From: Bacteroides salyersiae WAL 10018 = DSM 18765 = JCM 12988
GTDB lineage: Bacteria; Bacteroidota; Bacteroidia; Bacteroidales; Bacteroidaceae
Direction of reading: 5' to 3'
NCBI RefSeq assembly: GCF_000381365.1
Contig: NZ_KB905466.1
Span: 1,445,102 to 1,509,101 of the forward strand
Length of the DNA: 64,000 nucleotides
Below, piece after piece: positions 1 to 64,000 of this stretch; within the stretch, counting starts at the first letter, position 1; every line of letters begins with the position of its first letter. The notes below the pieces were generated by a model. It was given only the letters and a program-made list of their open reading frames with translations, had not been told where the DNA came from and ran no database searches. The position numbers and the translations under genes are program-made.

Positions 1-2351
1 TCCGTACTTTAGGTTTGATGCATACGGCAGATGAGTTTAATGATCTGATCATCAAGGAAGACAACAACCAGATTGTGCGTTTCAGCGATATCGGTCGTGC
101 CGAATTAGGCCCGGCAGATATAAAGAGCTACATGAAGATGAACGGCGTTCCGATGGTAGGTGTGGTAGTCATCCCCCAACCGGGAGCTAACCATATCAAA
201 ATAGCCGATGCCGTGTACGACCGTATGGAAAGGATGCAAAAAGACCTTCCCGAAGATGTACATTACAATTACGGATTCGACAATACCAAATTTATCCGTG
301 CTTCTATCGATGAGGTCGAACAGACTGTATACGAAGCATTCATATTGGTCATCATCATTATCTTCCTCTTCTTACGTGACTGGCGCGTAACACTCGTGCC
401 TTGCATCGTGATCCCCGTTTCATTGATCGGTGCATTTTTCGTCATGTATCTGGCAGGATTTTCCATCAATGTGCTTTCCATGCTTGCCGTCGTACTATCG
501 GTGGGACTTGTGGTAGACGATGCCATTGTAATGACAGAGAACATCTATGTGCGTATCGAACAAGGAATGGCACCTAAAGAGGCCGGTATCGAGGGAGCAA
601 AAGAAATTTTCTTTGCCGTTATCTCCACCACCATCACACTGGTAGCCGTATTCTTCCCCATCGTATTCATGGATGGTATGACAGGTAAACTCTTCCGTGA
701 GTTCAGCTTGGTTATTTCAGGATCGGTTATCATTTCCTCTTTCGCCGCATTGACTTTCACACCGATGCTTGCCACCAAGCTATTGATAAAACGTGAAAAG
801 CAGAATTGGTTTTACAGGAAAACAGAACCCTTTTTCGAAGGGATAAACCGCATTTACAGCCGTTCACTGGCAGCTTTCCTGAAAAAGCGCTGGTTGGCAC
901 TTCCGGTTATCGCCGTTACCATCGGTATCATTGTCTTTTTATGGGGATACATTCCGGCAGAAATGGCTCCGCTTGAAGACCGCTCACAAATCAGTATAAA
1001 TACACGCGGAGCAGAAGGAGTAACCTACGAATATATACGGGATTATACAGAAGATATCAATGATTTGGTAGACTCGATCATTCCCGATGCGGAATCTGTG
1101 ACAGCCCGCGTTTCGAGCGGTAGCGGAAACGTGCGTATCACATTGAAAGACATGAAAGACCGAGATTACTCTCAGATGGACGTAGCCGAGGAGTTATCAA
1201 AAGCCGTACAGAAAAAAACAATGGCGCGTTCTTTCGTGCAGCAGTCCTCATCTTTCGGCGGACGTCGCGGTGGCATGCCGATACAATATGTATTGCAAGC
1301 CACCAACCTGGAAAAACTGCAAGAGGTACTGCCGAAATTCATGGCAAAGGTTTATGAAAATCCGGTATTCCAAATGGCCGATGTCGATTTGAAATTCAGC
1401 AAGCCCGAAGCCCGTATCAATATCAATCGTGATAAAGCCAGTATCATGGGAGTCAGTACCCGTAACATAGCCCAGACACTCCAATACGGTCTGAGCGGAC
1501 AACGTATGGGATACTTTTACATGAACGGAAAACAATACGAGATTTTAGGTGAGATCAATCGCCAGCAACGCAATAAACCGGCCGATCTGAAAGCCATCTA
1601 TGTGCGAAGCGACAAAGGGGATATGGTACAGCTCGACAACCTCATAGAACTGACAAACGGTATCGCCCCTCCGAAACTGTATCGTTACAATCGTTTTGCA
1701 TCGGCCACGGTTTCCGCAGGATTGGCAGAAGGAAAAACTATCGGTCAGGGGCTGGACGAAATGGATAAGATAGCCAAAGAGACATTGGACGACTCTTTCC
1801 GTACCGCACTGACCGGAGACTCCAAAGAGTATCGCGAAAGTTCATCAAGTCTGATGTTTGCTTTCATATTGGCTATTTTCCTGATCTATCTGATCCTCGC
1901 TGCTCAGTTCGAAAGCTTCAAAGACCCGTTAATCGTAATGCTGACCGTGCCCCTCGCCATTGCCGGTGCACTGATATTTATGTACTTCGGTGGAATAACG
2001 ATGAATATCTTCAGCCAGATCGGTATTATCATGCTCATCGGATTGGTGGCTAAAAACGGTATCCTTATCGTGGAGTTCGCCAACCAAAAACAGGAAAGCG
2101 GTAAAGATAAAATGAACGCCATCAAAGATGCTTCATTACAGCGTCTGCGCCCTATCCTAATGACGAGTGCATCTACCATATTGGGACTGATACCACTTGC
2201 CTTTGCCACCAGTGAAGGCTGCAACCAGCGTATCGCCATGGGAACGGCAGTAGTAGGCGGTATGCTGATCTCCACACTGATGACGATGTACATCGTCCCT
2301 GCCATATACAGCTATATTTCAACGAACCGTAATAAGTTAAGAGAATCATGA
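1..2351 (+). CDS. RND-family efflux pump, inner-membrane permease (5' end outside window)
   Basis: The reading frame is already open at the first base, so this is the C-terminal 780 or so residues of a protein of about 1,000-1,050 aa; the first Met codons inside the window are internal. It matches the hydrophobe/amphiphile efflux (HAE1, AcrB/MexF-type) RND family: periplasmic porter segments, long runs of membrane segments, and the motif VGLVVDDAIVMTEN, whose paired Asp residues form the proton relay in this family. A second membrane block follows near the C terminus (IGLVAKNGILIVEFANQ). It overlaps the next gene by four bases (ATGA), so pump and outer-membrane channel are co-translated. The membrane fusion protein normally lies upstream, outside the window. 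The exported substrate cannot be told from sequence. Confidence 0.95.
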   Translation, partial: RTLGLMHTADEFNDLIIKEDNNQIVRFSDIGRAELGPADIKSYMKMNGVPMVGVVVIPQPGANHIKIADAVYDRMERMQKDLPEDVHYNYGFDNTKFIRASIDEVEQTVYEAFILVIIIIFLFLRDWRVTLVPCIVIPVSLIGAFFVMYLAGFSINVLSMLAVVLSVGLVVDDAIVMTENIYVRIEQGMAPKEAGIEGAKEIFFAVISTTITLVAVFFPIVFMDGMTGKLFREFSLVISGSVIISSFAALTFTPMLATKLLIKREKQNWFYRKTEPFFEGINRIYSRSLAAFLKKRWLALPVIAVTIGIIVFLWGYIPAEMAPLEDRSQISINTRGAEGVTYEYIRDYTEDINDLVDSIIPDAESVTARVSSGSGNVRITLKDMKDRDYSQMDVAEELSKAVQKKTMARSFVQQSSSFGGRRGGMPIQYVLQATNLEKLQEVLPKFMAKVYENPVFQMADVDLKFSKPEARININRDKASIMGVSTRNIAQTLQYGLSGQRMGYFYMNGKQYEILGEINRQQRNKPADLKAIYVRSDKGDMVQLDNLIELTNGIAPPKLYRYNRFASATVSAGLAEGKTIGQGLDEMDKIAKETLDDSFRTALTGDSKEYRESSSSLMFAFILAIFLIYLILAAQFESFKDPLIVMLTVPLAIAGALIFMYFGGITMNIFSQIGIIMLIGLVAKNGILIVEFANQKQESGKDKMNAIKDASLQRLRPILMTSASTILGLIPLAFATSEGCNQRIAMGTAVVGGMLISTLMTMYIVPAIYSYISTNRNKLRES

Positions 2352-3667
2352 AACGAATCTTAATGCTCGCTATCGTTTGCAGCCTGCTCCTCACCGGACA
2401 GGCTCAGAAACAAGTATATACTTTAAAGTCCTGTCTGGAAGAAGGACTACAGAATAACTATTCGTTGCGCATCACCCATAATGAAGAGCAGGTCAGCAAA
2501 AACAATGCAACGTTAGGAAATGCCGGCTATCTGCCTACGCTCGATTTCAGTGCCGGATACAAAGGAACTGTAGACAACACACGAACGAAAGTCCGTGAAA
2601 GCGGAGAAACAATCAAAGAAAACGGTGTATTCGATCAAACAATCGATGTAGGGCTTAATCTCAACTGGACTATTTTCGACGGCTTCAACATTCAGGCCAA
2701 CTACCAAAAGCTCAAGGAACTGGAGCTACAAGGCGAAACAAATACCCGTATAGCCATCGAAGACTTTGTGGCCAGCCTTGCCGCAGAATACTATAACTTT
2801 GTCCAGCAAAAAATACGTCTCGCCAATTTGCACTATGCCGTAAAACTGTCTAAAGAACGGCTCCGCATCGTGGAAGAACGCTATCACATCGGTAACTTCT
2901 CCCGTCTCGACTATCAGCAAGCCAAAGTAGACTTTAATGCAGACAGTGCCAAATATATGAAACAGCAGGAGTTGCTGCATACCTCCCGTATCAATCTGAA
3001 TGAGCTGATGGCAAATGCGGATGTAGACCAGCCGCTCTTCATCGAAGACTCCATCATCAAAGTAAACGCCCATCTGAACTTTGAGGAGCTATGGAATGCC
3101 ACGCTGCAAACCAATGCGTCTTTACTGAAAGCCGACCAGAATACTACCATTGCCCAACTGGACTATAAAAAAGTAAATTCACGTAATTATCCGTACCTGA
3201 AACTGAACACCGGTTACGGATATACTTTCAATAAATACGACATAGCTTCCAACAGTCAACGGGGGAACTTGGGATTCAATGGCGGACTGACCATCGGTTT
3301 TAATATATTCGACGGAAACCGCCGGCGTGAAAAACGCAATGCCAGCATTGCCGTAAAAAATTCCCGTCTGCAACGTCAAGAACTGGAACAAGCATTACGG
3401 GCAGACATCAGTAACCTGTGGCAAGCTTATCGCAATAACCTGCAATTGCTCAATCTGGAACGCCAAAATCTTATAGCCGCCAAAGAAAACCATGAGATAG
3501 CTATGGAACGTTATATGCTCGGTGACCTCGCCGGTATCGAAATGCGTGAAGCTCAAAAGAGCCTACTGGATGCCGAAGAACGAATACTCTCTGCTGAATA
3601 TGATACAAAGCTGTGCGAGATCTCACTTTTACAGATTAGTGGCAAGGTATTGAAATACATGGAATAG
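2348..3667 (+). CDS. TolC-family outer-membrane efflux channel
   Basis: A 439-aa protein with a clear signal peptide (MKRILMLAIVCSLLLTGQAQ) followed by two similar helical OEP-type halves rich in Leu, Asn, Gln and Ala, as in TolC/OprM. The length is typical. The start codon overlaps the pump's stop, which supports this start and an RND tripartite operon (fusion protein, pump, channel). It would form the trimeric outer-membrane duct of the pump. No lipobox is evident, so it is probably not a lipoprotein. Confidence 0.93.
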   Translation: MKRILMLAIVCSLLLTGQAQKQVYTLKSCLEEGLQNNYSLRITHNEEQVSKNNATLGNAGYLPTLDFSAGYKGTVDNTRTKVRESGETIKENGVFDQTIDVGLNLNWTIFDGFNIQANYQKLKELELQGETNTRIAIEDFVASLAAEYYNFVQQKIRLANLHYAVKLSKERLRIVEERYHIGNFSRLDYQQAKVDFNADSAKYMKQQELLHTSRINLNELMANADVDQPLFIEDSIIKVNAHLNFEELWNATLQTNASLLKADQNTTIAQLDYKKVNSRNYPYLKLNTGYGYTFNKYDIASNSQRGNLGFNGGLTIGFNIFDGNRRREKRNASIAVKNSRLQRQELEQALRADISNLWQAYRNNLQLLNLERQNLIAAKENHEIAMERYMLGDLAGIEMREAQKSLLDAEERILSAEYDTKLCEISLLQISGKVLKYME

Positions 3668-3781
3668 GGATTAGGTATAAGTGATCATTTTTTCTCCCAC
3701 ATAAAACAATATTTACCTCTTCTTCCCCCTGTTTTCCCCTATCTTTGCCACATACAATAAGGTAATAAACAACAGCAAACC

Positions 3782-4876
3782 ATGAAGAAAATTTTATTAA
3801 TTGCCCTGTCATGCTTCTTTCTGACAGGTCTTTCTGCCCAAACGGACACCAATTACAAAGAGAAACACCCATATAAAGACTGGGTAAAGATTGCACCGAA
3901 ATTTGACGATGCATTTTTTAAAACGCCGGAAGCCATCCGCATTGCCGACAATGTATTACTGTATCAGCAAATTACCGGAGGATGGCCTAAAAACATTTAT
4001 ATGGCGGCCGAACTGACAGACCAGGAACGTAAAGATGCTCTCAAGATGAAAGAGAACGTGAATTTAAGCACAATCGACAACCGTGCTACCATCACAGAAA
4101 TGAATTATCTGGCCCGTATCTATCTGGCAACTCAAGATGAAAAATACAAAGACGCCTTCCTCCGTGGACTACAATATCTCTTCGAAGCACAATATGAAAA
4201 TGGAGGTTGGCCACAATTCTATCCACGTCCCAAAGGGTATTACATCCATATCACATACAATGATGACGCCATGATCAATGTGATGAAGCTTTTGAGAGAT
4301 ATAACCAAAGCGAAAGCTCCCTATACTTTCGTTCCCGATGCGGCACGGCAACAAGCACAGGTAGCTTTGGACAAAGGAGTGGAATGCATTTTGAAAACCC
4401 AAGTAAAACAAAATGGCAAACTCACCGTATGGTGTGCACAGCACGACCGCGAAACACTTGCTCCTGCCAAAGCACGCGCCTACGAACTTCCTTCGCTAAG
4501 CGGACAAGAATCAGACGATATCGTACTCTTCCTTATGTCCTTATCTAAACCGACTCCGGAAATGATTGCTTCCATCGATGCTGCTATCGAATGGTTTAAG
4601 GAATCGGAAATAAAAAATATAAAGAAAGAGTATTTCACCAATGCAGATGGCAAAAAAGACTACAGAATGGTACCTTGTACAGATTGTGAACCACTATGGG
4701 CCCGTTTCTACGAATTAGAGACCAACCGCCCTTTCTTCTGTGACCGTGACGGAATTAAGAAATATGATATCTCCGAAATCGGTTATGAACGCCGTAATGG
4801 TTATAGTTGGTACAACAATGGAGGTCTGAAAGTATTGGCAAAGTACAAAGAGTGGAAGAAGAAATTAGAGAAGTAA
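3782..4876 (+). CDS. Secreted pectate lyase, PL10-type
   Basis: A 364-aa protein with signal peptide (MKKILLIALSCFFLTGLSAQ) that matches the PelA/Pel-15E pectate lyase family (PL10). Visible family segments are GGWPKNIYM (about residues 62-70), ENGGWPQFYP (about 140), YNDDAM (about 160) and SGQESDDIVLFLM (about 240), on an alpha/alpha-barrel-like helical pattern. The enzyme cleaves polygalacturonate by beta-elimination with calcium. Unusually for a Bacteroides pectin enzyme it stands alone: no SusC/SusD, esterase or glycoside hydrolase for pectin is adjacent. It starts 114 bp after the efflux operon and is followed by a strong terminator, so it is probably its own transcription unit. Confidence 0.88.
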   Translation: MKKILLIALSCFFLTGLSAQTDTNYKEKHPYKDWVKIAPKFDDAFFKTPEAIRIADNVLLYQQITGGWPKNIYMAAELTDQERKDALKMKENVNLSTIDNRATITEMNYLARIYLATQDEKYKDAFLRGLQYLFEAQYENGGWPQFYPRPKGYYIHITYNDDAMINVMKLLRDITKAKAPYTFVPDAARQQAQVALDKGVECILKTQVKQNGKLTVWCAQHDRETLAPAKARAYELPSLSGQESDDIVLFLMSLSKPTPEMIASIDAAIEWFKESEIKNIKKEYFTNADGKKDYRMVPCTDCEPLWARFYELETNRPFFCDRDGIKKYDISEIGYERRNGYSWYNNGGLKVLAKYKEWKKKLEK

Positions 4877-4902
4877 TCATCCTCCCCAATATATAAATTA
4901 TT

Positions 4903-4953
4903 AAATCCCATTATTTGCAGTTAGTACACCTACTGTAAATAATGGGATTTTTA
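4903..4953 (+). terminator. Intrinsic terminator after the pectate lyase
   Basis: An 18-bp stem (4903-4920 with 4933-4950, one G-U-type mismatch) with a 12-base loop, followed by a T run. It lies 27 bp past the pectate lyase stop. Confidence 0.85.
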
Positions 4954-4983
4954 TCATAACACATCAGATAGTTTCTACTTATT

Positions 4984-5101
4984 GAAACCAATGGTTCCAT
5001 CGGCATGGAACTGTTGGTTTCGTTCGTATGGAACTCTTCGTTTCATCCGTATGGAACCAATGGTTTCTCCGAAAGAAACCTTTCGTTTCATACGGGGAAA
5101 C
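4984..5101 (+). repeat. Array of five 15-bp palindromic repeats with 7-8 bp spacers
   Basis: Five units of the form G(G/A)AAC-N5-GTT(T/C)C start at 4984, 5007, 5030, 5053 and 5075, and a half unit GAAAC starts at 5097. Spacers are ATCGGCAT, GTTCGTAT, ATCCGTAT, TCCGAAA and ATACGGG. The period is 21-23 bp. Each unit is itself an imperfect palindrome. The array fills the gap between the pectate lyase terminator and the accessory island. It is too short for CRISPR. The function is unknown to me; a protein-binding array or a mobile palindromic repeat are possibilities. Confidence 0.7.
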
Positions 5102-5244
5102 AAAATCAAACACAACATCTACAAAAACAGAGCAAGAAGCTTCATCCTATTGATTTTCATTAATCTTTATGTGTTTTTCCAAATTTCCCTCGATGAATTA
5201 ATAATAAATTCTTAATATTGCAAATGTTACCATCATCAACTGCT

Positions 5245-6009
5245 ATGAACAAATCGTTAACCATACTCCTCATTACTTTATGTAGTTGCTATTCTTATGC
5301 TCAATTACCGGTGATTCCGGTACCTGTTCCTAATGCGATGGATACTTATGGAACAAACATTAATTTCCCGTCTTCTCCCGGGCCATCTGCTCCCTTTACC
5401 CCAAGTAAACAGCAAAACAATATATACGACCCCAATGAACTGATACGCCGGAGACAAAGAGCACAACAAGAGATAGAGGAGGCAACCGCCATAATGAGAG
5501 AAATAGAAGAATGTTACAGTATAGCGAGCTCTCTGACAAAAAATGGCTTTCCATCTCAAGCCAATATCCCCGGCACAGAATATTTCCGTTCTGCTTATCA
5601 AGAAATTAGCGACATGTTGCATGACTCCATTACTCTAAATCTGAAACGGGCTATTTTCCTGATAGAAAACGCATTCCTGAACAACCAATTAAACTTTAAC
5701 GATTTTCAAAAAGTATCAGTGAAAAGGCAGACTATTGTAAATGGAGAATGAGAGAACTAAAACTCAATCCGCATGACAGACTGGCACAAAATATGGCTAT
5801 CTTCAGCTTGCTCACCGATACCTTGAATGTCCGGCAACCCGGAAACATTAAAGAAAATATCACCGGAAGCTTATAAACATTATGAACATATGCATAAGCT
5901 CTATAAGGAAATCGACAACAGTGGCTATGAGGATATGCCTAAAGAAATCTATGCACGTCGGTTACGCCATGTAGAGAAACTTAAAAAAGAAGAAGACGGA
6001 CATGACTAA
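5245..6009 (+). pseudogene. Broken copy of the transglutaminase-like secreted protein (paralogue of 6927-8267)
   Basis: Nearly identical at nucleotide level to the start and end of the intact gene downstream, with the same start context and signal peptide. Two lesions are visible. One base is missing in the word TTTTCAAAAAGTATC (the intact gene has CAAAAGAGTATC), which causes a stop at 5749-5751. About 540 bp are also deleted between CAACCCGGAA and CACCCGGAAACA, a deletion across the short repeat ACCCGGAA. The deletion removes the region with the Cys and His of the catalytic core. The C-terminal part (5827-6009) stays open in another frame. It is one half of a duplication that also includes about 30 bp upstream and 40 bp downstream of the gene. 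Confidence 0.88.
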
Positions 6010-6053
6010 CCCGCTATAAGAAAAACAGTGAAATAACAATCTTAAACAAAATA

Positions 6054-6167
6054 TGGACTGGATCGGATAAAAAGCAAGGTCACTCGATCATGGATTTTTA
6101 TGACCAAATAACCAATCTTCCAGAGGGACGTTATCAATTTATAGATGGAAAGTTTATTTCATATTAA
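6054..6167 (+). pseudogene. C-terminal remnant of a lost gene, perhaps a toxin
   Basis: After the duplicated downstream sequence, which ends ATATGGA like the start of the intact RHS gene at 8284, the sequence switches to an open frame of 37 codons with a protein-like ending (LPEGRYQFIDGKFISY) and a stop at 6165-6167, 12 bp before the next gene. Its position equals that of the RHS-type toxin in the intact copy. I infer the 3' stump of an alternative toxin. The family is not recognisable. Confidence 0.45.
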
Positions 6168-6179
6168 ATTACGTATACA

Positions 6180-6731
6180 ATGAAAGCACTATTTTCTAAA
6201 AAGAGTATCATAACGCTGTCGATCTTATTGGTAATTGATATAATTATGATTGGTTGTTGGACGTTGTATAGCCAACCTGATGAAAGTATGACTATCATAT
6301 TATTATTCATTATTCCTATGGTATTTTTAGCCAATTTAATGATTGCCGGTATATTCTATTTTATCAAAATATATTACACTCCTTTTTTCGTGATTAATGC
6401 TTTTTTATCTTCTTTTTTAGTGTACCTTTTTTTTGTACAATATATTGAAATTGATAAACGTATTCGTATGGATAGTTGGAAGTTTTTTATTGGTGGAGTT
6501 GAATATACCATATCGTGCGACGACATCAATAAAGATGGTAGTTATTATAGCATACAACATAGTCCTGAACCGGGTTTATCAATTGGTGGTGAGAATGAAA
6601 GAGGAATAGTTTTCACTCGAAACGATACTGTATATTTCACTGCCATAGATAGTACAACATATTTCATTTGTAACAATTATTTATATGGATACAAAAATAT
6701 TGATAAAGTAAAAGTGAAAAAGAAGTATTAG
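6180..6731 (+). CDS. Small membrane protein, possible immunity protein
   Basis: A 183-aa protein with three hydrophobic segments (about residues 10-30, 38-62 and 66-88), followed by a soluble C-terminal domain of about 90 residues rich in aromatic and polar residues. I do not recognise a family. It follows the toxin-like stump at 6054-6167 by 12 bp, the same place the small membrane genes occupy after the RHS gene at 8284. This suggests an immunity protein that has outlived its toxin. The AT-rich codon use is like the rest of the island. Confidence 0.6.
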   Translation: MKALFSKKSIITLSILLVIDIIMIGCWTLYSQPDESMTIILLFIIPMVFLANLMIAGIFYFIKIYYTPFFVINAFLSSFLVYLFFVQYIEIDKRIRMDSWKFFIGGVEYTISCDDINKDGSYYSIQHSPEPGLSIGGENERGIVFTRNDTVYFTAIDSTTYFICNNYLYGYKNIDKVKVKKKY

Positions 6732-6926
6732 TCGGGGGTTATTGAATTATTAATAGCAATATCATTGTAACATAATTCTCCCATTCCGCTTTCTGATAAA
6801 TAATAAAAGACAAGAAAAAGATACATTATTAAAGCATTTCACTAATTATCAATCATTTTTTCATACTTTTCTTGATCAAGTAACAATAAATTCTTAATAT
6901 TGCAAATATTACCATTATCAACTGCT

Positions 6927-8267
6927 ATGAACAAATTGTTAACCATACTCCTCATTACTTTATTATGTAGTTGTTATTCTTATGCTCAATTACCGGGTAT
7001 TCCGGTACCCGTCCCTAATGCGATGGATACTTATGGAATAAACATTAATTTCCCGTCTTCCCCCGGACCATCTGCTCCCTTTACCCCAAGTAAACAGCAA
7101 AACAATATATACGACCCCAATGAACTGATACGCCGGAGACAAAGAGCACAGCAAGAGATAGAGGAGGCAACCGCCATGATGAGAGAAATAGAAGAATGTT
7201 ACAGTATAGCGAGCTCTCTGACAAAAAATGGCTTCCCATCCCAAGCCGGTATCCCCGGCACAGAATATTTCCGTTCTGCTTATCAAGAAATTAGCGACAT
7301 GTTGCATGATTCCATTCCTCTAAATCTGGAACGGGCTATTTTTCTGATAGAAAACGCATACCTGAACAACCAATTAAACTTTAACGATTTTCAAAAGAGT
7401 ATCAGTGAAAAGGCAGACTATTGTAAATGGAGAATGAGAGAACTAAAACTCAATCCGCATGACGGACTGGCACAAAATATGGCTATCTTCAGCTTGCTCA
7501 CCGATACCTTGAATATCCGGCAACCCGGAACAGAAAAGACGGTCACACATTATCCCCTGAAATACAATTTGGACGATTATGACAGCCAAAAGAATTTTAC
7601 CAGTCATTTTGTAAATACCCTACTGACAACCAATGTAGGGCAATGTCATTCGATGCCTCTTCTTTATTTGATTTTAGCAGAAAGGTTAGGTGCAAAAGCT
7701 TACTTGGCTTTGGCTCCTCAACATTCGTTTGTGAAAATACAGGATGATAATGGAGCCTGGTATAATCTGGAGCTTACTTGCCGCTCCATCTTGAGTGACT
7801 ATCACTATATGAACAGTAGTTATATCAAAAGTGAAGCCATACGCAATAAACTATATATGAACCCACTAAGCAAGAAAGAAACGGTTGCTTCTCTTCTTAC
7901 CACGCTGGGGCAATATTATCTCATGAAATATGGTTATGATCCGTTTATTTTGGACTGTTTACATACGGCGGAATCCTATTCACCTCATGATATTTATAAT
8001 AAAATCATGGAAGCCGACTATGAAACCAGATTAACTTTGGAAATAGCCCGTTTGTTGAATGCCCGCCACCCGGAAACATTAAAGAAAATATCACCGGAAG
8101 CTTATAAACATTATGAACGTATGCATGAGCTCTATAAGGAAATTGACAACAGCGGCTATGAGGATATGCCTAAAGAAATCTATGCACGTTGGTTACGCCA
8201 TGTAGAGAAACTTAAAAAAGAAGAAGACGGACATGCCCAACCCACTATAAGAAAAACAGTGAAATAA
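6927..8267 (+). CDS. Secreted transglutaminase-like protein (SirB1/transglutaminase-core type)
   Basis: An open frame runs from a TTG at 6900, but ATG 6927 gives a proper signal peptide (MNKLLTILLITLLCSCYSYAQ) and is chosen, giving about 446 aa. A Cys at LLCSC could also serve as a weak lipobox. After a Pro/Ser-rich stretch and a charged helix (RRRQRAQQEIEEA), the central part carries a transglutaminase-like core: GQCHSMPLLY (Cys about 240), APQHSFVKI (His about 266) and WYNLELT (acidic residue about 282). The C-terminal helices look TPR-like. It lies 16 bp before the RHS-type gene. Paralogues are the broken copy at 5245-6009 and the 344-aa gene at 10566. I infer a partner of the toxin (processing, cross-linking or release); the catalytic type (hydrolase or acyl transfer) is open. 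Confidence 0.75.
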   Translation: MNKLLTILLITLLCSCYSYAQLPGIPVPVPNAMDTYGININFPSSPGPSAPFTPSKQQNNIYDPNELIRRRQRAQQEIEEATAMMREIEECYSIASSLTKNGFPSQAGIPGTEYFRSAYQEISDMLHDSIPLNLERAIFLIENAYLNNQLNFNDFQKSISEKADYCKWRMRELKLNPHDGLAQNMAIFSLLTDTLNIRQPGTEKTVTHYPLKYNLDDYDSQKNFTSHFVNTLLTTNVGQCHSMPLLYLILAERLGAKAYLALAPQHSFVKIQDDNGAWYNLELTCRSILSDYHYMNSSYIKSEAIRNKLYMNPLSKKETVASLLTTLGQYYLMKYGYDPFILDCLHTAESYSPHDIYNKIMEADYETRLTLEIARLLNARHPETLKKISPEAYKHYERMHELYKEIDNSGYEDMPKEIYARWLRHVEKLKKEEDGHAQPTIRKTVK

Positions 8268-8283
8268 CAATCTTAAACAAAAT

Positions 8284-9192
8284 ATGGATATGAAGAAATT
8301 TACGGGACTTATCATGTTGGTAATTGCAACCTGTTTGAAATTACAAGCCCAGCACTCCGAAGGAAATCCATTTGCACGTTTGGGGTATAAAGCCGATGTG
8401 TATACTTTCGGAGAGAAAGAAGAATTTCACGATCAAGAAACGATTGTAGAAATTGGGGAGGTACTGTTTAATACGAAGACAAACGAGGTAGTCGGCTTTG
8501 TAAACGGTGCAGATTCGTTGATAGAACTAAAACCGGAATTACAAAGTATGTCAATTGATCCGCACTGTGAGAAGTATTACTCGATTAGTCCTTATGCATA
8601 TTGCATGAATAATCCGGTAAAATATATTGACCCAAATGGAAAAGATGCCGTTCTTGTCGTTTTTCCTGATTATAAAATATCAACTCCTATTGGCAAAATG
8701 GGAAATTTAGGGCATGCGGGAGTTCTTCTTATCAATAACAAAACAGGACTTACAAAATATTATGAATATGGACGATACGACAAAGAAGGGAAAGGAGAAG
8801 TTCGCAACATTAAAATCTCTAATGTAAAAATAGATAAAAACGGTAAACCAACCACGGAATCATTAAACAAAGTCATGGGAGAATTATCAAAAAAAGCAGG
8901 GCAAAACGGACGTATAGATGGAGCATATATCGAAAGCGATAAATTTGAAAATATGGATAAATATGCTACGATAAAGGAAAATGAAAATTCAAACCCATCC
9001 AGAAAAACATATAGCCTCACAGGGAATAACTGTGGAACATTCGCAGCTGATGTTGTAAATCAAGATGAAAATGTAAATAAGAAAGCACCTATTATAGTTG
9101 ATCCACGCCCCAACAGTATAGTCGAAGAATACCAAGACAAATTTAAAACAATAACATATAATCCCAATATAAACAGAACTGAACTCAAATAA
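8284..9192 (+). CDS. Short secreted RHS-core protein with permuted NlpC/P60-like toxin domain
   Basis: A 302-aa protein with its own signal peptide (MKKFTGLIMLVIATCLKLQAQ). Residues 25-80 form a small conserved-looking domain. Residues 99-121 carry the RHS-repeat core signature (SPYAYCMNNPVKYIDPNGKD) that normally ends a giant RHS/YD protein just before a polymorphic toxin tip. The tip (122-302) has LGHAGVLLI (His144) and GNNCGTFA (Cys250). The order His then NCxxF is that of the permuted NlpC/P60 (LRAT-like) papain fold, so a peptidase, amidase or acyltransferase is likely. The giant RHS body is absent. A membrane protein gene follows after 2 bp. The toxin role is inferred from family and context. 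Confidence 0.7.
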   Translation: MDMKKFTGLIMLVIATCLKLQAQHSEGNPFARLGYKADVYTFGEKEEFHDQETIVEIGEVLFNTKTNEVVGFVNGADSLIELKPELQSMSIDPHCEKYYSISPYAYCMNNPVKYIDPNGKDAVLVVFPDYKISTPIGKMGNLGHAGVLLINNKTGLTKYYEYGRYDKEGKGEVRNIKISNVKIDKNGKPTTESLNKVMGELSKKAGQNGRIDGAYIESDKFENMDKYATIKENENSNPSRKTYSLTGNNCGTFAADVVNQDENVNKKAPIIVDPRPNSIVEEYQDKFKTITYNPNINRTELK

Positions 9193-9194
9193 AA

Positions 9195-9503
9195 ATGGAA
9201 AACCAATACCCTATTTCACTAATAGATCTAATAATATTAAACATATATTTAGGAAGTATTATATTCATATTAGGAACTATTTTACTCTTCTTTCTTATTA
9301 AAAGAAGAAACAAACTAAAAATTTCTTTTTTGGCTACAGTAGCGCAATTAGGTGGTAGTATCTTTTTGTCTTTATTAATATGGAAATTATGGCCTTTTAA
9401 AACAGATATAATGTACAGTTTTATCTTCTACCCTGCATTATGTTCAGAAATAGGAACTATTTTATTAACTTGGGGCATTTTTAACAAGTGGAATCCCCAC
9501 TAA
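9195..9503 (+). CDS. Small three-helix membrane protein, candidate immunity protein
   Basis: A 102-aa protein that is mostly hydrophobic, with three likely membrane helices (about residues 12-35, 43-64 and 72-95). It begins 2 bp after the RHS-type toxin gene stop, the usual place for a cognate immunity gene. No family is recognised. A membrane location would fit protection against a toxin acting in the periplasm or at the envelope. It is AT-rich like its neighbours. Confidence 0.65.
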   Translation: MENQYPISLIDLIILNIYLGSIIFILGTILLFFLIKRRNKLKISFLATVAQLGGSIFLSLLIWKLWPFKTDIMYSFIFYPALCSEIGTILLTWGIFNKWNPH

Positions 9504-9520
9504 TCAAATATTTTCGATAG

Positions 9521-9877
9521 ATGAATCGTCTTATAAATCCCATTAAAAGAACATTGCTTACTTTAATGACATTAATAATACTATTAATCATAGGTGGGAC
9601 TATCTTCATTGAAAAAGAAAAAGTAGACACTTTAACTTTTTTAGTATACTCTTTTTATCCAACTCCGTTTATTTGCATGGCATCTTTTGTTATAAGTTCG
9701 TTTTTTTTATCGGTCTTGGGTAAGGAAACACAAAATAGTAACTATTATAATCTCAACAATTCTAATCAGCTGGGTGTCATATATCTTTTTCTATATAAGT
9801 TCACTTTAAATAAAATATGTGGCACATTAAAACAAAGAAGTATAGATTATAAGAGATGGAAACAAAAAAATCGCTAA
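9521..9877 (+). CDS. Small membrane protein of unknown function
   Basis: A 118-aa protein with two strong hydrophobic segments (about residues 10-30 and 38-68) and a basic C-terminal tail (LKQRSIDYKRWKQKNR). It sits 17 bp after the previous small membrane gene and overlaps the next by 22 bp, so the genes are co-transcribed. It may be a second immunity protein or a spare from an earlier toxin. No family is recognised. Confidence 0.55.
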   Translation: MNRLINPIKRTLLTLMTLIILLIIGGTIFIEKEKVDTLTFLVYSFYPTPFICMASFVISSFFLSVLGKETQNSNYYNLNNSNQLGVIYLFLYKFTLNKICGTLKQRSIDYKRWKQKNR

Positions 9878-10404
9878 CCCCAATCTATGAATTAGAATTG
9901 TCAGATGGCATTTCTTTAAAAATTCATGTAAAGAAAGCAAAAACAGGTATACTAAGTATTATTTTATTTTTTGCACTTTCAATCTTTTTTATTCCAATAA
10001 TAGTCTTTATATATTTAGCTACAACCAGTGAAGGTATTCCTTTTGGTTTCATTATCACTTGTATAGTAGGTTTTCTTTCTTCAGGTTATTTATTGAAATT
10101 ATATTTATGGAATAAATATGGGACAGAAGTCTTTATTATAAAAAAGAAAAATTTAGTACTATATTATGATTACAAACTATTCAAAGATAACTATAAAAAG
10201 ATTCCTTTTGAGTCAATTCAAGTTTATTTTGAAGACAACGGTATATTGATGAATGCACCTCAGGGAGTTAATGTTCCTAAGGGGAATACGAATGTAAACA
10301 ATGTGATTTGCTTTGATTTAGATGGTAAAGAAGTAAAATCTGAAGGTGAAATACCTCTTGAAGTAATTATAAAAATCAGCAAACATTTGCATCAAAATCG
10401 CTAA
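9856..10404 (+). CDS. Membrane protein with cytoplasmic PH-like tail, unknown function
   Basis: A 182-aa protein: about 30 N-terminal soluble residues, two adjacent membrane helices (about residues 31-55 and 63-85), then a beta-rich soluble domain of about 95 residues (KKKNLVLYYDYKLF to EVIIKISKHLH). The pattern resembles small membrane proteins with a PH-like domain found as immunity or accessory genes, but I cannot name a family. The start overlaps the previous gene by 22 bp. It is the last gene of the toxin-immunity run. Confidence 0.6.
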   Translation: METKKSLTPIYELELSDGISLKIHVKKAKTGILSIILFFALSIFFIPIIVFIYLATTSEGIPFGFIITCIVGFLSSGYLLKLYLWNKYGTEVFIIKKKNLVLYYDYKLFKDNYKKIPFESIQVYFEDNGILMNAPQGVNVPKGNTNVNNVICFDLDGKEVKSEGEIPLEVIIKISKHLHQNR

Positions 10405-10454
10405 TAAGTAGTTCATATATAGTATAATATCAGGAAAGTGCTTATAGAAAATGA

Positions 10455-10565
10455 TATAGTTTTATCTCTCCTAAAGATAAACATGAAAGCATTAATTATT
10501 TCAGTAAAGATACTGGTTCCAAAGTTAATTTCAGATGTATCAAAACTAAAGAAAAGAAATATAGG
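10455..10565 (+). pseudogene. Possible stump of another lost toxin gene
   Basis: Thirty-seven codons without a stop or a Met, starting after a TGA at 10452-10454 and running in frame into the next ATG. The translation contains SPKDKHESINYFSKDTGSK, which looks like real protein. The position, just before the third transglutaminase-like gene, mirrors the stump at 6054-6167. This could be chance in AT-rich DNA. Confidence 0.3.
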
Positions 10566-11600
10566 ATGAAAAGACTGATAAAAGCAATCGGGTTATTGTA
10601 CGCATTATTAATCGTAACTGCATACCCTGTATATTCCCAGGCCGCCTACTTCAAAGAGCAATTAACACTTGCCAACATGCTTTCCGGCAAAGATTCTTTG
10701 AATCTTCAAAAAGCTGTTTATGCTGTCGAAAACGCTTATTACAACGATAACTTGAACGAAGAGGTTTTCAATCATCAGATAGAATGGTATGCTAATTTCT
10801 GCCGAGGAATTATGCAATCCGGCGACATCCGATACGAAGGACAGGGAGACGAACAAGCTGCCAAAGCACAATGTGCTGTTTTCGTATTCATGACGGATTC
10901 TATTCCTATGCAAATAGGAGATACAGTGGTAGCACATCTGCCTTTCGAATACAACTTCGATGATTATGCCGGACGTCAAAATTGGAGCAGCATGTTCGTA
11001 TCGTATATGATGGAAACAAGAAAGGGAAATTGTCATTCCATGCCACTACTATACAAATTAATCATGGATAAGCTCGGTGAAAAGTGCTGGCTTTCATTGG
11101 CACCGAATCATATGTACATAAAAGCATGGAACAAACGTGCCGGATGGTACAATATAGAATTAACCTGTGCGGATTTTCCAACCGACGCTTGGCTGACAGC
11201 ATCCGGATACATACACCTGGATGCAATAAGAAACGGCATATACATGGATACACTTTCCGTACAGCAATCAGTGGCACTATGCTTGACTGATCTGGCGCAA
11301 GGATACATGCATAAATATGGAACCGAAGACGGGCATTTCATTGTACAATGTTGTGACACTGCCTTGAAATATTATCCGGATTACATCAATGCGCTATTGC
11401 TAAAAGCACAAATCATTGCAGAGCAATATAAACGAAGCCCTTCGGTTACTTCCCAAAAACACATGAATGAATTATATGCCAAAATCCATCGTCTGGGATA
11501 CCGGAAAATGCCGACCGATATGTATCTGAACTGGCTATATTCACTAAATGAATACAGTAACGAATACCGGATAAAGAAAATAATCAGCTATTCAAAGTAA
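10566..11600 (+). CDS. Secreted transglutaminase-like protein, shorter paralogue
   Basis: A 344-aa protein with signal peptide (MKRLIKAIGLLYALLIVTAYPVYSQ). It aligns along its length with the second half of the 6927-8267 protein but lacks the Pro-rich and charged N-terminal part. Shared motifs are LPFEYNFDDY (about 125-134), GNCHSMPLLY (Cys156), LAPNHMYIKAW (His182) and GWYNIELTC (Glu198), and the same C-terminal helical pattern with a conserved GYRKMPTDMYLNWL end. The repeated Cys and His suggest a working papain/transglutaminase-like active site. It is the third member of the island's family. No toxin gene follows; convergent genes start next. Confidence 0.75.
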   Translation: MKRLIKAIGLLYALLIVTAYPVYSQAAYFKEQLTLANMLSGKDSLNLQKAVYAVENAYYNDNLNEEVFNHQIEWYANFCRGIMQSGDIRYEGQGDEQAAKAQCAVFVFMTDSIPMQIGDTVVAHLPFEYNFDDYAGRQNWSSMFVSYMMETRKGNCHSMPLLYKLIMDKLGEKCWLSLAPNHMYIKAWNKRAGWYNIELTCADFPTDAWLTASGYIHLDAIRNGIYMDTLSVQQSVALCLTDLAQGYMHKYGTEDGHFIVQCCDTALKYYPDYINALLLKAQIIAEQYKRSPSVTSQKHMNELYAKIHRLGYRKMPTDMYLNWLYSLNEYSNEYRIKKIISYSK

Positions 11601-11684
11601 CGCTTACCAGAGAAAAACAAAAGGAGCGCATCAACAGTAATCTTTCTGACACACTCCTTAAGAAGAATTGAAAGCATTTTTACC

Positions 11685-12842
11685 CTATCCCACAATGTAC
11701 TTCGCTTTCTTTCCGCAACAACGGTAGATCACCCAAACGATAAGCCATGATACGGCAAAAGCAATCACTGCCGCTACCGGAATCTGAACCGGGGCGGGTA
11801 CACCGAGGGCACGTACCAACTCTACGCTCGGCCCTGTCAGGAAGTAATGCACCATATAGACGCCAAAACCGCAAAGGGTAAGATTAGCCAAAGCTTTCTG
11901 TACTTTCTCCGAACGGATTTGTACTTTCTTCGCCAGCATAAACACGGGAATCGTCATCATCACCACGTTGATGGAGCAATAAGTGAAAAAGAGTTCATAC
12001 ATTTCGTCCGTATATTCCGGCAGTGAAGAAATATAACGGAAACCGAAGAAAGTAATCGCATAACCGACAACAAACATCGGAATACCGATAGCCAAAGTTT
12101 TACTCAAAGACCAATCTAATTTTCTCAAATAATGCCCCAACAGCAGATACCCATTGAAACCGGCAAAAGCATAGAACATGCCAAACGCATTCCAGGAACA
12201 TGTGCCCCACAGATACGAAGCAACAAACTGGTGATAATAAGGCAATAATAAGGTGACTCCCCAAGCTGCAAGAAACCAGAGCTTGGCACGATCGGACGCT
12301 TTTTCTACCCAAGCCGAAAAGATCGGCAGATAAAGATAAAGCCCTATCAGCAAGTAGATGTACCACATGTGTACGGCTATCGGAGAAAAATTCAGAGGAA
12401 TCTGCGATATATACTCCAAAGCCACAGAGAAGGACTGACGCATCACTTCTTCACCGGCATAAGGGAAAAAATTAAGTATAACCTGCGGTTCAAAGCCCAA
12501 TACTCCCGTTATCCACGGAAAAAGATTGTAAAGCACGGACCAGATGAGGAACGGAAAAAATACACGTGGAATACGTTTCTTATAAAACACGGAGGCATCG
12601 CCACGTACGGGCAAGAGTAAAGCTCCCGTAATCATTACAAACAGTGGAACGCAAGGACGCAGGACTGCTCCGTAAACCGCCCCCCAGAATTTTATTTCAT
12701 CAATATTGGAGGCTGTGCCCGGATAGAAATTGAACGGATCGGTGCAATGGCAACAGACCACGGTAAACATGGCTATCAGTCGCACGACATCCAGCCAGAC
12801 AATGTGATTTTTTTGTTGTAGCTCAATCGGTGCTTGTTTCAT
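11685..12842 (-). CDS. Membrane acyltransferase, acyltransferase-3 family
   Basis: The open frame starts at 12878, but the Met at 12842 (MKQAPIELQQKNHIVWLDVVRLIAMFTVV) gives the usual short N terminus before the first helix, about 385 aa. About ten membrane helices and the family start WLDVVRLIAMFTVVCCHC with the key His in the first helix identify the acyltransferase-3 (OafA/WecH-like) family, which acetylates or acylates cell-surface sugars. The acceptor is unknown. It lies downstream of fumarase but beyond a strong terminator. Confidence 0.88.
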   Translation of the reverse strand: MKQAPIELQQKNHIVWLDVVRLIAMFTVVCCHCTDPFNFYPGTASNIDEIKFWGAVYGAVLRPCVPLFVMITGALLLPVRGDASVFYKKRIPRVFFPFLIWSVLYNLFPWITGVLGFEPQVILNFFPYAGEEVMRQSFSVALEYISQIPLNFSPIAVHMWYIYLLIGLYLYLPIFSAWVEKASDRAKLWFLAAWGVTLLLPYYHQFVASYLWGTCSWNAFGMFYAFAGFNGYLLLGHYLRKLDWSLSKTLAIGIPMFVVGYAITFFGFRYISSLPEYTDEMYELFFTYCSINVVMMTIPVFMLAKKVQIRSEKVQKALANLTLCGFGVYMVHYFLTGPSVELVRALGVPAPVQIPVAAVIAFAVSWLIVWVIYRCCGKKAKYIVG

Positions 12843-12866
12843 GATATGTATTAGTGTTTTTATTAC

Positions 12867-12907
12867 AAAAAAGGGCATCTGTACTTAATAAGAAGATACA
12901 GATGCCC
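12867..12907 (-). terminator. Intrinsic terminator after fumarase
   Basis: A perfect 11-bp GC-balanced stem (12873-12883 with 12897-12907) followed on the minus strand by six T. It lies 47 bp past the fumarase stop and overlaps the acyltransferase leader region, so it separates the two genes. Confidence 0.85.
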
Positions 12908-12954
12908 GGAATTATTTCAGTCGTTACAGGTCGTACAACGACGCAATATGAATA

Positions 12955-14607
12955 TTATTTGCCATCACAACTACCACCTGCACAACGCGGCTTAATCTGT
13001 TTGAAGAAGTCATTGCCTTTGTCGTCTACCAGGATAAATGCCGGGAAATCCTCCACTTCGATCTTCCAGATAGCCTCCATACCTAATTCAGGATACTCCA
13101 CGCATTCGATGCTCTTAATGTTATTCTGAGCGAGGATAGCAGCCGGACCACCGATAGAACCGAGGTAGAAACCACCGTATTTCTTGCAAGCATCGGTCAC
13201 CTGCTGGCTACGGTTACCTTTAGCAAGCATAATCATACTTCCACCGTGACTTTGGAACAGGTCTACATACGGGTCCATACGTCCGGCAGTAGTCGGGCCC
13301 ATAGAACCGCAAGCCATACCGGCAGGAGTCTTTGCCGGACCGGCATAATAAATAGGATGGTCTTTGATATATTGAGGCAGATCTTCACCACGATCCAAAC
13401 GTTCTTTCAATTTGGCATGAGCGATGTCACGTCCTACGATGATCGTACCGTTCAGCGACAAACGGGTAGCCACCGGGTACTTAGTCAACTCTTTCAGAAT
13501 CTCCGGCATCGGACGGTTCAAATCGATCTTCACTACGTTGCCTTCACCGGCATTGCGAAGTTCTTCAGGAATCAAACTGCCCGGATTTTCATCCAGCTTC
13601 TCAATCCAGATACCATCCTTGTTGATTTTACATTTGATGTTACGGTCGGCAGAGCAAGAAACTCCCAAACCGACGGGACATGATGCACCGTGACGGGGCA
13701 GGCGGATGATACGTACGTCGTGTGCCAGGTACTTACCGCCGAACTGTGCACCGAGGCCGATCTTATGAGCTTCCTCGAGTACCTGTTTTTCAAGTTCGAT
13801 ATCACGGAAAGCACGTCCGTACTCATTACCTGTAGTAGGCAATTCATCATAATAATGAGTAGAAGCCAATTTCACAGTCAGCAGGTTTTTCTCGGCAGAA
13901 GTACCACCGATTACGAATGCGATGTGATAAGGAGGACAGGCTGCCGTACCAAGGGTTTTCATCTTTTCGACTAAGAACGGAACCAGCGTAGCAGGGTTCA
14001 AGATAGCCTTTGTTTCCTGATACAGATAAGTTTTATTGGCAGATCCACCACCTTTTGTTACGCAAAGGAATTTGTATTCCATGCCCTCCGTTGCTTCGAT
14101 ATCGATCTGGGCAGGCAGGTTACATTTGGTATTCACTTCATCGTACATATTCAAAGGAGCATTCTGCGAATAACGCAGGTTCTCTTCCGTATAAGTTTTA
14201 TAGACACCCAGCGAAAGGGCTTCTTCGTCGGAATATCCGGTCCATACCTGCTGTCCTTTTTCACCATGAACGATGGCCGTACCGGTGTCCTGGCAGAAAG
14301 GAAGTACACCTTTGGAAGCCACTTCCGCATTGCGCAGAAAAGTAAGTGCCACATATTTGTCATTCTCGCTTGCTTCGGGATCGCTCAGGATCTTCGCTAC
14401 CTGTTCGTTATGCGAACGGCGAAGCATGAACGACACATCACGGAATGCAGCATTTGCCATAGCTGTCAGACCCTCTTTCGCCACTTTCAGAATCGGATTT
14501 CCTTCAAACTCGCTTACCGATACATAGTCTTTCGTAAGCAGATAATACTCAGTCTTATCTTCGCCATGCTCGAACATGGGCTGATACTTAAACGGAGGTG
14601 TTGCCAT
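12955..14607 (-). CDS. Fumarate hydratase class I (iron-sulfur type)
   Basis: A 550-aa protein that is full length for the two-domain class I fumarase (FumA/FumB type), which interconverts fumarate and malate with a [4Fe-4S] cluster. The N-terminal domain has [13 protein letters not shown] and a Cys in the [16 protein letters not shown] region. The C-terminal beta domain has [22 protein letters not shown]. In Bacteroides it serves the reductive branch from malate to fumarate to succinate used for anaerobic energy conservation. The start ATG ([11 protein letters not shown]) is the first in frame after a stop. It stands alone with its own terminator. Confidence 0.96.
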
Positions 14608-14805
14608 ATTTTTACTTTTTATTACGTAATGTTAGTTAGTGTGGCAAAGGTAACAATAGTTTTTCGAAGTACAGAAAATGGAGGGCTAAAAAAGATAAAC
14701 AGAAGATTATAGACATATTAGGACAAAAAAAGAGCGAAAAAAAGAAAAGGCTGAGCAATTACTGAAATCTTGCCAAAAACAGTCCGGTTGATTTTTATGA
14801 ACAGT

Positions 14806-15375
14806 TTAAATATCAATATCATATAAATTAAATAATCGTTCCTTGATCTCATTCTTTTTCTGTTCTACATCTTGGCAACTATTCCGATTAACGATAAGAT
14901 AAGAACTAACTTCCGGAAACTCATAGTCCTGAAAGATAGAATCACCAAACAAATGTTCAGCAACGTATTTATATAACCTAAAGCGTTGATTATTTGCTTT
15001 ACTTTCAATTTTATCCGACTTCTTATCTATGGTCTGCGCACCATTGATAACAAACGAAGCAAATGGATGGTCAGACAGTATCAAAGGGACAACACTTGCA
15101 CAAGTCAGAAAGATACGTAATGTTTGTGAATAGTTATATGCTTGAATAAGACGATTGTATTTGTTATCTAATTTACCATCACGTGCTGCATAGAACTTAA
15201 TAGCAAATAAATCGCCAATAGCTTCCACCCGTATGATATACTTTAAACTTTGATATTTTACTGTTCTTTCCGTACGGAACTTATAAATATATGAAAAATC
15301 AAAAGCGTCACCATTGCTTGTCGGAGACGCTTTTTGGATAAAGTGAATATCGTATGGTTCTATACTGTCTAACAT
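14806..15375 (-). CDS. Protein of unknown function (189 aa)
   Basis: A soluble protein with no signal peptide or membrane segment that I can see. It has a beta-rich first half (YKFRTERTVKYQSLKYIIRVEAIGDLFAIKFYAARD) and a helical second half. I do not recognise a family. Its ATG overlaps the TGA of the small upstream gene (TGATG at 15373-15377), which suggests coupled translation. The pair is AT-rich relative to fumarase and GH2 on either side, so it may be an acquired two-gene module. Any role such as toxin-antitoxin is a guess. Confidence 0.6.
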   Translation of the reverse strand: MLDSIEPYDIHFIQKASPTSNGDAFDFSYIYKFRTERTVKYQSLKYIIRVEAIGDLFAIKFYAARDGKLDNKYNRLIQAYNYSQTLRIFLTCASVVPLILSDHPFASFVINGAQTIDKKSDKIESKANNQRFRLYKYVAEHLFGDSIFQDYEFPEVSSYLIVNRNSCQDVEQKKNEIKERLFNLYDIDI

Positions 15376-15563
15376 CAGGGAACGAGTTTAACTCTTGTAG
15401 AGCGGCATGTTTTTACTACTGGTATACCATCCCCTACAACAGTTCTTAAAGGCACAGGCCTATACCCGGACAAAGATTCCCATCCGAGACGCTCTCCTTT
15501 ACTCTTCTTCTGGCCTTTAGTTTGGACAGAATTTTCTTTTCTTACATTAAATTGGTTTCCCAT
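15375..15563 (-). CDS. Small basic protein of unknown function
   Basis: The frame is open from 15671, but the Met at 15563 (MGNQFNVRKENSVQTKGQKK) gives a 62-aa protein and is the likelier start. It is strongly basic (many Lys and Arg), with no membrane segment. The stop overlaps the start of the 189-aa gene, which is the main evidence that it is translated. A small basic protein ahead of a larger one is compatible with a DNA-binding or antitoxin-like partner, but nothing in the sequence proves this. Confidence 0.45.
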   Translation of the reverse strand: MGNQFNVRKENSVQTKGQKKSKGERLGWESLSGYRPVPLRTVVGDGIPVVKTCRSTRVKLVP

Positions 15564-15712
15564 GTTGATCTTTGTTGTAATAACATTGTGCAAATATAGT
15601 GATTTTATTAAACTTATTACAGAACAGCCATTACATTTTGTATATAATTCACGATTTATACAATTCATCATGCTAAAAGTATACCCTCATATTTTTCCTT
15701 TCAGCAACAACC

Positions 15713-18211
15713 TTATTCCGTTTCAACGGTCAGTAGCGCTTTCTTCAATCCTTTTCCGGTTGCTTCCAGAACGATCTTCCCGGCTTTATCCGAAGATTGC
15801 ACAATGGCTGTCATCATGCCGTTAAACACGTGCATCTGTGGCAAATGAAACTGTTCCAAGCTGGCCGGATTACCATTAGCACCGGCACGATAACTCCCTT
15901 CTCCTTTCACCCTGAATTGAATCAAAGTCTGTGCATCGGGACAAAGATTCCCATCTTTGTCAACCACTTTGACCGTCACAAACGCCAAATCTTTCCCATC
16001 TGCCCGAAGCCGGTTTCTATCGGCAACCAATTCAATGTGATGAGGCTTTCCGGCAGTATGCATTTCTGTTTCGGCAACCGCTTTCCCGGTTTTATCGTAG
16101 GCAACGACTTTCACCGTTCCCGGCTCATAACGTGTATCCATCCACATCAGACGGTAACGTTGCTGACGTTTAAACTCGAATATAGAAGTAGAATCGGCAC
16201 TGTTGTGTACCGTAACGCTAAGGTCTTTCGTACGCCTTCCCTGGCTCTTCCCATTGATGAAGAGTTCGGCTGACGGATAGTTGGTATACACGAACACCGG
16301 AGTGACCTCTCCTTCGCGTCCTTCCCAATTCCAGTGGGGCAAAACATGCAAAATCTCTTGCTCCTTGTTCCAATGGCTGCGATAGAGAAAATACCGGTCT
16401 TTAGGCAATCCTGCCAGATCGACTACACCAAACAGAGAAGAATGGCTGGGCCAATCGGTATAGTATGGAGTCGGTTCTCCCAAATAATCGAATCCGGTCC
16501 ATACGAATTCGCCGATGCAATAAGGTAAATCCTCGTGCTGGATAAAATCATCTTCCGGTAAATTAGACCATGCACAAGATTCTACGTCATAGGAAGAAGA
16601 CTGATGATCATCGTATTTCTTCATCCACTGACGAGTTACGGGAAATTTGTATACTCCACGGGAACTGACGGTAGAAGCTGTCTCACTTCCTAAAATGATC
16701 TGTTGCGGCAATTTATCGTAAGCAAGCTGATATTTGTGAGGGCGATAATTGAATCCGGGAATATCCAACGTAGCAGCCATATTATTCTTTATAACGGCAT
16801 CCACGCCATCCATCCCCATTGTAACCGGACGCGTAGGGTCTTCCCGATGACAGATATCCCGCAGGAAACGGGTAATCTTTGCTCCCAATTCTCCGGCTCC
16901 CCACTGTTCGCTCACTTCATTCCCGATGCACCACATGACAATACTTGGATGATTGCGATACTGATGCAACAGGTTTACCAGATCCTTTTCCGCCCATTCG
17001 TCAAACACTTTATGATAACCGTTCATGCATTTTTCTTTTTTCCATTCATCAAACGATTCGGCCATAACCATCATTCCCATTTCATCACAAGCCTTTATCA
17101 GTTCCGGAGCCGGCATGTTATGTGAAGTACGAATGGCATTGCACCCCATATCCTTCAAAATACGAATCTGTCGGCGGATAGCCGCATCATTGACAGCAGC
17201 ACCTAACGGGCCTAAATCATGATGCATACAAGCACCCTTGAAATAAGTCTTCTTTCCATTCAAGAAAAAACCTTTATCGGGGATGAACTCAAGCGAGCGG
17301 ATACCAAAGGGGGTGGTATGCTCGTCAATCAACTCCTGCCCGTCATAGACTCTCGAAACAGCAGTATACAGGACAGGAGTTTCAGGCGACCATAATTCCG
17401 GTGAACGTACCACAAAACTCTGCTCGAACACATTCCCGTCGCCATAAGCCAGTACCTTGTCACCACTCGCAACCACTTTACCCCACTGATCTTTCAGTTC
17501 TGTCACAATCCGATAACCGCTTGCTTCGGGTTGTCCCGTTTCCAAAGCCGTATTCAAATGAACTTTAGCATATTCACTTTTCACAACCGGAGTAGTGAGG
17601 TAAGTCCCCCAAACCGGTATATGCACCGGCTTATTCACCCGTAAATGCACATTACGATACAAACCCGCTCCCGGATACCAACGGGAAGACTCGGTCTCAT
17701 TCTCCAGCCGGACAGCTAACAGGTTACTCTCTCCCGGCTTCATATAAGGAGTGGCATCCAGATAGAAAGAGTTATACCCATAAGGCCAATAGCCAATCTC
17801 ATGCCCGTTCAGGTAAACTTTAGCATGACTCATCGCTCCATCGAATATCAATGTAGCTTTATCGGAGGAAGTAAACGCAGGTGCTTCAAACCGGAGACGA
17901 TACCACCCAACTCCGACAAAAGGTAATCCGCCCGTACGTCCGGCATGTTCCAATGCCGCCTTTTGCCCATCCTGCACAATGGCTACTTTTTGCTGATCAT
18001 TATGAATGCTGAAAGGGCCGTAAATAGCCCAGTCGTGAGGTATTTTCACCGATTGCCAACGGGCATCGTCATACCCGGGTTTCATAAAGTCTGTCCCGTC
18101 TTCACGGGTAAATTTCCATCCTTTTTCAAACAGGTACTCCGTACGTACCTGCGCCTTCGTACACAAAGTACACAACACTAAAAATAACAGTACACTCAAA
18201 TTCTTCATCAT
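15713..18211 (-). CDS. GH2 glycoside hydrolase, probable secreted beta-galactosidase
   Basis: An 832-aa protein with signal peptide ending near ALCTKAQ (about residue 21). Domain order: sugar-binding jelly roll (about 28-190), Ig-like domain (about 200-300), TIM barrel (about 305-600), then two C-terminal Ig-like/DUF4982-type domains. The catalytic acid/base is Glu432 in CIGNEVSEQW and the nucleophile is Glu510 in IILGSETAS, both in family context. It ends the PUL operon, 6 bp after the GH20 gene. With GH20 and GH18 it would strip terminal beta-galactose from complex N-glycan antennae. Beta-galactosidase is the likely activity, but GH2 also holds mannosidases and glucuronidases. Confidence 0.88.
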   Translation of the reverse strand: MMKNLSVLLFLVLCTLCTKAQVRTEYLFEKGWKFTREDGTDFMKPGYDDARWQSVKIPHDWAIYGPFSIHNDQQKVAIVQDGQKAALEHAGRTGGLPFVGVGWYRLRFEAPAFTSSDKATLIFDGAMSHAKVYLNGHEIGYWPYGYNSFYLDATPYMKPGESNLLAVRLENETESSRWYPGAGLYRNVHLRVNKPVHIPVWGTYLTTPVVKSEYAKVHLNTALETGQPEASGYRIVTELKDQWGKVVASGDKVLAYGDGNVFEQSFVVRSPELWSPETPVLYTAVSRVYDGQELIDEHTTPFGIRSLEFIPDKGFFLNGKKTYFKGACMHHDLGPLGAAVNDAAIRRQIRILKDMGCNAIRTSHNMPAPELIKACDEMGMMVMAESFDEWKKEKCMNGYHKVFDEWAEKDLVNLLHQYRNHPSIVMWCIGNEVSEQWGAGELGAKITRFLRDICHREDPTRPVTMGMDGVDAVIKNNMAATLDIPGFNYRPHKYQLAYDKLPQQIILGSETASTVSSRGVYKFPVTRQWMKKYDDHQSSSYDVESCAWSNLPEDDFIQHEDLPYCIGEFVWTGFDYLGEPTPYYTDWPSHSSLFGVVDLAGLPKDRYFLYRSHWNKEQEILHVLPHWNWEGREGEVTPVFVYTNYPSAELFINGKSQGRRTKDLSVTVHNSADSTSIFEFKRQQRYRLMWMDTRYEPGTVKVVAYDKTGKAVAETEMHTAGKPHHIELVADRNRLRADGKDLAFVTVKVVDKDGNLCPDAQTLIQFRVKGEGSYRAGANGNPASLEQFHLPQMHVFNGMMTAIVQSSDKAGKIVLEATGKGLKKALLTVETE

Positions 18212-18217
18212 ACAATT

Positions 18218-20191
18218 CTATTCCTTACAATAATTATAAACTTTCAGATTCTCAACGCGACTCTTAAAATCACCGGCTTTTTGCAACGGAAAAACAAGTG
18301 TGCGGAAATACGGCATGGAATCTTTTCCGCAGTTATAATAAAGTTTCCGGGTATTCAACCGGTCAATCAGCTTTCCATCCACTTTAAGTGTTGTCGAATG
18401 AGGCGTACCTTCTATCTGTACATTCACTTTCTCACCTTCACGCACTTTGTATCTAAAGGTATCCAAATAGCCGTCACGTGCAAACCCAACCAATCCTTTC
18501 ACTGGGTCGGCCAGATAAAAGACAGCTTCCGGAGAACGGAAAAGTATGGTGCCCGGAGTCTCTTCCCTGCCGGCCAAATCAAAGTTCACCATATAATCAT
18601 ACCCGATTTCAGTTAAACCATTTTCACTTCCTGCCGGAACATCCGATTTCTGATAAACTAAAGTCCCCGGCTTCCCGGCTCTACCCAACCGATTCACTCC
18701 CGGTGCCTCACTTAATGCGGCACGAGCCTCATCAAACACAGCATAAGGCAACGTCGGATTCTTACCCGTCCACATCTTCACTGCCAATGTCTGTAAGGCA
18801 GGAAAAGCCCGGTAATGAATATCTTTCACCGTAATACCATTACCCACATGATCATTCCATAGAGCAAACATTCCTCCGAGAATGGACGGATGCTTTTCTT
18901 CAAATACACTTTTTCCGATAACGGCAGGAGTCCACTCATTATACAACTTTTCTTCTTCCAGATAATCGTGATAGTAGGATGCTCCCGGCACAATATATAC
19001 CGACTGGTCATTCATACTAATCAATTGATATCCTTCCGAAATCATCTCTTGAGGATCGGCAAAACCGGGATTCCATAAATTCATAATTACATTTTCCGAC
19101 TTCACGGGAGTAGTCCCCTTGGCATGGGTCAATGCTCCCCATACGCAAGCCTGTTTCCCATATCCTTCTACCAGATCGATATAGTGATCCGTAAACTCAC
19201 GAAACTTCTCCACCAATTCCTGCGTTTCATTCGAGTATTCATCCGTACCGATGTGTACGCGCTTTCCGCAGAATACCGGTTCATCACCTTCCAGATACTC
19301 TTTAAAAAGAGCATCGATAAAAGGATATGTTTCGGGAGCAAACAAATCCAGATGATCCATACCATATTTTTTACTGCCTATCCTTGGGGTATACTGCGTG
19401 AAAGCCAACGAATGAGCCGGAACATCGATTTCCGGGATAATCTCCACCCCTAACTCCATCGCCTGTTTCTGCAAATCAATAAACTCCTTTTTAGTATAAA
19501 ACCCATCATAGGCAGCCAATCCCGGATACGTTTCCGACTCCAGACGGAATGCCGAATAAGTCTTACTCCAATCATGCTCGAAATACTGCTTGAAACCATT
19601 GTCATTCAAATGAATCTGTAATGTATTCATCTTATAGTAGGACATGATCTTTACCAAATCCTGCAAATAAGATATCGGGATAAACTTCCGACCGCAATCG
19701 AGCATAAAGCCACGTAAGGAATAATCGGGATAGTCACGAATTTCTCCTTTGGGCAAACAACCGTTTTCATTTTGTTCAGCCATTTGCAACAAGGTACGGG
19801 TTCCCCAGTACACACCTTCTGTCTGGGAAGCCGACAAAAATATTTTATCGGATATTTTAATGGAATATCCCTCTCTACCCAGATGCTTATCCGGCTTCAA
19901 TGCCAATACGATATCACCGTTTTTTGCCTTGCCGGATACAACCTCCGGCTTCCGCTGAAACAACCTGAAACAATCATCGGCCATCAGTTCGGCTATACGG
20001 AGTAACTCCGGCTGCTTCGCGTCATACACAATTCTTGTTCTGCTGCCTAAGGTCATGCTTCCCTGGGCGGGCTTCCACTCTTTCAGTTCCGGAACCACAA
20101 ATGGTTTTCCGGAAAAAGAAGCCATCAGCTTGGCGCTCATCACCAAACACAATAGCAACAGACTCCATTTTCTACAAATCATACTTTCCAT
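18218..20191 (-). CDS. GH20 beta-N-acetylhexosaminidase
   Basis: A 657-aa protein with N-terminal signal sequence (hydrophobic run about residues 10-25). It has a GH20b-type N-terminal domain (about 30-150), then the GH20 TIM barrel (about 155-500) with GFMLDCGRKF, LNDNGF, EIDVPAHSLAF and the catalytic Asp317-Glu318 pair in HIGTDEYS. The C-terminal 150 residues look like a LamG-like beta sandwich. The Asp polarises the substrate N-acetyl group and the Glu protonates the leaving group. It removes terminal GlcNAc (or GalNAc) after galactose removal, which fits its GH2 neighbour 6 bp downstream. Confidence 0.93.
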   Translation of the reverse strand: MESMICRKWSLLLLCLVMSAKLMASFSGKPFVVPELKEWKPAQGSMTLGSRTRIVYDAKQPELLRIAELMADDCFRLFQRKPEVVSGKAKNGDIVLALKPDKHLGREGYSIKISDKIFLSASQTEGVYWGTRTLLQMAEQNENGCLPKGEIRDYPDYSLRGFMLDCGRKFIPISYLQDLVKIMSYYKMNTLQIHLNDNGFKQYFEHDWSKTYSAFRLESETYPGLAAYDGFYTKKEFIDLQKQAMELGVEIIPEIDVPAHSLAFTQYTPRIGSKKYGMDHLDLFAPETYPFIDALFKEYLEGDEPVFCGKRVHIGTDEYSNETQELVEKFREFTDHYIDLVEGYGKQACVWGALTHAKGTTPVKSENVIMNLWNPGFADPQEMISEGYQLISMNDQSVYIVPGASYYHDYLEEEKLYNEWTPAVIGKSVFEEKHPSILGGMFALWNDHVGNGITVKDIHYRAFPALQTLAVKMWTGKNPTLPYAVFDEARAALSEAPGVNRLGRAGKPGTLVYQKSDVPAGSENGLTEIGYDYMVNFDLAGREETPGTILFRSPEAVFYLADPVKGLVGFARDGYLDTFRYKVREGEKVNVQIEGTPHSTTLKVDGKLIDRLNTRKLYYNCGKDSMPYFRTLVFPLQKAGDFKSRVENLKVYNYCKE

Positions 20192-20225
20192 TTTTTAAGG
20201 GGCTATCAAATACAAACGACTATAA

Positions 20226-20447
20226 TTATTCGGTCAGAATACCGATCTCTCCTACGGTAACCAATTGTTTTCCATTGATTTCTGTCAGTGGCTCCAATTT
20301 CAAATAACGTGCAGATTGTTTCTGCCAACGTACAAACCGAGGCAAAGGATTGTGCATGATATTACTAAATTCTCCACTTACATCACATTTCGTCCATTGT
20401 TTGCCATCCCATGTTAGTAGTTGTTGTATAGTCAATCTTCTTATCAT
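20226..20447 (-). pseudogene. Remnant of an F5/8 type C (discoidin) domain
   Basis: Seventy-three codons that begin at a chance Met and read TWDGKQWTKCDVSGEFSNI, then ARYLKLEPLTEINGK and VTVGEIGILTE. This is the typical last third of a discoidin domain as found at the C terminus of GH20, GH2 and GH29 enzymes in Bacteroides. There is no signal peptide or upstream part. I infer the stump of a deleted glycosidase gene that once lay between SusD and GH20. Confidence 0.65.
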
Positions 20448-20585
20448 AACTTATATTCTCATAAAAGAAACGGTGGACAATATACGATTATTTTATCATT
20501 ATTGCCCACCACCTCCAAGATTTATTTATAAAAACCTATCAAAAAAATCCACCTTATGGCTTCACTCTATCATCTCTATCTATCC

Positions 20586-22493
20586 TCATTTACTATATCC
20601 CGGATTCTGGTCATTAATAGAAATCATATCATTGGTGGTCAATTCCATTTGTGGAATAGGAATCAACTGATTACGTACCAGATAACTATTCCAATCCTCT
20701 TCTCCATCACTCGGATACCAATACTCTCTCCACGGAGCAGCATACCCATTTTCAAGGCCATAATGATAACAAGCAGAAGTTATATGGTGATTATTATTAC
20801 GTTCAAGCAGTTTCTTGCGCCATTCAATACCTCTCCTTCTTGTGTCCGTAAACCCGTCAAACTCTGCTGCCAATTCGAAAAGACGTTCATGGAAAATATA
20901 TTCCCTCACTGCCTCTTTCGACAAGCCGGCCGATAAATCTTTCGGATAAGTGGATGCCGGTTTCACCGAAGCACGTGCACGCGACAAAACCCTGTTTACC
21001 AAAGACACAGCAGTACCAGTATTCCCCAACTCATTCTCAACATCTGCCATCAGTAAAAGGAAATCAGCAAAACGATATACATATAGATTGTTATTAGCAT
21101 AACGTCCGGAACAATCGTTAGTCATATACTTCCCAAAATAAGGCCAGTCATTGATGTTCCAATCAGACGGTCCTTTCGTCTTGCAATACGCTTCCTGTAA
21201 CAAAGAATCCAGTTCTTCCACTTTCGGATTCGTCGGATCCTCATATCCGCCATTGATATAATCGATAGAATCTACCAATTCTCTGTGAGTTGTTACTACC
21301 GGCACCTTTATAGGAGGTCTTCCCGGTCTGACAATCGAATCTACCCAAACCGTATCATTAAAAGATTTCATCACATACGGATAAGCAGCCTGCCACTCGT
21401 CCGACGGCATTTTATTAACATACTTCACCCATTTAGAAATGAAAGTGACTTTCAAGCGTGGATCATCCTGATAAGTGCCATGCGCCCAGTCATAAAAAGA
21501 TTTATTAGGTTGCGAACGTCCCCAAGTTTCCCCCTGAGAAGAGTTCTGAGGAGAAAATGTCCAATGTAGTGAATTGTATCCTACATTCTCTGTCGTATTT
21601 TTAGTAGCATCGATTACGAAGACAAATTCTTTAGAAAAGCTGAGACGTGTACCATTATATAAAGTATTAAAATCCGGTTCAAGGTCAAAATCACTTTTAT
21701 CCAACACCAAGTCACCATATTCCTTCGCCTTCTTAAAATAAACAGTACTGGCCTGCATTTCCGGCCATGTTTGTTTCAGAATACCCGTAGCCCAATAGTC
21801 ACCGTTTTCAGCAGCCCAGGCATTACATCCCATTACCCAATAAAGTTTTGCCAGATAAGCATATGCCGAATATTTATTAGGAGCAGTAGGCTTATTACTT
21901 GCCAAAGAAGAAGTTTCATCCAAATCAACAGCAGCCTCTGTCCAATCCTTTATAATTTGGTCGATTGTCTGTTGCCGGGTAGCACGTGATATCGCCAAAC
22001 TTTCCCGATCAGACGGTTCTAACCGTAAAGGTACTCCTCCATAAAAAGAATAAAGAACATAGTAACATACTCCCCGCATAAACTTAGCCTGGGCCACCAT
22101 ATTGGCTTTCGTACTCCAATCAGCACTTTCACTGTCTTCACATGCCTTTATAAAAATATTACAGTTCGCAATAGCCTGATAAAGCGCACCCCATACAAGA
22201 TTATTAAATTCATTTTCAGTAGGAATAGCTCCTGCAGTATACTGGCAACGGTTATCGGAGGTATTATAAGAAGTCCAGCACAAGCCGGAAGCCTCGGTAT
22301 TAATCTCAGGAAGCAATTGTGCAAAGGATCCTTGTACAGCCATCAGACCATAAATTCCGGTCAGAGCCATTTGTGCTGACTGTTCGTCACTGTATACCAC
22401 TTTAGAATTTGTAGTATACTTCGGATCCTCGTCCAAACAAGACCCGAAAACAGCCAACATTAAAAACAGATAAATTATATTGATTCTTTTCAT
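20586..22493 (-). CDS. SusD-like surface glycan-binding lipoprotein of the N-glycan-type PUL
   Basis: About 635 aa (start at Met 22493, MKRINIIYLFLMLAVFGSC; another Met lies 6 bp upstream). Lipobox FGSC is followed by acidic residues (CLDEDP), the Bacteroides surface-export pattern. SusD/RagB features are the N-terminal TPR helices (GIYGLMAVQ, AKFMRGVCYYVLYSFYGGVPL), and the C-terminal FADFLLLMADVENELG and EYIFHERLFELAAEFDGFTDTRR. It caps the SusC barrel as a lid and binds the glycan. It is 9 bp downstream of the SusC gene. Confidence 0.93.
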   Translation of the reverse strand: MKRINIIYLFLMLAVFGSCLDEDPKYTTNSKVVYSDEQSAQMALTGIYGLMAVQGSFAQLLPEINTEASGLCWTSYNTSDNRCQYTAGAIPTENEFNNLVWGALYQAIANCNIFIKACEDSESADWSTKANMVAQAKFMRGVCYYVLYSFYGGVPLRLEPSDRESLAISRATRQQTIDQIIKDWTEAAVDLDETSSLASNKPTAPNKYSAYAYLAKLYWVMGCNAWAAENGDYWATGILKQTWPEMQASTVYFKKAKEYGDLVLDKSDFDLEPDFNTLYNGTRLSFSKEFVFVIDATKNTTENVGYNSLHWTFSPQNSSQGETWGRSQPNKSFYDWAHGTYQDDPRLKVTFISKWVKYVNKMPSDEWQAAYPYVMKSFNDTVWVDSIVRPGRPPIKVPVVTTHRELVDSIDYINGGYEDPTNPKVEELDSLLQEAYCKTKGPSDWNINDWPYFGKYMTNDCSGRYANNNLYVYRFADFLLLMADVENELGNTGTAVSLVNRVLSRARASVKPASTYPKDLSAGLSKEAVREYIFHERLFELAAEFDGFTDTRRRGIEWRKKLLERNNNHHITSACYHYGLENGYAAPWREYWYPSDGEEDWNSYLVRNQLIPIPQMELTTNDMISINDQNPGYSK

Positions 22494-22508
22494 AATCAAA
22501 CCAGAATA

Positions 22509-25500
22509 TTAGAATGAAACATTAAGTCCAAAAATAAACGAACGGGTATGAGGCATAGAACTCGTATCGATACCCGGACGCGTTCCGTCAAAAGCGAAGC
22601 TGTTTACTTCAGGATCATAACCGGAGTAATTGGTTATTATAAACGCATTTTTCACTGATGCATAAATCCCAATGCTATTAAACCCAATCTTTGAAACCAG
22701 ATTTTTCGGCAGATTGTATCCCAATGTAATGTCCGAACAACGCAGATAACTTCCATCCTCCACATATCTGTCCATTATGACCTTAGGAGTGACCGCACTT
22801 GGTGAAGGCATTTCATTTCCATGATATTCCCCTATCCACGGATTATCGTTTCTCCACATTTTTTCAAAAGAGCTTTTATAAATCATACTGGTGGAGTTAG
22901 ACGGCAAGATAGAATAACGTGCATTCGTATTTAAAATATCATTCCCCTGTACACCGGTAAATGCCATAGAAAGTGATAAGTCTTTCCATCTGAAATCAGT
23001 CTGGAATCCATAAGTAAAGTCCGGATTCGGATCTCCCAGAATGACCCGATCTTTTTCATTAATAGCGCCGTCACCGTTCTGATCTACAAACTTCAAGTTA
23101 CCGGCCTTTACCGTTCCTATAGATTTTGTCGCATCTATCTGTTTTATATAAGGATCATTCTCCTGAATAATTCCATCCGTCTGATAGCCATAAAACAAAC
23201 CGGGAGCTTTTCCGGCAATAAATATATTCGCTTCACCGAAGTGATCACCCAAACTGTTTCCCATATAGGCCTTCCAATTTTGTCCGGTTCCCCATTCTTC
23301 CTCCGGTAATCCGAAATCCAGAATTTCAGGCCGATTGAAAGCTATATTACCGGAAAGCGACCAAGTAAAGTCCTTCGTACGAATAATATCTCCATGCAAC
23401 GAAACCTCCAAACCGTTGTTACGCAAACTTCCCTGATTGATTGTCATTGATTTATAACCTGTTGAAGGTGGCAAGTCACGCTGTATCAGCAAATCTTTCG
23501 TCTTTTTGGAATATAAATCAACAGTACCTCCGATACGATCCTGAAAAAAGGAAAAGTCAACTCCGACATTATAAGAAACAGTTCGTTCCCATTTCAGTCC
23601 ATCATTTTCCATTTTGTCTACTACAAGTCCTATCAATTTATCACCACTACCGGTTGCTCCTTGTGCCGGTTTTTCCGCCCCCTGCGGCGTATTTGTAAAT
23701 TGCGTACCATAGCTTGAGAATGTGCTGTACGGGTCAATAGATTGAGAACCCGTTTCACCGTAACCGGCACGTAACTTTAATTGATTAATCCATGAATGGT
23801 CTTTTATGAACTCTTCCTGTTCCAGACGCCATGCAACTGTTGCGGCAGGGAAGTATGCCCATTGGTTACCTTTTTTAAACTTACTGGAACCATCACCACG
23901 AATAGATGCCGTCAGTAAATAGCGCCCTTGCAAAAAGCTCAAATTGGCACGTGCCAGAAAAGACAACAGTTGATAATCCCGTTGAGCCGGTTGTTTATAT
24001 TCCACATTGCCGGCCATATGCATGCCATTTGAACGGAAACTATAATTATTAAAATCATTTCCGACAGTCAGTGTATTTAGCGAACGGTAGGTATCATACG
24101 TAATACCGGCCGTAGCATTAATATCTACAATGCCCTTTACCTCGTGATTAAACTGGAACACGTTCTCTACCGAATAGTTGCTACGGTTAAAATCCGACTG
24201 AGTAATATAACCGTTCTGTGCAGAACCGGTATAAAGCGTAATGTTGAACCAACGATCACGGTCTTGAATAGAGATATTACCACCGGCACGTAGGTTATAA
24301 GATAAAAACTTGAATATTTTCCAATTCAAATCCAATGATCCACGGAACGTTTTCTCAATAGTAGTGTCGTCATAGTCTTCCACCCATGTCCAAACCGTGG
24401 CCCGGTCGGCAAGATTCGGAGTCGTCAGTTCCATTTCTTCCTGTGATTTAACATAAGGCGCACTCGACAGAGCCACATTCGAGATAGAACCTGTAGCACC
24501 ACCAGTCGTATTACCACCGGACATCATATCATTCTGTTTGATAGACCCATTCACAGAAATTGCCATTGTGATATTCTTGGCAAGCGTAGAATTCAAATTC
24601 AAGCGAAAGTCACCTTGTTTCAGGCCAGTGCCTTCCACTAATCCTTCAATATCCTTATAAGAAGCCGAAGCAAAATAAGTTGTTTTCTCAGAACCACCAT
24701 TTAGTGTAACTGAATAATTCTGTGAGAAAGCAGTACTATATATCTCTTTCTGCCAATCTATCGGATTCAACAGCGTCCACTTCTCTTTCAACTTAGAGTT
24801 TTCACCATTTTTCCTGTACACACCGCCATCTTGTAAAAAGAACTGGAAAGCATCGTTCCATTCATTTTCGCCTGTTTCCTTATTTATCTTCCATAAGTTC
24901 CAATCCCCGTTGTCATCCTTTTTATAACCTCCACCATATACCAAACGATATTGAGCATATTCCTCAAGACTCATCAAATCCAGCAAATTGGCAGCATTAG
25001 CAACCGTAAAGTTAGCCGATACTCCCACAGTCGTCTTTCCCGACTTACCTTTCTTGGTAGTAATCAAGATAACCCCGTTCGCACCACGAGAACCATAAAT
25101 TGCAGTAGCCGAAGCGTCTTTCAACACTTCGATACTTTCAATATCGGCCGGATTCAAAGAGCTCAATGCATTGGTTGCAATGGTAAAAGTACCGTCATTA
25201 CCGGAATTTGCAAATTCCCCAGTAGAAGCTTGGGGAATATTATCGATAACATACAAAGGCTGGTTATCTCCACGCAATGAATTGGCACCACGAATCGTTA
25301 CCGACGAAGCAGCACCCGGAGCATCGATAGAAGCTCCGATCGAAAGCCCGGCAATCTTACCTTGCAACATGTTATCGATAGAAGCTATTTTACCAACTTC
25401 CTTTTCATCGGGACGATAGGAAGAAACGGCACCCGTCAAGTCACTTTTCTTCATAGTACCATAGCCTACCACTACCACCTCATCCAACATCTCACTGTCA

Positions 25501-25796
25501 TCTTTCAGAACAACGTCAATAGTGCGTTGCTTACCCACGGTTATTTCCTGCGTAGACATACCGATGAAACTATAAACCAGTACCGATTTTTCGGATGGAA
25601 CAGATATGCTGTAGTTACCATCCACATCAGTGATAGTGCCATTTGTAGAACCTTTCAGTAGTACATTGGCTCCCGGCATTCCAAAGCCGTCTTCTGCTTT
25701 CACTGTTCCTTTCACCATTATCTGTGAAAAAGCCAAAGCAGGAAGAAATAACAAACAAAACAACGCTAAGATGCGTCCCTGTGTTTTTCTTTCCAT
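22509..25796 (-). CDS. SusC-like TonB-dependent outer-membrane transporter of the N-glycan-type PUL
   Basis: A 1,095-aa full-length protein: signal peptide (about 1-25), CarboxypepD_reg-like domain (about 28-105, with GTVKAEDGFGMPGANVLLKG), TonB box region (DEVVVVGYGTMKK), plug domain (about 115-240, with LYVIDNIP, IESIEVLKDASATAIYGSRGANGVILITTK) and a 22-strand barrel ending in aromatic Phe (FGLNVSF). It imports oligosaccharides released by the neighbouring surface GH18. Its first residues lack the AGTTCTGCAAAG recombination word, so it is not part of the shufflon to the right. Confidence 0.95.
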   Translation of the reverse strand: MERKTQGRILALFCLLFLPALAFSQIMVKGTVKAEDGFGMPGANVLLKGSTNGTITDVDGNYSISVPSEKSVLVYSFIGMSTQEITVGKQRTIDVVLKDDSEMLDEVVVVGYGTMKKSDLTGAVSSYRPDEKEVGKIASIDNMLQGKIAGLSIGASIDAPGAASSVTIRGANSLRGDNQPLYVIDNIPQASTGEFANSGNDGTFTIATNALSSLNPADIESIEVLKDASATAIYGSRGANGVILITTKKGKSGKTTVGVSANFTVANAANLLDLMSLEEYAQYRLVYGGGYKKDDNGDWNLWKINKETGENEWNDAFQFFLQDGGVYRKNGENSKLKEKWTLLNPIDWQKEIYSTAFSQNYSVTLNGGSEKTTYFASASYKDIEGLVEGTGLKQGDFRLNLNSTLAKNITMAISVNGSIKQNDMMSGGNTTGGATGSISNVALSSAPYVKSQEEMELTTPNLADRATVWTWVEDYDDTTIEKTFRGSLDLNWKIFKFLSYNLRAGGNISIQDRDRWFNITLYTGSAQNGYITQSDFNRSNYSVENVFQFNHEVKGIVDINATAGITYDTYRSLNTLTVGNDFNNYSFRSNGMHMAGNVEYKQPAQRDYQLLSFLARANLSFLQGRYLLTASIRGDGSSKFKKGNQWAYFPAATVAWRLEQEEFIKDHSWINQLKLRAGYGETGSQSIDPYSTFSSYGTQFTNTPQGAEKPAQGATGSGDKLIGLVVDKMENDGLKWERTVSYNVGVDFSFFQDRIGGTVDLYSKKTKDLLIQRDLPPSTGYKSMTINQGSLRNNGLEVSLHGDIIRTKDFTWSLSGNIAFNRPEILDFGLPEEEWGTGQNWKAYMGNSLGDHFGEANIFIAGKAPGLFYGYQTDGIIQENDPYIKQIDATKSIGTVKAGNLKFVDQNGDGAINEKDRVILGDPNPDFTYGFQTDFRWKDLSLSMAFTGVQGNDILNTNARYSILPSNSTSMIYKSSFEKMWRNDNPWIGEYHGNEMPSPSAVTPKVIMDRYVEDGSYLRCSDITLGYNLPKNLVSKIGFNSIGIYASVKNAFIITNYSGYDPEVNSFAFDGTRPGIDTSSMPHTRSFIFGLNVSF

Positions 25797-25807
25797 AATA
25801 TTAAGAT

Positions 25808-28381
25808 TTAATTAATATGTATTTTTTGTGTGTAATTTCCATTATGGGTACGTACTTGTATCAAATAAGTCCCCTTTGTCAAAGATAACGGAATTACATT
25901 TGTAACGGCATTCAGACACTCTTGCATTACAACCTTACCATCTATTGTACAAATCTCACAGAAAGCATTTCCTGCATCCTCTTCTACGGAAAGAGTTAAA
26001 GTTATCTGATTACCGGATGGACTGAGATAAAATGAAAATGTTTCAGTTTGACCTTTCTTTTCCATATTCTGTATTCCTACCGGTCCCAAATCCACATTCG
26101 TAATCAATGTATCCACATTGGATGCAAGTACATCATTTTGTGCACGTATCAAACTCTTATAATCACTGACAGGTTGATCATTCCCCATATCAAAGTACAT
26201 TGTTCCACGACAATCTTTTTCTATAATAAACTCTTGCTTACGTTTCGTTTGATTCACCCCATTATAATACTTGACAATACCATCACAATCCCATGAATTC
26301 AAAGCCGGATCAAAATTACTATCATTCATTCCGTATTTTTCAAACAGATCTTTATAGCCTTCCTCGCCATTATTAACGAGCAATACTCCACAAGACATCA
26401 AAATCTTATCTTTAGGAAATCCGTAATTTATAAACCAATTGTAGGCTTCCGGATAATACTCCCAATAATAAGTCTCTTTATTAGGTCCATAGAGTTGGAA
26501 GGTAAAGAAATCAACATCATTTATCATTGCTTTATCAAATCCACCATAAGACACTTTATGCAATGAACAAGAAAATGTTTTTGTATCTCTATGACCTGCC
26601 ATGACTTCGTCAATCAGACGTTTTACGACGTGGTTATAGATAGTCCAATCAGACGAACTGTACATCCATTCCAAATCAACATCCAAACCATCACAATATG
26701 TCAATAGCTTTTTTGCATCATTAATCATATTATCCAGATATTCCTCTTTATTCAAAACACCCCATTTCCATTTTTCTCCATCCGGATAAATAATACCCAT
26801 ACGAATTTTCATACCACGATGTCCGGCATAATAATTACGGATAAATTCGATCATACCAATATAGCTCTGAGAATCCTTACCTATATTTTCAGGGTCATCC
26901 CCTTTCCAATAGGCATTTAAGAAAATATTATTCCAACTTCCGATATTCCATTGATAACCGTTTTCAGCATCATTCTTCGCCGATCCGGAACGGTCACTTC
27001 CCCAAACCATAACCTCATCCAGTTTTCCATCCAGATTATCTCCTAACGTTATTGTGCTATTTGCAAATACCGGTACCACTTTTATTGTCATATCTTTACC
27101 ACTAAGTTCTACGGTTTTACTGGAAATCTTATCATGTATTACATAATCAACACTTATAAAAATCGGATTGAATCTACGACCTGTTATTTCTCCTTCGGAT
27201 GGTTTAAAACAAACACTCAAATAATGCCATTTTCCAACTTCCACTTGATTCTTCAGAGTAGCTATAGTTCCGCAAAAATCAACAACAATCTCTTTATTAG
27301 TCTCTTGTCCCAATTTAATAATCATACAATTATCTTCGTCCTGATAATTAGAAAATATTCCAGCACCTTCTACCCATTTATCAATATAAATCCAACCCGA
27401 GACAGTGGCAACGTTAGGAGTACCACAACCAAATCGTTCAGTTGGATCAAAAGGTGCACGACCATCTTCTGCTACCATCTTAGACCCTATTCCATGAAAA
27501 TCCATCACTCCCTTATGTCCCTCAAATTCGTCCAAATAAGATACATTTACAGGAACGGCAGAGTTATCCGGGTATTCTGGAAACAAAGATCCGTCTTGCT
27601 GTACTTTAGCAGAAAGCAGAATCAAATCATTGGTCATTAGAAACATATCCCGATTAATATTACCCCGGTCTGTAAAACGCATCAGATTCGTATATCCGGT
27701 CACGATACGATAGCGCATCACAGCATTATCTTCAACAACCACGCGCTGTAAATTATTAATAATTCCATGATGAGCAAATTGGTAATCAACTAAATTCTCA
27801 CATTGTTCCTGATCGCATTTCCAATAAGAGACCAATGTATCATAATTAGGATTAAACTTATTCAACGTATTGTTCCAAAAAAAGTCTTTCTGTTCCAATG
27901 CTTTCTTCCAAACACGTATTTCATCTATTTGCCCTTTAAAGTTCTTACCAATATAACAAGTATGCACTGCATCCGGTAAAATTGCCGGTAATGTGCCTGT
28001 TGTCTCTTTCAGTTCATTATTTACATATAACTTTACTGTACCATTATCGTATACCATGGTCAATTGCGACCAGGTATTCAGTGCAATTTCCGGAGTACAA
28101 GTAACAGAAGAAGTCCCGGCTTTTACAATCAGCGACCGGTTTTCTCCCAATTCCATAATCAGATTACTTTGATTATAAAGCTGAGCACCTTTCACCCATT
28201 CTACTGGTTTAATCCATATTTGTACGGTAGCTTCCGCCAGTCCGTTCAACTCATTTATAATGGTTGACGTTTGAACAAAACCAGTGCCATCATTATTTAT
28301 CGCATAATTGGTTGTTTGCGAAAAAGAGTTTAAAAAGAAGCATCCCAAAATGCATGCTAACATAACTTTTTTTAAAACCAT
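25808..28381 (-). CDS. GH18 endo-beta-N-acetylglucosaminidase candidate with two LamG domains
   Basis: About 857 aa with signal peptide (MVLKKVMLACILGCFFLNSFSQ; Met 28381 chosen over 28390). Domains: LamG-like sandwich (about 25-190), second LamG-like sandwich (about 310-460), GH18 barrel (about 490-760) with DGLDVDLEW, the DxxDxDxE active-site motif with catalytic Glu near 570, and a C-terminal Por-like sorting domain (about 790-857). The catalytic type fits chitinases and ENGases; PUL context with GH20 and GH2 favours cutting the chitobiose core of N-glycoproteins. It precedes SusC by 11 bp, an unusual position for the enzyme, and follows a terminator-like hairpin. Confidence 0.85.
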   Translation of the reverse strand: MVLKKVMLACILGCFFLNSFSQTTNYAINNDGTGFVQTSTIINELNGLAEATVQIWIKPVEWVKGAQLYNQSNLIMELGENRSLIVKAGTSSVTCTPEIALNTWSQLTMVYDNGTVKLYVNNELKETTGTLPAILPDAVHTCYIGKNFKGQIDEIRVWKKALEQKDFFWNNTLNKFNPNYDTLVSYWKCDQEQCENLVDYQFAHHGIINNLQRVVVEDNAVMRYRIVTGYTNLMRFTDRGNINRDMFLMTNDLILLSAKVQQDGSLFPEYPDNSAVPVNVSYLDEFEGHKGVMDFHGIGSKMVAEDGRAPFDPTERFGCGTPNVATVSGWIYIDKWVEGAGIFSNYQDEDNCMIIKLGQETNKEIVVDFCGTIATLKNQVEVGKWHYLSVCFKPSEGEITGRRFNPIFISVDYVIHDKISSKTVELSGKDMTIKVVPVFANSTITLGDNLDGKLDEVMVWGSDRSGSAKNDAENGYQWNIGSWNNIFLNAYWKGDDPENIGKDSQSYIGMIEFIRNYYAGHRGMKIRMGIIYPDGEKWKWGVLNKEEYLDNMINDAKKLLTYCDGLDVDLEWMYSSSDWTIYNHVVKRLIDEVMAGHRDTKTFSCSLHKVSYGGFDKAMINDVDFFTFQLYGPNKETYYWEYYPEAYNWFINYGFPKDKILMSCGVLLVNNGEEGYKDLFEKYGMNDSNFDPALNSWDCDGIVKYYNGVNQTKRKQEFIIEKDCRGTMYFDMGNDQPVSDYKSLIRAQNDVLASNVDTLITNVDLGPVGIQNMEKKGQTETFSFYLSPSGNQITLTLSVEEDAGNAFCEICTIDGKVVMQECLNAVTNVIPLSLTKGTYLIQVRTHNGNYTQKIHIN

Positions 28382-28416
28382 ACTAATCAATTTAGATCAT
28401 TAAATACATGATTAAC

Positions 28417-28468
28417 AAAAAAAGAAACGAATCTTGACCCCTGCTATGAAGTTGTAAAGATTCGCTTC
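28417..28468 (-). terminator. Intrinsic terminator or attenuator inside the PUL
   Basis: A 12-bp stem (28424-28435 with 28457-28468, one G-U-type mismatch) with a 21-base loop, followed on the minus strand by seven T. It lies between the first PUL gene (ends 28484) and the GH18 gene (starts 28381), so it should lower transcription of GH18, SusC, SusD, GH20 and GH2 relative to the first gene. Confidence 0.75.
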
Positions 28469-28483
28469 TTAAATTTCTCAAAA

Positions 28484-29539
28484 TTACAACACTATTTTTC
28501 TACAACTTTCTCCGATCTTAACAATATAAACTCCCTTTTGAGCTACAGGAATTGTTGTTACACTTGAAATAGGAGATTTGAAGGAAACCAATTTTCCTGA
28601 AACTGAATAAACCTGAATAGGAGATTTTGCATCTACCACCGTAATTTCACCGTTAGATGCCCAAACAACAGCGTTCTGGTCAGCTATCTTATAGCTTATT
28701 CCGGTTGGAGAATCATTCCACTCCACATCTTCTATTTTCCCCGGAACATACTTATTATCAATTGTTTCTATTTTCTCCAGTTTTATATCACTAAACAATA
28801 CAATCGCATTTTCAATACCACTACCTAACCACATCTTTATTACCAAAGGCAACTCTTTATAGTTAGGATCTGTATTATCTGCAATAGTTATATCCATGGT
28901 AGCAGTACTCCAATAGTCATTAAAGTCAGCATAGAAAGGTAGTTCCAATTCGCGATAAGTCCCGTTAGCCAAATCAGTACCATTATCTATTCCATCATAA
29001 GCAGAAGTAGCCAAAGTCAATTTCATTGCATTATTCCCTGAATTTGCAATAACCCGATATCCCATAGAAACACGGTAATTTGCTGCCAAAGGAATATCTG
29101 TATTTGAAAGCCAGAACATAGTAGCATTAGGCATTGCCTTGCTATTCTTTACAGCTCTGGGGTCAGACATGGTAGAAGCACTACCTTGATAGCAGAACAA
29201 ATTGCCTAACTCACCACCATCTACAATCTGACATGCTTTATAAAACTCTTCAAACACAGCTTTATCTGCATCAGTTACATTAGCATACAAATCACTTCCC
29301 GGTCCTGTCACATCACCACCCACAGCGCATGCCAACCCGATAGAACCATCTAAGGCGTCTCCTAAACGGAAAGGAGCTTTACAGTTCCAGTTCGTAGAAG
29401 CCATTTCTTTAATGAATAATCCTGCTGCGCTACCCTGCTGTTGCTTACTAAATGTCCATGCAGCAGGAGCATAATTCTGAGCTGTTGCACCTAACGAAAA
29501 AAGACAAACAGTTGAAACCAAAAGTAAACTTCTTTTCAT
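28484..29539 (-). CDS. Secreted protein of unknown function, first gene of the PUL
   Basis: A 351-aa protein with signal peptide MKRSLLLVSTVCLFSLGATAQ. A beta-sandwich-like middle (about 120-260, with phrases such as YRVSMGYRVIANSG and LVIKMWLGSGIENAIVLFSDIKLEKIE) recalls carbohydrate-binding modules. The last 80 residues form a Por-like sorting domain (IQVYSVSGKLVS, KGVYIVKIGESCRKIVL). No catalytic motif is seen. As promoter-proximal gene ahead of a terminator it may be the most abundant product: a secreted glycan-binding protein is the simplest inference. Confidence 0.7.
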   Translation of the reverse strand: MKRSLLLVSTVCLFSLGATAQNYAPAAWTFSKQQQGSAAGLFIKEMASTNWNCKAPFRLGDALDGSIGLACAVGGDVTGPGSDLYANVTDADKAVFEEFYKACQIVDGGELGNLFCYQGSASTMSDPRAVKNSKAMPNATMFWLSNTDIPLAANYRVSMGYRVIANSGNNAMKLTLATSAYDGIDNGTDLANGTYRELELPFYADFNDYWSTATMDITIADNTDPNYKELPLVIKMWLGSGIENAIVLFSDIKLEKIETIDNKYVPGKIEDVEWNDSPTGISYKIADQNAVVWASNGEITVVDAKSPIQVYSVSGKLVSFKSPISSVTTIPVAQKGVYIVKIGESCRKIVL

Positions 29540-29626
29540 AATAATAAAATTAAAGTTAATAAATAAAACATTGATGTAACATCAATCAAATTATCATATT
29601 ATATAATAATTCGATTTTTATTGGTG

Positions 29627-29662
29627 CAAACATAGATGATTAAATACAAATTAATGTTCAAA
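29627..29662 (-). promoter_or_regulatory. Candidate promoter of the N-glycan-type PUL
   Basis: On the minus strand a perfect Bacteroides -7 box, TATGTTTG (29627-29634), lies 88 bp before the first PUL gene. A -33-like TTTG falls at 29659-29662, a spacing of 24 bp, a little longer than usual. The 29.6-30.6 kb gap would hold the regulator's binding sites. Confidence 0.4.
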
Positions 29663-30342
29663 AACGGCTGTTTGTTATTCCAAAAATGTACCAAACAACG
29701 CATGTATAGGAGTTTTGAACGATTTTTGAAAATATATGATTGATTTTGAAAATAGCCCGGTTTAACAACTCATGATACCAAGACAAATGAATATATACAC
29801 ATATAAAGTAAAGGATATACAGTATCCATTACATATATTTGCAATTATTTATGTAGTATGCTTTCTGTTCGTCTCTTTTGTCTTCAAATGCGTGTTAGAA
29901 TAATAGGACATCAACGCAAAATCACATAAAATATTCGTTTTTTGAAGCATTATTATATTTAACTTGAATTCGATATAAGATTAAAATTATCTTTCTTAGA
30001 AATAAAATTTTGCACAATCTTTCTTTTATATTGATTCGTGATATCCTACTATGTTCATCTACTCCAAGCATCACTTTTGTAACAACAAATCCGTTTCTAC
30101 CGACTTTAGCGGTCTCTTCTCTGGTAATCCTAAACACCTAGTACTTGAAACAACTTCAAACATAATAAACAATTTTAAACACCGGAGACAATAAAGCACA
30201 CCGTCTATTTATACTTATTTAAATCACAATTAAAATTACAGAAACTTGGTAATAGAGAATGATTACAATAAAATAAATCGCTATAACAATACCACCATAA
30301 CATACTCATATTCAATAATTAAACAAGTAAATTTATTACTAT

Positions 30343-30410
30343 TGCAAAAGTATACACTTAAGCTTGTGTTAATAACGTTTCTTTATACAATAACAGTATA
30401 TACTTTTGCA
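30343..30410. promoter_or_regulatory. Inverted repeat with promoter elements upstream of the hybrid regulator
   Basis: Arms TGCAAAAGTATACACT (30343-30358) and AGTATATACTTTTGCA (30395-30410) match as an inverted repeat with one mismatch, 36 bp apart. A third half site AAAAGTATATA follows at about 30415. The right arm contains a plus-strand -7 box TACTTTTG (30401-30408) with GTTT near -33. This looks like an operator overlapping the promoter of the hybrid regulator. The rest of the gap 29540-30582 is AT-rich with no convincing gene. Confidence 0.4.
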
Positions 30411-30582
30411 TGATAAAAGTATATATTATTGTATTCATTAATTTTATAGTTAAAGAAATAGATTAACAATGTTAATAACTACCCCCCGTTATCTTTGCTT
30501 CAAAAAGACATTATTTTCCCATACCCTTTGTTTATCTGTCACATTTGTTTTAATTTTGTCTACACTAATCAAAAAAACGATT

Positions 30583-33500
30583 ATGAAAAACTATGGAAAC
30601 GTACTAACCAGTTTATGCCGGTTTGTCGGATGTGTTCTATTGATGCAATGCTCCGTTTCTTCCTTACACGCTTTTCCTGATTATTATTTCAAACAACTAT
30701 CCCTACAAGAAGGGCTATCACAGACAACGGTCAACTGCGTACTCAAGGATTACAAAGGAATCATCTGGATTGGTACTCAAATGGGATTGAATCGTTTTGA
30801 TCAGTATGAACTTAAAAATTACTTTTATGATTCATATTCTCCTAATTCATTACCAGACAATGATATCTGCTTTCTAAAAGAAGACTCCCTGCTCAATCTA
30901 TGGATAGGTACTCAGGAAGGATTGGCAATTTACAACCGGGGAGAAGATAATTTCACTTTGATCTATCATAACAATGCCCCTGTACAAGCAAAGGCCGCTT
31001 GTCTGCTGACGGACGGAATATTATTTGCAGGAACAGGACTGTGGATATACAGCTATGCCGATCGCCAATTGCACAGTCTCCCCATTATTAATAAAGGCAA
31101 AGCAATTAATGACTATTTTAAATATATCAAACCTTGGAAAAAAAATACGTATGTGGTAGGCACCCAATGGAAAGGTGTTTATCTCTACCACACAGACAGC
31201 CACCAATTAACCCCTTTCACCTCTTGCAAAAAACAACATATAAGTTCTTATTTTATTGACAAACAAAAAAACTTATGGTTATCACCTTATGGTGAAGGTA
31301 TGATATGTTATGATGTAAACGGCCAAGAAATCGCCCGCTATTCCACACAAAATTCCGATTTGTGCAATGACATTATACTTGACATGCTCATTTACAAAGA
31401 CGAACTGTGGATAGCTACCGACGGAGGTGGCATTGCGCGTTTAAATCTCGCAGACCGTACCTTTCGCACCATCGAACAGCAAAGCGGAAACAACAACTCA
31501 CTGCCCAGCAATTCAATAAAAAGCCTGTATGTGGATCATTCACAAAACCTATGGGCCGGTACCATCCGAAACGGACTGTTGAATATTCGCGAAGTATACA
31601 TGCACACCTTTCAAGATGTACCTTTAAACAACCTTTATGGTCTGAGTAATAAAATAACCTTATGCTTGTATGAGGAAGACGGTTTTATGTATATCGGGAC
31701 AGATGGCGGAGGTATCAACCGGCTAAACCAAACTGAAAATATATTTAAGCATTACCCCTCATGCAGCAAAGAGAAAGTAGTATCGATAGCAGGATATAAT
31801 TCAGAAGAACTGATCGCCTCCTTTTATGGGAAAGGACTCTATTTCTTCAACAAAAGAACAGGCCTCTGCCGTCCGTGCAACTTTATAAGCCCGAATCTCA
31901 GAGAGCAAATCAATTCCATGGGAATAGCTATCAACATATATCAATTTTCTCCCGGAAAATATTACATACTGGCAGAACAAGTATATATTTATGACCTGAA
32001 AACAGCCCGGCTTACCCCTGTACAGATGACACAAATACGCAAAGATACAGACACTCCAATCAGTAATCTTAAAGTTATTGCCTCAAACGACTCCATCACC
32101 TACCTTTATGGAGTTAAAAATATTTTTTGTCTGAACAACCGCACCCAAACACTGTCACCGATCTATTATTCCGATTTCAATATCACTATCAACTGTGTCT
32201 GCTGCGATTCGCAAGGAGATTTCTGGATAGCAACCAATCGCGGGTTACTAAGATACAACCGTCACAATAAATCTGCTGAAAAAATCGAGACGTCTCTGTT
32301 CAGTGAAGCCAGAACAACCGTTTATGATCCTACAGACCGAATTTGGATCGGTGCCCGAAACATGCTGTTCGCTTATTCCATATCGGATAAACGATTTACC
32401 ATCTTCGACGAAAACGACGGGGCTTTAGCCAATGAATATATGTATACCAACGTTCCCATATCACAATCGGGAGACATTTACCAATGCGGAGTAAACGGCT
32501 TATTGCGTATTTGCAAAAATTACCCGTTTAAAGACGGCAATATTCCCACCATAAAATTAATGGATATAGAACTGAATGGAGCAACCATCACCAATCAAGT
32601 CTCAGCAACAGGCAAATTGACCATTCCCTATCATTACACCTCACTTATCATCAAACTGATAAGAAATGAAGAGGATGTATTTCGACGGAGAATATACCGG
32701 TTTCACATTTCCGGTTTGGCACGCGATATCGAATCGTATGCTCCTTCTTTGGCTCTCTATTCACTATCTCCCGGTCATTATGAAGTATCCGTTTCGTGCA
32801 GTAACAGAGATGGTAGCTGGACAGAAATGACACCTATATTAAATCTGGAAATCCCCACTCCATGGTGGCAAAGTCCTTATCTGAAACTGGCACTGATTAT
32901 TCTCTTTATCATTATCTGCATAGGTTATGTGACTTATTACAACCGGAAAAAAGAGCGTAAACTGCAATGGGAGCTGAAAGAACACAAGCAAAATATGAAT
33001 GAAGAAAAAATACGTTTCCTCATCAATATGAGCCATGAGTTGAGAACACCCCTTATGCTTATATATGCACCGCTCAAACGTCTGCTTAATAAAGAGGCAA
33101 TAACCGACAATAAACTAAAAGAACAACTGGAAAGTATCTGCCGGCAAGTCAGACGTATGAAAAATCTGATTGAAATGGTACTTGATGTACGTCGCATAGA
33201 AATGGGGCAGAAAGTATTACATCTTTCCACTTGTACGTTCAACAATTGGTTGGAAGAAATCGCCGGGAGTTTCACAAATGAATATGCCAACAAGAATGTA
33301 CGTCTCCTATATAATTTTGACAACCGTATTAAAGAATGGACATTTGATACCAGCAAATGTGAAATGATAGTATCCAATCTATTAGCAAATGCATTAAAAT
33401 TCACTCCGGAAGGAAATTCCGTGACATTAACAACGCAAAAAGAAAAGGGAAACATACGTATTTCCGTCATCGATGAAGGTATCGGACTGGACGAAGAAGA

Positions 33501-34584
33501 CATAAAACAGCTTTTTGTACGCTTCTATCAGGGAAAAGACTCAAAAGAAGGAAGCGGCATCGGGCTATCCTATGTGAAAGTACTGGTGGAACTGCAAGGA
33601 GGAAAGATCGAAGCCTATAATAATGAGAAAACAGGGGCCACTTTCTGCTTCGAATTGCCCGAAAGAGAAGATAAAAAAAATCCTTCTGAACAGTCCGTCA
33701 ATATATCACTCAACGATGTGCTCCGTTTTTCCGACAGAGAAAGACAAGAACAAAAACCATCCCAAGAGGAAGAGAATTTCGACACACGCAACTATTCAAT
33801 ACTAATAGTAGAAGATAATATTGAACTGTCCAACTTTCTCAAAGAGGCCTTGAAGGAGCACTTCCAAAAAGTATATACAGCCAACAACGGAGAAGATGCA
33901 TTCAACATTGCCACACAAAAATTACCCGATATCATTGTCAGCGATATCATGATGCAACAAGGCGATGGTCTGGAACTATGTCAACAAATAAAAAGGCAAG
34001 AAAAAACCTGTTTCATTCCCGTGGTGCTACTCACTGCGCGAACGGACATGGAAAGTACAGCATCCGGCTATAAATCGGGAGCTGATATCTATCTTACCAA
34101 ACCTTTTGAAGTAGATGAATTAATAGTTATAGTACGCAATTTATTGAAAAATCGTAAGATATTACAAAAACACTATCGTAACTATGTGAGTAGTATATCC
34201 TCCTATCCAAATATAGAAGAAGAACCGAGTAATGCGGACGAAAGATTTCTCTTCAAACTAAATAATATTATCATAGAGAATCTAAGCAACAACCAATTGG
34301 ACGTAGATTTTATAGCAGACAAAATGGGCATGTCGCGAACCACGCTCTACAACAGAGTAAAAGCAGTAAATTATGTGGGTATCAACGACTGCATCAATAA
34401 TTTCCGTATAGAAAAAGCCCTTCAAATGCTACGTGAAACAGATTGCAATATGCTCGAAATATCAGAAGCGGTAGGGTTTAGCAGCCAACGTTATTTTAGC
34501 ACATTCTTCAAAAAAATGGTAGGTTGTACCCCATCTAAATACAGAGAAGAAAATCAGAAACAGGAGTTAGAAGCAGGAAGTTAA
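30583..34584 (+). CDS. Hybrid two-component system sensor/regulator (HTCS)
   Basis: The frame is open from 30469, but Met 30583 gives a signal sequence (MKNYGNVLTSLCRFVGCVLLMQ) and about 1,333 aa. Order: periplasmic beta-propeller repeats (about 35-700; IWIGTQMGLNRF, LWIGTQEGLAIYN, FWIATNRGLLRYN), Y_Y_Y domain (about 700-765), one membrane helix (about 770-795), HisKA with phospho-His about 818 in NMSHELRTP, HATPase, receiver domain with acceptor Asp about 1121 in IVSDIMM, and C-terminal AraC-type HTH (EISEAVGFSSQRYFSTFFKK). It senses a glycan fragment in the periplasm and activates the adjacent divergent PUL. Its location next to GH18/GH20/GH2 genes supports that target. Confidence 0.94.
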   Translation: MKNYGNVLTSLCRFVGCVLLMQCSVSSLHAFPDYYFKQLSLQEGLSQTTVNCVLKDYKGIIWIGTQMGLNRFDQYELKNYFYDSYSPNSLPDNDICFLKEDSLLNLWIGTQEGLAIYNRGEDNFTLIYHNNAPVQAKAACLLTDGILFAGTGLWIYSYADRQLHSLPIINKGKAINDYFKYIKPWKKNTYVVGTQWKGVYLYHTDSHQLTPFTSCKKQHISSYFIDKQKNLWLSPYGEGMICYDVNGQEIARYSTQNSDLCNDIILDMLIYKDELWIATDGGGIARLNLADRTFRTIEQQSGNNNSLPSNSIKSLYVDHSQNLWAGTIRNGLLNIREVYMHTFQDVPLNNLYGLSNKITLCLYEEDGFMYIGTDGGGINRLNQTENIFKHYPSCSKEKVVSIAGYNSEELIASFYGKGLYFFNKRTGLCRPCNFISPNLREQINSMGIAINIYQFSPGKYYILAEQVYIYDLKTARLTPVQMTQIRKDTDTPISNLKVIASNDSITYLYGVKNIFCLNNRTQTLSPIYYSDFNITINCVCCDSQGDFWIATNRGLLRYNRHNKSAEKIETSLFSEARTTVYDPTDRIWIGARNMLFAYSISDKRFTIFDENDGALANEYMYTNVPISQSGDIYQCGVNGLLRICKNYPFKDGNIPTIKLMDIELNGATITNQVSATGKLTIPYHYTSLIIKLIRNEEDVFRRRIYRFHISGLARDIESYAPSLALYSLSPGHYEVSVSCSNRDGSWTEMTPILNLEIPTPWWQSPYLKLALIILFIIICIGYVTYYNRKKERKLQWELKEHKQNMNEEKIRFLINMSHELRTPLMLIYAPLKRLLNKEAITDNKLKEQLESICRQVRRMKNLIEMVLDVRRIEMGQKVLHLSTCTFNNWLEEIAGSFTNEYANKNVRLLYNFDNRIKEWTFDTSKCEMIVSNLLANALKFTPEGNSVTLTTQKEKGNIRISVIDEGIGLDEEDIKQLFVRFYQGKDSKEGSGIGLSYVKVLVELQGGKIEAYNNEKTGATFCFELPEREDKKNPSEQSVNISLNDVLRFSDRERQEQKPSQEEENFDTRNYSILIVEDNIELSNFLKEALKEHFQKVYTANNGEDAFNIATQKLPDIIVSDIMMQQGDGLELCQQIKRQEKTCFIPVVLLTARTDMESTASGYKSGADIYLTKPFEVDELIVIVRNLLKNRKILQKHYRNYVSSISSYPNIEEEPSNADERFLFKLNNIIIENLSNNQLDVDFIADKMGMSRTTLYNRVKAVNYVGINDCINNFRIEKALQMLRETDCNMLEISEAVGFSSQRYFSTFFKKMVGCTPSKYREENQKQELEAGS

Positions 34585-34712
34585 GAGTTAGGAGTTGGGA
34601 GTTAGAATAAGAAAATAGCGAAAGGCATCCTCTACTTACTACTTGACTACTGGCTACTAACTACTATATTCCAGCTCCTAAATTCTGACTCCTAACTCCC
34701 AAATTCCAACTC
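34585..34712. terminator. Inverted cluster of GGAGTTAG-type repeats between convergent genes
   Basis: On the plus strand GAGTTAGGAGTTGGGAGTTAG follows the HTCS stop in three short tandem copies of GGAGTT(A/G). The same words recur inverted at 34672-34712 before the DUF4954 stop (CTCCTAA, ACTCCTAACTCCC, CCAACTCC). Together they can fold into a long imperfect hairpin, a likely bidirectional terminator. Confidence 0.5.
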
Positions 34713-36704
34713 CTACCCCAACTGTCCGATACGATTTATCAGTTCGTCACCCAATGCATTCTTATCATCGATATGCTCCAGTACGGCAGTTACAAATGGA
34801 TTACTTTCAAAATCTCCACGAACTTGCTCGAAATCAAGTTTCATCTCATCTTGCGACCCGTCAGCTCCAAAACCAGTCATTGATGACATGGAGAATTCCT
34901 TACGTGCATCGTTATACACCATACGATCCAGCCCGATAACAGCTTCTTTCCAGGATTTTACAATACAGATAATGTCTTTGGCGGTAATTGTCTCCGGATC
35001 AAGACCATAAAACTCCTGAATCTTATTATAAGCCCATGTCCACTCATAGGTATAGTAATTGTTGTGCATCTCGGCAAAGCGGGCATTTATTTCTTTCAAA
35101 CGATTAATTTCACCACTTTCTATCCCGGCCATCAGCTTTTCTATTTCACTCTTCGGAGCGATCAATCCGGATATGTCAACCCATTCTCCCAAACCTATCT
35201 CCGTATCCGGTTTCAGCCGTTGGCGAATTTCCTCGTTACTCTGGAACTTAATACCTTCAAGACGTTTGATGATAGAATTGCCCAAAAATTTATGAATGGC
35301 TATCTCATAATAACGAATACCGCTATTCAGGGAAGAATTCTTAATCTTGGCACTCTGATAAGAATAAGTTTCGGAAGTTTCGCCGGATACACGTTTCAAA
35401 TCCTTTAAAATAAAACGCCCCTTAAACATTTTCTGAATAGTATATGGGCTCAGCAAATTATAATTAATATAATCGAGCTTGTTCGGATCTTTACGTTTAT
35501 CGCGTTTCGGCCATTTCTGGGCATCACGAATGGTACCCACACTCCGTAAGTTCACTCCCGGTACAAGGAAAGTGGTATTCTGCTGTTCGATCAGATAAGA
35601 AAACGGCAGATTGGATGTATCGGCATGGTTCACATGACGTCCCATTACCAATGAAAATGCACCGACACGGGCCGGCCAGAGGATATAAGAATCCGAAGTG
35701 GTCTTCGCTCCACGTTCCAATGTACCTTGGTGAATAGGACCGAGTTTATACATGTGGTTACTCTGATTAGACCCGGAACCGGCATTCATAAACGAAAACA
35801 TACCGGCAATCAGCAAGGTCGACTTATGATGTGTAACCGTATAAGGGCCGGCGAAAATAGCACAAGCCTCTCCGTTTTCTCCCTGACAATTACTGAAAAA
35901 TAAGGAATCGGAAGCCGAATAATTATGCCCTAACTGACAAGCTTGTCCCACAAAACAACGAGTCAGCAGCGCACCGTCATCCACGTGTGATCCGGAAGAA
36001 ATAATGAAATCGTCACAGATCACCCCGTGTCCGATATGAACCGGTGCCACCGCATTACTATTGACACTACCATTCGATAAACGGCATGTACCGCAAATAT
36101 GACAACAATCGCCTATCCGTACATTTTTAATGGAACCGGTATTAAGTATCATCACATGATTACCGATTGTCCCCACAGTGGAAGCATGCTTATTAGAATA
36201 ATAATCGGTAATCTTCTTCATACGGTCTATCAGCTCCGGACGATGACGATATAAAGCTAAGATATAAGCCTGATGCGCTGAAAGTTTGTCATTAATCAGC
36301 ACTTCCCGGCCACCCGTTTCATTTAGAACAGCAACTTCTACTCCATTGCCAAAAGTCGTACGACCATCTACCAAAATGATATCTACATTTTCAATAAATG
36401 CATTATCCCCAATTTCATAGTTCGCAATGTAGTTCTGAATATTTTCAATGCAGCAGTTATCCCCTACTGTCACATTGTGCAGTGTCACATGACGTAGGCC
36501 GGCATGTTTTTTTATTCCACCCGGCAATGTAAAATCCGAATGAAAAACTCCTAACTTTACTTCACCCGAAAAGCGGGTGTGATGAACGTACTCGGTGGTA
36601 AAATCTTCTGCTACAAAGACTTTTCCCCAATCATCCGCCAGACACGACTGACTCTTTAACTGAAGAATTTCGTCTTCAGTCAATCCTCGGTAAATTTTTC
36701 CCAT
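34713..36704 (-). CDS. DUF4954 family protein with left-handed beta-helix repeats
   Basis: Met 36704 (MGKIYRGLTEDEILQL) is chosen over the longer frame from 36755, giving about 663 aa. The middle carries hexapeptide-type repeats ([LIV]-G-x4: VTVGDNCCIEN, YEIGDNAFIEN, TIGNHVMIL, RIGDCCHICG, HIGHGVICDD), the left-handed parallel beta helix of acyl- and nucleotidyltransferases. The C-terminal 200 residues are helical. This family is widespread in Bacteroidales; its reaction is not known to me. No signal peptide, so cytoplasmic. Confidence 0.85.
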   Translation of the reverse strand: MGKIYRGLTEDEILQLKSQSCLADDWGKVFVAEDFTTEYVHHTRFSGEVKLGVFHSDFTLPGGIKKHAGLRHVTLHNVTVGDNCCIENIQNYIANYEIGDNAFIENVDIILVDGRTTFGNGVEVAVLNETGGREVLINDKLSAHQAYILALYRHRPELIDRMKKITDYYSNKHASTVGTIGNHVMILNTGSIKNVRIGDCCHICGTCRLSNGSVNSNAVAPVHIGHGVICDDFIISSGSHVDDGALLTRCFVGQACQLGHNYSASDSLFFSNCQGENGEACAIFAGPYTVTHHKSTLLIAGMFSFMNAGSGSNQSNHMYKLGPIHQGTLERGAKTTSDSYILWPARVGAFSLVMGRHVNHADTSNLPFSYLIEQQNTTFLVPGVNLRSVGTIRDAQKWPKRDKRKDPNKLDYINYNLLSPYTIQKMFKGRFILKDLKRVSGETSETYSYQSAKIKNSSLNSGIRYYEIAIHKFLGNSIIKRLEGIKFQSNEEIRQRLKPDTEIGLGEWVDISGLIAPKSEIEKLMAGIESGEINRLKEINARFAEMHNNYYTYEWTWAYNKIQEFYGLDPETITAKDIICIVKSWKEAVIGLDRMVYNDARKEFSMSSMTGFGADGSQDEMKLDFEQVRGDFESNPFVTAVLEHIDDKNALGDELINRIGQLG

Positions 36705-36827
36705 AATGTAAGTAATATAATGATGTGCCGATACAACAATGTATCCATACGACAATTGGCCGCACTATATTATTTACTAATACACCGCACGGCAATTGGC
36801 ACATTGGCGTATTGACACATTAAATAA

Positions 36828-38090
36828 TTATTCCTCCTCTTCTTCGTAAGTCTGATAAAGGAAATCATTATAGGGATACTTCTGTACGTGTAACTCTTTT
36901 ACGCGTTTATAAACTACACTCTTCAGTTCTTCTATATTGATTCGTTCGCGGGCGGAAATGAACAGGCAATTGTCTTCCATTTTTGCCATCCACGTCTTCA
37001 TCAGTTCTTCGAGTGTTAAGTTTTCTTTTGTTCTGGGGGTAAGGTCGTCTGCCGCTTTCTCCACGTAGGTATAAGCGTCTATTTTATTAAATATAAGTAT
37101 CATAGGTTTCCCGGCACCACCGATATCGGCCAGGGTTTTATTCACCACCTCTATCTGTTCCTCAAATCCGGGATGGGAAATATCGACAACATGCAGCAAC
37201 AAATCCGCTTCACGCACCTCATCGAGAGTAGATTTGAAAGAGTCTACGAGGTCCGTCGGCAATTTACGGATAAAACCGACGGTATCGGACAGCAAAAAAG
37301 GCAAATTGTCAATTATTACCTTGCGTACGGTAGTATCGAGAGTTGCAAAGAGCTTATTCTCGGCAAACACTTCACTCTTTGCAAGAAGATTCATCATGGT
37401 CGACTTTCCGACATTGGTATATCCCACAAGAGCCACACGAATCATTCTGCCACGATTTTTCCGTTGAGTAGATTTCTGTTTGTCAATTTCTGCTAAACGT
37501 TCCTTCAACAACGACATACGGTTCAATATGATACGGCGGTCCATCTCGAGCTGAGTTTCACCGGGACCACGAAGTCCCACTGAGCCACCTTTACCACTAC
37601 CCGATCCGGAACCACCCCCCTGTCGTTCAAGGTGAGTCCACAAACGCTGCAAACGGGGGAGCATGTACTTATACTGAGCCAGCTCCACTTGCGTTTTCGC
37701 ATTGGCAGTCTGTGCACGCATCGCAAATATGTCGAGGATAAGCGAAGTACGGTCCAATATCTTGACTTTCAGTTCCGCTTCGATGTTACGTATCTGTTTA
37801 GCCGAAAGTTCATCGTCAAAAATGACCATTCCGACTTCCCGTTCGTTTTCTTCTTCATTCAGGATATATTCTTTTATCTCTTCCAACTTTCCTTTTCCCA
37901 CATAAGTTACAGAATTGGCGGTCGGCAACTTTTGGGTAAACTTTTTCACAACTTCCGCCCCAGCCGTCTCGGCAAGGAATGCCAGTTCATCGAGATACTC
38001 GTTCGTTTTACGCTCATCCTGAACTTGCGTAATAATACCGACAAGTATCGCTGTTTCGACCTGAGCTTCGGAGATTACAAATTCTTTCAT
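36828..38090 (-). CDS. hflX: Ribosome-associated GTPase HflX
   Basis: A 420-aa protein of typical length. The N-terminal HflX domain has AGAEVV near residue 40 and ends in a Gly-rich linker (GGGSGSGSGKGG, about 160-170) before GLRGPGETQLEMDRR, the family signature. The G domain follows with G1 GYTNVGKSTMMN, G3 DTVGFIRKLP and G4 NKID. HflX binds the 50S subunit and splits stalled or heat-damaged ribosomes. It is flanked by DUF4954 downstream and a lipoprotein gene 39 bp upstream on the same strand; co-transcription is possible. Confidence 0.95.
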   Translation of the reverse strand: MKEFVISEAQVETAILVGIITQVQDERKTNEYLDELAFLAETAGAEVVKKFTQKLPTANSVTYVGKGKLEEIKEYILNEEENEREVGMVIFDDELSAKQIRNIEAELKVKILDRTSLILDIFAMRAQTANAKTQVELAQYKYMLPRLQRLWTHLERQGGGSGSGSGKGGSVGLRGPGETQLEMDRRIILNRMSLLKERLAEIDKQKSTQRKNRGRMIRVALVGYTNVGKSTMMNLLAKSEVFAENKLFATLDTTVRKVIIDNLPFLLSDTVGFIRKLPTDLVDSFKSTLDEVREADLLLHVVDISHPGFEEQIEVVNKTLADIGGAGKPMILIFNKIDAYTYVEKAADDLTPRTKENLTLEELMKTWMAKMEDNCLFISARERINIEELKSVVYKRVKELHVQKYPYNDFLYQTYEEEEE

Positions 38091-38129
38091 TCTTTATTTC
38101 TCGTATATAATATGTGCGCAAATATATAG

Positions 38130-38666
38130 TTATTTTTGCAGAAAGCCTTGTTCTATAAGCTTATTTAATTCGGAAACAATATTTTTATAGTCCGCCCGCC
38201 GTCCGCATTCATGCCATTCAGTGATAGGGTCTTTATCTCGGATATGTGCTTTCAACTCCTCCATAGAGGGAGCTGAGGACAATCGGCTATACTCTTCATA
38301 AGTATAAGAAAGGAAAGCGACATTCCGACCTATTCCCCTGTTGTCCAACCAATAGCCATCGTTCAGAAGAGTCGGCAGGCAGAGTTTTCCTCCAATAAAA
38401 AGATCACGCGGATGCGGATAAGAGAGAATTTGTGTACGGGAATCGTCCATCAATACCGGAACCAGATGAGAATAATCGCCTTTAGTCTTATAAACAAACA
38501 CTCTTGGGGAACTGACAGCCGCAGACCCTCCCCGTACAGGTGTCTCTATAATCATTTGATTTCCCATATTCTGCTCCTCTTTCAATTGTGTAGCCGGAGT
38601 ACGACAAGCACTCAACATCAGTGCAAAAAACATACAACCGGCCGTGATACAAACAATCTGCTTCAT
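38130..38666 (-). CDS. Small lipoprotein of unknown function
   Basis: A 178-aa protein with a lipoprotein signal (MKQIVCITAGCMFFALMLSAC, lipobox LSAC). The mature part is soluble and mixed alpha/beta, with VFVYKTKGDYSHLVPVLMDD and a C-terminal helix (IVSELNKLIEQGFL). I do not recognise a family with known function. It begins just beyond the terminator at 38708-38753 that closes the shufflon's left end, and lies upstream of hflX. Confidence 0.75.
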   Translation of the reverse strand: MKQIVCITAGCMFFALMLSACRTPATQLKEEQNMGNQMIIETPVRGGSAAVSSPRVFVYKTKGDYSHLVPVLMDDSRTQILSYPHPRDLFIGGKLCLPTLLNDGYWLDNRGIGRNVAFLSYTYEEYSRLSSAPSMEELKAHIRDKDPITEWHECGRRADYKNIVSELNKLIEQGFLQK

Positions 38667-38707
38667 GTAGATAACTTTGTGATTTCAAACAAAAATAGAA
38701 ATAAAAC

Positions 38708-38753
38708 ACAAAACCGGCAAGTTTGAATGCTATTTGTTTCAAACTTACCGGTT
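38708..38753 (-). terminator. Intrinsic terminator at the left end of the shufflon
   Basis: A 16-bp stem (38712-38727 with 38738-38753, one G-U-type mismatch), followed on the minus strand by TTTTG. It lies 25 bp past the stop of the sorting-domain stump and would have ended the lost protease gene. Confidence 0.75.
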
Positions 38754-38777
38754 ACCTTTATTTAATTATATTTACAC

Positions 38778-38909
38778 CTATCCGGATCGTTTCTTAATAA
38801 ACTTCCCACGATAAATCTTATCCTCAGAATGTAATATAAGAATGTAACCTCCTTTAGTCAGAACGTCTACCGGCAAAGCATAAGTCTCGCCATCGTGTAT
38901 AGGTGGATA
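38778..38909 (-). pseudogene. C-terminal stump of a secreted protein (Por-like sorting domain) from silent cassette 1
   Basis: Reading the minus strand from 38909 gives 43 codons and a stop, with LPVDVLTKGGYILILHSEDK followed by IYRGKFIKK. This is the end of a sorting domain like those of the M6 protease (GIYIVSILSGNNMYKRKIFIE) and the C10 protease in the other cassettes. There is no start and the upstream part is gone. It sits where the protease gene sits in cassettes with a complete set. Confidence 0.6.
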
Positions 38910-38921
38910 TCATTGCCATAC

Positions 38922-38952
38922 AAAAAAAGACCATTCTTTCACAAGAACGGCC
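38922..38952 (-). terminator. Hairpin and T run after SusD of silent cassette 1
   Basis: Minus strand: GGCCGTTCTT, three-base-plus loop, AAGAATGGTC, then seven T. The stem pairs fully if G-U pairs are allowed. It separates SusD (ends 39031) from the sorting-domain stump, as equivalent hairpins do in the other cassettes. Confidence 0.65.
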
Positions 38953-39030
38953 TTTCAAAAACACTTTATTTATAATGTAAAGGGACGAAACCCTTTAAAC
39001 ATTTCATTGATTATCAATTCAAGCAGTAGA

Positions 39031-40680
39031 TCACAACCCTTCATTCAAGTCGGTTTCTCCAGTAGGTATCGACCACTTCCAGAATGTCTTGTCACATACT
39101 CCGTCTTTGTAGCCGAATGTTCCGGAAACAGAAGCATCATAGTTACCGCCTTCTGCAAATGATTTTCTGACAACAGCAATTCCCCAACGTTTGCAATCGA
39201 GCCAACTATGTCCTTCACCCCAAAGCTCCAAACGTCTATACTTAGCTATTTCCTCAAAAAGCTGCTCTCCTGTCAAGTCACAAGAATACTCCGGATCACG
39301 GCCGGATGTTTTATTCAATTCAATCAGATTATCCCGTGCCGGTTGAGGGTTACCGCTATTCAGGAAATAATTGGCTTCTGCTTCAATTAGCAACATTTCC
39401 GAAGACCGGATCAACGGAATGGAACCGATTCCCGGCATACCTTCACAGGCATATTTAAGGCTGGTATAAGCATTATAAGGAGTCTCTGTCATATCTGAGA
39501 AATTGGTTTTGATGTATTCTTCTGCATTTGCATATGCTTCATCGCCGTCAGCACCGTCAGCAAACATTCCAACCATACTGGAAGTCTGTGTATCCAAAAC
39601 TTCTTCTACAGTTTTGCCCTCAGGAAGGAATGTTCCTTTGTGTAAGAATAATCCTTTACGAATATCACTGTCTGATATCTCATCGATAAAATCACGAGCT
39701 ACACAAACATGATAATGTTGGTTGGTAGCATAATAACCGTTTCGAGCGAAAACGACTAAAAAAGCACCGTAATACAGTGTTTCCTGCGCATCATTAAATG
39801 TTCCCCAAATCCATTCGCTGTTGTTCTGGTAGAATCCTGCCTTATAGTCTGATACACTCATCAGAGAGCGACCTTCACGAGCTGCCTTGGCATTGTCGAG
39901 TGCAGTCTGGTAGTCGCCTTTGGAAAGAGCCACACGGGCTAAAATAGCTTCGGCAACATTCTGATCGGGATAACAGGCAGCCGACGTTCCATAGAAAGAA
40001 TCACGAGTAATGTCACCGTTAGCTTTAAACAGGGAAATTGCTTGATTCAGATCCGAATAGATTTGCTCGTAGGTCTGAGCTAAAGTCGATAACGGCATAT
40101 CACCGGTAGATTCATCTATACGCAGAACGATTCCTTCGGATCCTCCGTTATTGCTTTCTTTCCATGAATCGCAATATATCTGGCTTAAGCGAAAGAAAGA
40201 ATAGGCACGAAAAGTAAGTGCACCGGCTTTAATATAATCTTTTTCGCTTTGTTCGCCTTCGGCAGCATCGATATTTGCTAAAACCGTATTGGCGTTTCCT
40301 ATGATGCTATAGTAGTAGTACCATGGATAAGCACAGTAACCGGATGTTACATTCTGTGTAAACTTATTATTAAATATAACAGACCATCCCGGCGACATCA
40401 ACGGATAATTGAAATCACGCCCCGGATATTCTAAATAGTATTGTATGACAGTACCTTCGCCATTATTTGCAAAGTAATCCCAATATGCTCCGTGTTGCAT
40501 ACTCATCAATTTACATAAGCCATTGATTGCTTTTTTGGCATTTTCTGTCGTACTGAGAACAGCTTCATTCGAAGCCTGATCGGTCGGTTCGGTCTGCAGC
40601 CAACTGTCAGAGCAACTGCTACCGAAAATTAATATTCCACTTAAAGCGGAAGCAAGTATATATTTAGTCGAAATTTTCAT
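39031..40680 (-). CDS. SusD-like lipoprotein, silent cassette 1
   Basis: A 549-aa SusD/RagB-type lipoprotein: signal and lipobox FGSSC followed by SDSW; N-terminal helices (AINGLCKLM, AGALTFRAYSFFRLSQIY); C-terminal signatures IPLIRSSEMLLIEAEANYFLNSG and YRRLELWGEGHSWLDCKRWG. It lies 19 bp after its SusC partner. It has no visible promoter of its own, so it should be expressed only when the recombinase joins its SusC to the promoter segment. The cargo, judging from the other cassettes, is likely peptide or protein rather than sugar (inference). Confidence 0.92.
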   Translation of the reverse strand: MKISTKYILASALSGILIFGSSCSDSWLQTEPTDQASNEAVLSTTENAKKAINGLCKLMSMQHGAYWDYFANNGEGTVIQYYLEYPGRDFNYPLMSPGWSVIFNNKFTQNVTSGYCAYPWYYYYSIIGNANTVLANIDAAEGEQSEKDYIKAGALTFRAYSFFRLSQIYCDSWKESNNGGSEGIVLRIDESTGDMPLSTLAQTYEQIYSDLNQAISLFKANGDITRDSFYGTSAACYPDQNVAEAILARVALSKGDYQTALDNAKAAREGRSLMSVSDYKAGFYQNNSEWIWGTFNDAQETLYYGAFLVVFARNGYYATNQHYHVCVARDFIDEISDSDIRKGLFLHKGTFLPEGKTVEEVLDTQTSSMVGMFADGADGDEAYANAEEYIKTNFSDMTETPYNAYTSLKYACEGMPGIGSIPLIRSSEMLLIEAEANYFLNSGNPQPARDNLIELNKTSGRDPEYSCDLTGEQLFEEIAKYRRLELWGEGHSWLDCKRWGIAVVRKSFAEGGNYDASVSGTFGYKDGVCDKTFWKWSIPTGETDLNEGL

Positions 40681-40699
40681 ATTTCTGAATTATTTAGGG

Positions 40700-43600
40700 T
40701 TAAAATTTCAAGTTCAATCCGAATGAGACAACACGTGCGGTCACATAAGTCTGGTCTGCACCTCCACTGTAGCTATACTGTGGATTCATACCTTTACGAG
40801 CAGCAATTGTAAATGCATTTTCGACTGAAGCATAGACACGTAAACCATCTATATTCAATTTATTAGTAATTTTAGATGGGAAATCATATCCCAAGTTAAT
40901 ATTCTTCATCACGAAATAAGATGCATTCTGTAACCACCGGGAACTTGATATACCAAAATATTGAGAAGCAGTAGACATGGCTGCACGAGGAATTCCGTTC
41001 GGATCGATACGATTCGGAGATGTCTCTGTAATACCTTCGGGAGTACCATTCCATGATTGAAGCATGTCTTCATGTAATGCCGATGCACTATTGGCAGACA
41101 TTCCCATCAAACTGGCATAATTCGTATCATACACTTTCCCGCCTAAAGAGAATGTTCCCAACATAGATAAAGAAATTCCTTTATAAGTCAACGAAGTATT
41201 GATACTGCCGTAAGTTTTTGGCAGAGCAGAGCCATGCCATTCACGAAGGCCGTAACTACCCGGATTATAACAATAATATTGACCATTGATTTCAAAAACA
41301 TTTCCACTACTGATATTATCGTCCGTCACTTTTTCCGGATCGGCTACATATATGGCCATACCATCCATTTGATCGACACCCGCATAAGTGTAAGTAAAGA
41401 ACTCATAGATACTCTTACCCTCACTCAACTTCTGCACCCCTTTAGTAATGTCTTTATGATCAGGCAGTTTGACTATTTCATTCTTAAGGAAAGTCAGATT
41501 GACACCTAAATTCCAACGCCAATTCTTATTATAGATAATATCAGCATCCAATGCCAAATCCACTCCTTTGTTGGATACAGTACCGATATTTTTAGTTATG
41601 ATAGAACGTCCGGTAGGATCAACCGTAGTGGTTCCCCAAAGATCTGTAGGACCAGCTGACAACGGGTTATAAACATCGAATAACAGATCTTTGGAACGTT
41701 TGTCAAAATAATCGATAGAAAAGTTCAAACGATCAAACAGTCTTCCTTCCAACGCAATGTCAATAGAACTGGACTTTTCCCATTTTAATTCAGGATTGGC
41801 AAGCTGGCTCTTGATGTATGCTCCCTGGTGTGCATTGGTATCAGCCAGATATAATGCTTGATAAGCATAATAAGCAGCACTTTGGTCATTACCCACTTCA
41901 CCATAAGAAGCACGAAGCTTTAAGTTATTAATCCAATTGAGTGATTTCATAAAATTCTCCTCCGAAATGATCCAACTGGCACCGATTGACCAGAAGTTAC
42001 CCCAAGGATCTCTGAAACGGGATGAACCGTCCCTACGAAATGAGAGATCTGCAAAATAACGCATAGCATAACTGTAACGTGCTCTTCCCAAATAACTTTC
42101 CGTAGTATAATTATCCTCATATCCGGTCGCGCTTGTAGTTTCTGCAAAATTGGAACCTTGCGTATTCCCCTCAAGCATCATGTTGGTTTTGGAATACTGA
42201 TTCAACGAGTAAGTCATTTTATATGCTTCGTGTGCCAACAACACATCTACATGATGAAAATCAAAGTCATGTTTCCAATAAAGCTCCTGACTGAATCGAT
42301 ATTCACGCTGGCGGTCATCATAGTTAAACAATCGTCCGTTATTGGCCGCACCGTCTCCTACATTGGTATTATTAAAACGTACCCGGTTTTGATTATATGT
42401 ATAAATATCTCCCTTGACCGTCGCTTCAAAATCTTTTAAAAATGAAACAGTACCATAAGTCTGTCCACTGATTGTGGTTCTATTTTTACGGTCAAAGTCA
42501 TTTTTCATTTCATAAATGATGTGACGGTCATTCAAGTAATCATTGGCACCTCCAATGTGCAGATTATATTCTTTACTTCCTTCTTCGTCAGTCATAATAC
42601 TACCATCGGCATTATGTTTGTATATCGGGTACACCGGTGCCATCATCATAGTTTGATAAAACGGATTAGCATATGCTGCTCCACCTTCGCTGGCCCCCTC
42701 CGAATAATTATTCTTACTGACAGCTCCGTTAAGATTGACACCTGCCTTAAACCATTTCACCGGACGGAAATTAGCATTCAGACGAGCGGAGAAACGTTCA
42801 AAATCAGAACTGATAGTATATCCCTGCTCTTTCAAATAACCGAATGATGCAAATACGTCATATTTGTCTTTTGCGACATCACTGCTCATATTGTATTCCT
42901 GACGGTGTCCGGTGCGTTCCACTTCTTTGCTCCAATCCAAATCGTCATATCCCGGAAGTACATTAGCGATGAAATTACCGTTACTATCAAATAACTTATC
43001 ATTTGCCGCATCAAATATATTCGATTTGATAATTCCCATCACATTCTTAGTTGCATATTCTCCCGGTGTCATAGAGCCCAACTTGTCAGCCATGTCTATG
43101 GCTGCATATTCAGCTTCCCCTTTCCACATAGTTTCCATCCAATCTTTGATACCCAACCGATCATATTGTGGAAGACCACGCATATACATACCCTGTTTGA
43201 TGCTAACCCGGAAATTAAGGCGTTCCGATTTACCTCTTTTGGTATTAATAAGTATGACACCATTGGCTGCCTTATTTCCATAAAGAGCAGAAGAAGCAGC
43301 ATCTTTCAATACCGAGATACTTTCGATATCATCACTGTTAACGTCATTGAGACTACCGCTATAAGGAGTTCCATCGATAACAATCAAAGGAGAGTTCTCA
43401 CCGTTCACAGAACTAAAGCCTCTGATTCGAATAGACATTTTGTCGCTTCCGGGCTCACCATATGTATTATTGATTTGGATACCCGGTGCCGAACCTTCCA
43501 ATGAACCGGCGGCATTGGTAACAGGACGCATCTCTATATCTTTTGCATCCAGGGCAGATACAGCACCTGTAATAGACTTTTTACTGGCTGTACCATAAGC

Positions 43601-43723
43601 CACTACTACCACTTCTTCAAGTGACTGTGCATCAGACTTTAGCACAACCTTTACAGTCGGTTTGATCGCCACTTCCTGTGTCTGCATTCCGATGTAAGAA
43701 ATCTGCAAAGTCTTTGCAGAACT
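40700..43723 (-). CDS. Promoterless SusC-like transporter body, silent cassette 1
   Basis: The gene body of a SusC/RagA-type TonB-dependent transporter, about 1,000 aa, from the end of the CarboxypepD_reg domain (QISYIGMQTQEVAIKPTVKV) through TonB box (EEVVVVAYGTASKK), plug (IDGTPYSGS, IESISVLKDAASSALYGNKAANGVILINTK) and barrel ending FGLNLKF. Signal peptide and first 67 residues are missing: homology to the active gene starts exactly at AGTTCTGCAAAG (43723 downward), and upstream the frame soon meets a stop without any Met. It is silent in this orientation and same-strand as the active gene. Confidence 0.93.
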   Translation of the reverse strand, partial: SSAKTLQISYIGMQTQEVAIKPTVKVVLKSDAQSLEEVVVVAYGTASKKSITGAVSALDAKDIEMRPVTNAAGSLEGSAPGIQINNTYGEPGSDKMSIRIRGFSSVNGENSPLIVIDGTPYSGSLNDVNSDDIESISVLKDAASSALYGNKAANGVILINTKRGKSERLNFRVSIKQGMYMRGLPQYDRLGIKDWMETMWKGEAEYAAIDMADKLGSMTPGEYATKNVMGIIKSNIFDAANDKLFDSNGNFIANVLPGYDDLDWSKEVERTGHRQEYNMSSDVAKDKYDVFASFGYLKEQGYTISSDFERFSARLNANFRPVKWFKAGVNLNGAVSKNNYSEGASEGGAAYANPFYQTMMMAPVYPIYKHNADGSIMTDEEGSKEYNLHIGGANDYLNDRHIIYEMKNDFDRKNRTTISGQTYGTVSFLKDFEATVKGDIYTYNQNRVRFNNTNVGDGAANNGRLFNYDDRQREYRFSQELYWKHDFDFHHVDVLLAHEAYKMTYSLNQYSKTNMMLEGNTQGSNFAETTSATGYEDNYTTESYLGRARYSYAMRYFADLSFRRDGSSRFRDPWGNFWSIGASWIISEENFMKSLNWINNLKLRASYGEVGNDQSAAYYAYQALYLADTNAHQGAYIKSQLANPELKWEKSSSIDIALEGRLFDRLNFSIDYFDKRSKDLLFDVYNPLSAGPTDLWGTTTVDPTGRSIITKNIGTVSNKGVDLALDADIIYNKNWRWNLGVNLTFLKNEIVKLPDHKDITKGVQKLSEGKSIYEFFTYTYAGVDQMDGMAIYVADPEKVTDDNISSGNVFEINGQYYCYNPGSYGLREWHGSALPKTYGSINTSLTYKGISLSMLGTFSLGGKVYDTNYASLMGMSANSASALHEDMLQSWNGTPEGITETSPNRIDPNGIPRAAMSTASQYFGISSSRWLQNASYFVMKNINLGYDFPSKITNKLNIDGLRVYASVENAFTIAARKGMNPQYSYSGGADQTYVTARVVSFGLNLKF
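43704..43718 (-). other. Recombination site, silent cassette 1
   Basis: TGCAAAG-A-CTTTGCA read on the minus strand, within the shared 20-bp word AGTTCTGCAAAGACTTTGCA. It is in direct orientation relative to the active site at 53219-53233. Similarity to the other copies stops abruptly on the promoter-distal side at 43723. Confidence 0.85.
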
Positions 43724-44173
43724 ATAATCATTATCAATGTATTTATAATCAATTGATTACATTTATTATTTTAACTTTGAAATATTATTTTTTATCATAC
43801 TATCAATTTGATAATCAATTATATATCGTTTTTGACTCTCCTGGTATAGTTATATATGAGATACCTATTTGTTGTTAAAATCTATATGTAATTAATTGGT
43901 ATTCAATCAATAGTGGTTTGTAATAATAATAAATTGAAATACTATTTCTTCACTTTATAGTTAATTGATTATTGTAATGTTAATTATTATTGCAGACCTT
44001 AAGGCAGTTTTATAATATCGAATATAAAAATGAAATCATAATTGCACTTGTAAAATGTGTATAAATATATTACTTGCAAATAGGCTCTTATTAGTGTTTT
44101 ACAATAAAACATGAACTCTACCTATATTTAAATTGCCATATAAAAATGGCGCATATAGTTAAAATTGCAATTT
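43724..44173. other. AT-rich intergenic region, no gene seen
   Basis: About 450 bp of very AT-rich DNA between silent cassette 1 and the ATPase gene. It holds scattered words such as ATTGATTA and TAATTGATTAT in both orientations but no convincing frame, promoter or terminator. It may be a leftover flank of earlier inversions. Confidence 0.5.
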
Positions 44174-44229
44174 AAAAGTTGCAATTTATTTGATTATTGC
44201 AACTTTTATCTGGCAGTTTTGTATCTTTG
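44174..44229 (+). promoter_or_regulatory. Promoter and perfect 12-bp inverted repeat before the ATPase gene
   Basis: AAAAGTTGCAAT (44174-44185) and ATTGCAACTTTT (44196-44207) form a perfect inverted repeat with a 10-bp gap. A Bacteroides -7 box TATCTTTG lies at 44222-44229 with a TTG about 22 bp upstream in the right arm. The repeat overlaps the -33 region, so a repressor site is likely. Confidence 0.5.
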
Positions 44230-44248
44230 TACTATAAACTTATATAAT

Positions 44249-45418
44249 ATGGAACAATTATTTGAACTTTTCCGTAGATTACTGAATTTGACAGATACAT
44301 CCTACATTCGCTATTTACACGACGATATCAATTGGTCTGCCAGAATGTTAGGAATAATAGGACCCAGAGGAGTAGGAAAAACAACTATGCTATTGCAGCA
44401 TATAAAGTTACATCACTCACTGGAAGATACGCTTTTTGTCAATGCCGATGATCTTTATTTCGCAGAACATAAGCTTTTCGATTTAGCTTCTGTTTTTTAT
44501 AAAAATGGTGGGAAACACCTTTTCATTGATGAAGTCCATAAGTACCAGAACTGGTCTAAAGAATTAAAAATGATTTATGATTATTTCCCAGACTTTCAAG
44601 TTGTATTTACCGGTTCCTCTATTCTTGATATTTACAAAGGAAATGCTGATTTAAGCCGCAGGGCATTGAGTTATTTCCTGCCAGGGCTTTCTTTTCGAGA
44701 GTATATAATGTTATCTAAGGGGATACAAATACTACCTTATTCTTTACAAGATATATTAAATCATAAAGTAGAACTTCCGGGAGTTAATCACCCGTTACCA
44801 TTGTTCAAAGAATATTTAGAAAATGGTTATTATCCATTTTTTAGTGATCCCGGATATGACCAACGCCTACGTAATATCATTAATTTAACTGTCGAAAATG
44901 ATATACCAATTTATGCAAATATGAATGTAGCAACTACCAAAAAAATCCGGCAATTACTTTATGTTATATCACAAAGTGTACCTTTTAAACCCAATTTTAC
45001 CAAAATTGGACAACTGATAGGCGTACATCGTAATCTTATTACTGATTTTCTATATTATTTAGAAAGAGCTGGTATAATAGCTCAGCTACGTAATGGTACA
45101 GGAGGAATTCGTTTACTCGGAAAAATAGAAAAGATCTATTTGGATAATACTAATTTAGTCTATGCCTTGGCTGAAAACAAACCCGATACAGGAAACATTC
45201 GGGAAACATTTTTTCTCTCTCAAATGAAAGTTCACCATAAAGTGATTTCATCAGAGAAGTCAGATTTTGAAATAGATAACTATACTTTTGAAATAGGAGG
45301 GGCAGGAAAACAGCAAAAACAAATACATGGTATAGAAAATGCTTATGTGGTAAAAGACGATATAGAATATGGATACAATAACACAATACCTTTGTGGCAT
45401 TTCGGATTCAATTATTAA
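44249..45418 (+). CDS. AAA-type ATPase with DUF4143 C-terminal domain
   Basis: Met 44249 (MEQLFELFRRLL) is chosen because it follows a -7 box by 20 bp, giving 389 aa. Walker A is GPRGVGKTT (about residues 41-49), Walker B is HLFIDEVHK (about 91-99) and sensor FTGSS follows (about 121). The C-terminal half matches DUF4143, with a winged-helix-like stretch and the end phrase HFGFNY. Such ATPases are abundant solitary genes in Bacteroidales with no settled role. It lies between silent cassette 1 and the active cassette, in DNA that direct-repeat recombination could excise. Confidence 0.85.
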   Translation: MEQLFELFRRLLNLTDTSYIRYLHDDINWSARMLGIIGPRGVGKTTMLLQHIKLHHSLEDTLFVNADDLYFAEHKLFDLASVFYKNGGKHLFIDEVHKYQNWSKELKMIYDYFPDFQVVFTGSSILDIYKGNADLSRRALSYFLPGLSFREYIMLSKGIQILPYSLQDILNHKVELPGVNHPLPLFKEYLENGYYPFFSDPGYDQRLRNIINLTVENDIPIYANMNVATTKKIRQLLYVISQSVPFKPNFTKIGQLIGVHRNLITDFLYYLERAGIIAQLRNGTGGIRLLGKIEKIYLDNTNLVYALAENKPDTGNIRETFFLSQMKVHHKVISSEKSDFEIDNYTFEIGGAGKQQKQIHGIENAYVVKDDIEYGYNNTIPLWHFGFNY

Positions 45419-45502
45419 CATTGCGGTAAATAGTAGCGCATGTTAAATCCATCCTATATTCCCAACAATACAATAAATAATTCAGATGGTCATGTAAAGA
45501 AA

Positions 45503-45540
45503 TGAAAAGAGGGTGCGCTTCACAAAAGGGTACCCTCTTA
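45503..45540 (-). terminator. Intrinsic terminator at the end of the active cassette
   Basis: Minus strand: AAGAGGGT stem pairing with ACCCTCTT (45507-45514 with 45532-45539) and a run TTTTC. It lies 43 bp past the last gene of the active cassette, between convergent genes. Confidence 0.6.
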
Positions 45541-45582
45541 CTATATATGCAATATAGCATCATTTCAAATAAATGTTATGAA

Positions 45583-46230
45583 TTATAAGCCAGATATAAA
45601 ATCGACGATTTTGACTATGCTTTCTGTATCATTCTTTATTCGATTCTTCTTTATAAATAATGCTATCTCTTTCTTTAGATCAGGAAACAACTTTACCAGT
45701 TCTTTGGCTTTAGTAAATTTCTTCAATTGATTATCTACTTCAATATAATACAGAACGTAAGGTTCCGCTTTATAGTTTTCGGGTAATTTCAATTGATAGA
45801 TTTCCCCGGATGTGTTTAATGATGAAATATTATCAACAGCCGTAGTTGAAGAAGTACCATAGCCGATGTTTTGTGCTTGAATACTCATCCGGCAACGATA
45901 AGAAGCGTATAAAGTATACTTATTCCGTGACAAGACTTCATAAAAACGATTGTCAACCGGAACAAACTTTCGTTTATCAAAATAGACCGTATCAATCTGA
46001 TCTATCGGATACAATGCCATATTCTTACCTTCTGGTGAAATATAAATCATCTCTTCTGTGGCTTTATTATAATTGAGTGCAGTCCGATTTTCCTTCTTGT
46101 TTTTGTATAAAATCGTGGCGTCTCTAAACTGGTTGAACAGAAAATGATTATCTATACTCTGTCCTACAACATTAACTCCCCAAAACAATAAGGGGGCTAT
46201 TTGTATGATACGGATTTTTAGCAAATTCAT
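45583..46230 (-). CDS. Secreted protein of unknown function, active cassette
   Basis: A 215-aa protein with an N-terminal hydrophobic signal (MNLLKIRIIQIAPLLFWGVNVVGQ). The mature part has a beta-rich region (ATEEMIYISPEGKNMALYPIDQIDTVYFDKRKFVPVDNRF begins near residue 58) and a Lys-rich helical C terminus. Its ATG overlaps the M6 protease stop by four bases, so the two are co-translated. No family recognised; a protease partner, inhibitor or chaperone is a reasonable guess from the coupling. Confidence 0.7.
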   Translation of the reverse strand: MNLLKIRIIQIAPLLFWGVNVVGQSIDNHFLFNQFRDATILYKNKKENRTALNYNKATEEMIYISPEGKNMALYPIDQIDTVYFDKRKFVPVDNRFYEVLSRNKYTLYASYRCRMSIQAQNIGYGTSSTTAVDNISSLNTSGEIYQLKLPENYKAEPYVLYYIEVDNQLKKFTKAKELVKLFPDLKKEIALFIKKNRIKNDTESIVKIVDFISGL

Positions 46231-48008
46231 TCTATAAATATTTTTCGTTTATACATATTGTTTCCGGATAGAATGGATACAATATAGATACCTTGAGAAA
46301 ATTGTTTCAACGAAAGTTGGTTCGTGTTTTTAGTTTGTTCCAAAACTTTGCCTGAAATATCTGTTACGACAATAGACTCAACGTTTTCATCTGATGACAC
46401 ATACAGTGTATTATCCACCATTTTTAGTTGCATCTTTCTATCATCAAAAAGATTTTCAAAGCCAGTAGGAATATCTTCTATTTCGAAAGTCAACTTATCA
46501 TCTTCCATGATCACATTTCTAATTCTCAGGCCACCGTCCGAATTATCTGACAAGAAAGGCTTAGGGAATGTTTTATCTGTCATTACAGCACCCGAAGTTG
46601 TCTGATAAGCGGCTTCATCCAAAAAACCATTTTCCGTTAATGAACCAAAGGGACGATAAATATAAACTTCATCAGGAGGACCGTTGCGATTCCCTTCACT
46701 GACCGTTGTATTGATTCTATAAATGAGTAGCCCTGACCGGATCAGATTTTTTTCATACTTTCCTTCTTTTTTCCGGTATTCCAAAACAAAATATTCATTT
46801 GGATTAGTAGAGTTAACTTTATAACAACTATTTTCTGCACTCTGAGATAATGGAAGTAGTGTATAGGTACCCGGTTGGGTTATTGTAGGCATATCTTTAA
46901 TCCAACTTTGGCCTGCATACATCCATTTCATATAGGCTCCCATGTGACACCAACCACTGTTCATCAGATCCCAACTACCCACAGGATCGAGATTCTGACT
47001 TTCTTCACTATAATGATATAAATCCGGTGCACCTAATGCATGGAACATCTCATGGCAAAGTGTATTCACGGTAACTTGGTTCTCGGGTTGGAAAACATAA
47101 TCCATCACTCGCTTACCATGAATGTAGCATTCCTTAGTATAAAGCGACCAACGGTGTGCCCACAATAAATCACTCCAGCCATCACTATTTCCTTGAATGA
47201 CAAAACAGACATTGTCTATATAGCCGTCGTTGTCATTATCCAGCTCATCCGGCGTAAAATCTTGTTCGATACTGGCTTTTACTGCATCAATAGCATTTAC
47301 TATCAAGTTATGTTCTCTATTTGTCGACTCGTCACTTGTTTTATAGCCATCAGGGTTAGTTGTTGCATTATAAGGGCGATAAAAGCCTCTGTTATGAAAA
47401 TCGATGTAACCATTAGCGGTAGAAGTCATATCCGAAGTTTTGGGATAAAAATGTGAAGTGATATCCAAATTACTGTATGATACCTCCTTATAATAGTCTT
47501 TCAATGATCCGCTCGAAGATGTAGTACTATTGAACCGACTGTCATATACCGATCTCTTTTTTGAGAATGTGGTAGCATCTTTAAAAGAAACAAATATGAC
47601 GATATTGTTTAATGGATTTTTATGAGAGGCATATTGAGGTTTAGTAGTTCTGGTCATTGGCTGAATTTGCATTCGTTCCCGGCGTTTGTCGTATTGTTGT
47701 TTTGATATTTTCAACCAAGGAACGATTTTTGTTTTTGATGGTAATTCATCATCCACCCGATATATTGAAGGTACCAGTTCTCCTTTATCGTTTTTAATTG
47801 CATAATAACAATAACCATCTTCTGCTTGTACAATGGTGTACCCGTCTTTATCATGTATCCAATGATAAAATTCGTCACCAGATGCATACAAAGCTAACTG
47901 ACTTCCATCGGCTTGAGTAACAATGGTTTCCAAAAAGCGGAAAGGAGCTGCATATATACCCAAACATGTGCAACACAGAAAGACAATAAATAATAGATTC
48001 CTTTTCAT
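46227..48008 (-). CDS. Secreted M6-family (immune inhibitor A-like) metalloprotease
   Basis: Met 48008 (MKRNLLFIVFLCCTCLGIYA) is chosen, giving about 593 aa with a signal peptide. After a propeptide-like domain (about 22-110) comes the metalloprotease domain with NTLCHEMFHALGAPDLYHY (zinc motif HEMFH about residues 319-323, then GxPD as in M6 metzincin-like enzymes). The C terminus (about 520-593) is a Por-like sorting domain. It would cleave proteins at or outside the cell surface and supply peptides to the SusC/SusD pair upstream. A strong hairpin sits just before it; the next gene overlaps its stop. Confidence 0.88.
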   Translation of the reverse strand: MKRNLLFIVFLCCTCLGIYAAPFRFLETIVTQADGSQLALYASGDEFYHWIHDKDGYTIVQAEDGYCYYAIKNDKGELVPSIYRVDDELPSKTKIVPWLKISKQQYDKRRERMQIQPMTRTTKPQYASHKNPLNNIVIFVSFKDATTFSKKRSVYDSRFNSTTSSSGSLKDYYKEVSYSNLDITSHFYPKTSDMTSTANGYIDFHNRGFYRPYNATTNPDGYKTSDESTNREHNLIVNAIDAVKASIEQDFTPDELDNDNDGYIDNVCFVIQGNSDGWSDLLWAHRWSLYTKECYIHGKRVMDYVFQPENQVTVNTLCHEMFHALGAPDLYHYSEESQNLDPVGSWDLMNSGWCHMGAYMKWMYAGQSWIKDMPTITQPGTYTLLPLSQSAENSCYKVNSTNPNEYFVLEYRKKEGKYEKNLIRSGLLIYRINTTVSEGNRNGPPDEVYIYRPFGSLTENGFLDEAAYQTTSGAVMTDKTFPKPFLSDNSDGGLRIRNVIMEDDKLTFEIEDIPTGFENLFDDRKMQLKMVDNTLYVSSDENVESIVVTDISGKVLEQTKNTNQLSLKQFSQGIYIVSILSGNNMYKRKIFIE

Positions 48009-48019
48009 AATATATTTGT

Positions 48020-48060
48020 TTTTAGACAAATAAGGTCACCTTAATATCAGGTGACCTTAT
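48020..48060 (-). terminator. Hairpin between lipoprotein and M6 protease genes
   Basis: A perfect 12-bp stem ATAAGGTCACCT/AGGTGACCTTAT (48030-48041 with 48049-48060), loop 7, followed on the minus strand by TTTGTC. It lies 24 bp after the lipoprotein stop and 22 bp before the protease start: terminator, attenuator or mRNA processing/stability site. Confidence 0.7.
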
Positions 48061-48083
48061 CAAGTTATTGATTACTCATTTTA

Positions 48084-48971
48084 TTACTTTTTTGTAAAAG
48101 TAACACTGCCTTGCATCCAATATTCAAACCATGCATACGGAACACCTAATTCATAAGCAAGGAATCCAAATCCATTATCTTCATTCAATGTAATTATCCC
48201 ATTATCATAAGTTGCCATTACATTATCAGTTTCGCTATAATATTGTTTCCCATCTTCGACTGTTGTCCATACGAAATGAGCAATATATCCAGCTTGTGCT
48301 TCTCCTACATCTTGATTCTTATAGAATGTGATAACCGTCTCCCCATCTTCTTCACCAACAGAAGCTAAAACAACTTCCGGATATCCAAAGTCAACTTCTA
48401 TTTCGTTCAATGCTCCAGCATCGTGTGCTGCTATTGTAACATCATATCCATTAGGAGAAGCCTGTCCTTGAGATATCAGAATTCCTTCCATTGCATACGT
48501 TCCAAACAAATATGATAACGGATGTTCATCGTCTGCAATGGATATTTTTACAGAGTTCTGAACGGATTCTTTCAATTCAGGAGTACTACTTGCAATCGTA
48601 AGTGTAAATGTCTTTTTTCCTGTGAATACATTATTATCAATAGGACGAATTACAATATTCTGAGTTCCATAGCCTTCTTCAAAAGTGATTTCTTTATTGT
48701 CTATTGTGAAATCTTCACCTTCAATGGCTGGATTCGTATCTCCCTCTGTTGAAACGGCCAATGTAACAGTAACTTTACCGCTTCCGGGGATACCGGCCAA
48801 TACTAATGGAATCTCTAAAGGTTCAGTAGCATTTTCATTTACAGAGGCAGTTGTTTTTGAAAAACTGGCGTTGCTATCTTCTGCATTGAATGACTGCGGA
48901 ATGTTATCATCACATGAAGCAATAACAAATAAAGTTCCGACAGCCAGAATTAAATATTTCAATTTTCTCAT
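48084..48971 (-). CDS. Surface lipoprotein with Calx-beta-like domain, active cassette
   Basis: A 295-aa lipoprotein (lipobox VIASC followed by DDNIP, a surface-export-type acidic start). Residues about 35-150 form a Calx-beta/immunoglobulin-like domain (ASVNENATEPLEIPLVLAG, GEDFTIDNKEITFEEG). The C-terminal 140 residues are beta-rich with many aromatics (FGYPEVVLASVG, AWFEYWMQGSVTF), a likely binding domain. It lies 19 bp after SusD and probably sits with the SusC/SusD complex on the outer surface, binding substrate. A different lipoprotein takes this place in silent cassette 2. Confidence 0.82.
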   Translation of the reverse strand: MRKLKYLILAVGTLFVIASCDDNIPQSFNAEDSNASFSKTTASVNENATEPLEIPLVLAGIPGSGKVTVTLAVSTEGDTNPAIEGEDFTIDNKEITFEEGYGTQNIVIRPIDNNVFTGKKTFTLTIASSTPELKESVQNSVKISIADDEHPLSYLFGTYAMEGILISQGQASPNGYDVTIAAHDAGALNEIEVDFGYPEVVLASVGEEDGETVITFYKNQDVGEAQAGYIAHFVWTTVEDGKQYYSETDNVMATYDNGIITLNEDNGFGFLAYELGVPYAWFEYWMQGSVTFTKK

Positions 48972-48989
48972 TTGTTTCTGTTTTTAGAA

Positions 48990-50435
48990 TTAATATTTGT
49001 TCTGAATCATATTTTCATTTGCATCTATTTCTGACTGAGGAATAGGCAATACATAATAAGGGCTGTCAGCTGACACTTCCTGTGCATCAGAACTTGCACC
49101 TGTGCCATCAGCAAGGAACCCTTTATCGTCACGGATCACATCTTCGTGACGACGCTTCAGATCAAAGAACCGATGTCCTTCAAATGCAAGCTCCAAACGT
49201 CTTTGTAACTGAATTTCCTTTTCCAATGCAGATCCGGCTTCAGTACCTTCTTCATAATCAGAATAACGTTTTGCACGTAATAGATTCAAATCACTCAGCG
49301 CCTCCGGATAATTCTTTAAGTTGTAATTGGCTTCAGCGCGTGTCATATACATTTCAGATGTACGGATAAGAGGAATGTCAACCAAACCTACAGTAGCTCC
49401 ACCATTATTCCATTTCCATACAACGTTGCACAAACCACTCTTACAGGTCACTTGCTTTATAACTGCATTACGACAGTCTGTACCTGAATACAATGATTTT
49501 AATCCATAAGAAACAGAGTAGTTAGCATTATAATTGCTTACACTTCCCTGTCCCCAGTCATTACCTGGCAAATAACCGTCATCAGACTTCAACGCAATAC
49601 GTAATATAACCTCTGGAACATCCATGCTCGTAGTGTATATTTTACTAAAGTCATCGATACCGGCAATATCAGAACCGTCACCAGCTATCGCTTCAGTAGC
49701 ATTATCCACAGCCAATTGGTCTTTTCCCATCGTCAGATATACGCGTGCCAAAATTGCTGCAATAGCCTTTTTATTTAAACGATAATTGATTGTCGTATTA
49801 TAATCATCGCTCATCATCCCTTTGGCTCTTTCCAAGTCTTCCGTCAACCAGGTATATACCTCTTTTACCGTGTTACGAGCCGGAAGCGTTGTTTCCGTAT
49901 CTTTTTTATAAGTTACCCCCAAGTCAGAATCGGAAGCTTGGAGATAGTTTTTACCATAAAGGCGTACCAGGTCAAAATGGATCATTCCGCGCAAAGCGAG
50001 ACATTCAGCCAACAAGTTCTTACCTAATTTTTCATCTGAAGCAATGATTGAAGGATCACTTTCCATGCGTGTAATAACCTCGTTTGCTCCCAATATGGCA
50101 TTGTATGCAGCACTCCACATTCCACTTACACCATAAGTGTCGGCATAAAATTTAAATCCGGCAAACTCGTTATAGATAAGACGTCCGTCACGGTTCAGAA
50201 TCAGATTGTCTGACATCACATCAGGTACCATCAACATAAAATTGGCTGTGTAGGATGAAGAACGCATCGATTCATATACACTATTTGTGGTATTATTAAA
50301 ATCTTCTAAAGATTCTAATGCGTTATCGCTGTTCAGTGAGTCATGGGGAGTTGTGTCCAAAAAATCAGCACATCCCGTAAATGAAAGACTCAAAAAAGCG
50401 ATTACCGGTATTATTGTTTTTCTTGATAGTTTCAT
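48990..50435 (-). CDS. SusD-like lipoprotein, active cassette
   Basis: A 481-aa SusD/RagB-family lipoprotein, lipobox FTGC then ADFLD. Signatures: LAECLALRGMIHFDLVRLYGKNY (about 130-155), AIAILARVYLTMG, IPLIRTSEMYMTRAEANYNLKNYPEAL, and QRRLELAFEGHRFFDLKRR. Its short length (481 aa) resembles the peptide-import type (RagB-like) more than large glycan SusDs, though length alone is weak evidence. It starts 28 bp after the SusC stop and is co-transcribed. Confidence 0.93.
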   Translation of the reverse strand: MKLSRKTIIPVIAFLSLSFTGCADFLDTTPHDSLNSDNALESLEDFNNTTNSVYESMRSSSYTANFMLMVPDVMSDNLILNRDGRLIYNEFAGFKFYADTYGVSGMWSAAYNAILGANEVITRMESDPSIIASDEKLGKNLLAECLALRGMIHFDLVRLYGKNYLQASDSDLGVTYKKDTETTLPARNTVKEVYTWLTEDLERAKGMMSDDYNTTINYRLNKKAIAAILARVYLTMGKDQLAVDNATEAIAGDGSDIAGIDDFSKIYTTSMDVPEVILRIALKSDDGYLPGNDWGQGSVSNYNANYSVSYGLKSLYSGTDCRNAVIKQVTCKSGLCNVVWKWNNGGATVGLVDIPLIRTSEMYMTRAEANYNLKNYPEALSDLNLLRAKRYSDYEEGTEAGSALEKEIQLQRRLELAFEGHRFFDLKRRHEDVIRDDKGFLADGTGASSDAQEVSADSPYYVLPIPQSEIDANENMIQNKY

Positions 50436-50463
50436 ACTTTATTTTTTTAATGAAAAAACTTTA

Positions 50464-53439
50464 TTAAAAACCTATTTCGATACCAAACATAATGGTACGT
50501 GAAGCAGGGAAGCTAAAATCGAGTACAGCCGCTGCTGGACCTGCTGTAGCTGCCAATCCTGTTGTAGGCGAGTCCCCAACTTCCGGGTCAAGACCACGGA
50601 AATTCGTAATTGTGAACAGGTTCAATCCTTGGGCAAAAATTCTCAGATTTTCAACTTTTAAAGGTTTCAGTAAACTTTTGGGGAATGTATAGGCCAAAGT
50701 CAGATTTCTCAGACGCATATAAGAACCGTCTTCAAGATATCTGGTAGACATATAGGTGCTGTTATTTAAATCCTGTCTCGGTACATTGGTTATATCTCCC
50801 GGTTGCTTCCATTGGTCATACAATAAACTCTTATCTAAATTCTGTCCGATTTGTGCACCATCGCTTTCCGTAAAGAAACGGTTGTGATTATAGATGTAGT
50901 TGCCACCTGAGAAATAAAAATCAGCATTCAATTCGATACCTTTGTATGCCACTCTCGCCCCAAACGAACCAAAATATTTCGGGTCCGGAGTCTTATCATC
51001 CAAAATTACCGCATCGTTCGAATCATATACATTTGTAATTTTACCGTCTTTGGTATAGTACAAAGCATCTCCATTTGCAGGATTTACACCAGCCCAACGT
51101 ACCATTTTGTACACATTGATAGGATATCCCTCTTTGATTAAGTTATTCCAGCCAACTGTTATGTCATTCCCTTTGTATAATTTCTCAATTTTGTTTTTAT
51201 TTTGGGATATCATTCCATTCAGACTGAATGTCCAATCATTGGTCTTTATGATATCACCGCTAATAGCCAATTCATACCCTTTATTCATCAATTCTCCAAC
51301 ATTATCAATACGGCTTGAAAAACCGGAAGTCATTGAAAGCCGTGTTGCTAAAAGCAGATCGGTTGTTTTACGTTTATAAAGGTCGAATGTGATATTCAAA
51401 CGTGAATCAAAAAATGCGGCATCCAGACCTACAGATGATTGCATACTCTTTTCCCATGAAAGTTCCGGATTTGGTAAACGTTTCGGGTAAGCAGTCGAAG
51501 CACCGTTGTAGCTACCGTAACCATATACACCTTGTGCGGCATAATCACCGATGTTATTATTACCGGAAGTACCTACACTGCCACGAAGTTTCAAACGGCT
51601 CAACCATTCTACATCTTCAAGAAAGCTTTCTCTTTCCATATTCCATCCTAAACCGATAGCCCAGAATGTACCGAACTGATTGTCTGCACCAAAGCGGGAA
51701 GAACCGTCACGACGTATTGCAGCATCGACAATATATTTATCATCATATGTATAGCCTGCTGTAGCCAAGTAAGAAAGCATTCTCCAATCTGTAGTAATAC
51801 CTTCAACGTCTTTATCGGTTGCACCAATATCTATGGCATCCAATTTTCCGGTAGGATATCCGCTGACAGCAGCAGCAATATCACGATAATTGCTGGATTG
51901 TGCCTCCATGCCGACAATAGCCTTCACTTGATGCACATCATTGAACGTTTTATCATAGCTCAACATATTCGTCCATACCCAAGTAGCTCTATGTGCATAT
52001 GAATCACGACGATACCCATAAGGAGAACCTAATATTTGAGACAATTGAGATTCCGGATGATTGAACTGATACTGCAGATTTTGGGTATAATCAATACCTG
52101 CAACAGTAGTATATTTAATCTCGTCCCAAATTCTCCACTCGAGACTGAAAGCGCCAAGCATTTTCAACTTATTGATATAGGATGGGTTATTATCGATATT
52201 CTCGAATATATTCAAAGGTACACCACCGACAATTATGTCAGTATTGTAAGTGCCATCTTCATTATAAGGTGCATCATATGGGTTTGCACTATAAATATAA
52301 TTAAAAGGATTCAATGCATTACGGTCAGTTCTCAATAATCCTTCCTTAGATACACCAGCCGATGAAGAGAAATTAATCTTCAAGCGATCTTTAATTTTGT
52401 GTTCGATATTAGCACGAACGGTACCACGAGTCAGATACGAACCCGGCACAATTGCATCCTGATCAAAATATTGACCGGAAATATAAAAACGGGTAGCATC
52501 CGTACCACCGGATACGTTCAGTTCGTATGATTGAGTAAAGCCGGTACGGAAAACTTCATCCGCCCAATTGGTATTTGGTGCAGCTGCAATTTCTTCATCT
52601 GTCATTGAAGCTCCTTGACCGCTACCCAACTGGCGCTCATAAAGTAGTTTCTCCTGTGCATTCATCATTGTAAAATCACCGTCAGTCAATGTTCTGGTCG
52701 AAATTCCAAATAAAGCCTTCGCATTTACAGTTGTCTTTCCACTTTGTCCCTTTTTAGTAGTAATAAGGATTACGCCATTAGCACCTCTGGAACCGTATAT
52801 AGCAGTAGCAGAAGCATCTTTCAATATAGACATATATTCTATATCGTTGGAGTTAAGAGCCGCAAAATCAGTAGAAGAAACCGGTACACCATCAATTACA
52901 TATAGCGGGTCATTACCTGCAGAAATAGAACTGGTACCGCGAATCTTAATATTTGCTCCGGCACCTGGTCTACCGGTAGAAGCCGTAACTTGTACACCGG
53001 CTGCTTTTCCTTGCAATGCCTGATCGACACTATTTACCGGAACTTTTGTTAATTGATCCGCTTTTACAATATCTACAGATCCCGTCAATGAACTCTTTTT
53101 TGCAGAACCATATGCTACAACTACAACTTCATCAACCATCTGTGAATCAGATTTTAATATTACCTTTACAGTTGGTTTGATCGTTACCTCCTGTGTCTGC
53201 ATTCCGATGTAAGAAATCTGCAAAGTCTTTGCAGAACTTGGTACGCTCGACAAAGTAAAATTACCATCTACATCAGTTATAGTACCTAAATTGGTACCTT
53301 TTACTAATACAGAGGCCCCAACAACTGGTTGCCCATCTTCTTCAGAAATCACAACACCTGTAACCTTCTGAGTCTGGGCAGTTACTAGACCTATACTTAC
53401 AAAAAGGCAGGTCAATAACAGCATTAATTTTCTTTTCAT
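50464..53439 (-). CDS. Complete, expressed SusC-like TonB-dependent transporter of the shufflon
   Basis: A 991-aa protein and the only shufflon SusC with a full 5' end: signal peptide (MKRKLMLLLTCLFVSIGLVTAQ), CarboxypepD_reg-like domain (about 25-100), TonB box (DEVVVVAYGSAKK), plug (LYVIDGVP, ILKDASATAIYGSRGANGVILITTK) and barrel ending FGIEIGF. Codons 68-74 (SSAKTLQ) contain the recombination word. Residues 1-71 are therefore the constant part shared by whichever body is joined; plug and barrel are variable. A promoter lies about 50-90 bp upstream. Neighbours (SusD, Calx-beta lipoprotein, M6 protease) suggest peptide import; this is an inference. Confidence 0.95.
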   Translation of the reverse strand: MKRKLMLLLTCLFVSIGLVTAQTQKVTGVVISEEDGQPVVGASVLVKGTNLGTITDVDGNFTLSSVPSSAKTLQISYIGMQTQEVTIKPTVKVILKSDSQMVDEVVVVAYGSAKKSSLTGSVDIVKADQLTKVPVNSVDQALQGKAAGVQVTASTGRPGAGANIKIRGTSSISAGNDPLYVIDGVPVSSTDFAALNSNDIEYMSILKDASATAIYGSRGANGVILITTKKGQSGKTTVNAKALFGISTRTLTDGDFTMMNAQEKLLYERQLGSGQGASMTDEEIAAAPNTNWADEVFRTGFTQSYELNVSGGTDATRFYISGQYFDQDAIVPGSYLTRGTVRANIEHKIKDRLKINFSSSAGVSKEGLLRTDRNALNPFNYIYSANPYDAPYNEDGTYNTDIIVGGVPLNIFENIDNNPSYINKLKMLGAFSLEWRIWDEIKYTTVAGIDYTQNLQYQFNHPESQLSQILGSPYGYRRDSYAHRATWVWTNMLSYDKTFNDVHQVKAIVGMEAQSSNYRDIAAAVSGYPTGKLDAIDIGATDKDVEGITTDWRMLSYLATAGYTYDDKYIVDAAIRRDGSSRFGADNQFGTFWAIGLGWNMERESFLEDVEWLSRLKLRGSVGTSGNNNIGDYAAQGVYGYGSYNGASTAYPKRLPNPELSWEKSMQSSVGLDAAFFDSRLNITFDLYKRKTTDLLLATRLSMTSGFSSRIDNVGELMNKGYELAISGDIIKTNDWTFSLNGMISQNKNKIEKLYKGNDITVGWNNLIKEGYPINVYKMVRWAGVNPANGDALYYTKDGKITNVYDSNDAVILDDKTPDPKYFGSFGARVAYKGIELNADFYFSGGNYIYNHNRFFTESDGAQIGQNLDKSLLYDQWKQPGDITNVPRQDLNNSTYMSTRYLEDGSYMRLRNLTLAYTFPKSLLKPLKVENLRIFAQGLNLFTITNFRGLDPEVGDSPTTGLAATAGPAAAVLDFSFPASRTIMFGIEIGF
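53219..53233 (-). other. Active recombination site inside the expressed SusC gene
   Basis: TGCAAAG-A-CTTTGCA on the minus strand: two perfect 7-bp arms around one base, in codons 69-74. The 20-bp word AGTTCTGCAAAGACTTTGCA and part of the following sequence recur at 43704, 56020 and 63956. Crossover here keeps the reading frame. Confidence 0.88.
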
Positions 53440-53495
53440 AAATTCTCTCTTAAAGTTTAACTTTACATTAATTGTTTCTTTACTCTAACAAAATG

Positions 53496-53526
53496 CAAAT
53501 ATATTAATAAATATGAAACGAGCAAT
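53496..53526 (-). promoter_or_regulatory. Promoter of the phase-variable SusC operon
   Basis: On the minus strand, -7 box TATATTTG (53496-53503, perfect TAnnTTTG), 19 bp spacing, and ATTG (53523-53526) as a near-consensus -33. The start codon lies about 50 bp downstream of the expected transcript start. It lies inside the invertible segment. The remaining gap 53527-53890 is AT-rich and must hold the recombinase promoter, which I cannot place with confidence. Confidence 0.55.
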
Positions 53527-53890
53527 TATTTTTGCGAAAAAAGCTTGTGTTAATAACAAATTGTTATCAAAATGAGCTTGTTTATGCTCAACAGCATATA
53601 ATCATAGCTTAAAAAACCTAAACAGAGTATCAAATAATAACATGTTGTATTGACGAAAAGTACGATTTTATCGTTCATTTTCTGTTTTTCACTGCAAATT
53701 TTGGCAAAAAGCTCTCCATTTTGACTAATGGAAAAGCTTTATAAACAAAAATTCCGCATTTTTTTTAAAAGAAATTCATTAGTTATAATATATGTTTTTA
53801 CGCTTTTAGCAGATATTAAAACTTATTCAGTTCTTATATAGGCCATATATACGTCTTATTTGTTTATAGTATTAATTCAAAATTAACCTA

Positions 53891-55072
53891 ATGGAAAAAA
53901 TTATCTACAATTTAGTATTCAACAGAAAAAAAAGCCTGAATAAAAAAGGCATGGCTTTAGTTCAAATAGAAGCCTATTTGAATAGAAAGAAAAAGTACTT
54001 TTCGACTAAGGTCTATTTGAAACCGGAACAGTGGGATGCAAAAAGAAGAAGAGTAAGGAATCATCCGAATGCAGATGCAATAAATCGGATGATTTATGAG
54101 TATATGGCTGAGATAGAAAAGAAAGAATTGGGGTTATGGCAGCAAAGGAAAACGGTTACATTGGATGCTTTAAAAGAGGCATTGGTAAGCGTGCAAGAGG
54201 AGGAGGAGTCTTTTCTGGCTTTTTTCCGTAAGGAAATCATCAATTCCAGATTGAAGGAGAGTACAAAGCAAAATCATCTTTCAACGCTTGAATTACTGAG
54301 GGAGTATAAGAAAAATGTTTCATTTACCGAACTGACTTTTGAGTTCATATCTTCTTTTGATCAATACTTGCAAGCCAAAGGATATCATGTGAATACCATA
54401 GCCAAACACATGAAACACCTGAAACGTCATATAAATACAGCAATAAACAAGGAGTATATGGAAATACAAAAATACGCTTTTAGGAAATATAAAATTAAAA
54501 GTGTAGAAAATAACCATACTCACCTTTCGCCGGATGAACTTAATAAAATAGAGAAACTTGATTTGGGAGATAGATATACCAGGCTGGAAAAGACTAAAGA
54601 TGCTTTTTTGTTTTGCTGTTATGCGGGGCTACGTTATTCAGATTTTGTGAATCTGTCTTCCGAAAATATCGTCATAATTCAAAAAGACACTTGGTTGATA
54701 TATAAAACAATAAAAACCAGAATAGAAGTGAGACTCCCTCTCTATCTATTATTTAAAGGAAAAGGTCTTGAAATATTGAATAAATATCAGAATAATCTTT
54801 CGGATTTTTTTAATCTCAGAGATAATTCGAATGTGAATAAAGAACTGATTATTATATCAAGGCTTGCAGGAATACATAAAAAAATATCTTTTCATACCGC
54901 AAGACATACTAATGCCACCTTATTAATATACAATGGAGTGAACATTACTACTGTACAAAAACTATTGGGACATAAGAGCGTAAAAACAACACAAGTATAT
55001 ACGAATGTTATGGATATGACTATTGTCAGAGATCTGGAAAAAGCTAAAAGTACCAAACGTTCTCCGGTGTAA
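53891..55072 (+). CDS. Tyrosine recombinase of the SusC shufflon
   Basis: A 393-aa Bacteroides-type tyrosine recombinase. The N-terminal SAM-like arm-binding domain (about 5-100, VLYLKPEQWD-like YLKPEQWDAKRRRV) and core-binding domain (about 105-205) precede the catalytic domain. All catalytic residues are visible: Arg248 (CYAGLRYSD), Lys in YKTIKT (about 272-275), His335 and Arg338 (HTARHT), His361 (LLGHKSV) and the nucleophile Tyr370 (TTQVYTN). It lies in the segment flanked by inverted TGCAAAGACTTTGCA sites, so it most likely performs the SusC inversions; the full active site argues that it works. Related enzymes in Bacteroides act on capsule promoters and SusC shufflons. Confidence 0.95.
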   Translation: MEKIIYNLVFNRKKSLNKKGMALVQIEAYLNRKKKYFSTKVYLKPEQWDAKRRRVRNHPNADAINRMIYEYMAEIEKKELGLWQQRKTVTLDALKEALVSVQEEEESFLAFFRKEIINSRLKESTKQNHLSTLELLREYKKNVSFTELTFEFISSFDQYLQAKGYHVNTIAKHMKHLKRHINTAINKEYMEIQKYAFRKYKIKSVENNHTHLSPDELNKIEKLDLGDRYTRLEKTKDAFLFCCYAGLRYSDFVNLSSENIVIIQKDTWLIYKTIKTRIEVRLPLYLLFKGKGLEILNKYQNNLSDFFNLRDNSNVNKELIIISRLAGIHKKISFHTARHTNATLLIYNGVNITTVQKLLGHKSVKTTQVYTNVMDMTIVRDLEKAKSTKRSPV

Positions 55073-55088
55073 AATCAGGAAATATCCT

Positions 55089-55176
55089 TTCCGGGTATCG
55101 TGCCCACCGTCCGTATGCCCGGTAATCACCATCCGTATGCTCGGTGCTTACGCCCCGTATGCCCGATACTTGGGGG
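55089..55176 (+). repeat. Four 22-bp degenerate tandem repeats with CCGTATG word
   Basis: Units start at 55089, 55111, 55133 and 55155, exactly 22 bp apart; the last three begin CCGTATGC(C/T)CG. The spacer-like word ATCCGTATG also occurs in the palindromic array at 4984-5101. A run of eight G (55172-55179) closes the block. It directly follows the recombinase stop. Confidence 0.65.
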
Positions 55177-55330
55177 GGGTATTTGTACAGAGACTGGAAA
55201 GCAGCAGGGCCCCTTCACCCTGTATCGCCGATGAACAAAGCAGTGAAGCAAAAAAGGTAAAGCCGGTGAAAGGGGAAAAAATAGACAGAAAAGATATCCT
55301 GAAGAATAAAAACATTCATCAGAAAAAAGA

Positions 55331-55462
55331 TGCTACATCTTTTTTTGAAACCTGCACATCTTTCCGTTGCAACCTGTTACATCTTTTTTTGAGAGATACT
55401 ACGTCTTTTTTTGAAAGGTGCTATGTCTTTTTGAAAAAGATGTTACGTCTTTTCAAGCAGAC
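55331..55462 (+). repeat. Six 22-bp degenerate tandem repeats, TGCTACATCTTTTTTTGA type
   Basis: Units start at 55331, 55353, 55375, 55397, 55419 and 55441, exactly 22 bp apart, each with (T/C)A(C/T)(A/G)TCTTT near its start and GAAA-like ends. Unit identity is moderate. It lies within the invertible segment between recombinase and silent cassette 2. An open frame crosses the block but has no family resemblance. The rest of 55463-56014 is AT-rich without a gene. Confidence 0.65.
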
Positions 55463-56014
55463 AGGAGGTACTGATGTATATGGGTTTGGGTTGACGCTGT
55501 CACAACTTATTTTTTGCGATTACTAAGATTATTATATATACTATTGATTTTTTCATTTATTTAATTTATACATAATTCTGTTTATAAAAGGTTGTTATTT
55601 CAACATCATCAGATGACCTTTCAATCGACAGATAGTTTGACCGGGAAAATATCAGATACATTCGCTATATTCTTACAGGATTTTGAAATATTGATTCAGC
55701 GCAATGGTTTCATAAATTACTATAACTAATTATATTAAATACTATAATAATTATTGACTTTACGATGTGTTAATAACTAAATAGTATCAAAGTGGTATTT
55801 CTGTATAATATATATATACATTATTAATTATTGATTATAAGATGATTAAATCTCTATTTAGGCGAAAATAAGGTATACATATTGTACAATAATATTCATA
55901 TATTTTATATATAATACACTGATTTATAATAAAATAATATATGGATTAATAAATACAGCAAAGTACTGATGTTTTTCTATAAACAACTAATTATAAGCAA
56001 TTTAAAATAAGATT

Positions 56015-58984
56015 AGTTCTGCAAAGACTTTGCAAATTTCGTTTATTGGTATGCAGACCCAAGAAGTTGCAATAAAGCCGTCCCTGAAAATATTCCTTAA
56101 ATCCGATTCTCAGATGATTGATGAGGTGATGGTAGTAGCTTATGGTACTGCCAAGAAATCGTCGTTTACCGGTTCTGCATCGACGGTAAAGGCCGATAAA
56201 CTGGCCGAGCGTTCTGTTTCCAATGTAACGAATGCATTAGCCGGCCAGGTATCCGGAGTACAAACCATTGCCAACAATGGACAACCGGGTAGCGCTGCTA
56301 CTGTCCGCATTCGCGGTATCGGCTCCATGAGTGCGAGCAACTCTCCTCTATATGTAGTGGACGGTATTCCTTTTGATGGAAGTATTTCTTCTATCAATCC
56401 GCAGGATATTGAAAGTATGACCGTATTGAAAGATGCGGCTGCAAATGCCATTTATGGTGCCCGTGGTGCCAACGGAGTTATCTTGATAACTACTAAAAAG
56501 GGAGATTCTAAAGAAGCTGTTATCACTGTAGATGCCAAATGGGGTTCTAATCGTCGTGCAGTGCCTACCTATGATGTAATGACAGATCCGGGTATGTATT
56601 ATGAAACAATGTATCGTGCATTGTATAACTCAAAAGCATACAATGGTTCCAGTATGACAGAAGCTTATGCTTTTGCCGACGCGGCTTTGCTGGATGATAA
56701 AAATGGTGGTGTCGGTTATTTGGTATATACAGTTCCTGAAGGAGAAAAACTGATAGGTACAAACTTCAAACTCAATCCTAATGCTACATTGGGATATTCT
56801 GACGGCAAATATTATTATAGACCGGATGATTGGTATGATGAAGCATTTGGTAATTCCAATCTTCGTCAGGAGTATAATGTATCTGTTGCAGGTGCTTCCG
56901 ATAAAATAAACTACTACATGTCAGCGGGTTATCTGGATGACTCCGGTATTGTTCCCGGTTCGGGTTTTACACGCTTCACCGGACGTGCAAAAGCTGATTA
57001 TCAAGCAAAAAAATGGTTGAAAGTCGGTGCTAATATAGGATATACCTATTATAATATACAATCCCCGAGCGGACAAACTACATGGGGCTCAAGCGGCAAC
57101 TTGTTCCAGCTTACCAATATGATTGCTCCGATTTATCCTGTATATGTACGTAATCCAGACGGAAACATTCAAGTGGACGAACGCGGATTGACTGTTTATG
57201 ATTTTGGTTCTTCTACGAACTTTGTCCGCCCCAGTATGTCGGGTAACCCCCTGGGAACAATGGACTTGGATAAGCAAAATGCTTATACAGATGTAATCAA
57301 CAGTAAATGGTATGCCATTTTAACTCCGATAGAAGGGTTGTCTATTACAGCCAATATCGGTGCTAATGTACGTAACCAGCGCAGCAATGAGTTATCAAAT
57401 CCATTTTATGGTTCGAGCGTAAGTAGCGGTGGAGCAGTTTATGTGGCTCATTATCGGGAATTTGCAATCAATCAGCAGTATCTTGCAACTTACAAAAAGA
57501 CTTTTGCAAATTTACATAATTTTGATGTTTTGGCAGGATACGAATCATATAATTTGAAAATACAGGAATTACAAGGTAGCAATACTAAAATTTATAATCC
57601 GACTATCGGTGAATTAAGCAATGCAATTGCATCTCCTCCTAAGGTGGCTTCTTTTACGAATGAATATACTACAATGGGATTCTTGGGCCGTATTCAATAT
57701 GACTATGATGGTAAATACTTCCTTAGTGCATCTTATCGTCGCGATGCTTCTTCCCGTTTCCATCCGGACAACCGTTGGGGTAACTTCGGAAGTGTAGGTC
57801 TTGCATGGCTCATCAGCCAAGAGAACTTCATGTATAATGCAAAATGGGTAGACATGTTAAAGTTTAAGGCAAGTTATGGTATACAGGGTAATGATAATCT
57901 TGGAAACTACTATGCGTACGCCGACCAATATTCAGTAACAGACAGTAACGGTGATTTTGCAGTATCGTTCACTTACAAAGGTAATAAAGATATTACATGG
58001 GAAACATCGTATGCATTCAATACCGGTGTCGATTTCGAGTTATTCGGTAGCCGCTTAAATGGTACAATTGAATATTTTAATCGTAAAACGGTGGATTTGC
58101 TCTATAACCAACCTGTGCCTATTTCCATGGGATACGCTACTATTCCGATGAATGTAGGTTCAATTGTGAACCAAGGTGTAGAGATCGATTTGAACGGAGT
58201 ACTTTACAAAAATAACAATATAGAATGGCTTGCTAATGTCAATGCAACTCATTATAAAAATAAGATTACCGATCTTGCAGAATCAGCTAAAAATAACGGC
58301 GGTATAAAATACAGCAATGCTATTTACCGTATCGGTGGTTCTTTATATAACTCATACTTGCCGGTATATGCAGGCGTTGACCACGATAACGGTAAAGCAT
58401 TATATTATGTTGATCCTGACAATGGTGATTATAACACTACTGATGATTATTCAAAAGCAAAACAGTCTGACTTAGGCAGTACTTTGGCAAAAGTATACGG
58501 TGGTTTCGGTACACAGTTGAATGCTTACGGTGTCGATCTTTCCGTACAGTTCTCTTATCAACTTGGCGGTAAGTTGTATGATGGTACTTATGAAGCTTTG
58601 ATGCATCGTGGTGACGGTGCAGGAACCAATTTCCATAAAGATGTTTTGGAAGCATGGACTCCGGAAAATCCGAATTCAAACGTTCCACGTCTCTGTGCTT
58701 CGGATGACACTAACCAGAAACAGTCATCCCGATTCCTGGTCAGCTCGGATTATTTGAGCTTGAATAGTGTCATGTTAGGATATACATTCCCGAAACGTTT
58801 GACAAATACACTCGGTATCTCAAGTTTACGTCTGTATGTTTCCGGCGAAAACCTGGCCGTTATATCCGGTAAAAAAGGATTGGATCCACGTCAATACTGG
58901 GGATTAGGTAGTTCTACTACTTCCGGTAGTTTCCGATATTCGGCACTGAGAACAATTTCCGGTGGTATTACTTTGAAATTCTAA
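56015..58984 (+). CDS. Promoterless SusC-like transporter body, silent cassette 2
   Basis: About 990 codons of SusC/RagA body starting at AGTTCTGCAAAG, with QISFIGMQTQEVAIKPSLKI, TonB box (DEVMVVAYGTAKK), plug (LYVVDGIPFDGS, IESMTVLKDAAANAIYGARGANGVILITTKKG) and barrel ending GGITLKF. It lacks a Met start, signal peptide and most of the CarboxypepD_reg domain; an annotated TTG or internal ATG start would be artificial. It is on the plus strand, inverted to the active gene, so a single 2.8-kb inversion would complete it in frame. Confidence 0.93.
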   Translation, partial: SSAKTLQISFIGMQTQEVAIKPSLKIFLKSDSQMIDEVMVVAYGTAKKSSFTGSASTVKADKLAERSVSNVTNALAGQVSGVQTIANNGQPGSAATVRIRGIGSMSASNSPLYVVDGIPFDGSISSINPQDIESMTVLKDAAANAIYGARGANGVILITTKKGDSKEAVITVDAKWGSNRRAVPTYDVMTDPGMYYETMYRALYNSKAYNGSSMTEAYAFADAALLDDKNGGVGYLVYTVPEGEKLIGTNFKLNPNATLGYSDGKYYYRPDDWYDEAFGNSNLRQEYNVSVAGASDKINYYMSAGYLDDSGIVPGSGFTRFTGRAKADYQAKKWLKVGANIGYTYYNIQSPSGQTTWGSSGNLFQLTNMIAPIYPVYVRNPDGNIQVDERGLTVYDFGSSTNFVRPSMSGNPLGTMDLDKQNAYTDVINSKWYAILTPIEGLSITANIGANVRNQRSNELSNPFYGSSVSSGGAVYVAHYREFAINQQYLATYKKTFANLHNFDVLAGYESYNLKIQELQGSNTKIYNPTIGELSNAIASPPKVASFTNEYTTMGFLGRIQYDYDGKYFLSASYRRDASSRFHPDNRWGNFGSVGLAWLISQENFMYNAKWVDMLKFKASYGIQGNDNLGNYYAYADQYSVTDSNGDFAVSFTYKGNKDITWETSYAFNTGVDFELFGSRLNGTIEYFNRKTVDLLYNQPVPISMGYATIPMNVGSIVNQGVEIDLNGVLYKNNNIEWLANVNATHYKNKITDLAESAKNNGGIKYSNAIYRIGGSLYNSYLPVYAGVDHDNGKALYYVDPDNGDYNTTDDYSKAKQSDLGSTLAKVYGGFGTQLNAYGVDLSVQFSYQLGGKLYDGTYEALMHRGDGAGTNFHKDVLEAWTPENPNSNVPRLCASDDTNQKQSSRFLVSSDYLSLNSVMLGYTFPKRLTNTLGISSLRLYVSGENLAVISGKKGLDPRQYWGLGSSTTSGSFRYSALRTISGGITLKF
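56020..56034 (+). other. Recombination site, silent cassette 2
   Basis: TGCAAAG-A-CTTTGCA on the plus strand, in inverted orientation to the active site. Beyond the 20-bp word this copy diverges (ATTTCGTTTATTGG against ATTTCTTACATCGG in the others), which narrows the needed homology to the 20-bp word. Confidence 0.88.
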
Positions 58985-59008
58985 TGTTAATAACTAAACG
59001 ATGAAATT

Positions 59009-60658
59009 ATGAAAATGGCAAATAAATATTTAGTCCTGGTCTTAGGAGGTTCGTTGATCGCATCTTGTGCCGATCTTGATACGATTCCTGAAGGCGGAAC
59101 ATTTACAAATGAACAAAAGCAACAAGTAGTTGAGATGATGCCCGAACGATTACAGGCCGATGTAACCGGTATGTTTTCTCAAATATCGGCATCCTATAAG
59201 GTCATATTCACCAGTGCCCGTGATGATGATTTCGGTTATCCGGCAGTGTGCCTTTCCCAGGATTTGAATGGTCCGGATATGGTTTCAACCAACTCTGATT
59301 ATAACTGGTTCTCTACCTGTAGCGAATTTTCTGATCGTAGCGATACATATGCCAATCCGTATTTACGTTGGGCTTTGTTTTACAACCAGATCAAGCAGGC
59401 AAATGACATCTTGAAGTCTATTCCTGCTGATACGGATAATACGACATTGCTTCGTTATAAAGCGCAGGCAAAAGCGGTTCGTGCATTCGATTATTTATGT
59501 ATAGTTCCTTATTTCCAGTTTAAATACAAAGGGAATGAAGACAAGCCTACCGTTCCTCTTGTAACGCATGATATGGAAGGAGATCCGTCAAGCAATCCAC
59601 GTGCAACAGCAGAAGCTGCTTATAAATTAATCATGGATGATTTGAATGAGGCGATTGACATATTCAAAGACTTAAACTACACCCGTTCTTCTAAAAACGA
59701 AGTGGACTTGAATGTGGCTTATGGACTTCGCGCCCGCGCCAATCTGTATATGGAAAATTGGGCCGAAGCAGCATCCGATGCTCAGGAAGCAATGAAGGGA
59801 TATGCTCCCTATACTCGTGAAGATGTTTCCAAACCGACATTTATAGATCATAAGGCTGCAAACTGGATATGGGGAGCGATCATAGCAGAAAGCAACATTC
59901 AACGTCAGCTTACTACCTGGCCGGCTGCTTATAGCTCTTTCGCCGGTAGAGGATATGCAACCGGACAAGGCTGTTATAAGATGATCAATAACTTGTTATT
60001 CCGGAAAATCCCACATACAGACGTGCGTAAAGGCTGGTGGGTAGACGAAAATTTACATTCGGACAATCTGGCTGATTTGACTTGGGGAGATGCAATTGGC
60101 GATGAAATCGCATCATTATCTATCCCGGATGTAAAAGTTCCGTTTGCGCCTTATACCAATGTAAAATTTGCACAATACGGTGGAGTAGGTAATGATAAAA
60201 ATGCAGGTGACTGGTGTATGATGCGCTATGAAGAGATGTTGCTGATTGCCGCCGAAGGTACGGCTATGGCAGGGGATCTACCGGGAGGTAAGGCTATTTT
60301 GGAGAACTTCATAAAAGCTTATCGTGATGAAAATTACGTATGTACTTCTGCAGATGCAACTTCTTTCCAGAATGAAGTTTGGTTCCAACGCCGTGTAGAA
60401 CTTTGGGGTGAGGGATTCTCGATGGCAGACATCATGCGTCTCGGCAAAAATATCGTACGTGTAAGCAGTGCGGTAACAACCAATTTTCCTGGTAATTTCG
60501 CATTTAATATTGCATCCAATGATGGTTGGTTATTGATGCGTATACCTCAAGATGAGACTAATAGTAATGCCGGTATTCCTTTATCAGCAAATAATAATGG
60601 CGGTCGTCAACCTCAACCGGGAGACGGTGCCGGCTTGAAAGATGGTGTAACGGACTAA
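59009..60658 (+). CDS. SusD-like lipoprotein, silent cassette 2
   Basis: A 549-aa SusD/RagB-type lipoprotein, lipobox LIASC then ADLDT. N-terminal helices (AQAKAVRAFDYLCIVPYFQFKYKG) and C-terminal signatures (MRYEEMLLIAAEGTAMAGD, WFQRRVELWGEGFSMADIMRLG) are visible. It lies 25 bp after its SusC partner, with the GTTAATAACTAAA word in between. It has no separate promoter that I can see, so it should be off in this orientation. Confidence 0.92.
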   Translation: MKMANKYLVLVLGGSLIASCADLDTIPEGGTFTNEQKQQVVEMMPERLQADVTGMFSQISASYKVIFTSARDDDFGYPAVCLSQDLNGPDMVSTNSDYNWFSTCSEFSDRSDTYANPYLRWALFYNQIKQANDILKSIPADTDNTTLLRYKAQAKAVRAFDYLCIVPYFQFKYKGNEDKPTVPLVTHDMEGDPSSNPRATAEAAYKLIMDDLNEAIDIFKDLNYTRSSKNEVDLNVAYGLRARANLYMENWAEAASDAQEAMKGYAPYTREDVSKPTFIDHKAANWIWGAIIAESNIQRQLTTWPAAYSSFAGRGYATGQGCYKMINNLLFRKIPHTDVRKGWWVDENLHSDNLADLTWGDAIGDEIASLSIPDVKVPFAPYTNVKFAQYGGVGNDKNAGDWCMMRYEEMLLIAAEGTAMAGDLPGGKAILENFIKAYRDENYVCTSADATSFQNEVWFQRRVELWGEGFSMADIMRLGKNIVRVSSAVTTNFPGNFAFNIASNDGWLLMRIPQDETNSNAGIPLSANNNGGRQPQPGDGAGLKDGVTD

Positions 60659-60679
60659 TAATAATCGTTTTAAATAAAT

Positions 60680-61615
60680 ATGAAGAATATGAATAAATAT
60701 ATTAAATTTGCAGTATTAGGAGTATTGTCATGGGCTCTTGGTGCTTGCTCTGATGATCTTGAGAGAGACCCCTCTCCAACGGTAAGTCCTGATTGTGTCG
60801 GTGTTTATTTCTCTGAATCCAATACCTATAATTATGAACTCGATCCGGCTATCACTTCATTAACTCTAACTGTAGGCCGTGATAAAACGGACGGGGCAGT
60901 GACTGTACCTGTAAAAGTGATAAACAATTCTAATAATGTTTTCGTAATTCCGGAGTCGGTATCTTTTGCAGCCGGTGAAGCTGAGACAACTATGGTAGTT
61001 ACGTTCCCGAATGCAGAAATGGGAGTTGAATATAGTTTTGAGTTGACTTTTGATTCCGATTATGTCAACCCGTATAAAGGAGCAAGTCTGGCCAAAACCA
61101 GTATACAACGTATCAAATGGGAAAGTATCGGTATGGGTGTTTATGTAGATGGTACTGTTTCCACTTTCTTCGGAGTTAGTCCGATGGCAGTAGGGATCGA
61201 GATTGAAAAAGCTGATTTGGGAAGTTCTATGAAATATCGTTTTAATAACGCTTATGCTCCAGCAGAATATTATATTAGTAGAGATCCTGTAATATATGAC
61301 GGATATCCCTATAATGAAACATTCCTGGGAGAGCGCCAGTTTGTATTGACATCTACTATTGATGGGGTGACGATGCAGGTCGCAAAAACCGGTCTAAACC
61401 TGGGGTATGGTGAAATGATAATTGGTACTGTTTATGGAAACTTGTCAAATGACATTAAAACATATCCATTGGGGACGATTGCAAACGATGTGATAACGTT
61501 CCCTGCCAACTCTCTCTTTATTCAGGATAATGATGGCGCAGCTCCCGCCAGCAAAAATCCAACGAAATTATATTTAAGCATTGATGTTTATAAAGCGAGT
61601 CTTACAGATGAATAA
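60680..61615 (+). CDS. Surface lipoprotein, silent cassette 2
   Basis: A 311-aa lipoprotein (lipobox ALGAC followed by SDDLERD, an acidic surface-export-type start). Residues about 40-150 form an Ig-like or Calx-beta-like domain (TVPVKVINNSNNVFVIPESVSFAAGEAE begins near 75); the C-terminal half is beta-rich. It occupies the position of the Calx-beta lipoprotein in the active cassette but its sequence is clearly different. It probably binds the cassette's own substrate at the cell surface. Confidence 0.8.
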   Translation: MKNMNKYIKFAVLGVLSWALGACSDDLERDPSPTVSPDCVGVYFSESNTYNYELDPAITSLTLTVGRDKTDGAVTVPVKVINNSNNVFVIPESVSFAAGEAETTMVVTFPNAEMGVEYSFELTFDSDYVNPYKGASLAKTSIQRIKWESIGMGVYVDGTVSTFFGVSPMAVGIEIEKADLGSSMKYRFNNAYAPAEYYISRDPVIYDGYPYNETFLGERQFVLTSTIDGVTMQVAKTGLNLGYGEMIIGTVYGNLSNDIKTYPLGTIANDVITFPANSLFIQDNDGAAPASKNPTKLYLSIDVYKASLTDE

Positions 61616-61635
61616 TAGCTGACTTTGACAAATTG

Positions 61636-61674
61636 AAATCCCCTTGCTCTTCTCAAAAGTAAGGGGATTTTTAT
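61636..61674 (+). terminator. Terminator-like hairpin between lipoprotein and C10 protease genes
   Basis: A stem AAATCCCCTT/AAGGGGATTT (61636-61645 with 61661-61670), followed by TTTTATT. It lies 21 bp after the lipoprotein stop and 57 bp before the protease start, in the same place as the hairpin at 48020-48060 in the active cassette. Confidence 0.8.
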
Positions 61675-61730
61675 TCTGGAGATTAATAGTTGCCGAGTAT
61701 CGAACCTTTATTATATAAAAATATATATTT

Positions 61731-63569
61731 ATGAGACGTAATCTGTTTTGGCTTTTTCTTTTTTCATCATCATTGTTATGGGCAGATAATGTAACCGTGT
61801 CGAGAGCGGAGCAATTAGCCCGCACATTTTTCGAAAATCAGGAAACAACCCGTTCCGTTGAAACGAAATATGAATACGTATGGAATGGTGAAAGCGCGCA
61901 AACGCGTACTGATGCCATACCGGCCTTTCATGTTTTCAATCGTATTCCTCAAGGCGGGTTTGTTATTATTGCCGGTGATGATGTGGCAGTTCCTGTATTG
62001 GCATACAGCAATACTGGAAAATTTGAGGTTGAAAACATGCCATCTAATTTACAAAACTGGATGACATGCTATCGGGAAGAGATTAATTGGAGCAGAGCAC
62101 AAAATAGGGTTCCGTCTGCATCAATAACAGCACTGTGGAACAGTTTGGAAAATGGATACTTATCAGACAATGCAGAAAATGAAGTGCTGTTGGAAACTGC
62201 TCTATGGAACCAAGGCACTCCTTATAACAAAATGTGTCCGCCGATAGATGGGATTATAGCTCCAACGGGTTGTGTAGCAACTGCATTGGCTATCGTCATG
62301 AAATATAACCGTTGGCCGGATAAAGGAAATGGCGCTACATTTTCATATACGACACGGACTTATGAAAGAACCGTTTCTGCAAATTATACGGTAACTTACG
62401 ATTGGGACAATATGCCGGATATTTATGAAGAAGGTGTTTATACTCCGACGCAAGCCAATCAGGTGGCAAGGTTGATGTATCACTGTGGTGTGCTTTCCCA
62501 GATGGATTATACACCTAAAGAAAGTGGAGCTTTCACTTTGATAGCCGCCCGGGGAATGGTAGATTATATGAAGTATGATAAAAGTATGACTGTACTGGAA
62601 AAGGAATGGTACACAAGTGACGAGTGGGATGCTTTGTTAAAAGCGGAATTAAATACCGGCCGTCTTGTGATTTATGGTGGAAGTAATAGCCAGCGTGAGG
62701 GGCATCAATTTGTTTTTGATGGTTACAAAGCCGATAGGTATCATGTAAATTGGGGATGGGGCGGCACAGCTAACGGGTATTATTTATTATCAACGCTGGA
62801 GCCTGACCAACAAGGTATAGGAGGTAATTCCGGCGGAGGATTTTCTATCGGACAAAATGCAATAGTAGGTATAAAGAAAGCTGAAACCGGTTCAAGCTAT
62901 CGTGATATGCTGGCCTTTTTTAAAGGGAGTTCAGGTGGAGTTACTTATAGCGGATTATCTACGACAGAAACAAAATTCTTACCTAATACTCAGTTTGATG
63001 TAATGGCTGCGTTTATAGCGAATTATGGTCTTCGCAATTTTGCCGGTACCATAGCCTTAGCATTGGTTGGCGAGAATGGGGATGTAAAAGAGTTTATATC
63101 CAGAGAATATGCCGTTTCTAAATTGGAGGCAATGGATGGTAACAGCGGAAGTATGCCCGGTAGCGGATATTCGCTCACCTGTACCATTACCAAAACTCCG
63201 GAAAGTGGTGATCGGATTTGGTTAATGTATCGTGCAAATGATGTTGAAACATGGAGTCAAGTGAAAGGAGGTCGGGATGTAACTACAGAAATTGTAGTAA
63301 AAGCAGGAGGAACAGGTCTAAAAAAAACGGAGCAAAATAATATATCGAATGTTATCGTCACAAATGATAATAACCGGATTTTTATAAAATCTCCTGTAAC
63401 AATGACAATGTTGATGATCTATGATATAAAAGGACAATTACAAAAGGCAATCGAATGCCCGGAAAACGTAGAGTTCAATTTTTCATGCGAAGATTACGAT
63501 TCCGGCATATATATACTAAAGGTAATTACTACCGAAGGGGTAAGTTCCGCTAAATTTATTAAGAATTGA
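61731..63569 (+). CDS. Secreted C10-family (streptopain-like) cysteine protease
   Basis: A 612-aa protein with signal peptide (MRRNLFWLFLFSSSLLWA). The propeptide (about 20-150) has the C10 inhibitory-type pattern (FHVFNRIPQGGFVIIAGDD). The mature papain-like domain has Cys181 in PTGCVATALA and His325 in EGHQFVFDGY, followed by HVNWGWGG, all matching streptopain-type enzymes. The C-terminal 75 residues form a Por-like sorting domain (LMIYDIKGQLQK, GIYILKVITTEG). It should mature by self-cleavage and digest extracellular proteins. It follows a terminator, so expression may need read-through or a weak own promoter. Bacteroides species carry several C10 proteases; this one belongs to a silent SusCD cassette. 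Confidence 0.93.
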   Translation: MRRNLFWLFLFSSSLLWADNVTVSRAEQLARTFFENQETTRSVETKYEYVWNGESAQTRTDAIPAFHVFNRIPQGGFVIIAGDDVAVPVLAYSNTGKFEVENMPSNLQNWMTCYREEINWSRAQNRVPSASITALWNSLENGYLSDNAENEVLLETALWNQGTPYNKMCPPIDGIIAPTGCVATALAIVMKYNRWPDKGNGATFSYTTRTYERTVSANYTVTYDWDNMPDIYEEGVYTPTQANQVARLMYHCGVLSQMDYTPKESGAFTLIAARGMVDYMKYDKSMTVLEKEWYTSDEWDALLKAELNTGRLVIYGGSNSQREGHQFVFDGYKADRYHVNWGWGGTANGYYLLSTLEPDQQGIGGNSGGGFSIGQNAIVGIKKAETGSSYRDMLAFFKGSSGGVTYSGLSTTETKFLPNTQFDVMAAFIANYGLRNFAGTIALALVGENGDVKEFISREYAVSKLEAMDGNSGSMPGSGYSLTCTITKTPESGDRIWLMYRANDVETWSQVKGGRDVTTEIVVKAGGTGLKKTEQNNISNVIVTNDNNRIFIKSPVTMTMLMIYDIKGQLQKAIECPENVEFNFSCEDYDSGIYILKVITTEGVSSAKFIKN

Positions 63570-63624
63570 TTGCTGATTTAAGGAGGATATAAACGAATAA
63601 CGTTTATAATATCTTACATCAAAG

Positions 63625-63664
63625 AAAGGGTAATTATCGTATTTCGACAGTTACTCTTTTTATT
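63625..63664 (+). terminator. Intrinsic terminator after the C10 protease
   Basis: A 9-bp stem AAAGGGTAA/TTACTCTTT (63625-63633 with 63651-63659, one G-U-type mismatch), followed by TTTTATT. The rest of the gap to 63950 is AT-rich with no gene seen. Confidence 0.55.
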
Positions 63665-63950
63665 GTTCTGCTCATTTATAAAGTAAATTAATTAGTAACG
63701 GACATATTATTAGTGACTTAAAAGTATATCTTCAATACGACACAAATAAGATAAGTAATTTATAATCTACTATAATACAGGTGGTTATATTAAAAACAAA
63801 GTACTGTAATAGTAGAAATGACTAAAACAAAGTTTTACTACAAAATAGTTAACATTTTTATTTTCAGCAAGTTATATTCTTTTCAATATTCTTTTATTAG
63901 TTCTTCTTGCTTTTGTATCTATATGTATATCAGTACAATAACATACTGAT

Positions 63951-64000
63951 AGTTCTGCAAAGACTTTGCAGATTTCTTACATCGGAATGCAGACACAGGA
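63951..64000 (+). CDS. Start of a third silent SusC cassette (cut by window edge)
   Basis: Fifty bases identical to the active gene's codons 68-84 (SSAKTLQISYIGMQTQ), preceded by unrelated AT-rich DNA with no start codon or signal peptide. This is the signature of the other silent copies, so another promoterless SusC body, and probably its SusD, should follow outside the window. Confidence 0.82.
63956..63970 (+). other. Recombination site, silent cassette 3
   Basis: TGCAAAG-A-CTTTGCA on the plus strand, in inverted orientation to the active site. The flanking 50 bp from AGTTCTGC onward match the active gene exactly. Confidence 0.85.

Follow-up and report, generated by a model that had tools for sequence, protein, structure and literature searches.

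The hflX-marC locus of Bacteroides salyersiae WAL 10018 very probably constitutes a four-cassette SusC/SusD shufflon, in which copies of a 20-bp word located inside susC reading frames likely serve a tyrosine recombinase as sites of DNA inversion. This would connect one predicted promoter and a constant SusC start of 67 residues with each of four different SusC bodies, and with the operons downstream of them, in turn. The window, i.e., the whole stretch of 64,000 nucleotides that was analyzed (contig NZ_KB905466.1, positions 1,445,102 to 1,509,101, forward strand), ends at a 105-N gap. Its relevant features are listed below by window position and strand; heads preceding a word are designated P, S, S' and S'', and the tails following it A, B, C and D.

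36828..38090, minus: HflX-like GTPase, left border of the locus, a border in relatives too
39031..40680, minus: SusD of cassette C, no protease behind it
40700..43703, minus: SusC body of cassette C (silent), profile match
43704..43723, minus: word, exact match, silent junction S''|C, same orientation as the active site
44165..45418, plus: AAA_14 ATPase in segment 1, between S'' and the end of cassette A and on the strand opposite to that cassette
45583..46230, minus: 215-aa protein of cassette A without Pfam family, conserved in the similar cassette of G073
46227..48029, minus: predicted secreted M6 metalloprotease of cassette A with HEMFH and a T9SS-type tail (TIGR03296, 143.9 bits, cut-off 110.8)
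48084..48971, minus: Calx-beta protein of cassette A, lipoprotein-like N-terminus read by eye
48990..50435, minus: SusD of cassette A, profile match
50464..53218, minus: SusC body of cassette A (plug and barrel), profile matches
53219..53238, minus: word, exact match, active junction P|A, codons 68-74 of susC A
53239..53439, minus: constant SusC head with start codon, signal peptide and residues 1-67, from full-length matches and a DNA alignment of 22 modules
53239..56014, no strand: invertible module P-recombinase-S between two inverted words, present again, identical and reversed, at genome position C1:1509301-1512076
53496..53503, minus: predicted Bacteroides -7 box TATATTTG, 57-64 nt before the susC start
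53891..55072, plus: tyrosine recombinase, 393 aa, with Arm-DNA-bind_5, SAM-like and Phage_integrase domains
56015..56034, plus: word, exact match, silent junction S|B, inverted relative to the active site
56035..58984, plus: SusC body of cassette B (silent), profile match
59009..60658, plus: SusD of cassette B, profile match
60680..61615, plus: 311-aa lipoprotein-like protein of cassette B without Pfam family, N-terminus read by eye
61731..63569, plus: predicted C10 cysteine protease of cassette B with propeptide and T9SS-type tail (PF01640, 217.8 bits; PF13734; TIGR04183)
63951..63970, plus: word, exact match, head S', 105-N gap directly after the window

The word, AGTTCTGCAAAGACTTTGCA, is present in four exact copies in the window, at 43704 (minus), 53219 (minus), 56015 (plus) and 63951 (plus), while the number expected from shuffled sequence is 0.01 even when three mismatches are allowed. 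The entire 5.3-Mb genome contains six exact copies, every one of them at the hflX-marC locus within a span of 23.3 kb. A whole-genome search found no other place within two mismatches and, at up to three mismatches, a single further and unrelated one. Three additional three-mismatch matches in the window are known word sites seen on the opposite strand, a consequence of the palindrome in the middle of the word. Extended by the next base in A, C and D (CTGCAAAGACTTTGCAG), this middle is a perfect palindrome around one base; even so, the SusC body always lies 3' of the word for every word beside a readable cassette. A literature search for the letters of the word returned one match, which was unrelated.

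Each word encodes SSAKTL, and SSAKTLQIS is a conserved coding stretch. A full SusC body follows four of the six words in frame, whereas the remaining two have tails that the N gap cuts short after 16 and 31 codons. In agreement with the first-pass annotation, all four words of the window sit at the starts of SusC reading frames. The copy at 63951, which had been taken for a readable fourth cassette, does not have one, since merely 30 nt follow the word before the 105-N gap. The real fourth member, cassette D, resides beyond the window; its word is found at C1:1512077-1512096 and the SusC joined to it starts at 1511876.

Within the window, promoter box, start codon and signal peptide occur together at one word copy only, the one joined to a complete SusC gene (50464-53439, 991 aa, signal peptide). 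The heads that precede B, C and the word at 63951 have neither a TANNTTTG box in 300 bp nor an in-frame start codon, and the nearest in-frame stop is 12-36 nt upstream. The earlier description of one complete SusC gene accompanied by silent copies that lack promoter and start is thus borne out, as is that of a complete tyrosine recombinase gene between the active copy and the nearest inverted silent copy (53891-55072). This protein has the R, HxxRH, LGH and Y residues of the tyrosine recombinase motif. Together with head P, which appears once in the window and once again beyond the gap, the recombinase gene is part of a 2.8-kb module. The distance from recombinase start to head end is 662-667 nt in 21 of 22 relatives and 927 nt in L094. 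The box TATATTTG before susC, called with the Bacteroides -7 consensus, is conserved among the aligned modules (22 of 23 rows, L094 having been dropped and loci with broken or missing recombinase or head excluded); two other TANNTTTG matches occur in the intergenic stretch, at 53885 (minus) and 53527 (plus). The SusC head shares 79-93% identity among full-length matches. It had been thought to comprise 71 constant residues, which is corrected here to residues 1-67, with the word itself encoding residues 68-74. The crossover position falls inside a CarboxypepD_reg-like domain (26-107) and upstream of the plug (115-223), in keeping with the earlier proposal that plug and barrel are exchanged together with the downstream operon.

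Between the recombinase gene and the silent S site, three near copies of TGCTACATCTTTTTTTGA were observed at 55331-55414. Another tyrosine recombinase, distantly related (G000 C1:1526002-1527141, 29% identity), is encoded about 14 kb beyond the last word. An Rfam scan of positions 43000-64000 found no RNA family at gathering scores.

The silent SusC bodies are open throughout (984 aa in B, 1002 aa in C) and have intact SusD partners. The TIGR04056 profile is matched from position 1 by SusC A and D but only from position 47 by B and C. Cassette D encodes a SusC of 1040 aa, SusD, a 335-aa lipoprotein-like protein and an M6 protease (HEFSH). Cassettes A and D share an M6 end-protease, followed in A by the gene for the 215-aa protein, while B has a C10 enzyme and C none. 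The cassette A protease was assigned to M6 by NCBIfam; a PDB search with it yielded two weak, unrelated matches (E 0.27-0.28). The T9SS-type tails of the proteases could be used, because the genome also has SprA, a core protein of T9SS. Solved-structure relatives of SusC A and B include RagA, which is the best structure match for B; A and C score higher with the SusC homologue 8aa4. PMC7782687 presents the RagA system as a peptide transporter and mentions a Bt2263/64-peptide complex. The cassettes of the window may possibly import peptides as well.

The order of the locus would be C|S''-seg1-A|P-module-S|B-seg3-S'|D, each word linking one head to one tail, where the connection of S' to D in the present state is our assumption. 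Inversions between oppositely oriented words would preserve this rule. The crossover is placed inside the word because heads differ just before it and tails A and B just after it. Enumeration showed that 12 arrangements can be reached through inversion alone, with B or D brought to P in one step and C, whose site is in direct orientation, in two, which agrees with the initial expectation that a series of inversions reaches every cassette. The role of the enzyme is inferred from linkage and site covariation; inversion would be the usual route, and only the cassette joined to P would be expressed. A simple invertible promoter, which flips while the coding sequence stays unchanged, does not describe the locus, since the word resides inside the susC frame and the module carries residues 1-67.

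For comparison, 158 genomes of the genus were searched. The exact word was found in 23 and a recombinase orthologue (E<=1e-90) in 95 of them, and loci were fetched from the 22 other word-bearing genomes and from 19 further recombinase-bearing genomes, the latter chosen near the top of the score list and not at random.

The strain's own assembly already contains alternative junctions. To the right of the gap the identical module is found in reversed orientation, with P joined to D and S joined to 94 bp of A, which are identical to the start of cassette A including the 20-bp word (74 nt past the word). Left of the gap the junctions are P|A and S|B, right of it S|A and P|D. The right-hand state is three inversions away from the left-hand state, if segments 1 and 3 are both kept. 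We consider it probable, judging by the sequence, that the doubled module represents two states of one locus assembled side by side. If the strain instead truly had two modules as an inverted duplication, two promoters could drive two importers at once, and in this strain the word would be a sign of gene duplication more than of an active switch. We regard this as unlikely, even though the assembly contains the module twice, identical over 2.8 kb, the one-contig genome G073 carries a protease cassette in two inverted copies (98.2% over 8.5 kb) and G124 also has the module twice. The recombinase is single-copy in 90 of the 95 recombinase-bearing genomes (E<=1e-90), the second copy starts at the gap with just 74 nt of cassette A beyond the word, and the left contig ends on the last base before tail A departs from C and D. 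Furthermore, contigs or gaps end at most 107 nt from the word in at least 7 of 42 genomes (G000, G014, G022, G042, G047, G140 and G143), which were spotted by eye among the fetched stretches and then measured. Both contig ends of G022 are found 107 nt beyond the word; adding the word itself makes 127, a k-mer size common among assemblers, and breaks of this kind would be expected from mixed junctions in the DNA.

Also note that in L131 (G042) an N run begins at the SusC head end, another assembly break at the switch site. In G124, words and recombinase occur twice in mirror-image order near both record ends (C1:23089-32048 and 5172000-5180959), which may be due to a genuine inverted duplication or to the effect of inversion on the assembly.

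Relatives likewise contain alternative junctions with breakpoints at the word, and the comparison of related genomes that the first-pass annotation had proposed did not find one arrangement throughout. G081 and G143 (L078 and L085) are nearly identical to each other at the locus, yet rearranged at the word: all four heads and all four tails are common to both, three of the four junctions differ, and the breaks fall at the word, with heads 94.7-100% identical (94.7-99.7% for those that changed partner) and tails 100% identical over 300 nt. In G009, G044 and G059 (L072/L084/L074 group), heads P and S are 97-100% identical and tails are traded; the tail joined to P is the same in G044 and G059 but another one in G009, and the tail of S is different in each of the three. 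Of 37 loci from 36 genomes, two of them from G143, 16 have the promoter directed at hflX and 15 at marC; the direction is unassigned in five and conflicting in one (L146). On a recombinase tree of 31 loci, from which the six without clear orientation were left out, 12 orientation changes were counted, compared with a mean of 10.6 for shuffled labels, and G009 and G059 have identical recombinases with promoters facing opposite ways. As the changes are no fewer than in the shuffles, and given this last pair, we conclude that across the observed divergence orientation is not inherited.

An origin of these rearrangements through gene conversion or homologous recombination between SusC paralogues, as opposed to site-specific recombination, is highly improbable. 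Tails are indeed similar in stretches beyond the word, but heads S, S' and S'' are mutually unlike in the 60 nt before it, heads only 46-58% alike also trade tails exactly at the word, and a recombinase relative adjoins the sites in 28 of 30 loci scanned. That B and C are merely broken, 5'-truncated genes of a decaying SusC family, with the word a conserved SSAKTL coding motif, is scarcely credible: SSAKTLQIS is conserved in coding sequence and the TTG starts from ORF finding are weak, but the bodies are open over 984 and 1002 aa next to intact SusD partners, and the same tail that is silent in one relative is joined to the head with the start codon in another.

For the shufflon reading itself, the word, the single complete head in the window, the in-frame startless silent tails, the recombinase and the alternative junctions are present in the DNA as it stands. 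The word varies between clades, e.g., AGTTCTGCGAAAACTTTGCA, yet repeats within a locus: the locus's own word occurs in at least two copies (at most one mismatch) in 32 of 42 loci and once in 10, four further loci having given no usable word. In 37 relative loci, 14 have both the hflX-side and the marC-side border, 17 have one, five have neither within the stretch, and one is in conflict (L146). We counted several points against a shufflon: sites in direct orientation should also delete segments, the middle of the word is palindromic, and there are the single-word loci (10/42) and missing or broken recombinases. The system is evidently not always kept, because 63 of the 158 genomes are without a recombinase at E<=1e-90 and the gene is broken or incomplete in some relatives (e.g., G060, G039, G032 and G145). 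In L144 and L145 (G107 and G093), hflX and HAD enclose a recombinase orthologue but neither a SusC head nor a cassette, which looks like a stripped remnant. In L143 (G111), the conserved SusC head enters unrelated sequence right at the expected word position.

Related switches are known. In the R64 pil shufflon (Rci), a constant N-terminus is combined with alternative C-terminal parts by a tyrosine recombinase, just as proposed here. Only C-terminal segments of one protein are swapped in R64, whereas about 920-1010 residues plus whole operons would be swapped here. Nakayama-Imaohji 2009 reportedly described a B. fragilis SusC/SusD shufflon driven by Tsr0667. Two further articles attribute this shufflon to Tsr0667 and report the enzyme as acting at three SusC/D clusters and nine other regions (PMC4747536, PMC11852207); the latter also mentions the R64 pil shufflon. 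As far as described there, the two SusC/SusD systems share a single tyrosine recombinase, several inversions and outer-membrane genes of this type, but the exact word occurs at one locus only in the present genome and the cassettes carry proteases. In B. fragilis NCTC 9343, PMC5729914 describes the region EE intergenic shufflon with inverted repeats at the starts of ragA/susC homologues. Alternative pairs are brought behind one promoter via inverted repeats in both cases; the promoter of region EE is, however, described as invertible itself, and gene pairs rather than protease operons are involved. For B. thetaiotaomicron, PMC6080902 treats a locus with BT2264/2263 and BT2268/2269 (MAFF) and calls BT2267 an invertase homologue. 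Our relative G001 has the same module as the present genome, with a recombinase of 72% identity and flanking hflX and marC, and one of its silent cassettes equals BT_2264 over 984/984 residues. The cassettes are different ones, that with BT_2264 in G001 encoding SusC, SusD and proteins of 230 and 166 aa and no protease.

The mechanism is thus not new, because SusC/SusD shufflons with tyrosine recombinases have been published (Tsr0667, region EE, BT2267). The first-pass annotation had rightly referred to such reports and had missed the protease cargo. It is this cargo in cassettes A, B and D that looks like the new aspect; among the matches listed, titles and abstract openings contained no protease-bearing SusC/SusD shufflon cassettes, most subscription papers being outside our reach. 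Protease cargo as a typical trait of such shufflons was rejected, since M6 or C10 enzymes were found near the word in 0 of the 22 other word-bearing genomes, a count in which cassettes cut by contig ends could hide some matches. Its restriction to this genome was rejected too, as G073 has M6 and G084 and G036 have C10. Altogether, 4 of 42 genomes examined have M6 or C10 cargo at the locus, 19 of the 42 having been screened there by BLAST against the proteins of the window. Many cassettes of relatives consist of SusC/SusD only or of these plus one to a few genes, mostly unnamed or unscanned. In G073 (L127/L128, C1:2800000-2834999), an A-like cassette (SusC, SusD, Calx-beta protein, M6 protease and a 211-aa protein) is present in inverted copies that flank one module (98.2% over 8.5 kb), so either orientation of the module could drive similar cargo.

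Because the operons of A, B and D end in a predicted secreted protease gene, the switch would change importer and protease together. We tentatively suggest, without giving it the better odds, that the unit of exchange is a whole protein-foraging kit that includes, besides importer and lipoproteins, a secreted protease of its own (M6 for A and D, C10 for B). If true, individual cells within a clone would be committed to the digestion and uptake of different proteins, and cassette C would be an importer without protease.

Our analysis assigns the B. fragilis and B. thetaiotaomicron type of switch to a single locus, widely shared and bordered by hflX and marC, and allows its rules, alternating heads and tails and one promoter, to be read from natural rearrangements. 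Switching may explain why assemblies break or double at this locus. Moreover, the switch is linked to predicted proteases and, via BT_2264 and the RagA relatives, possibly to peptide import, so that a question of substrate becomes testable.
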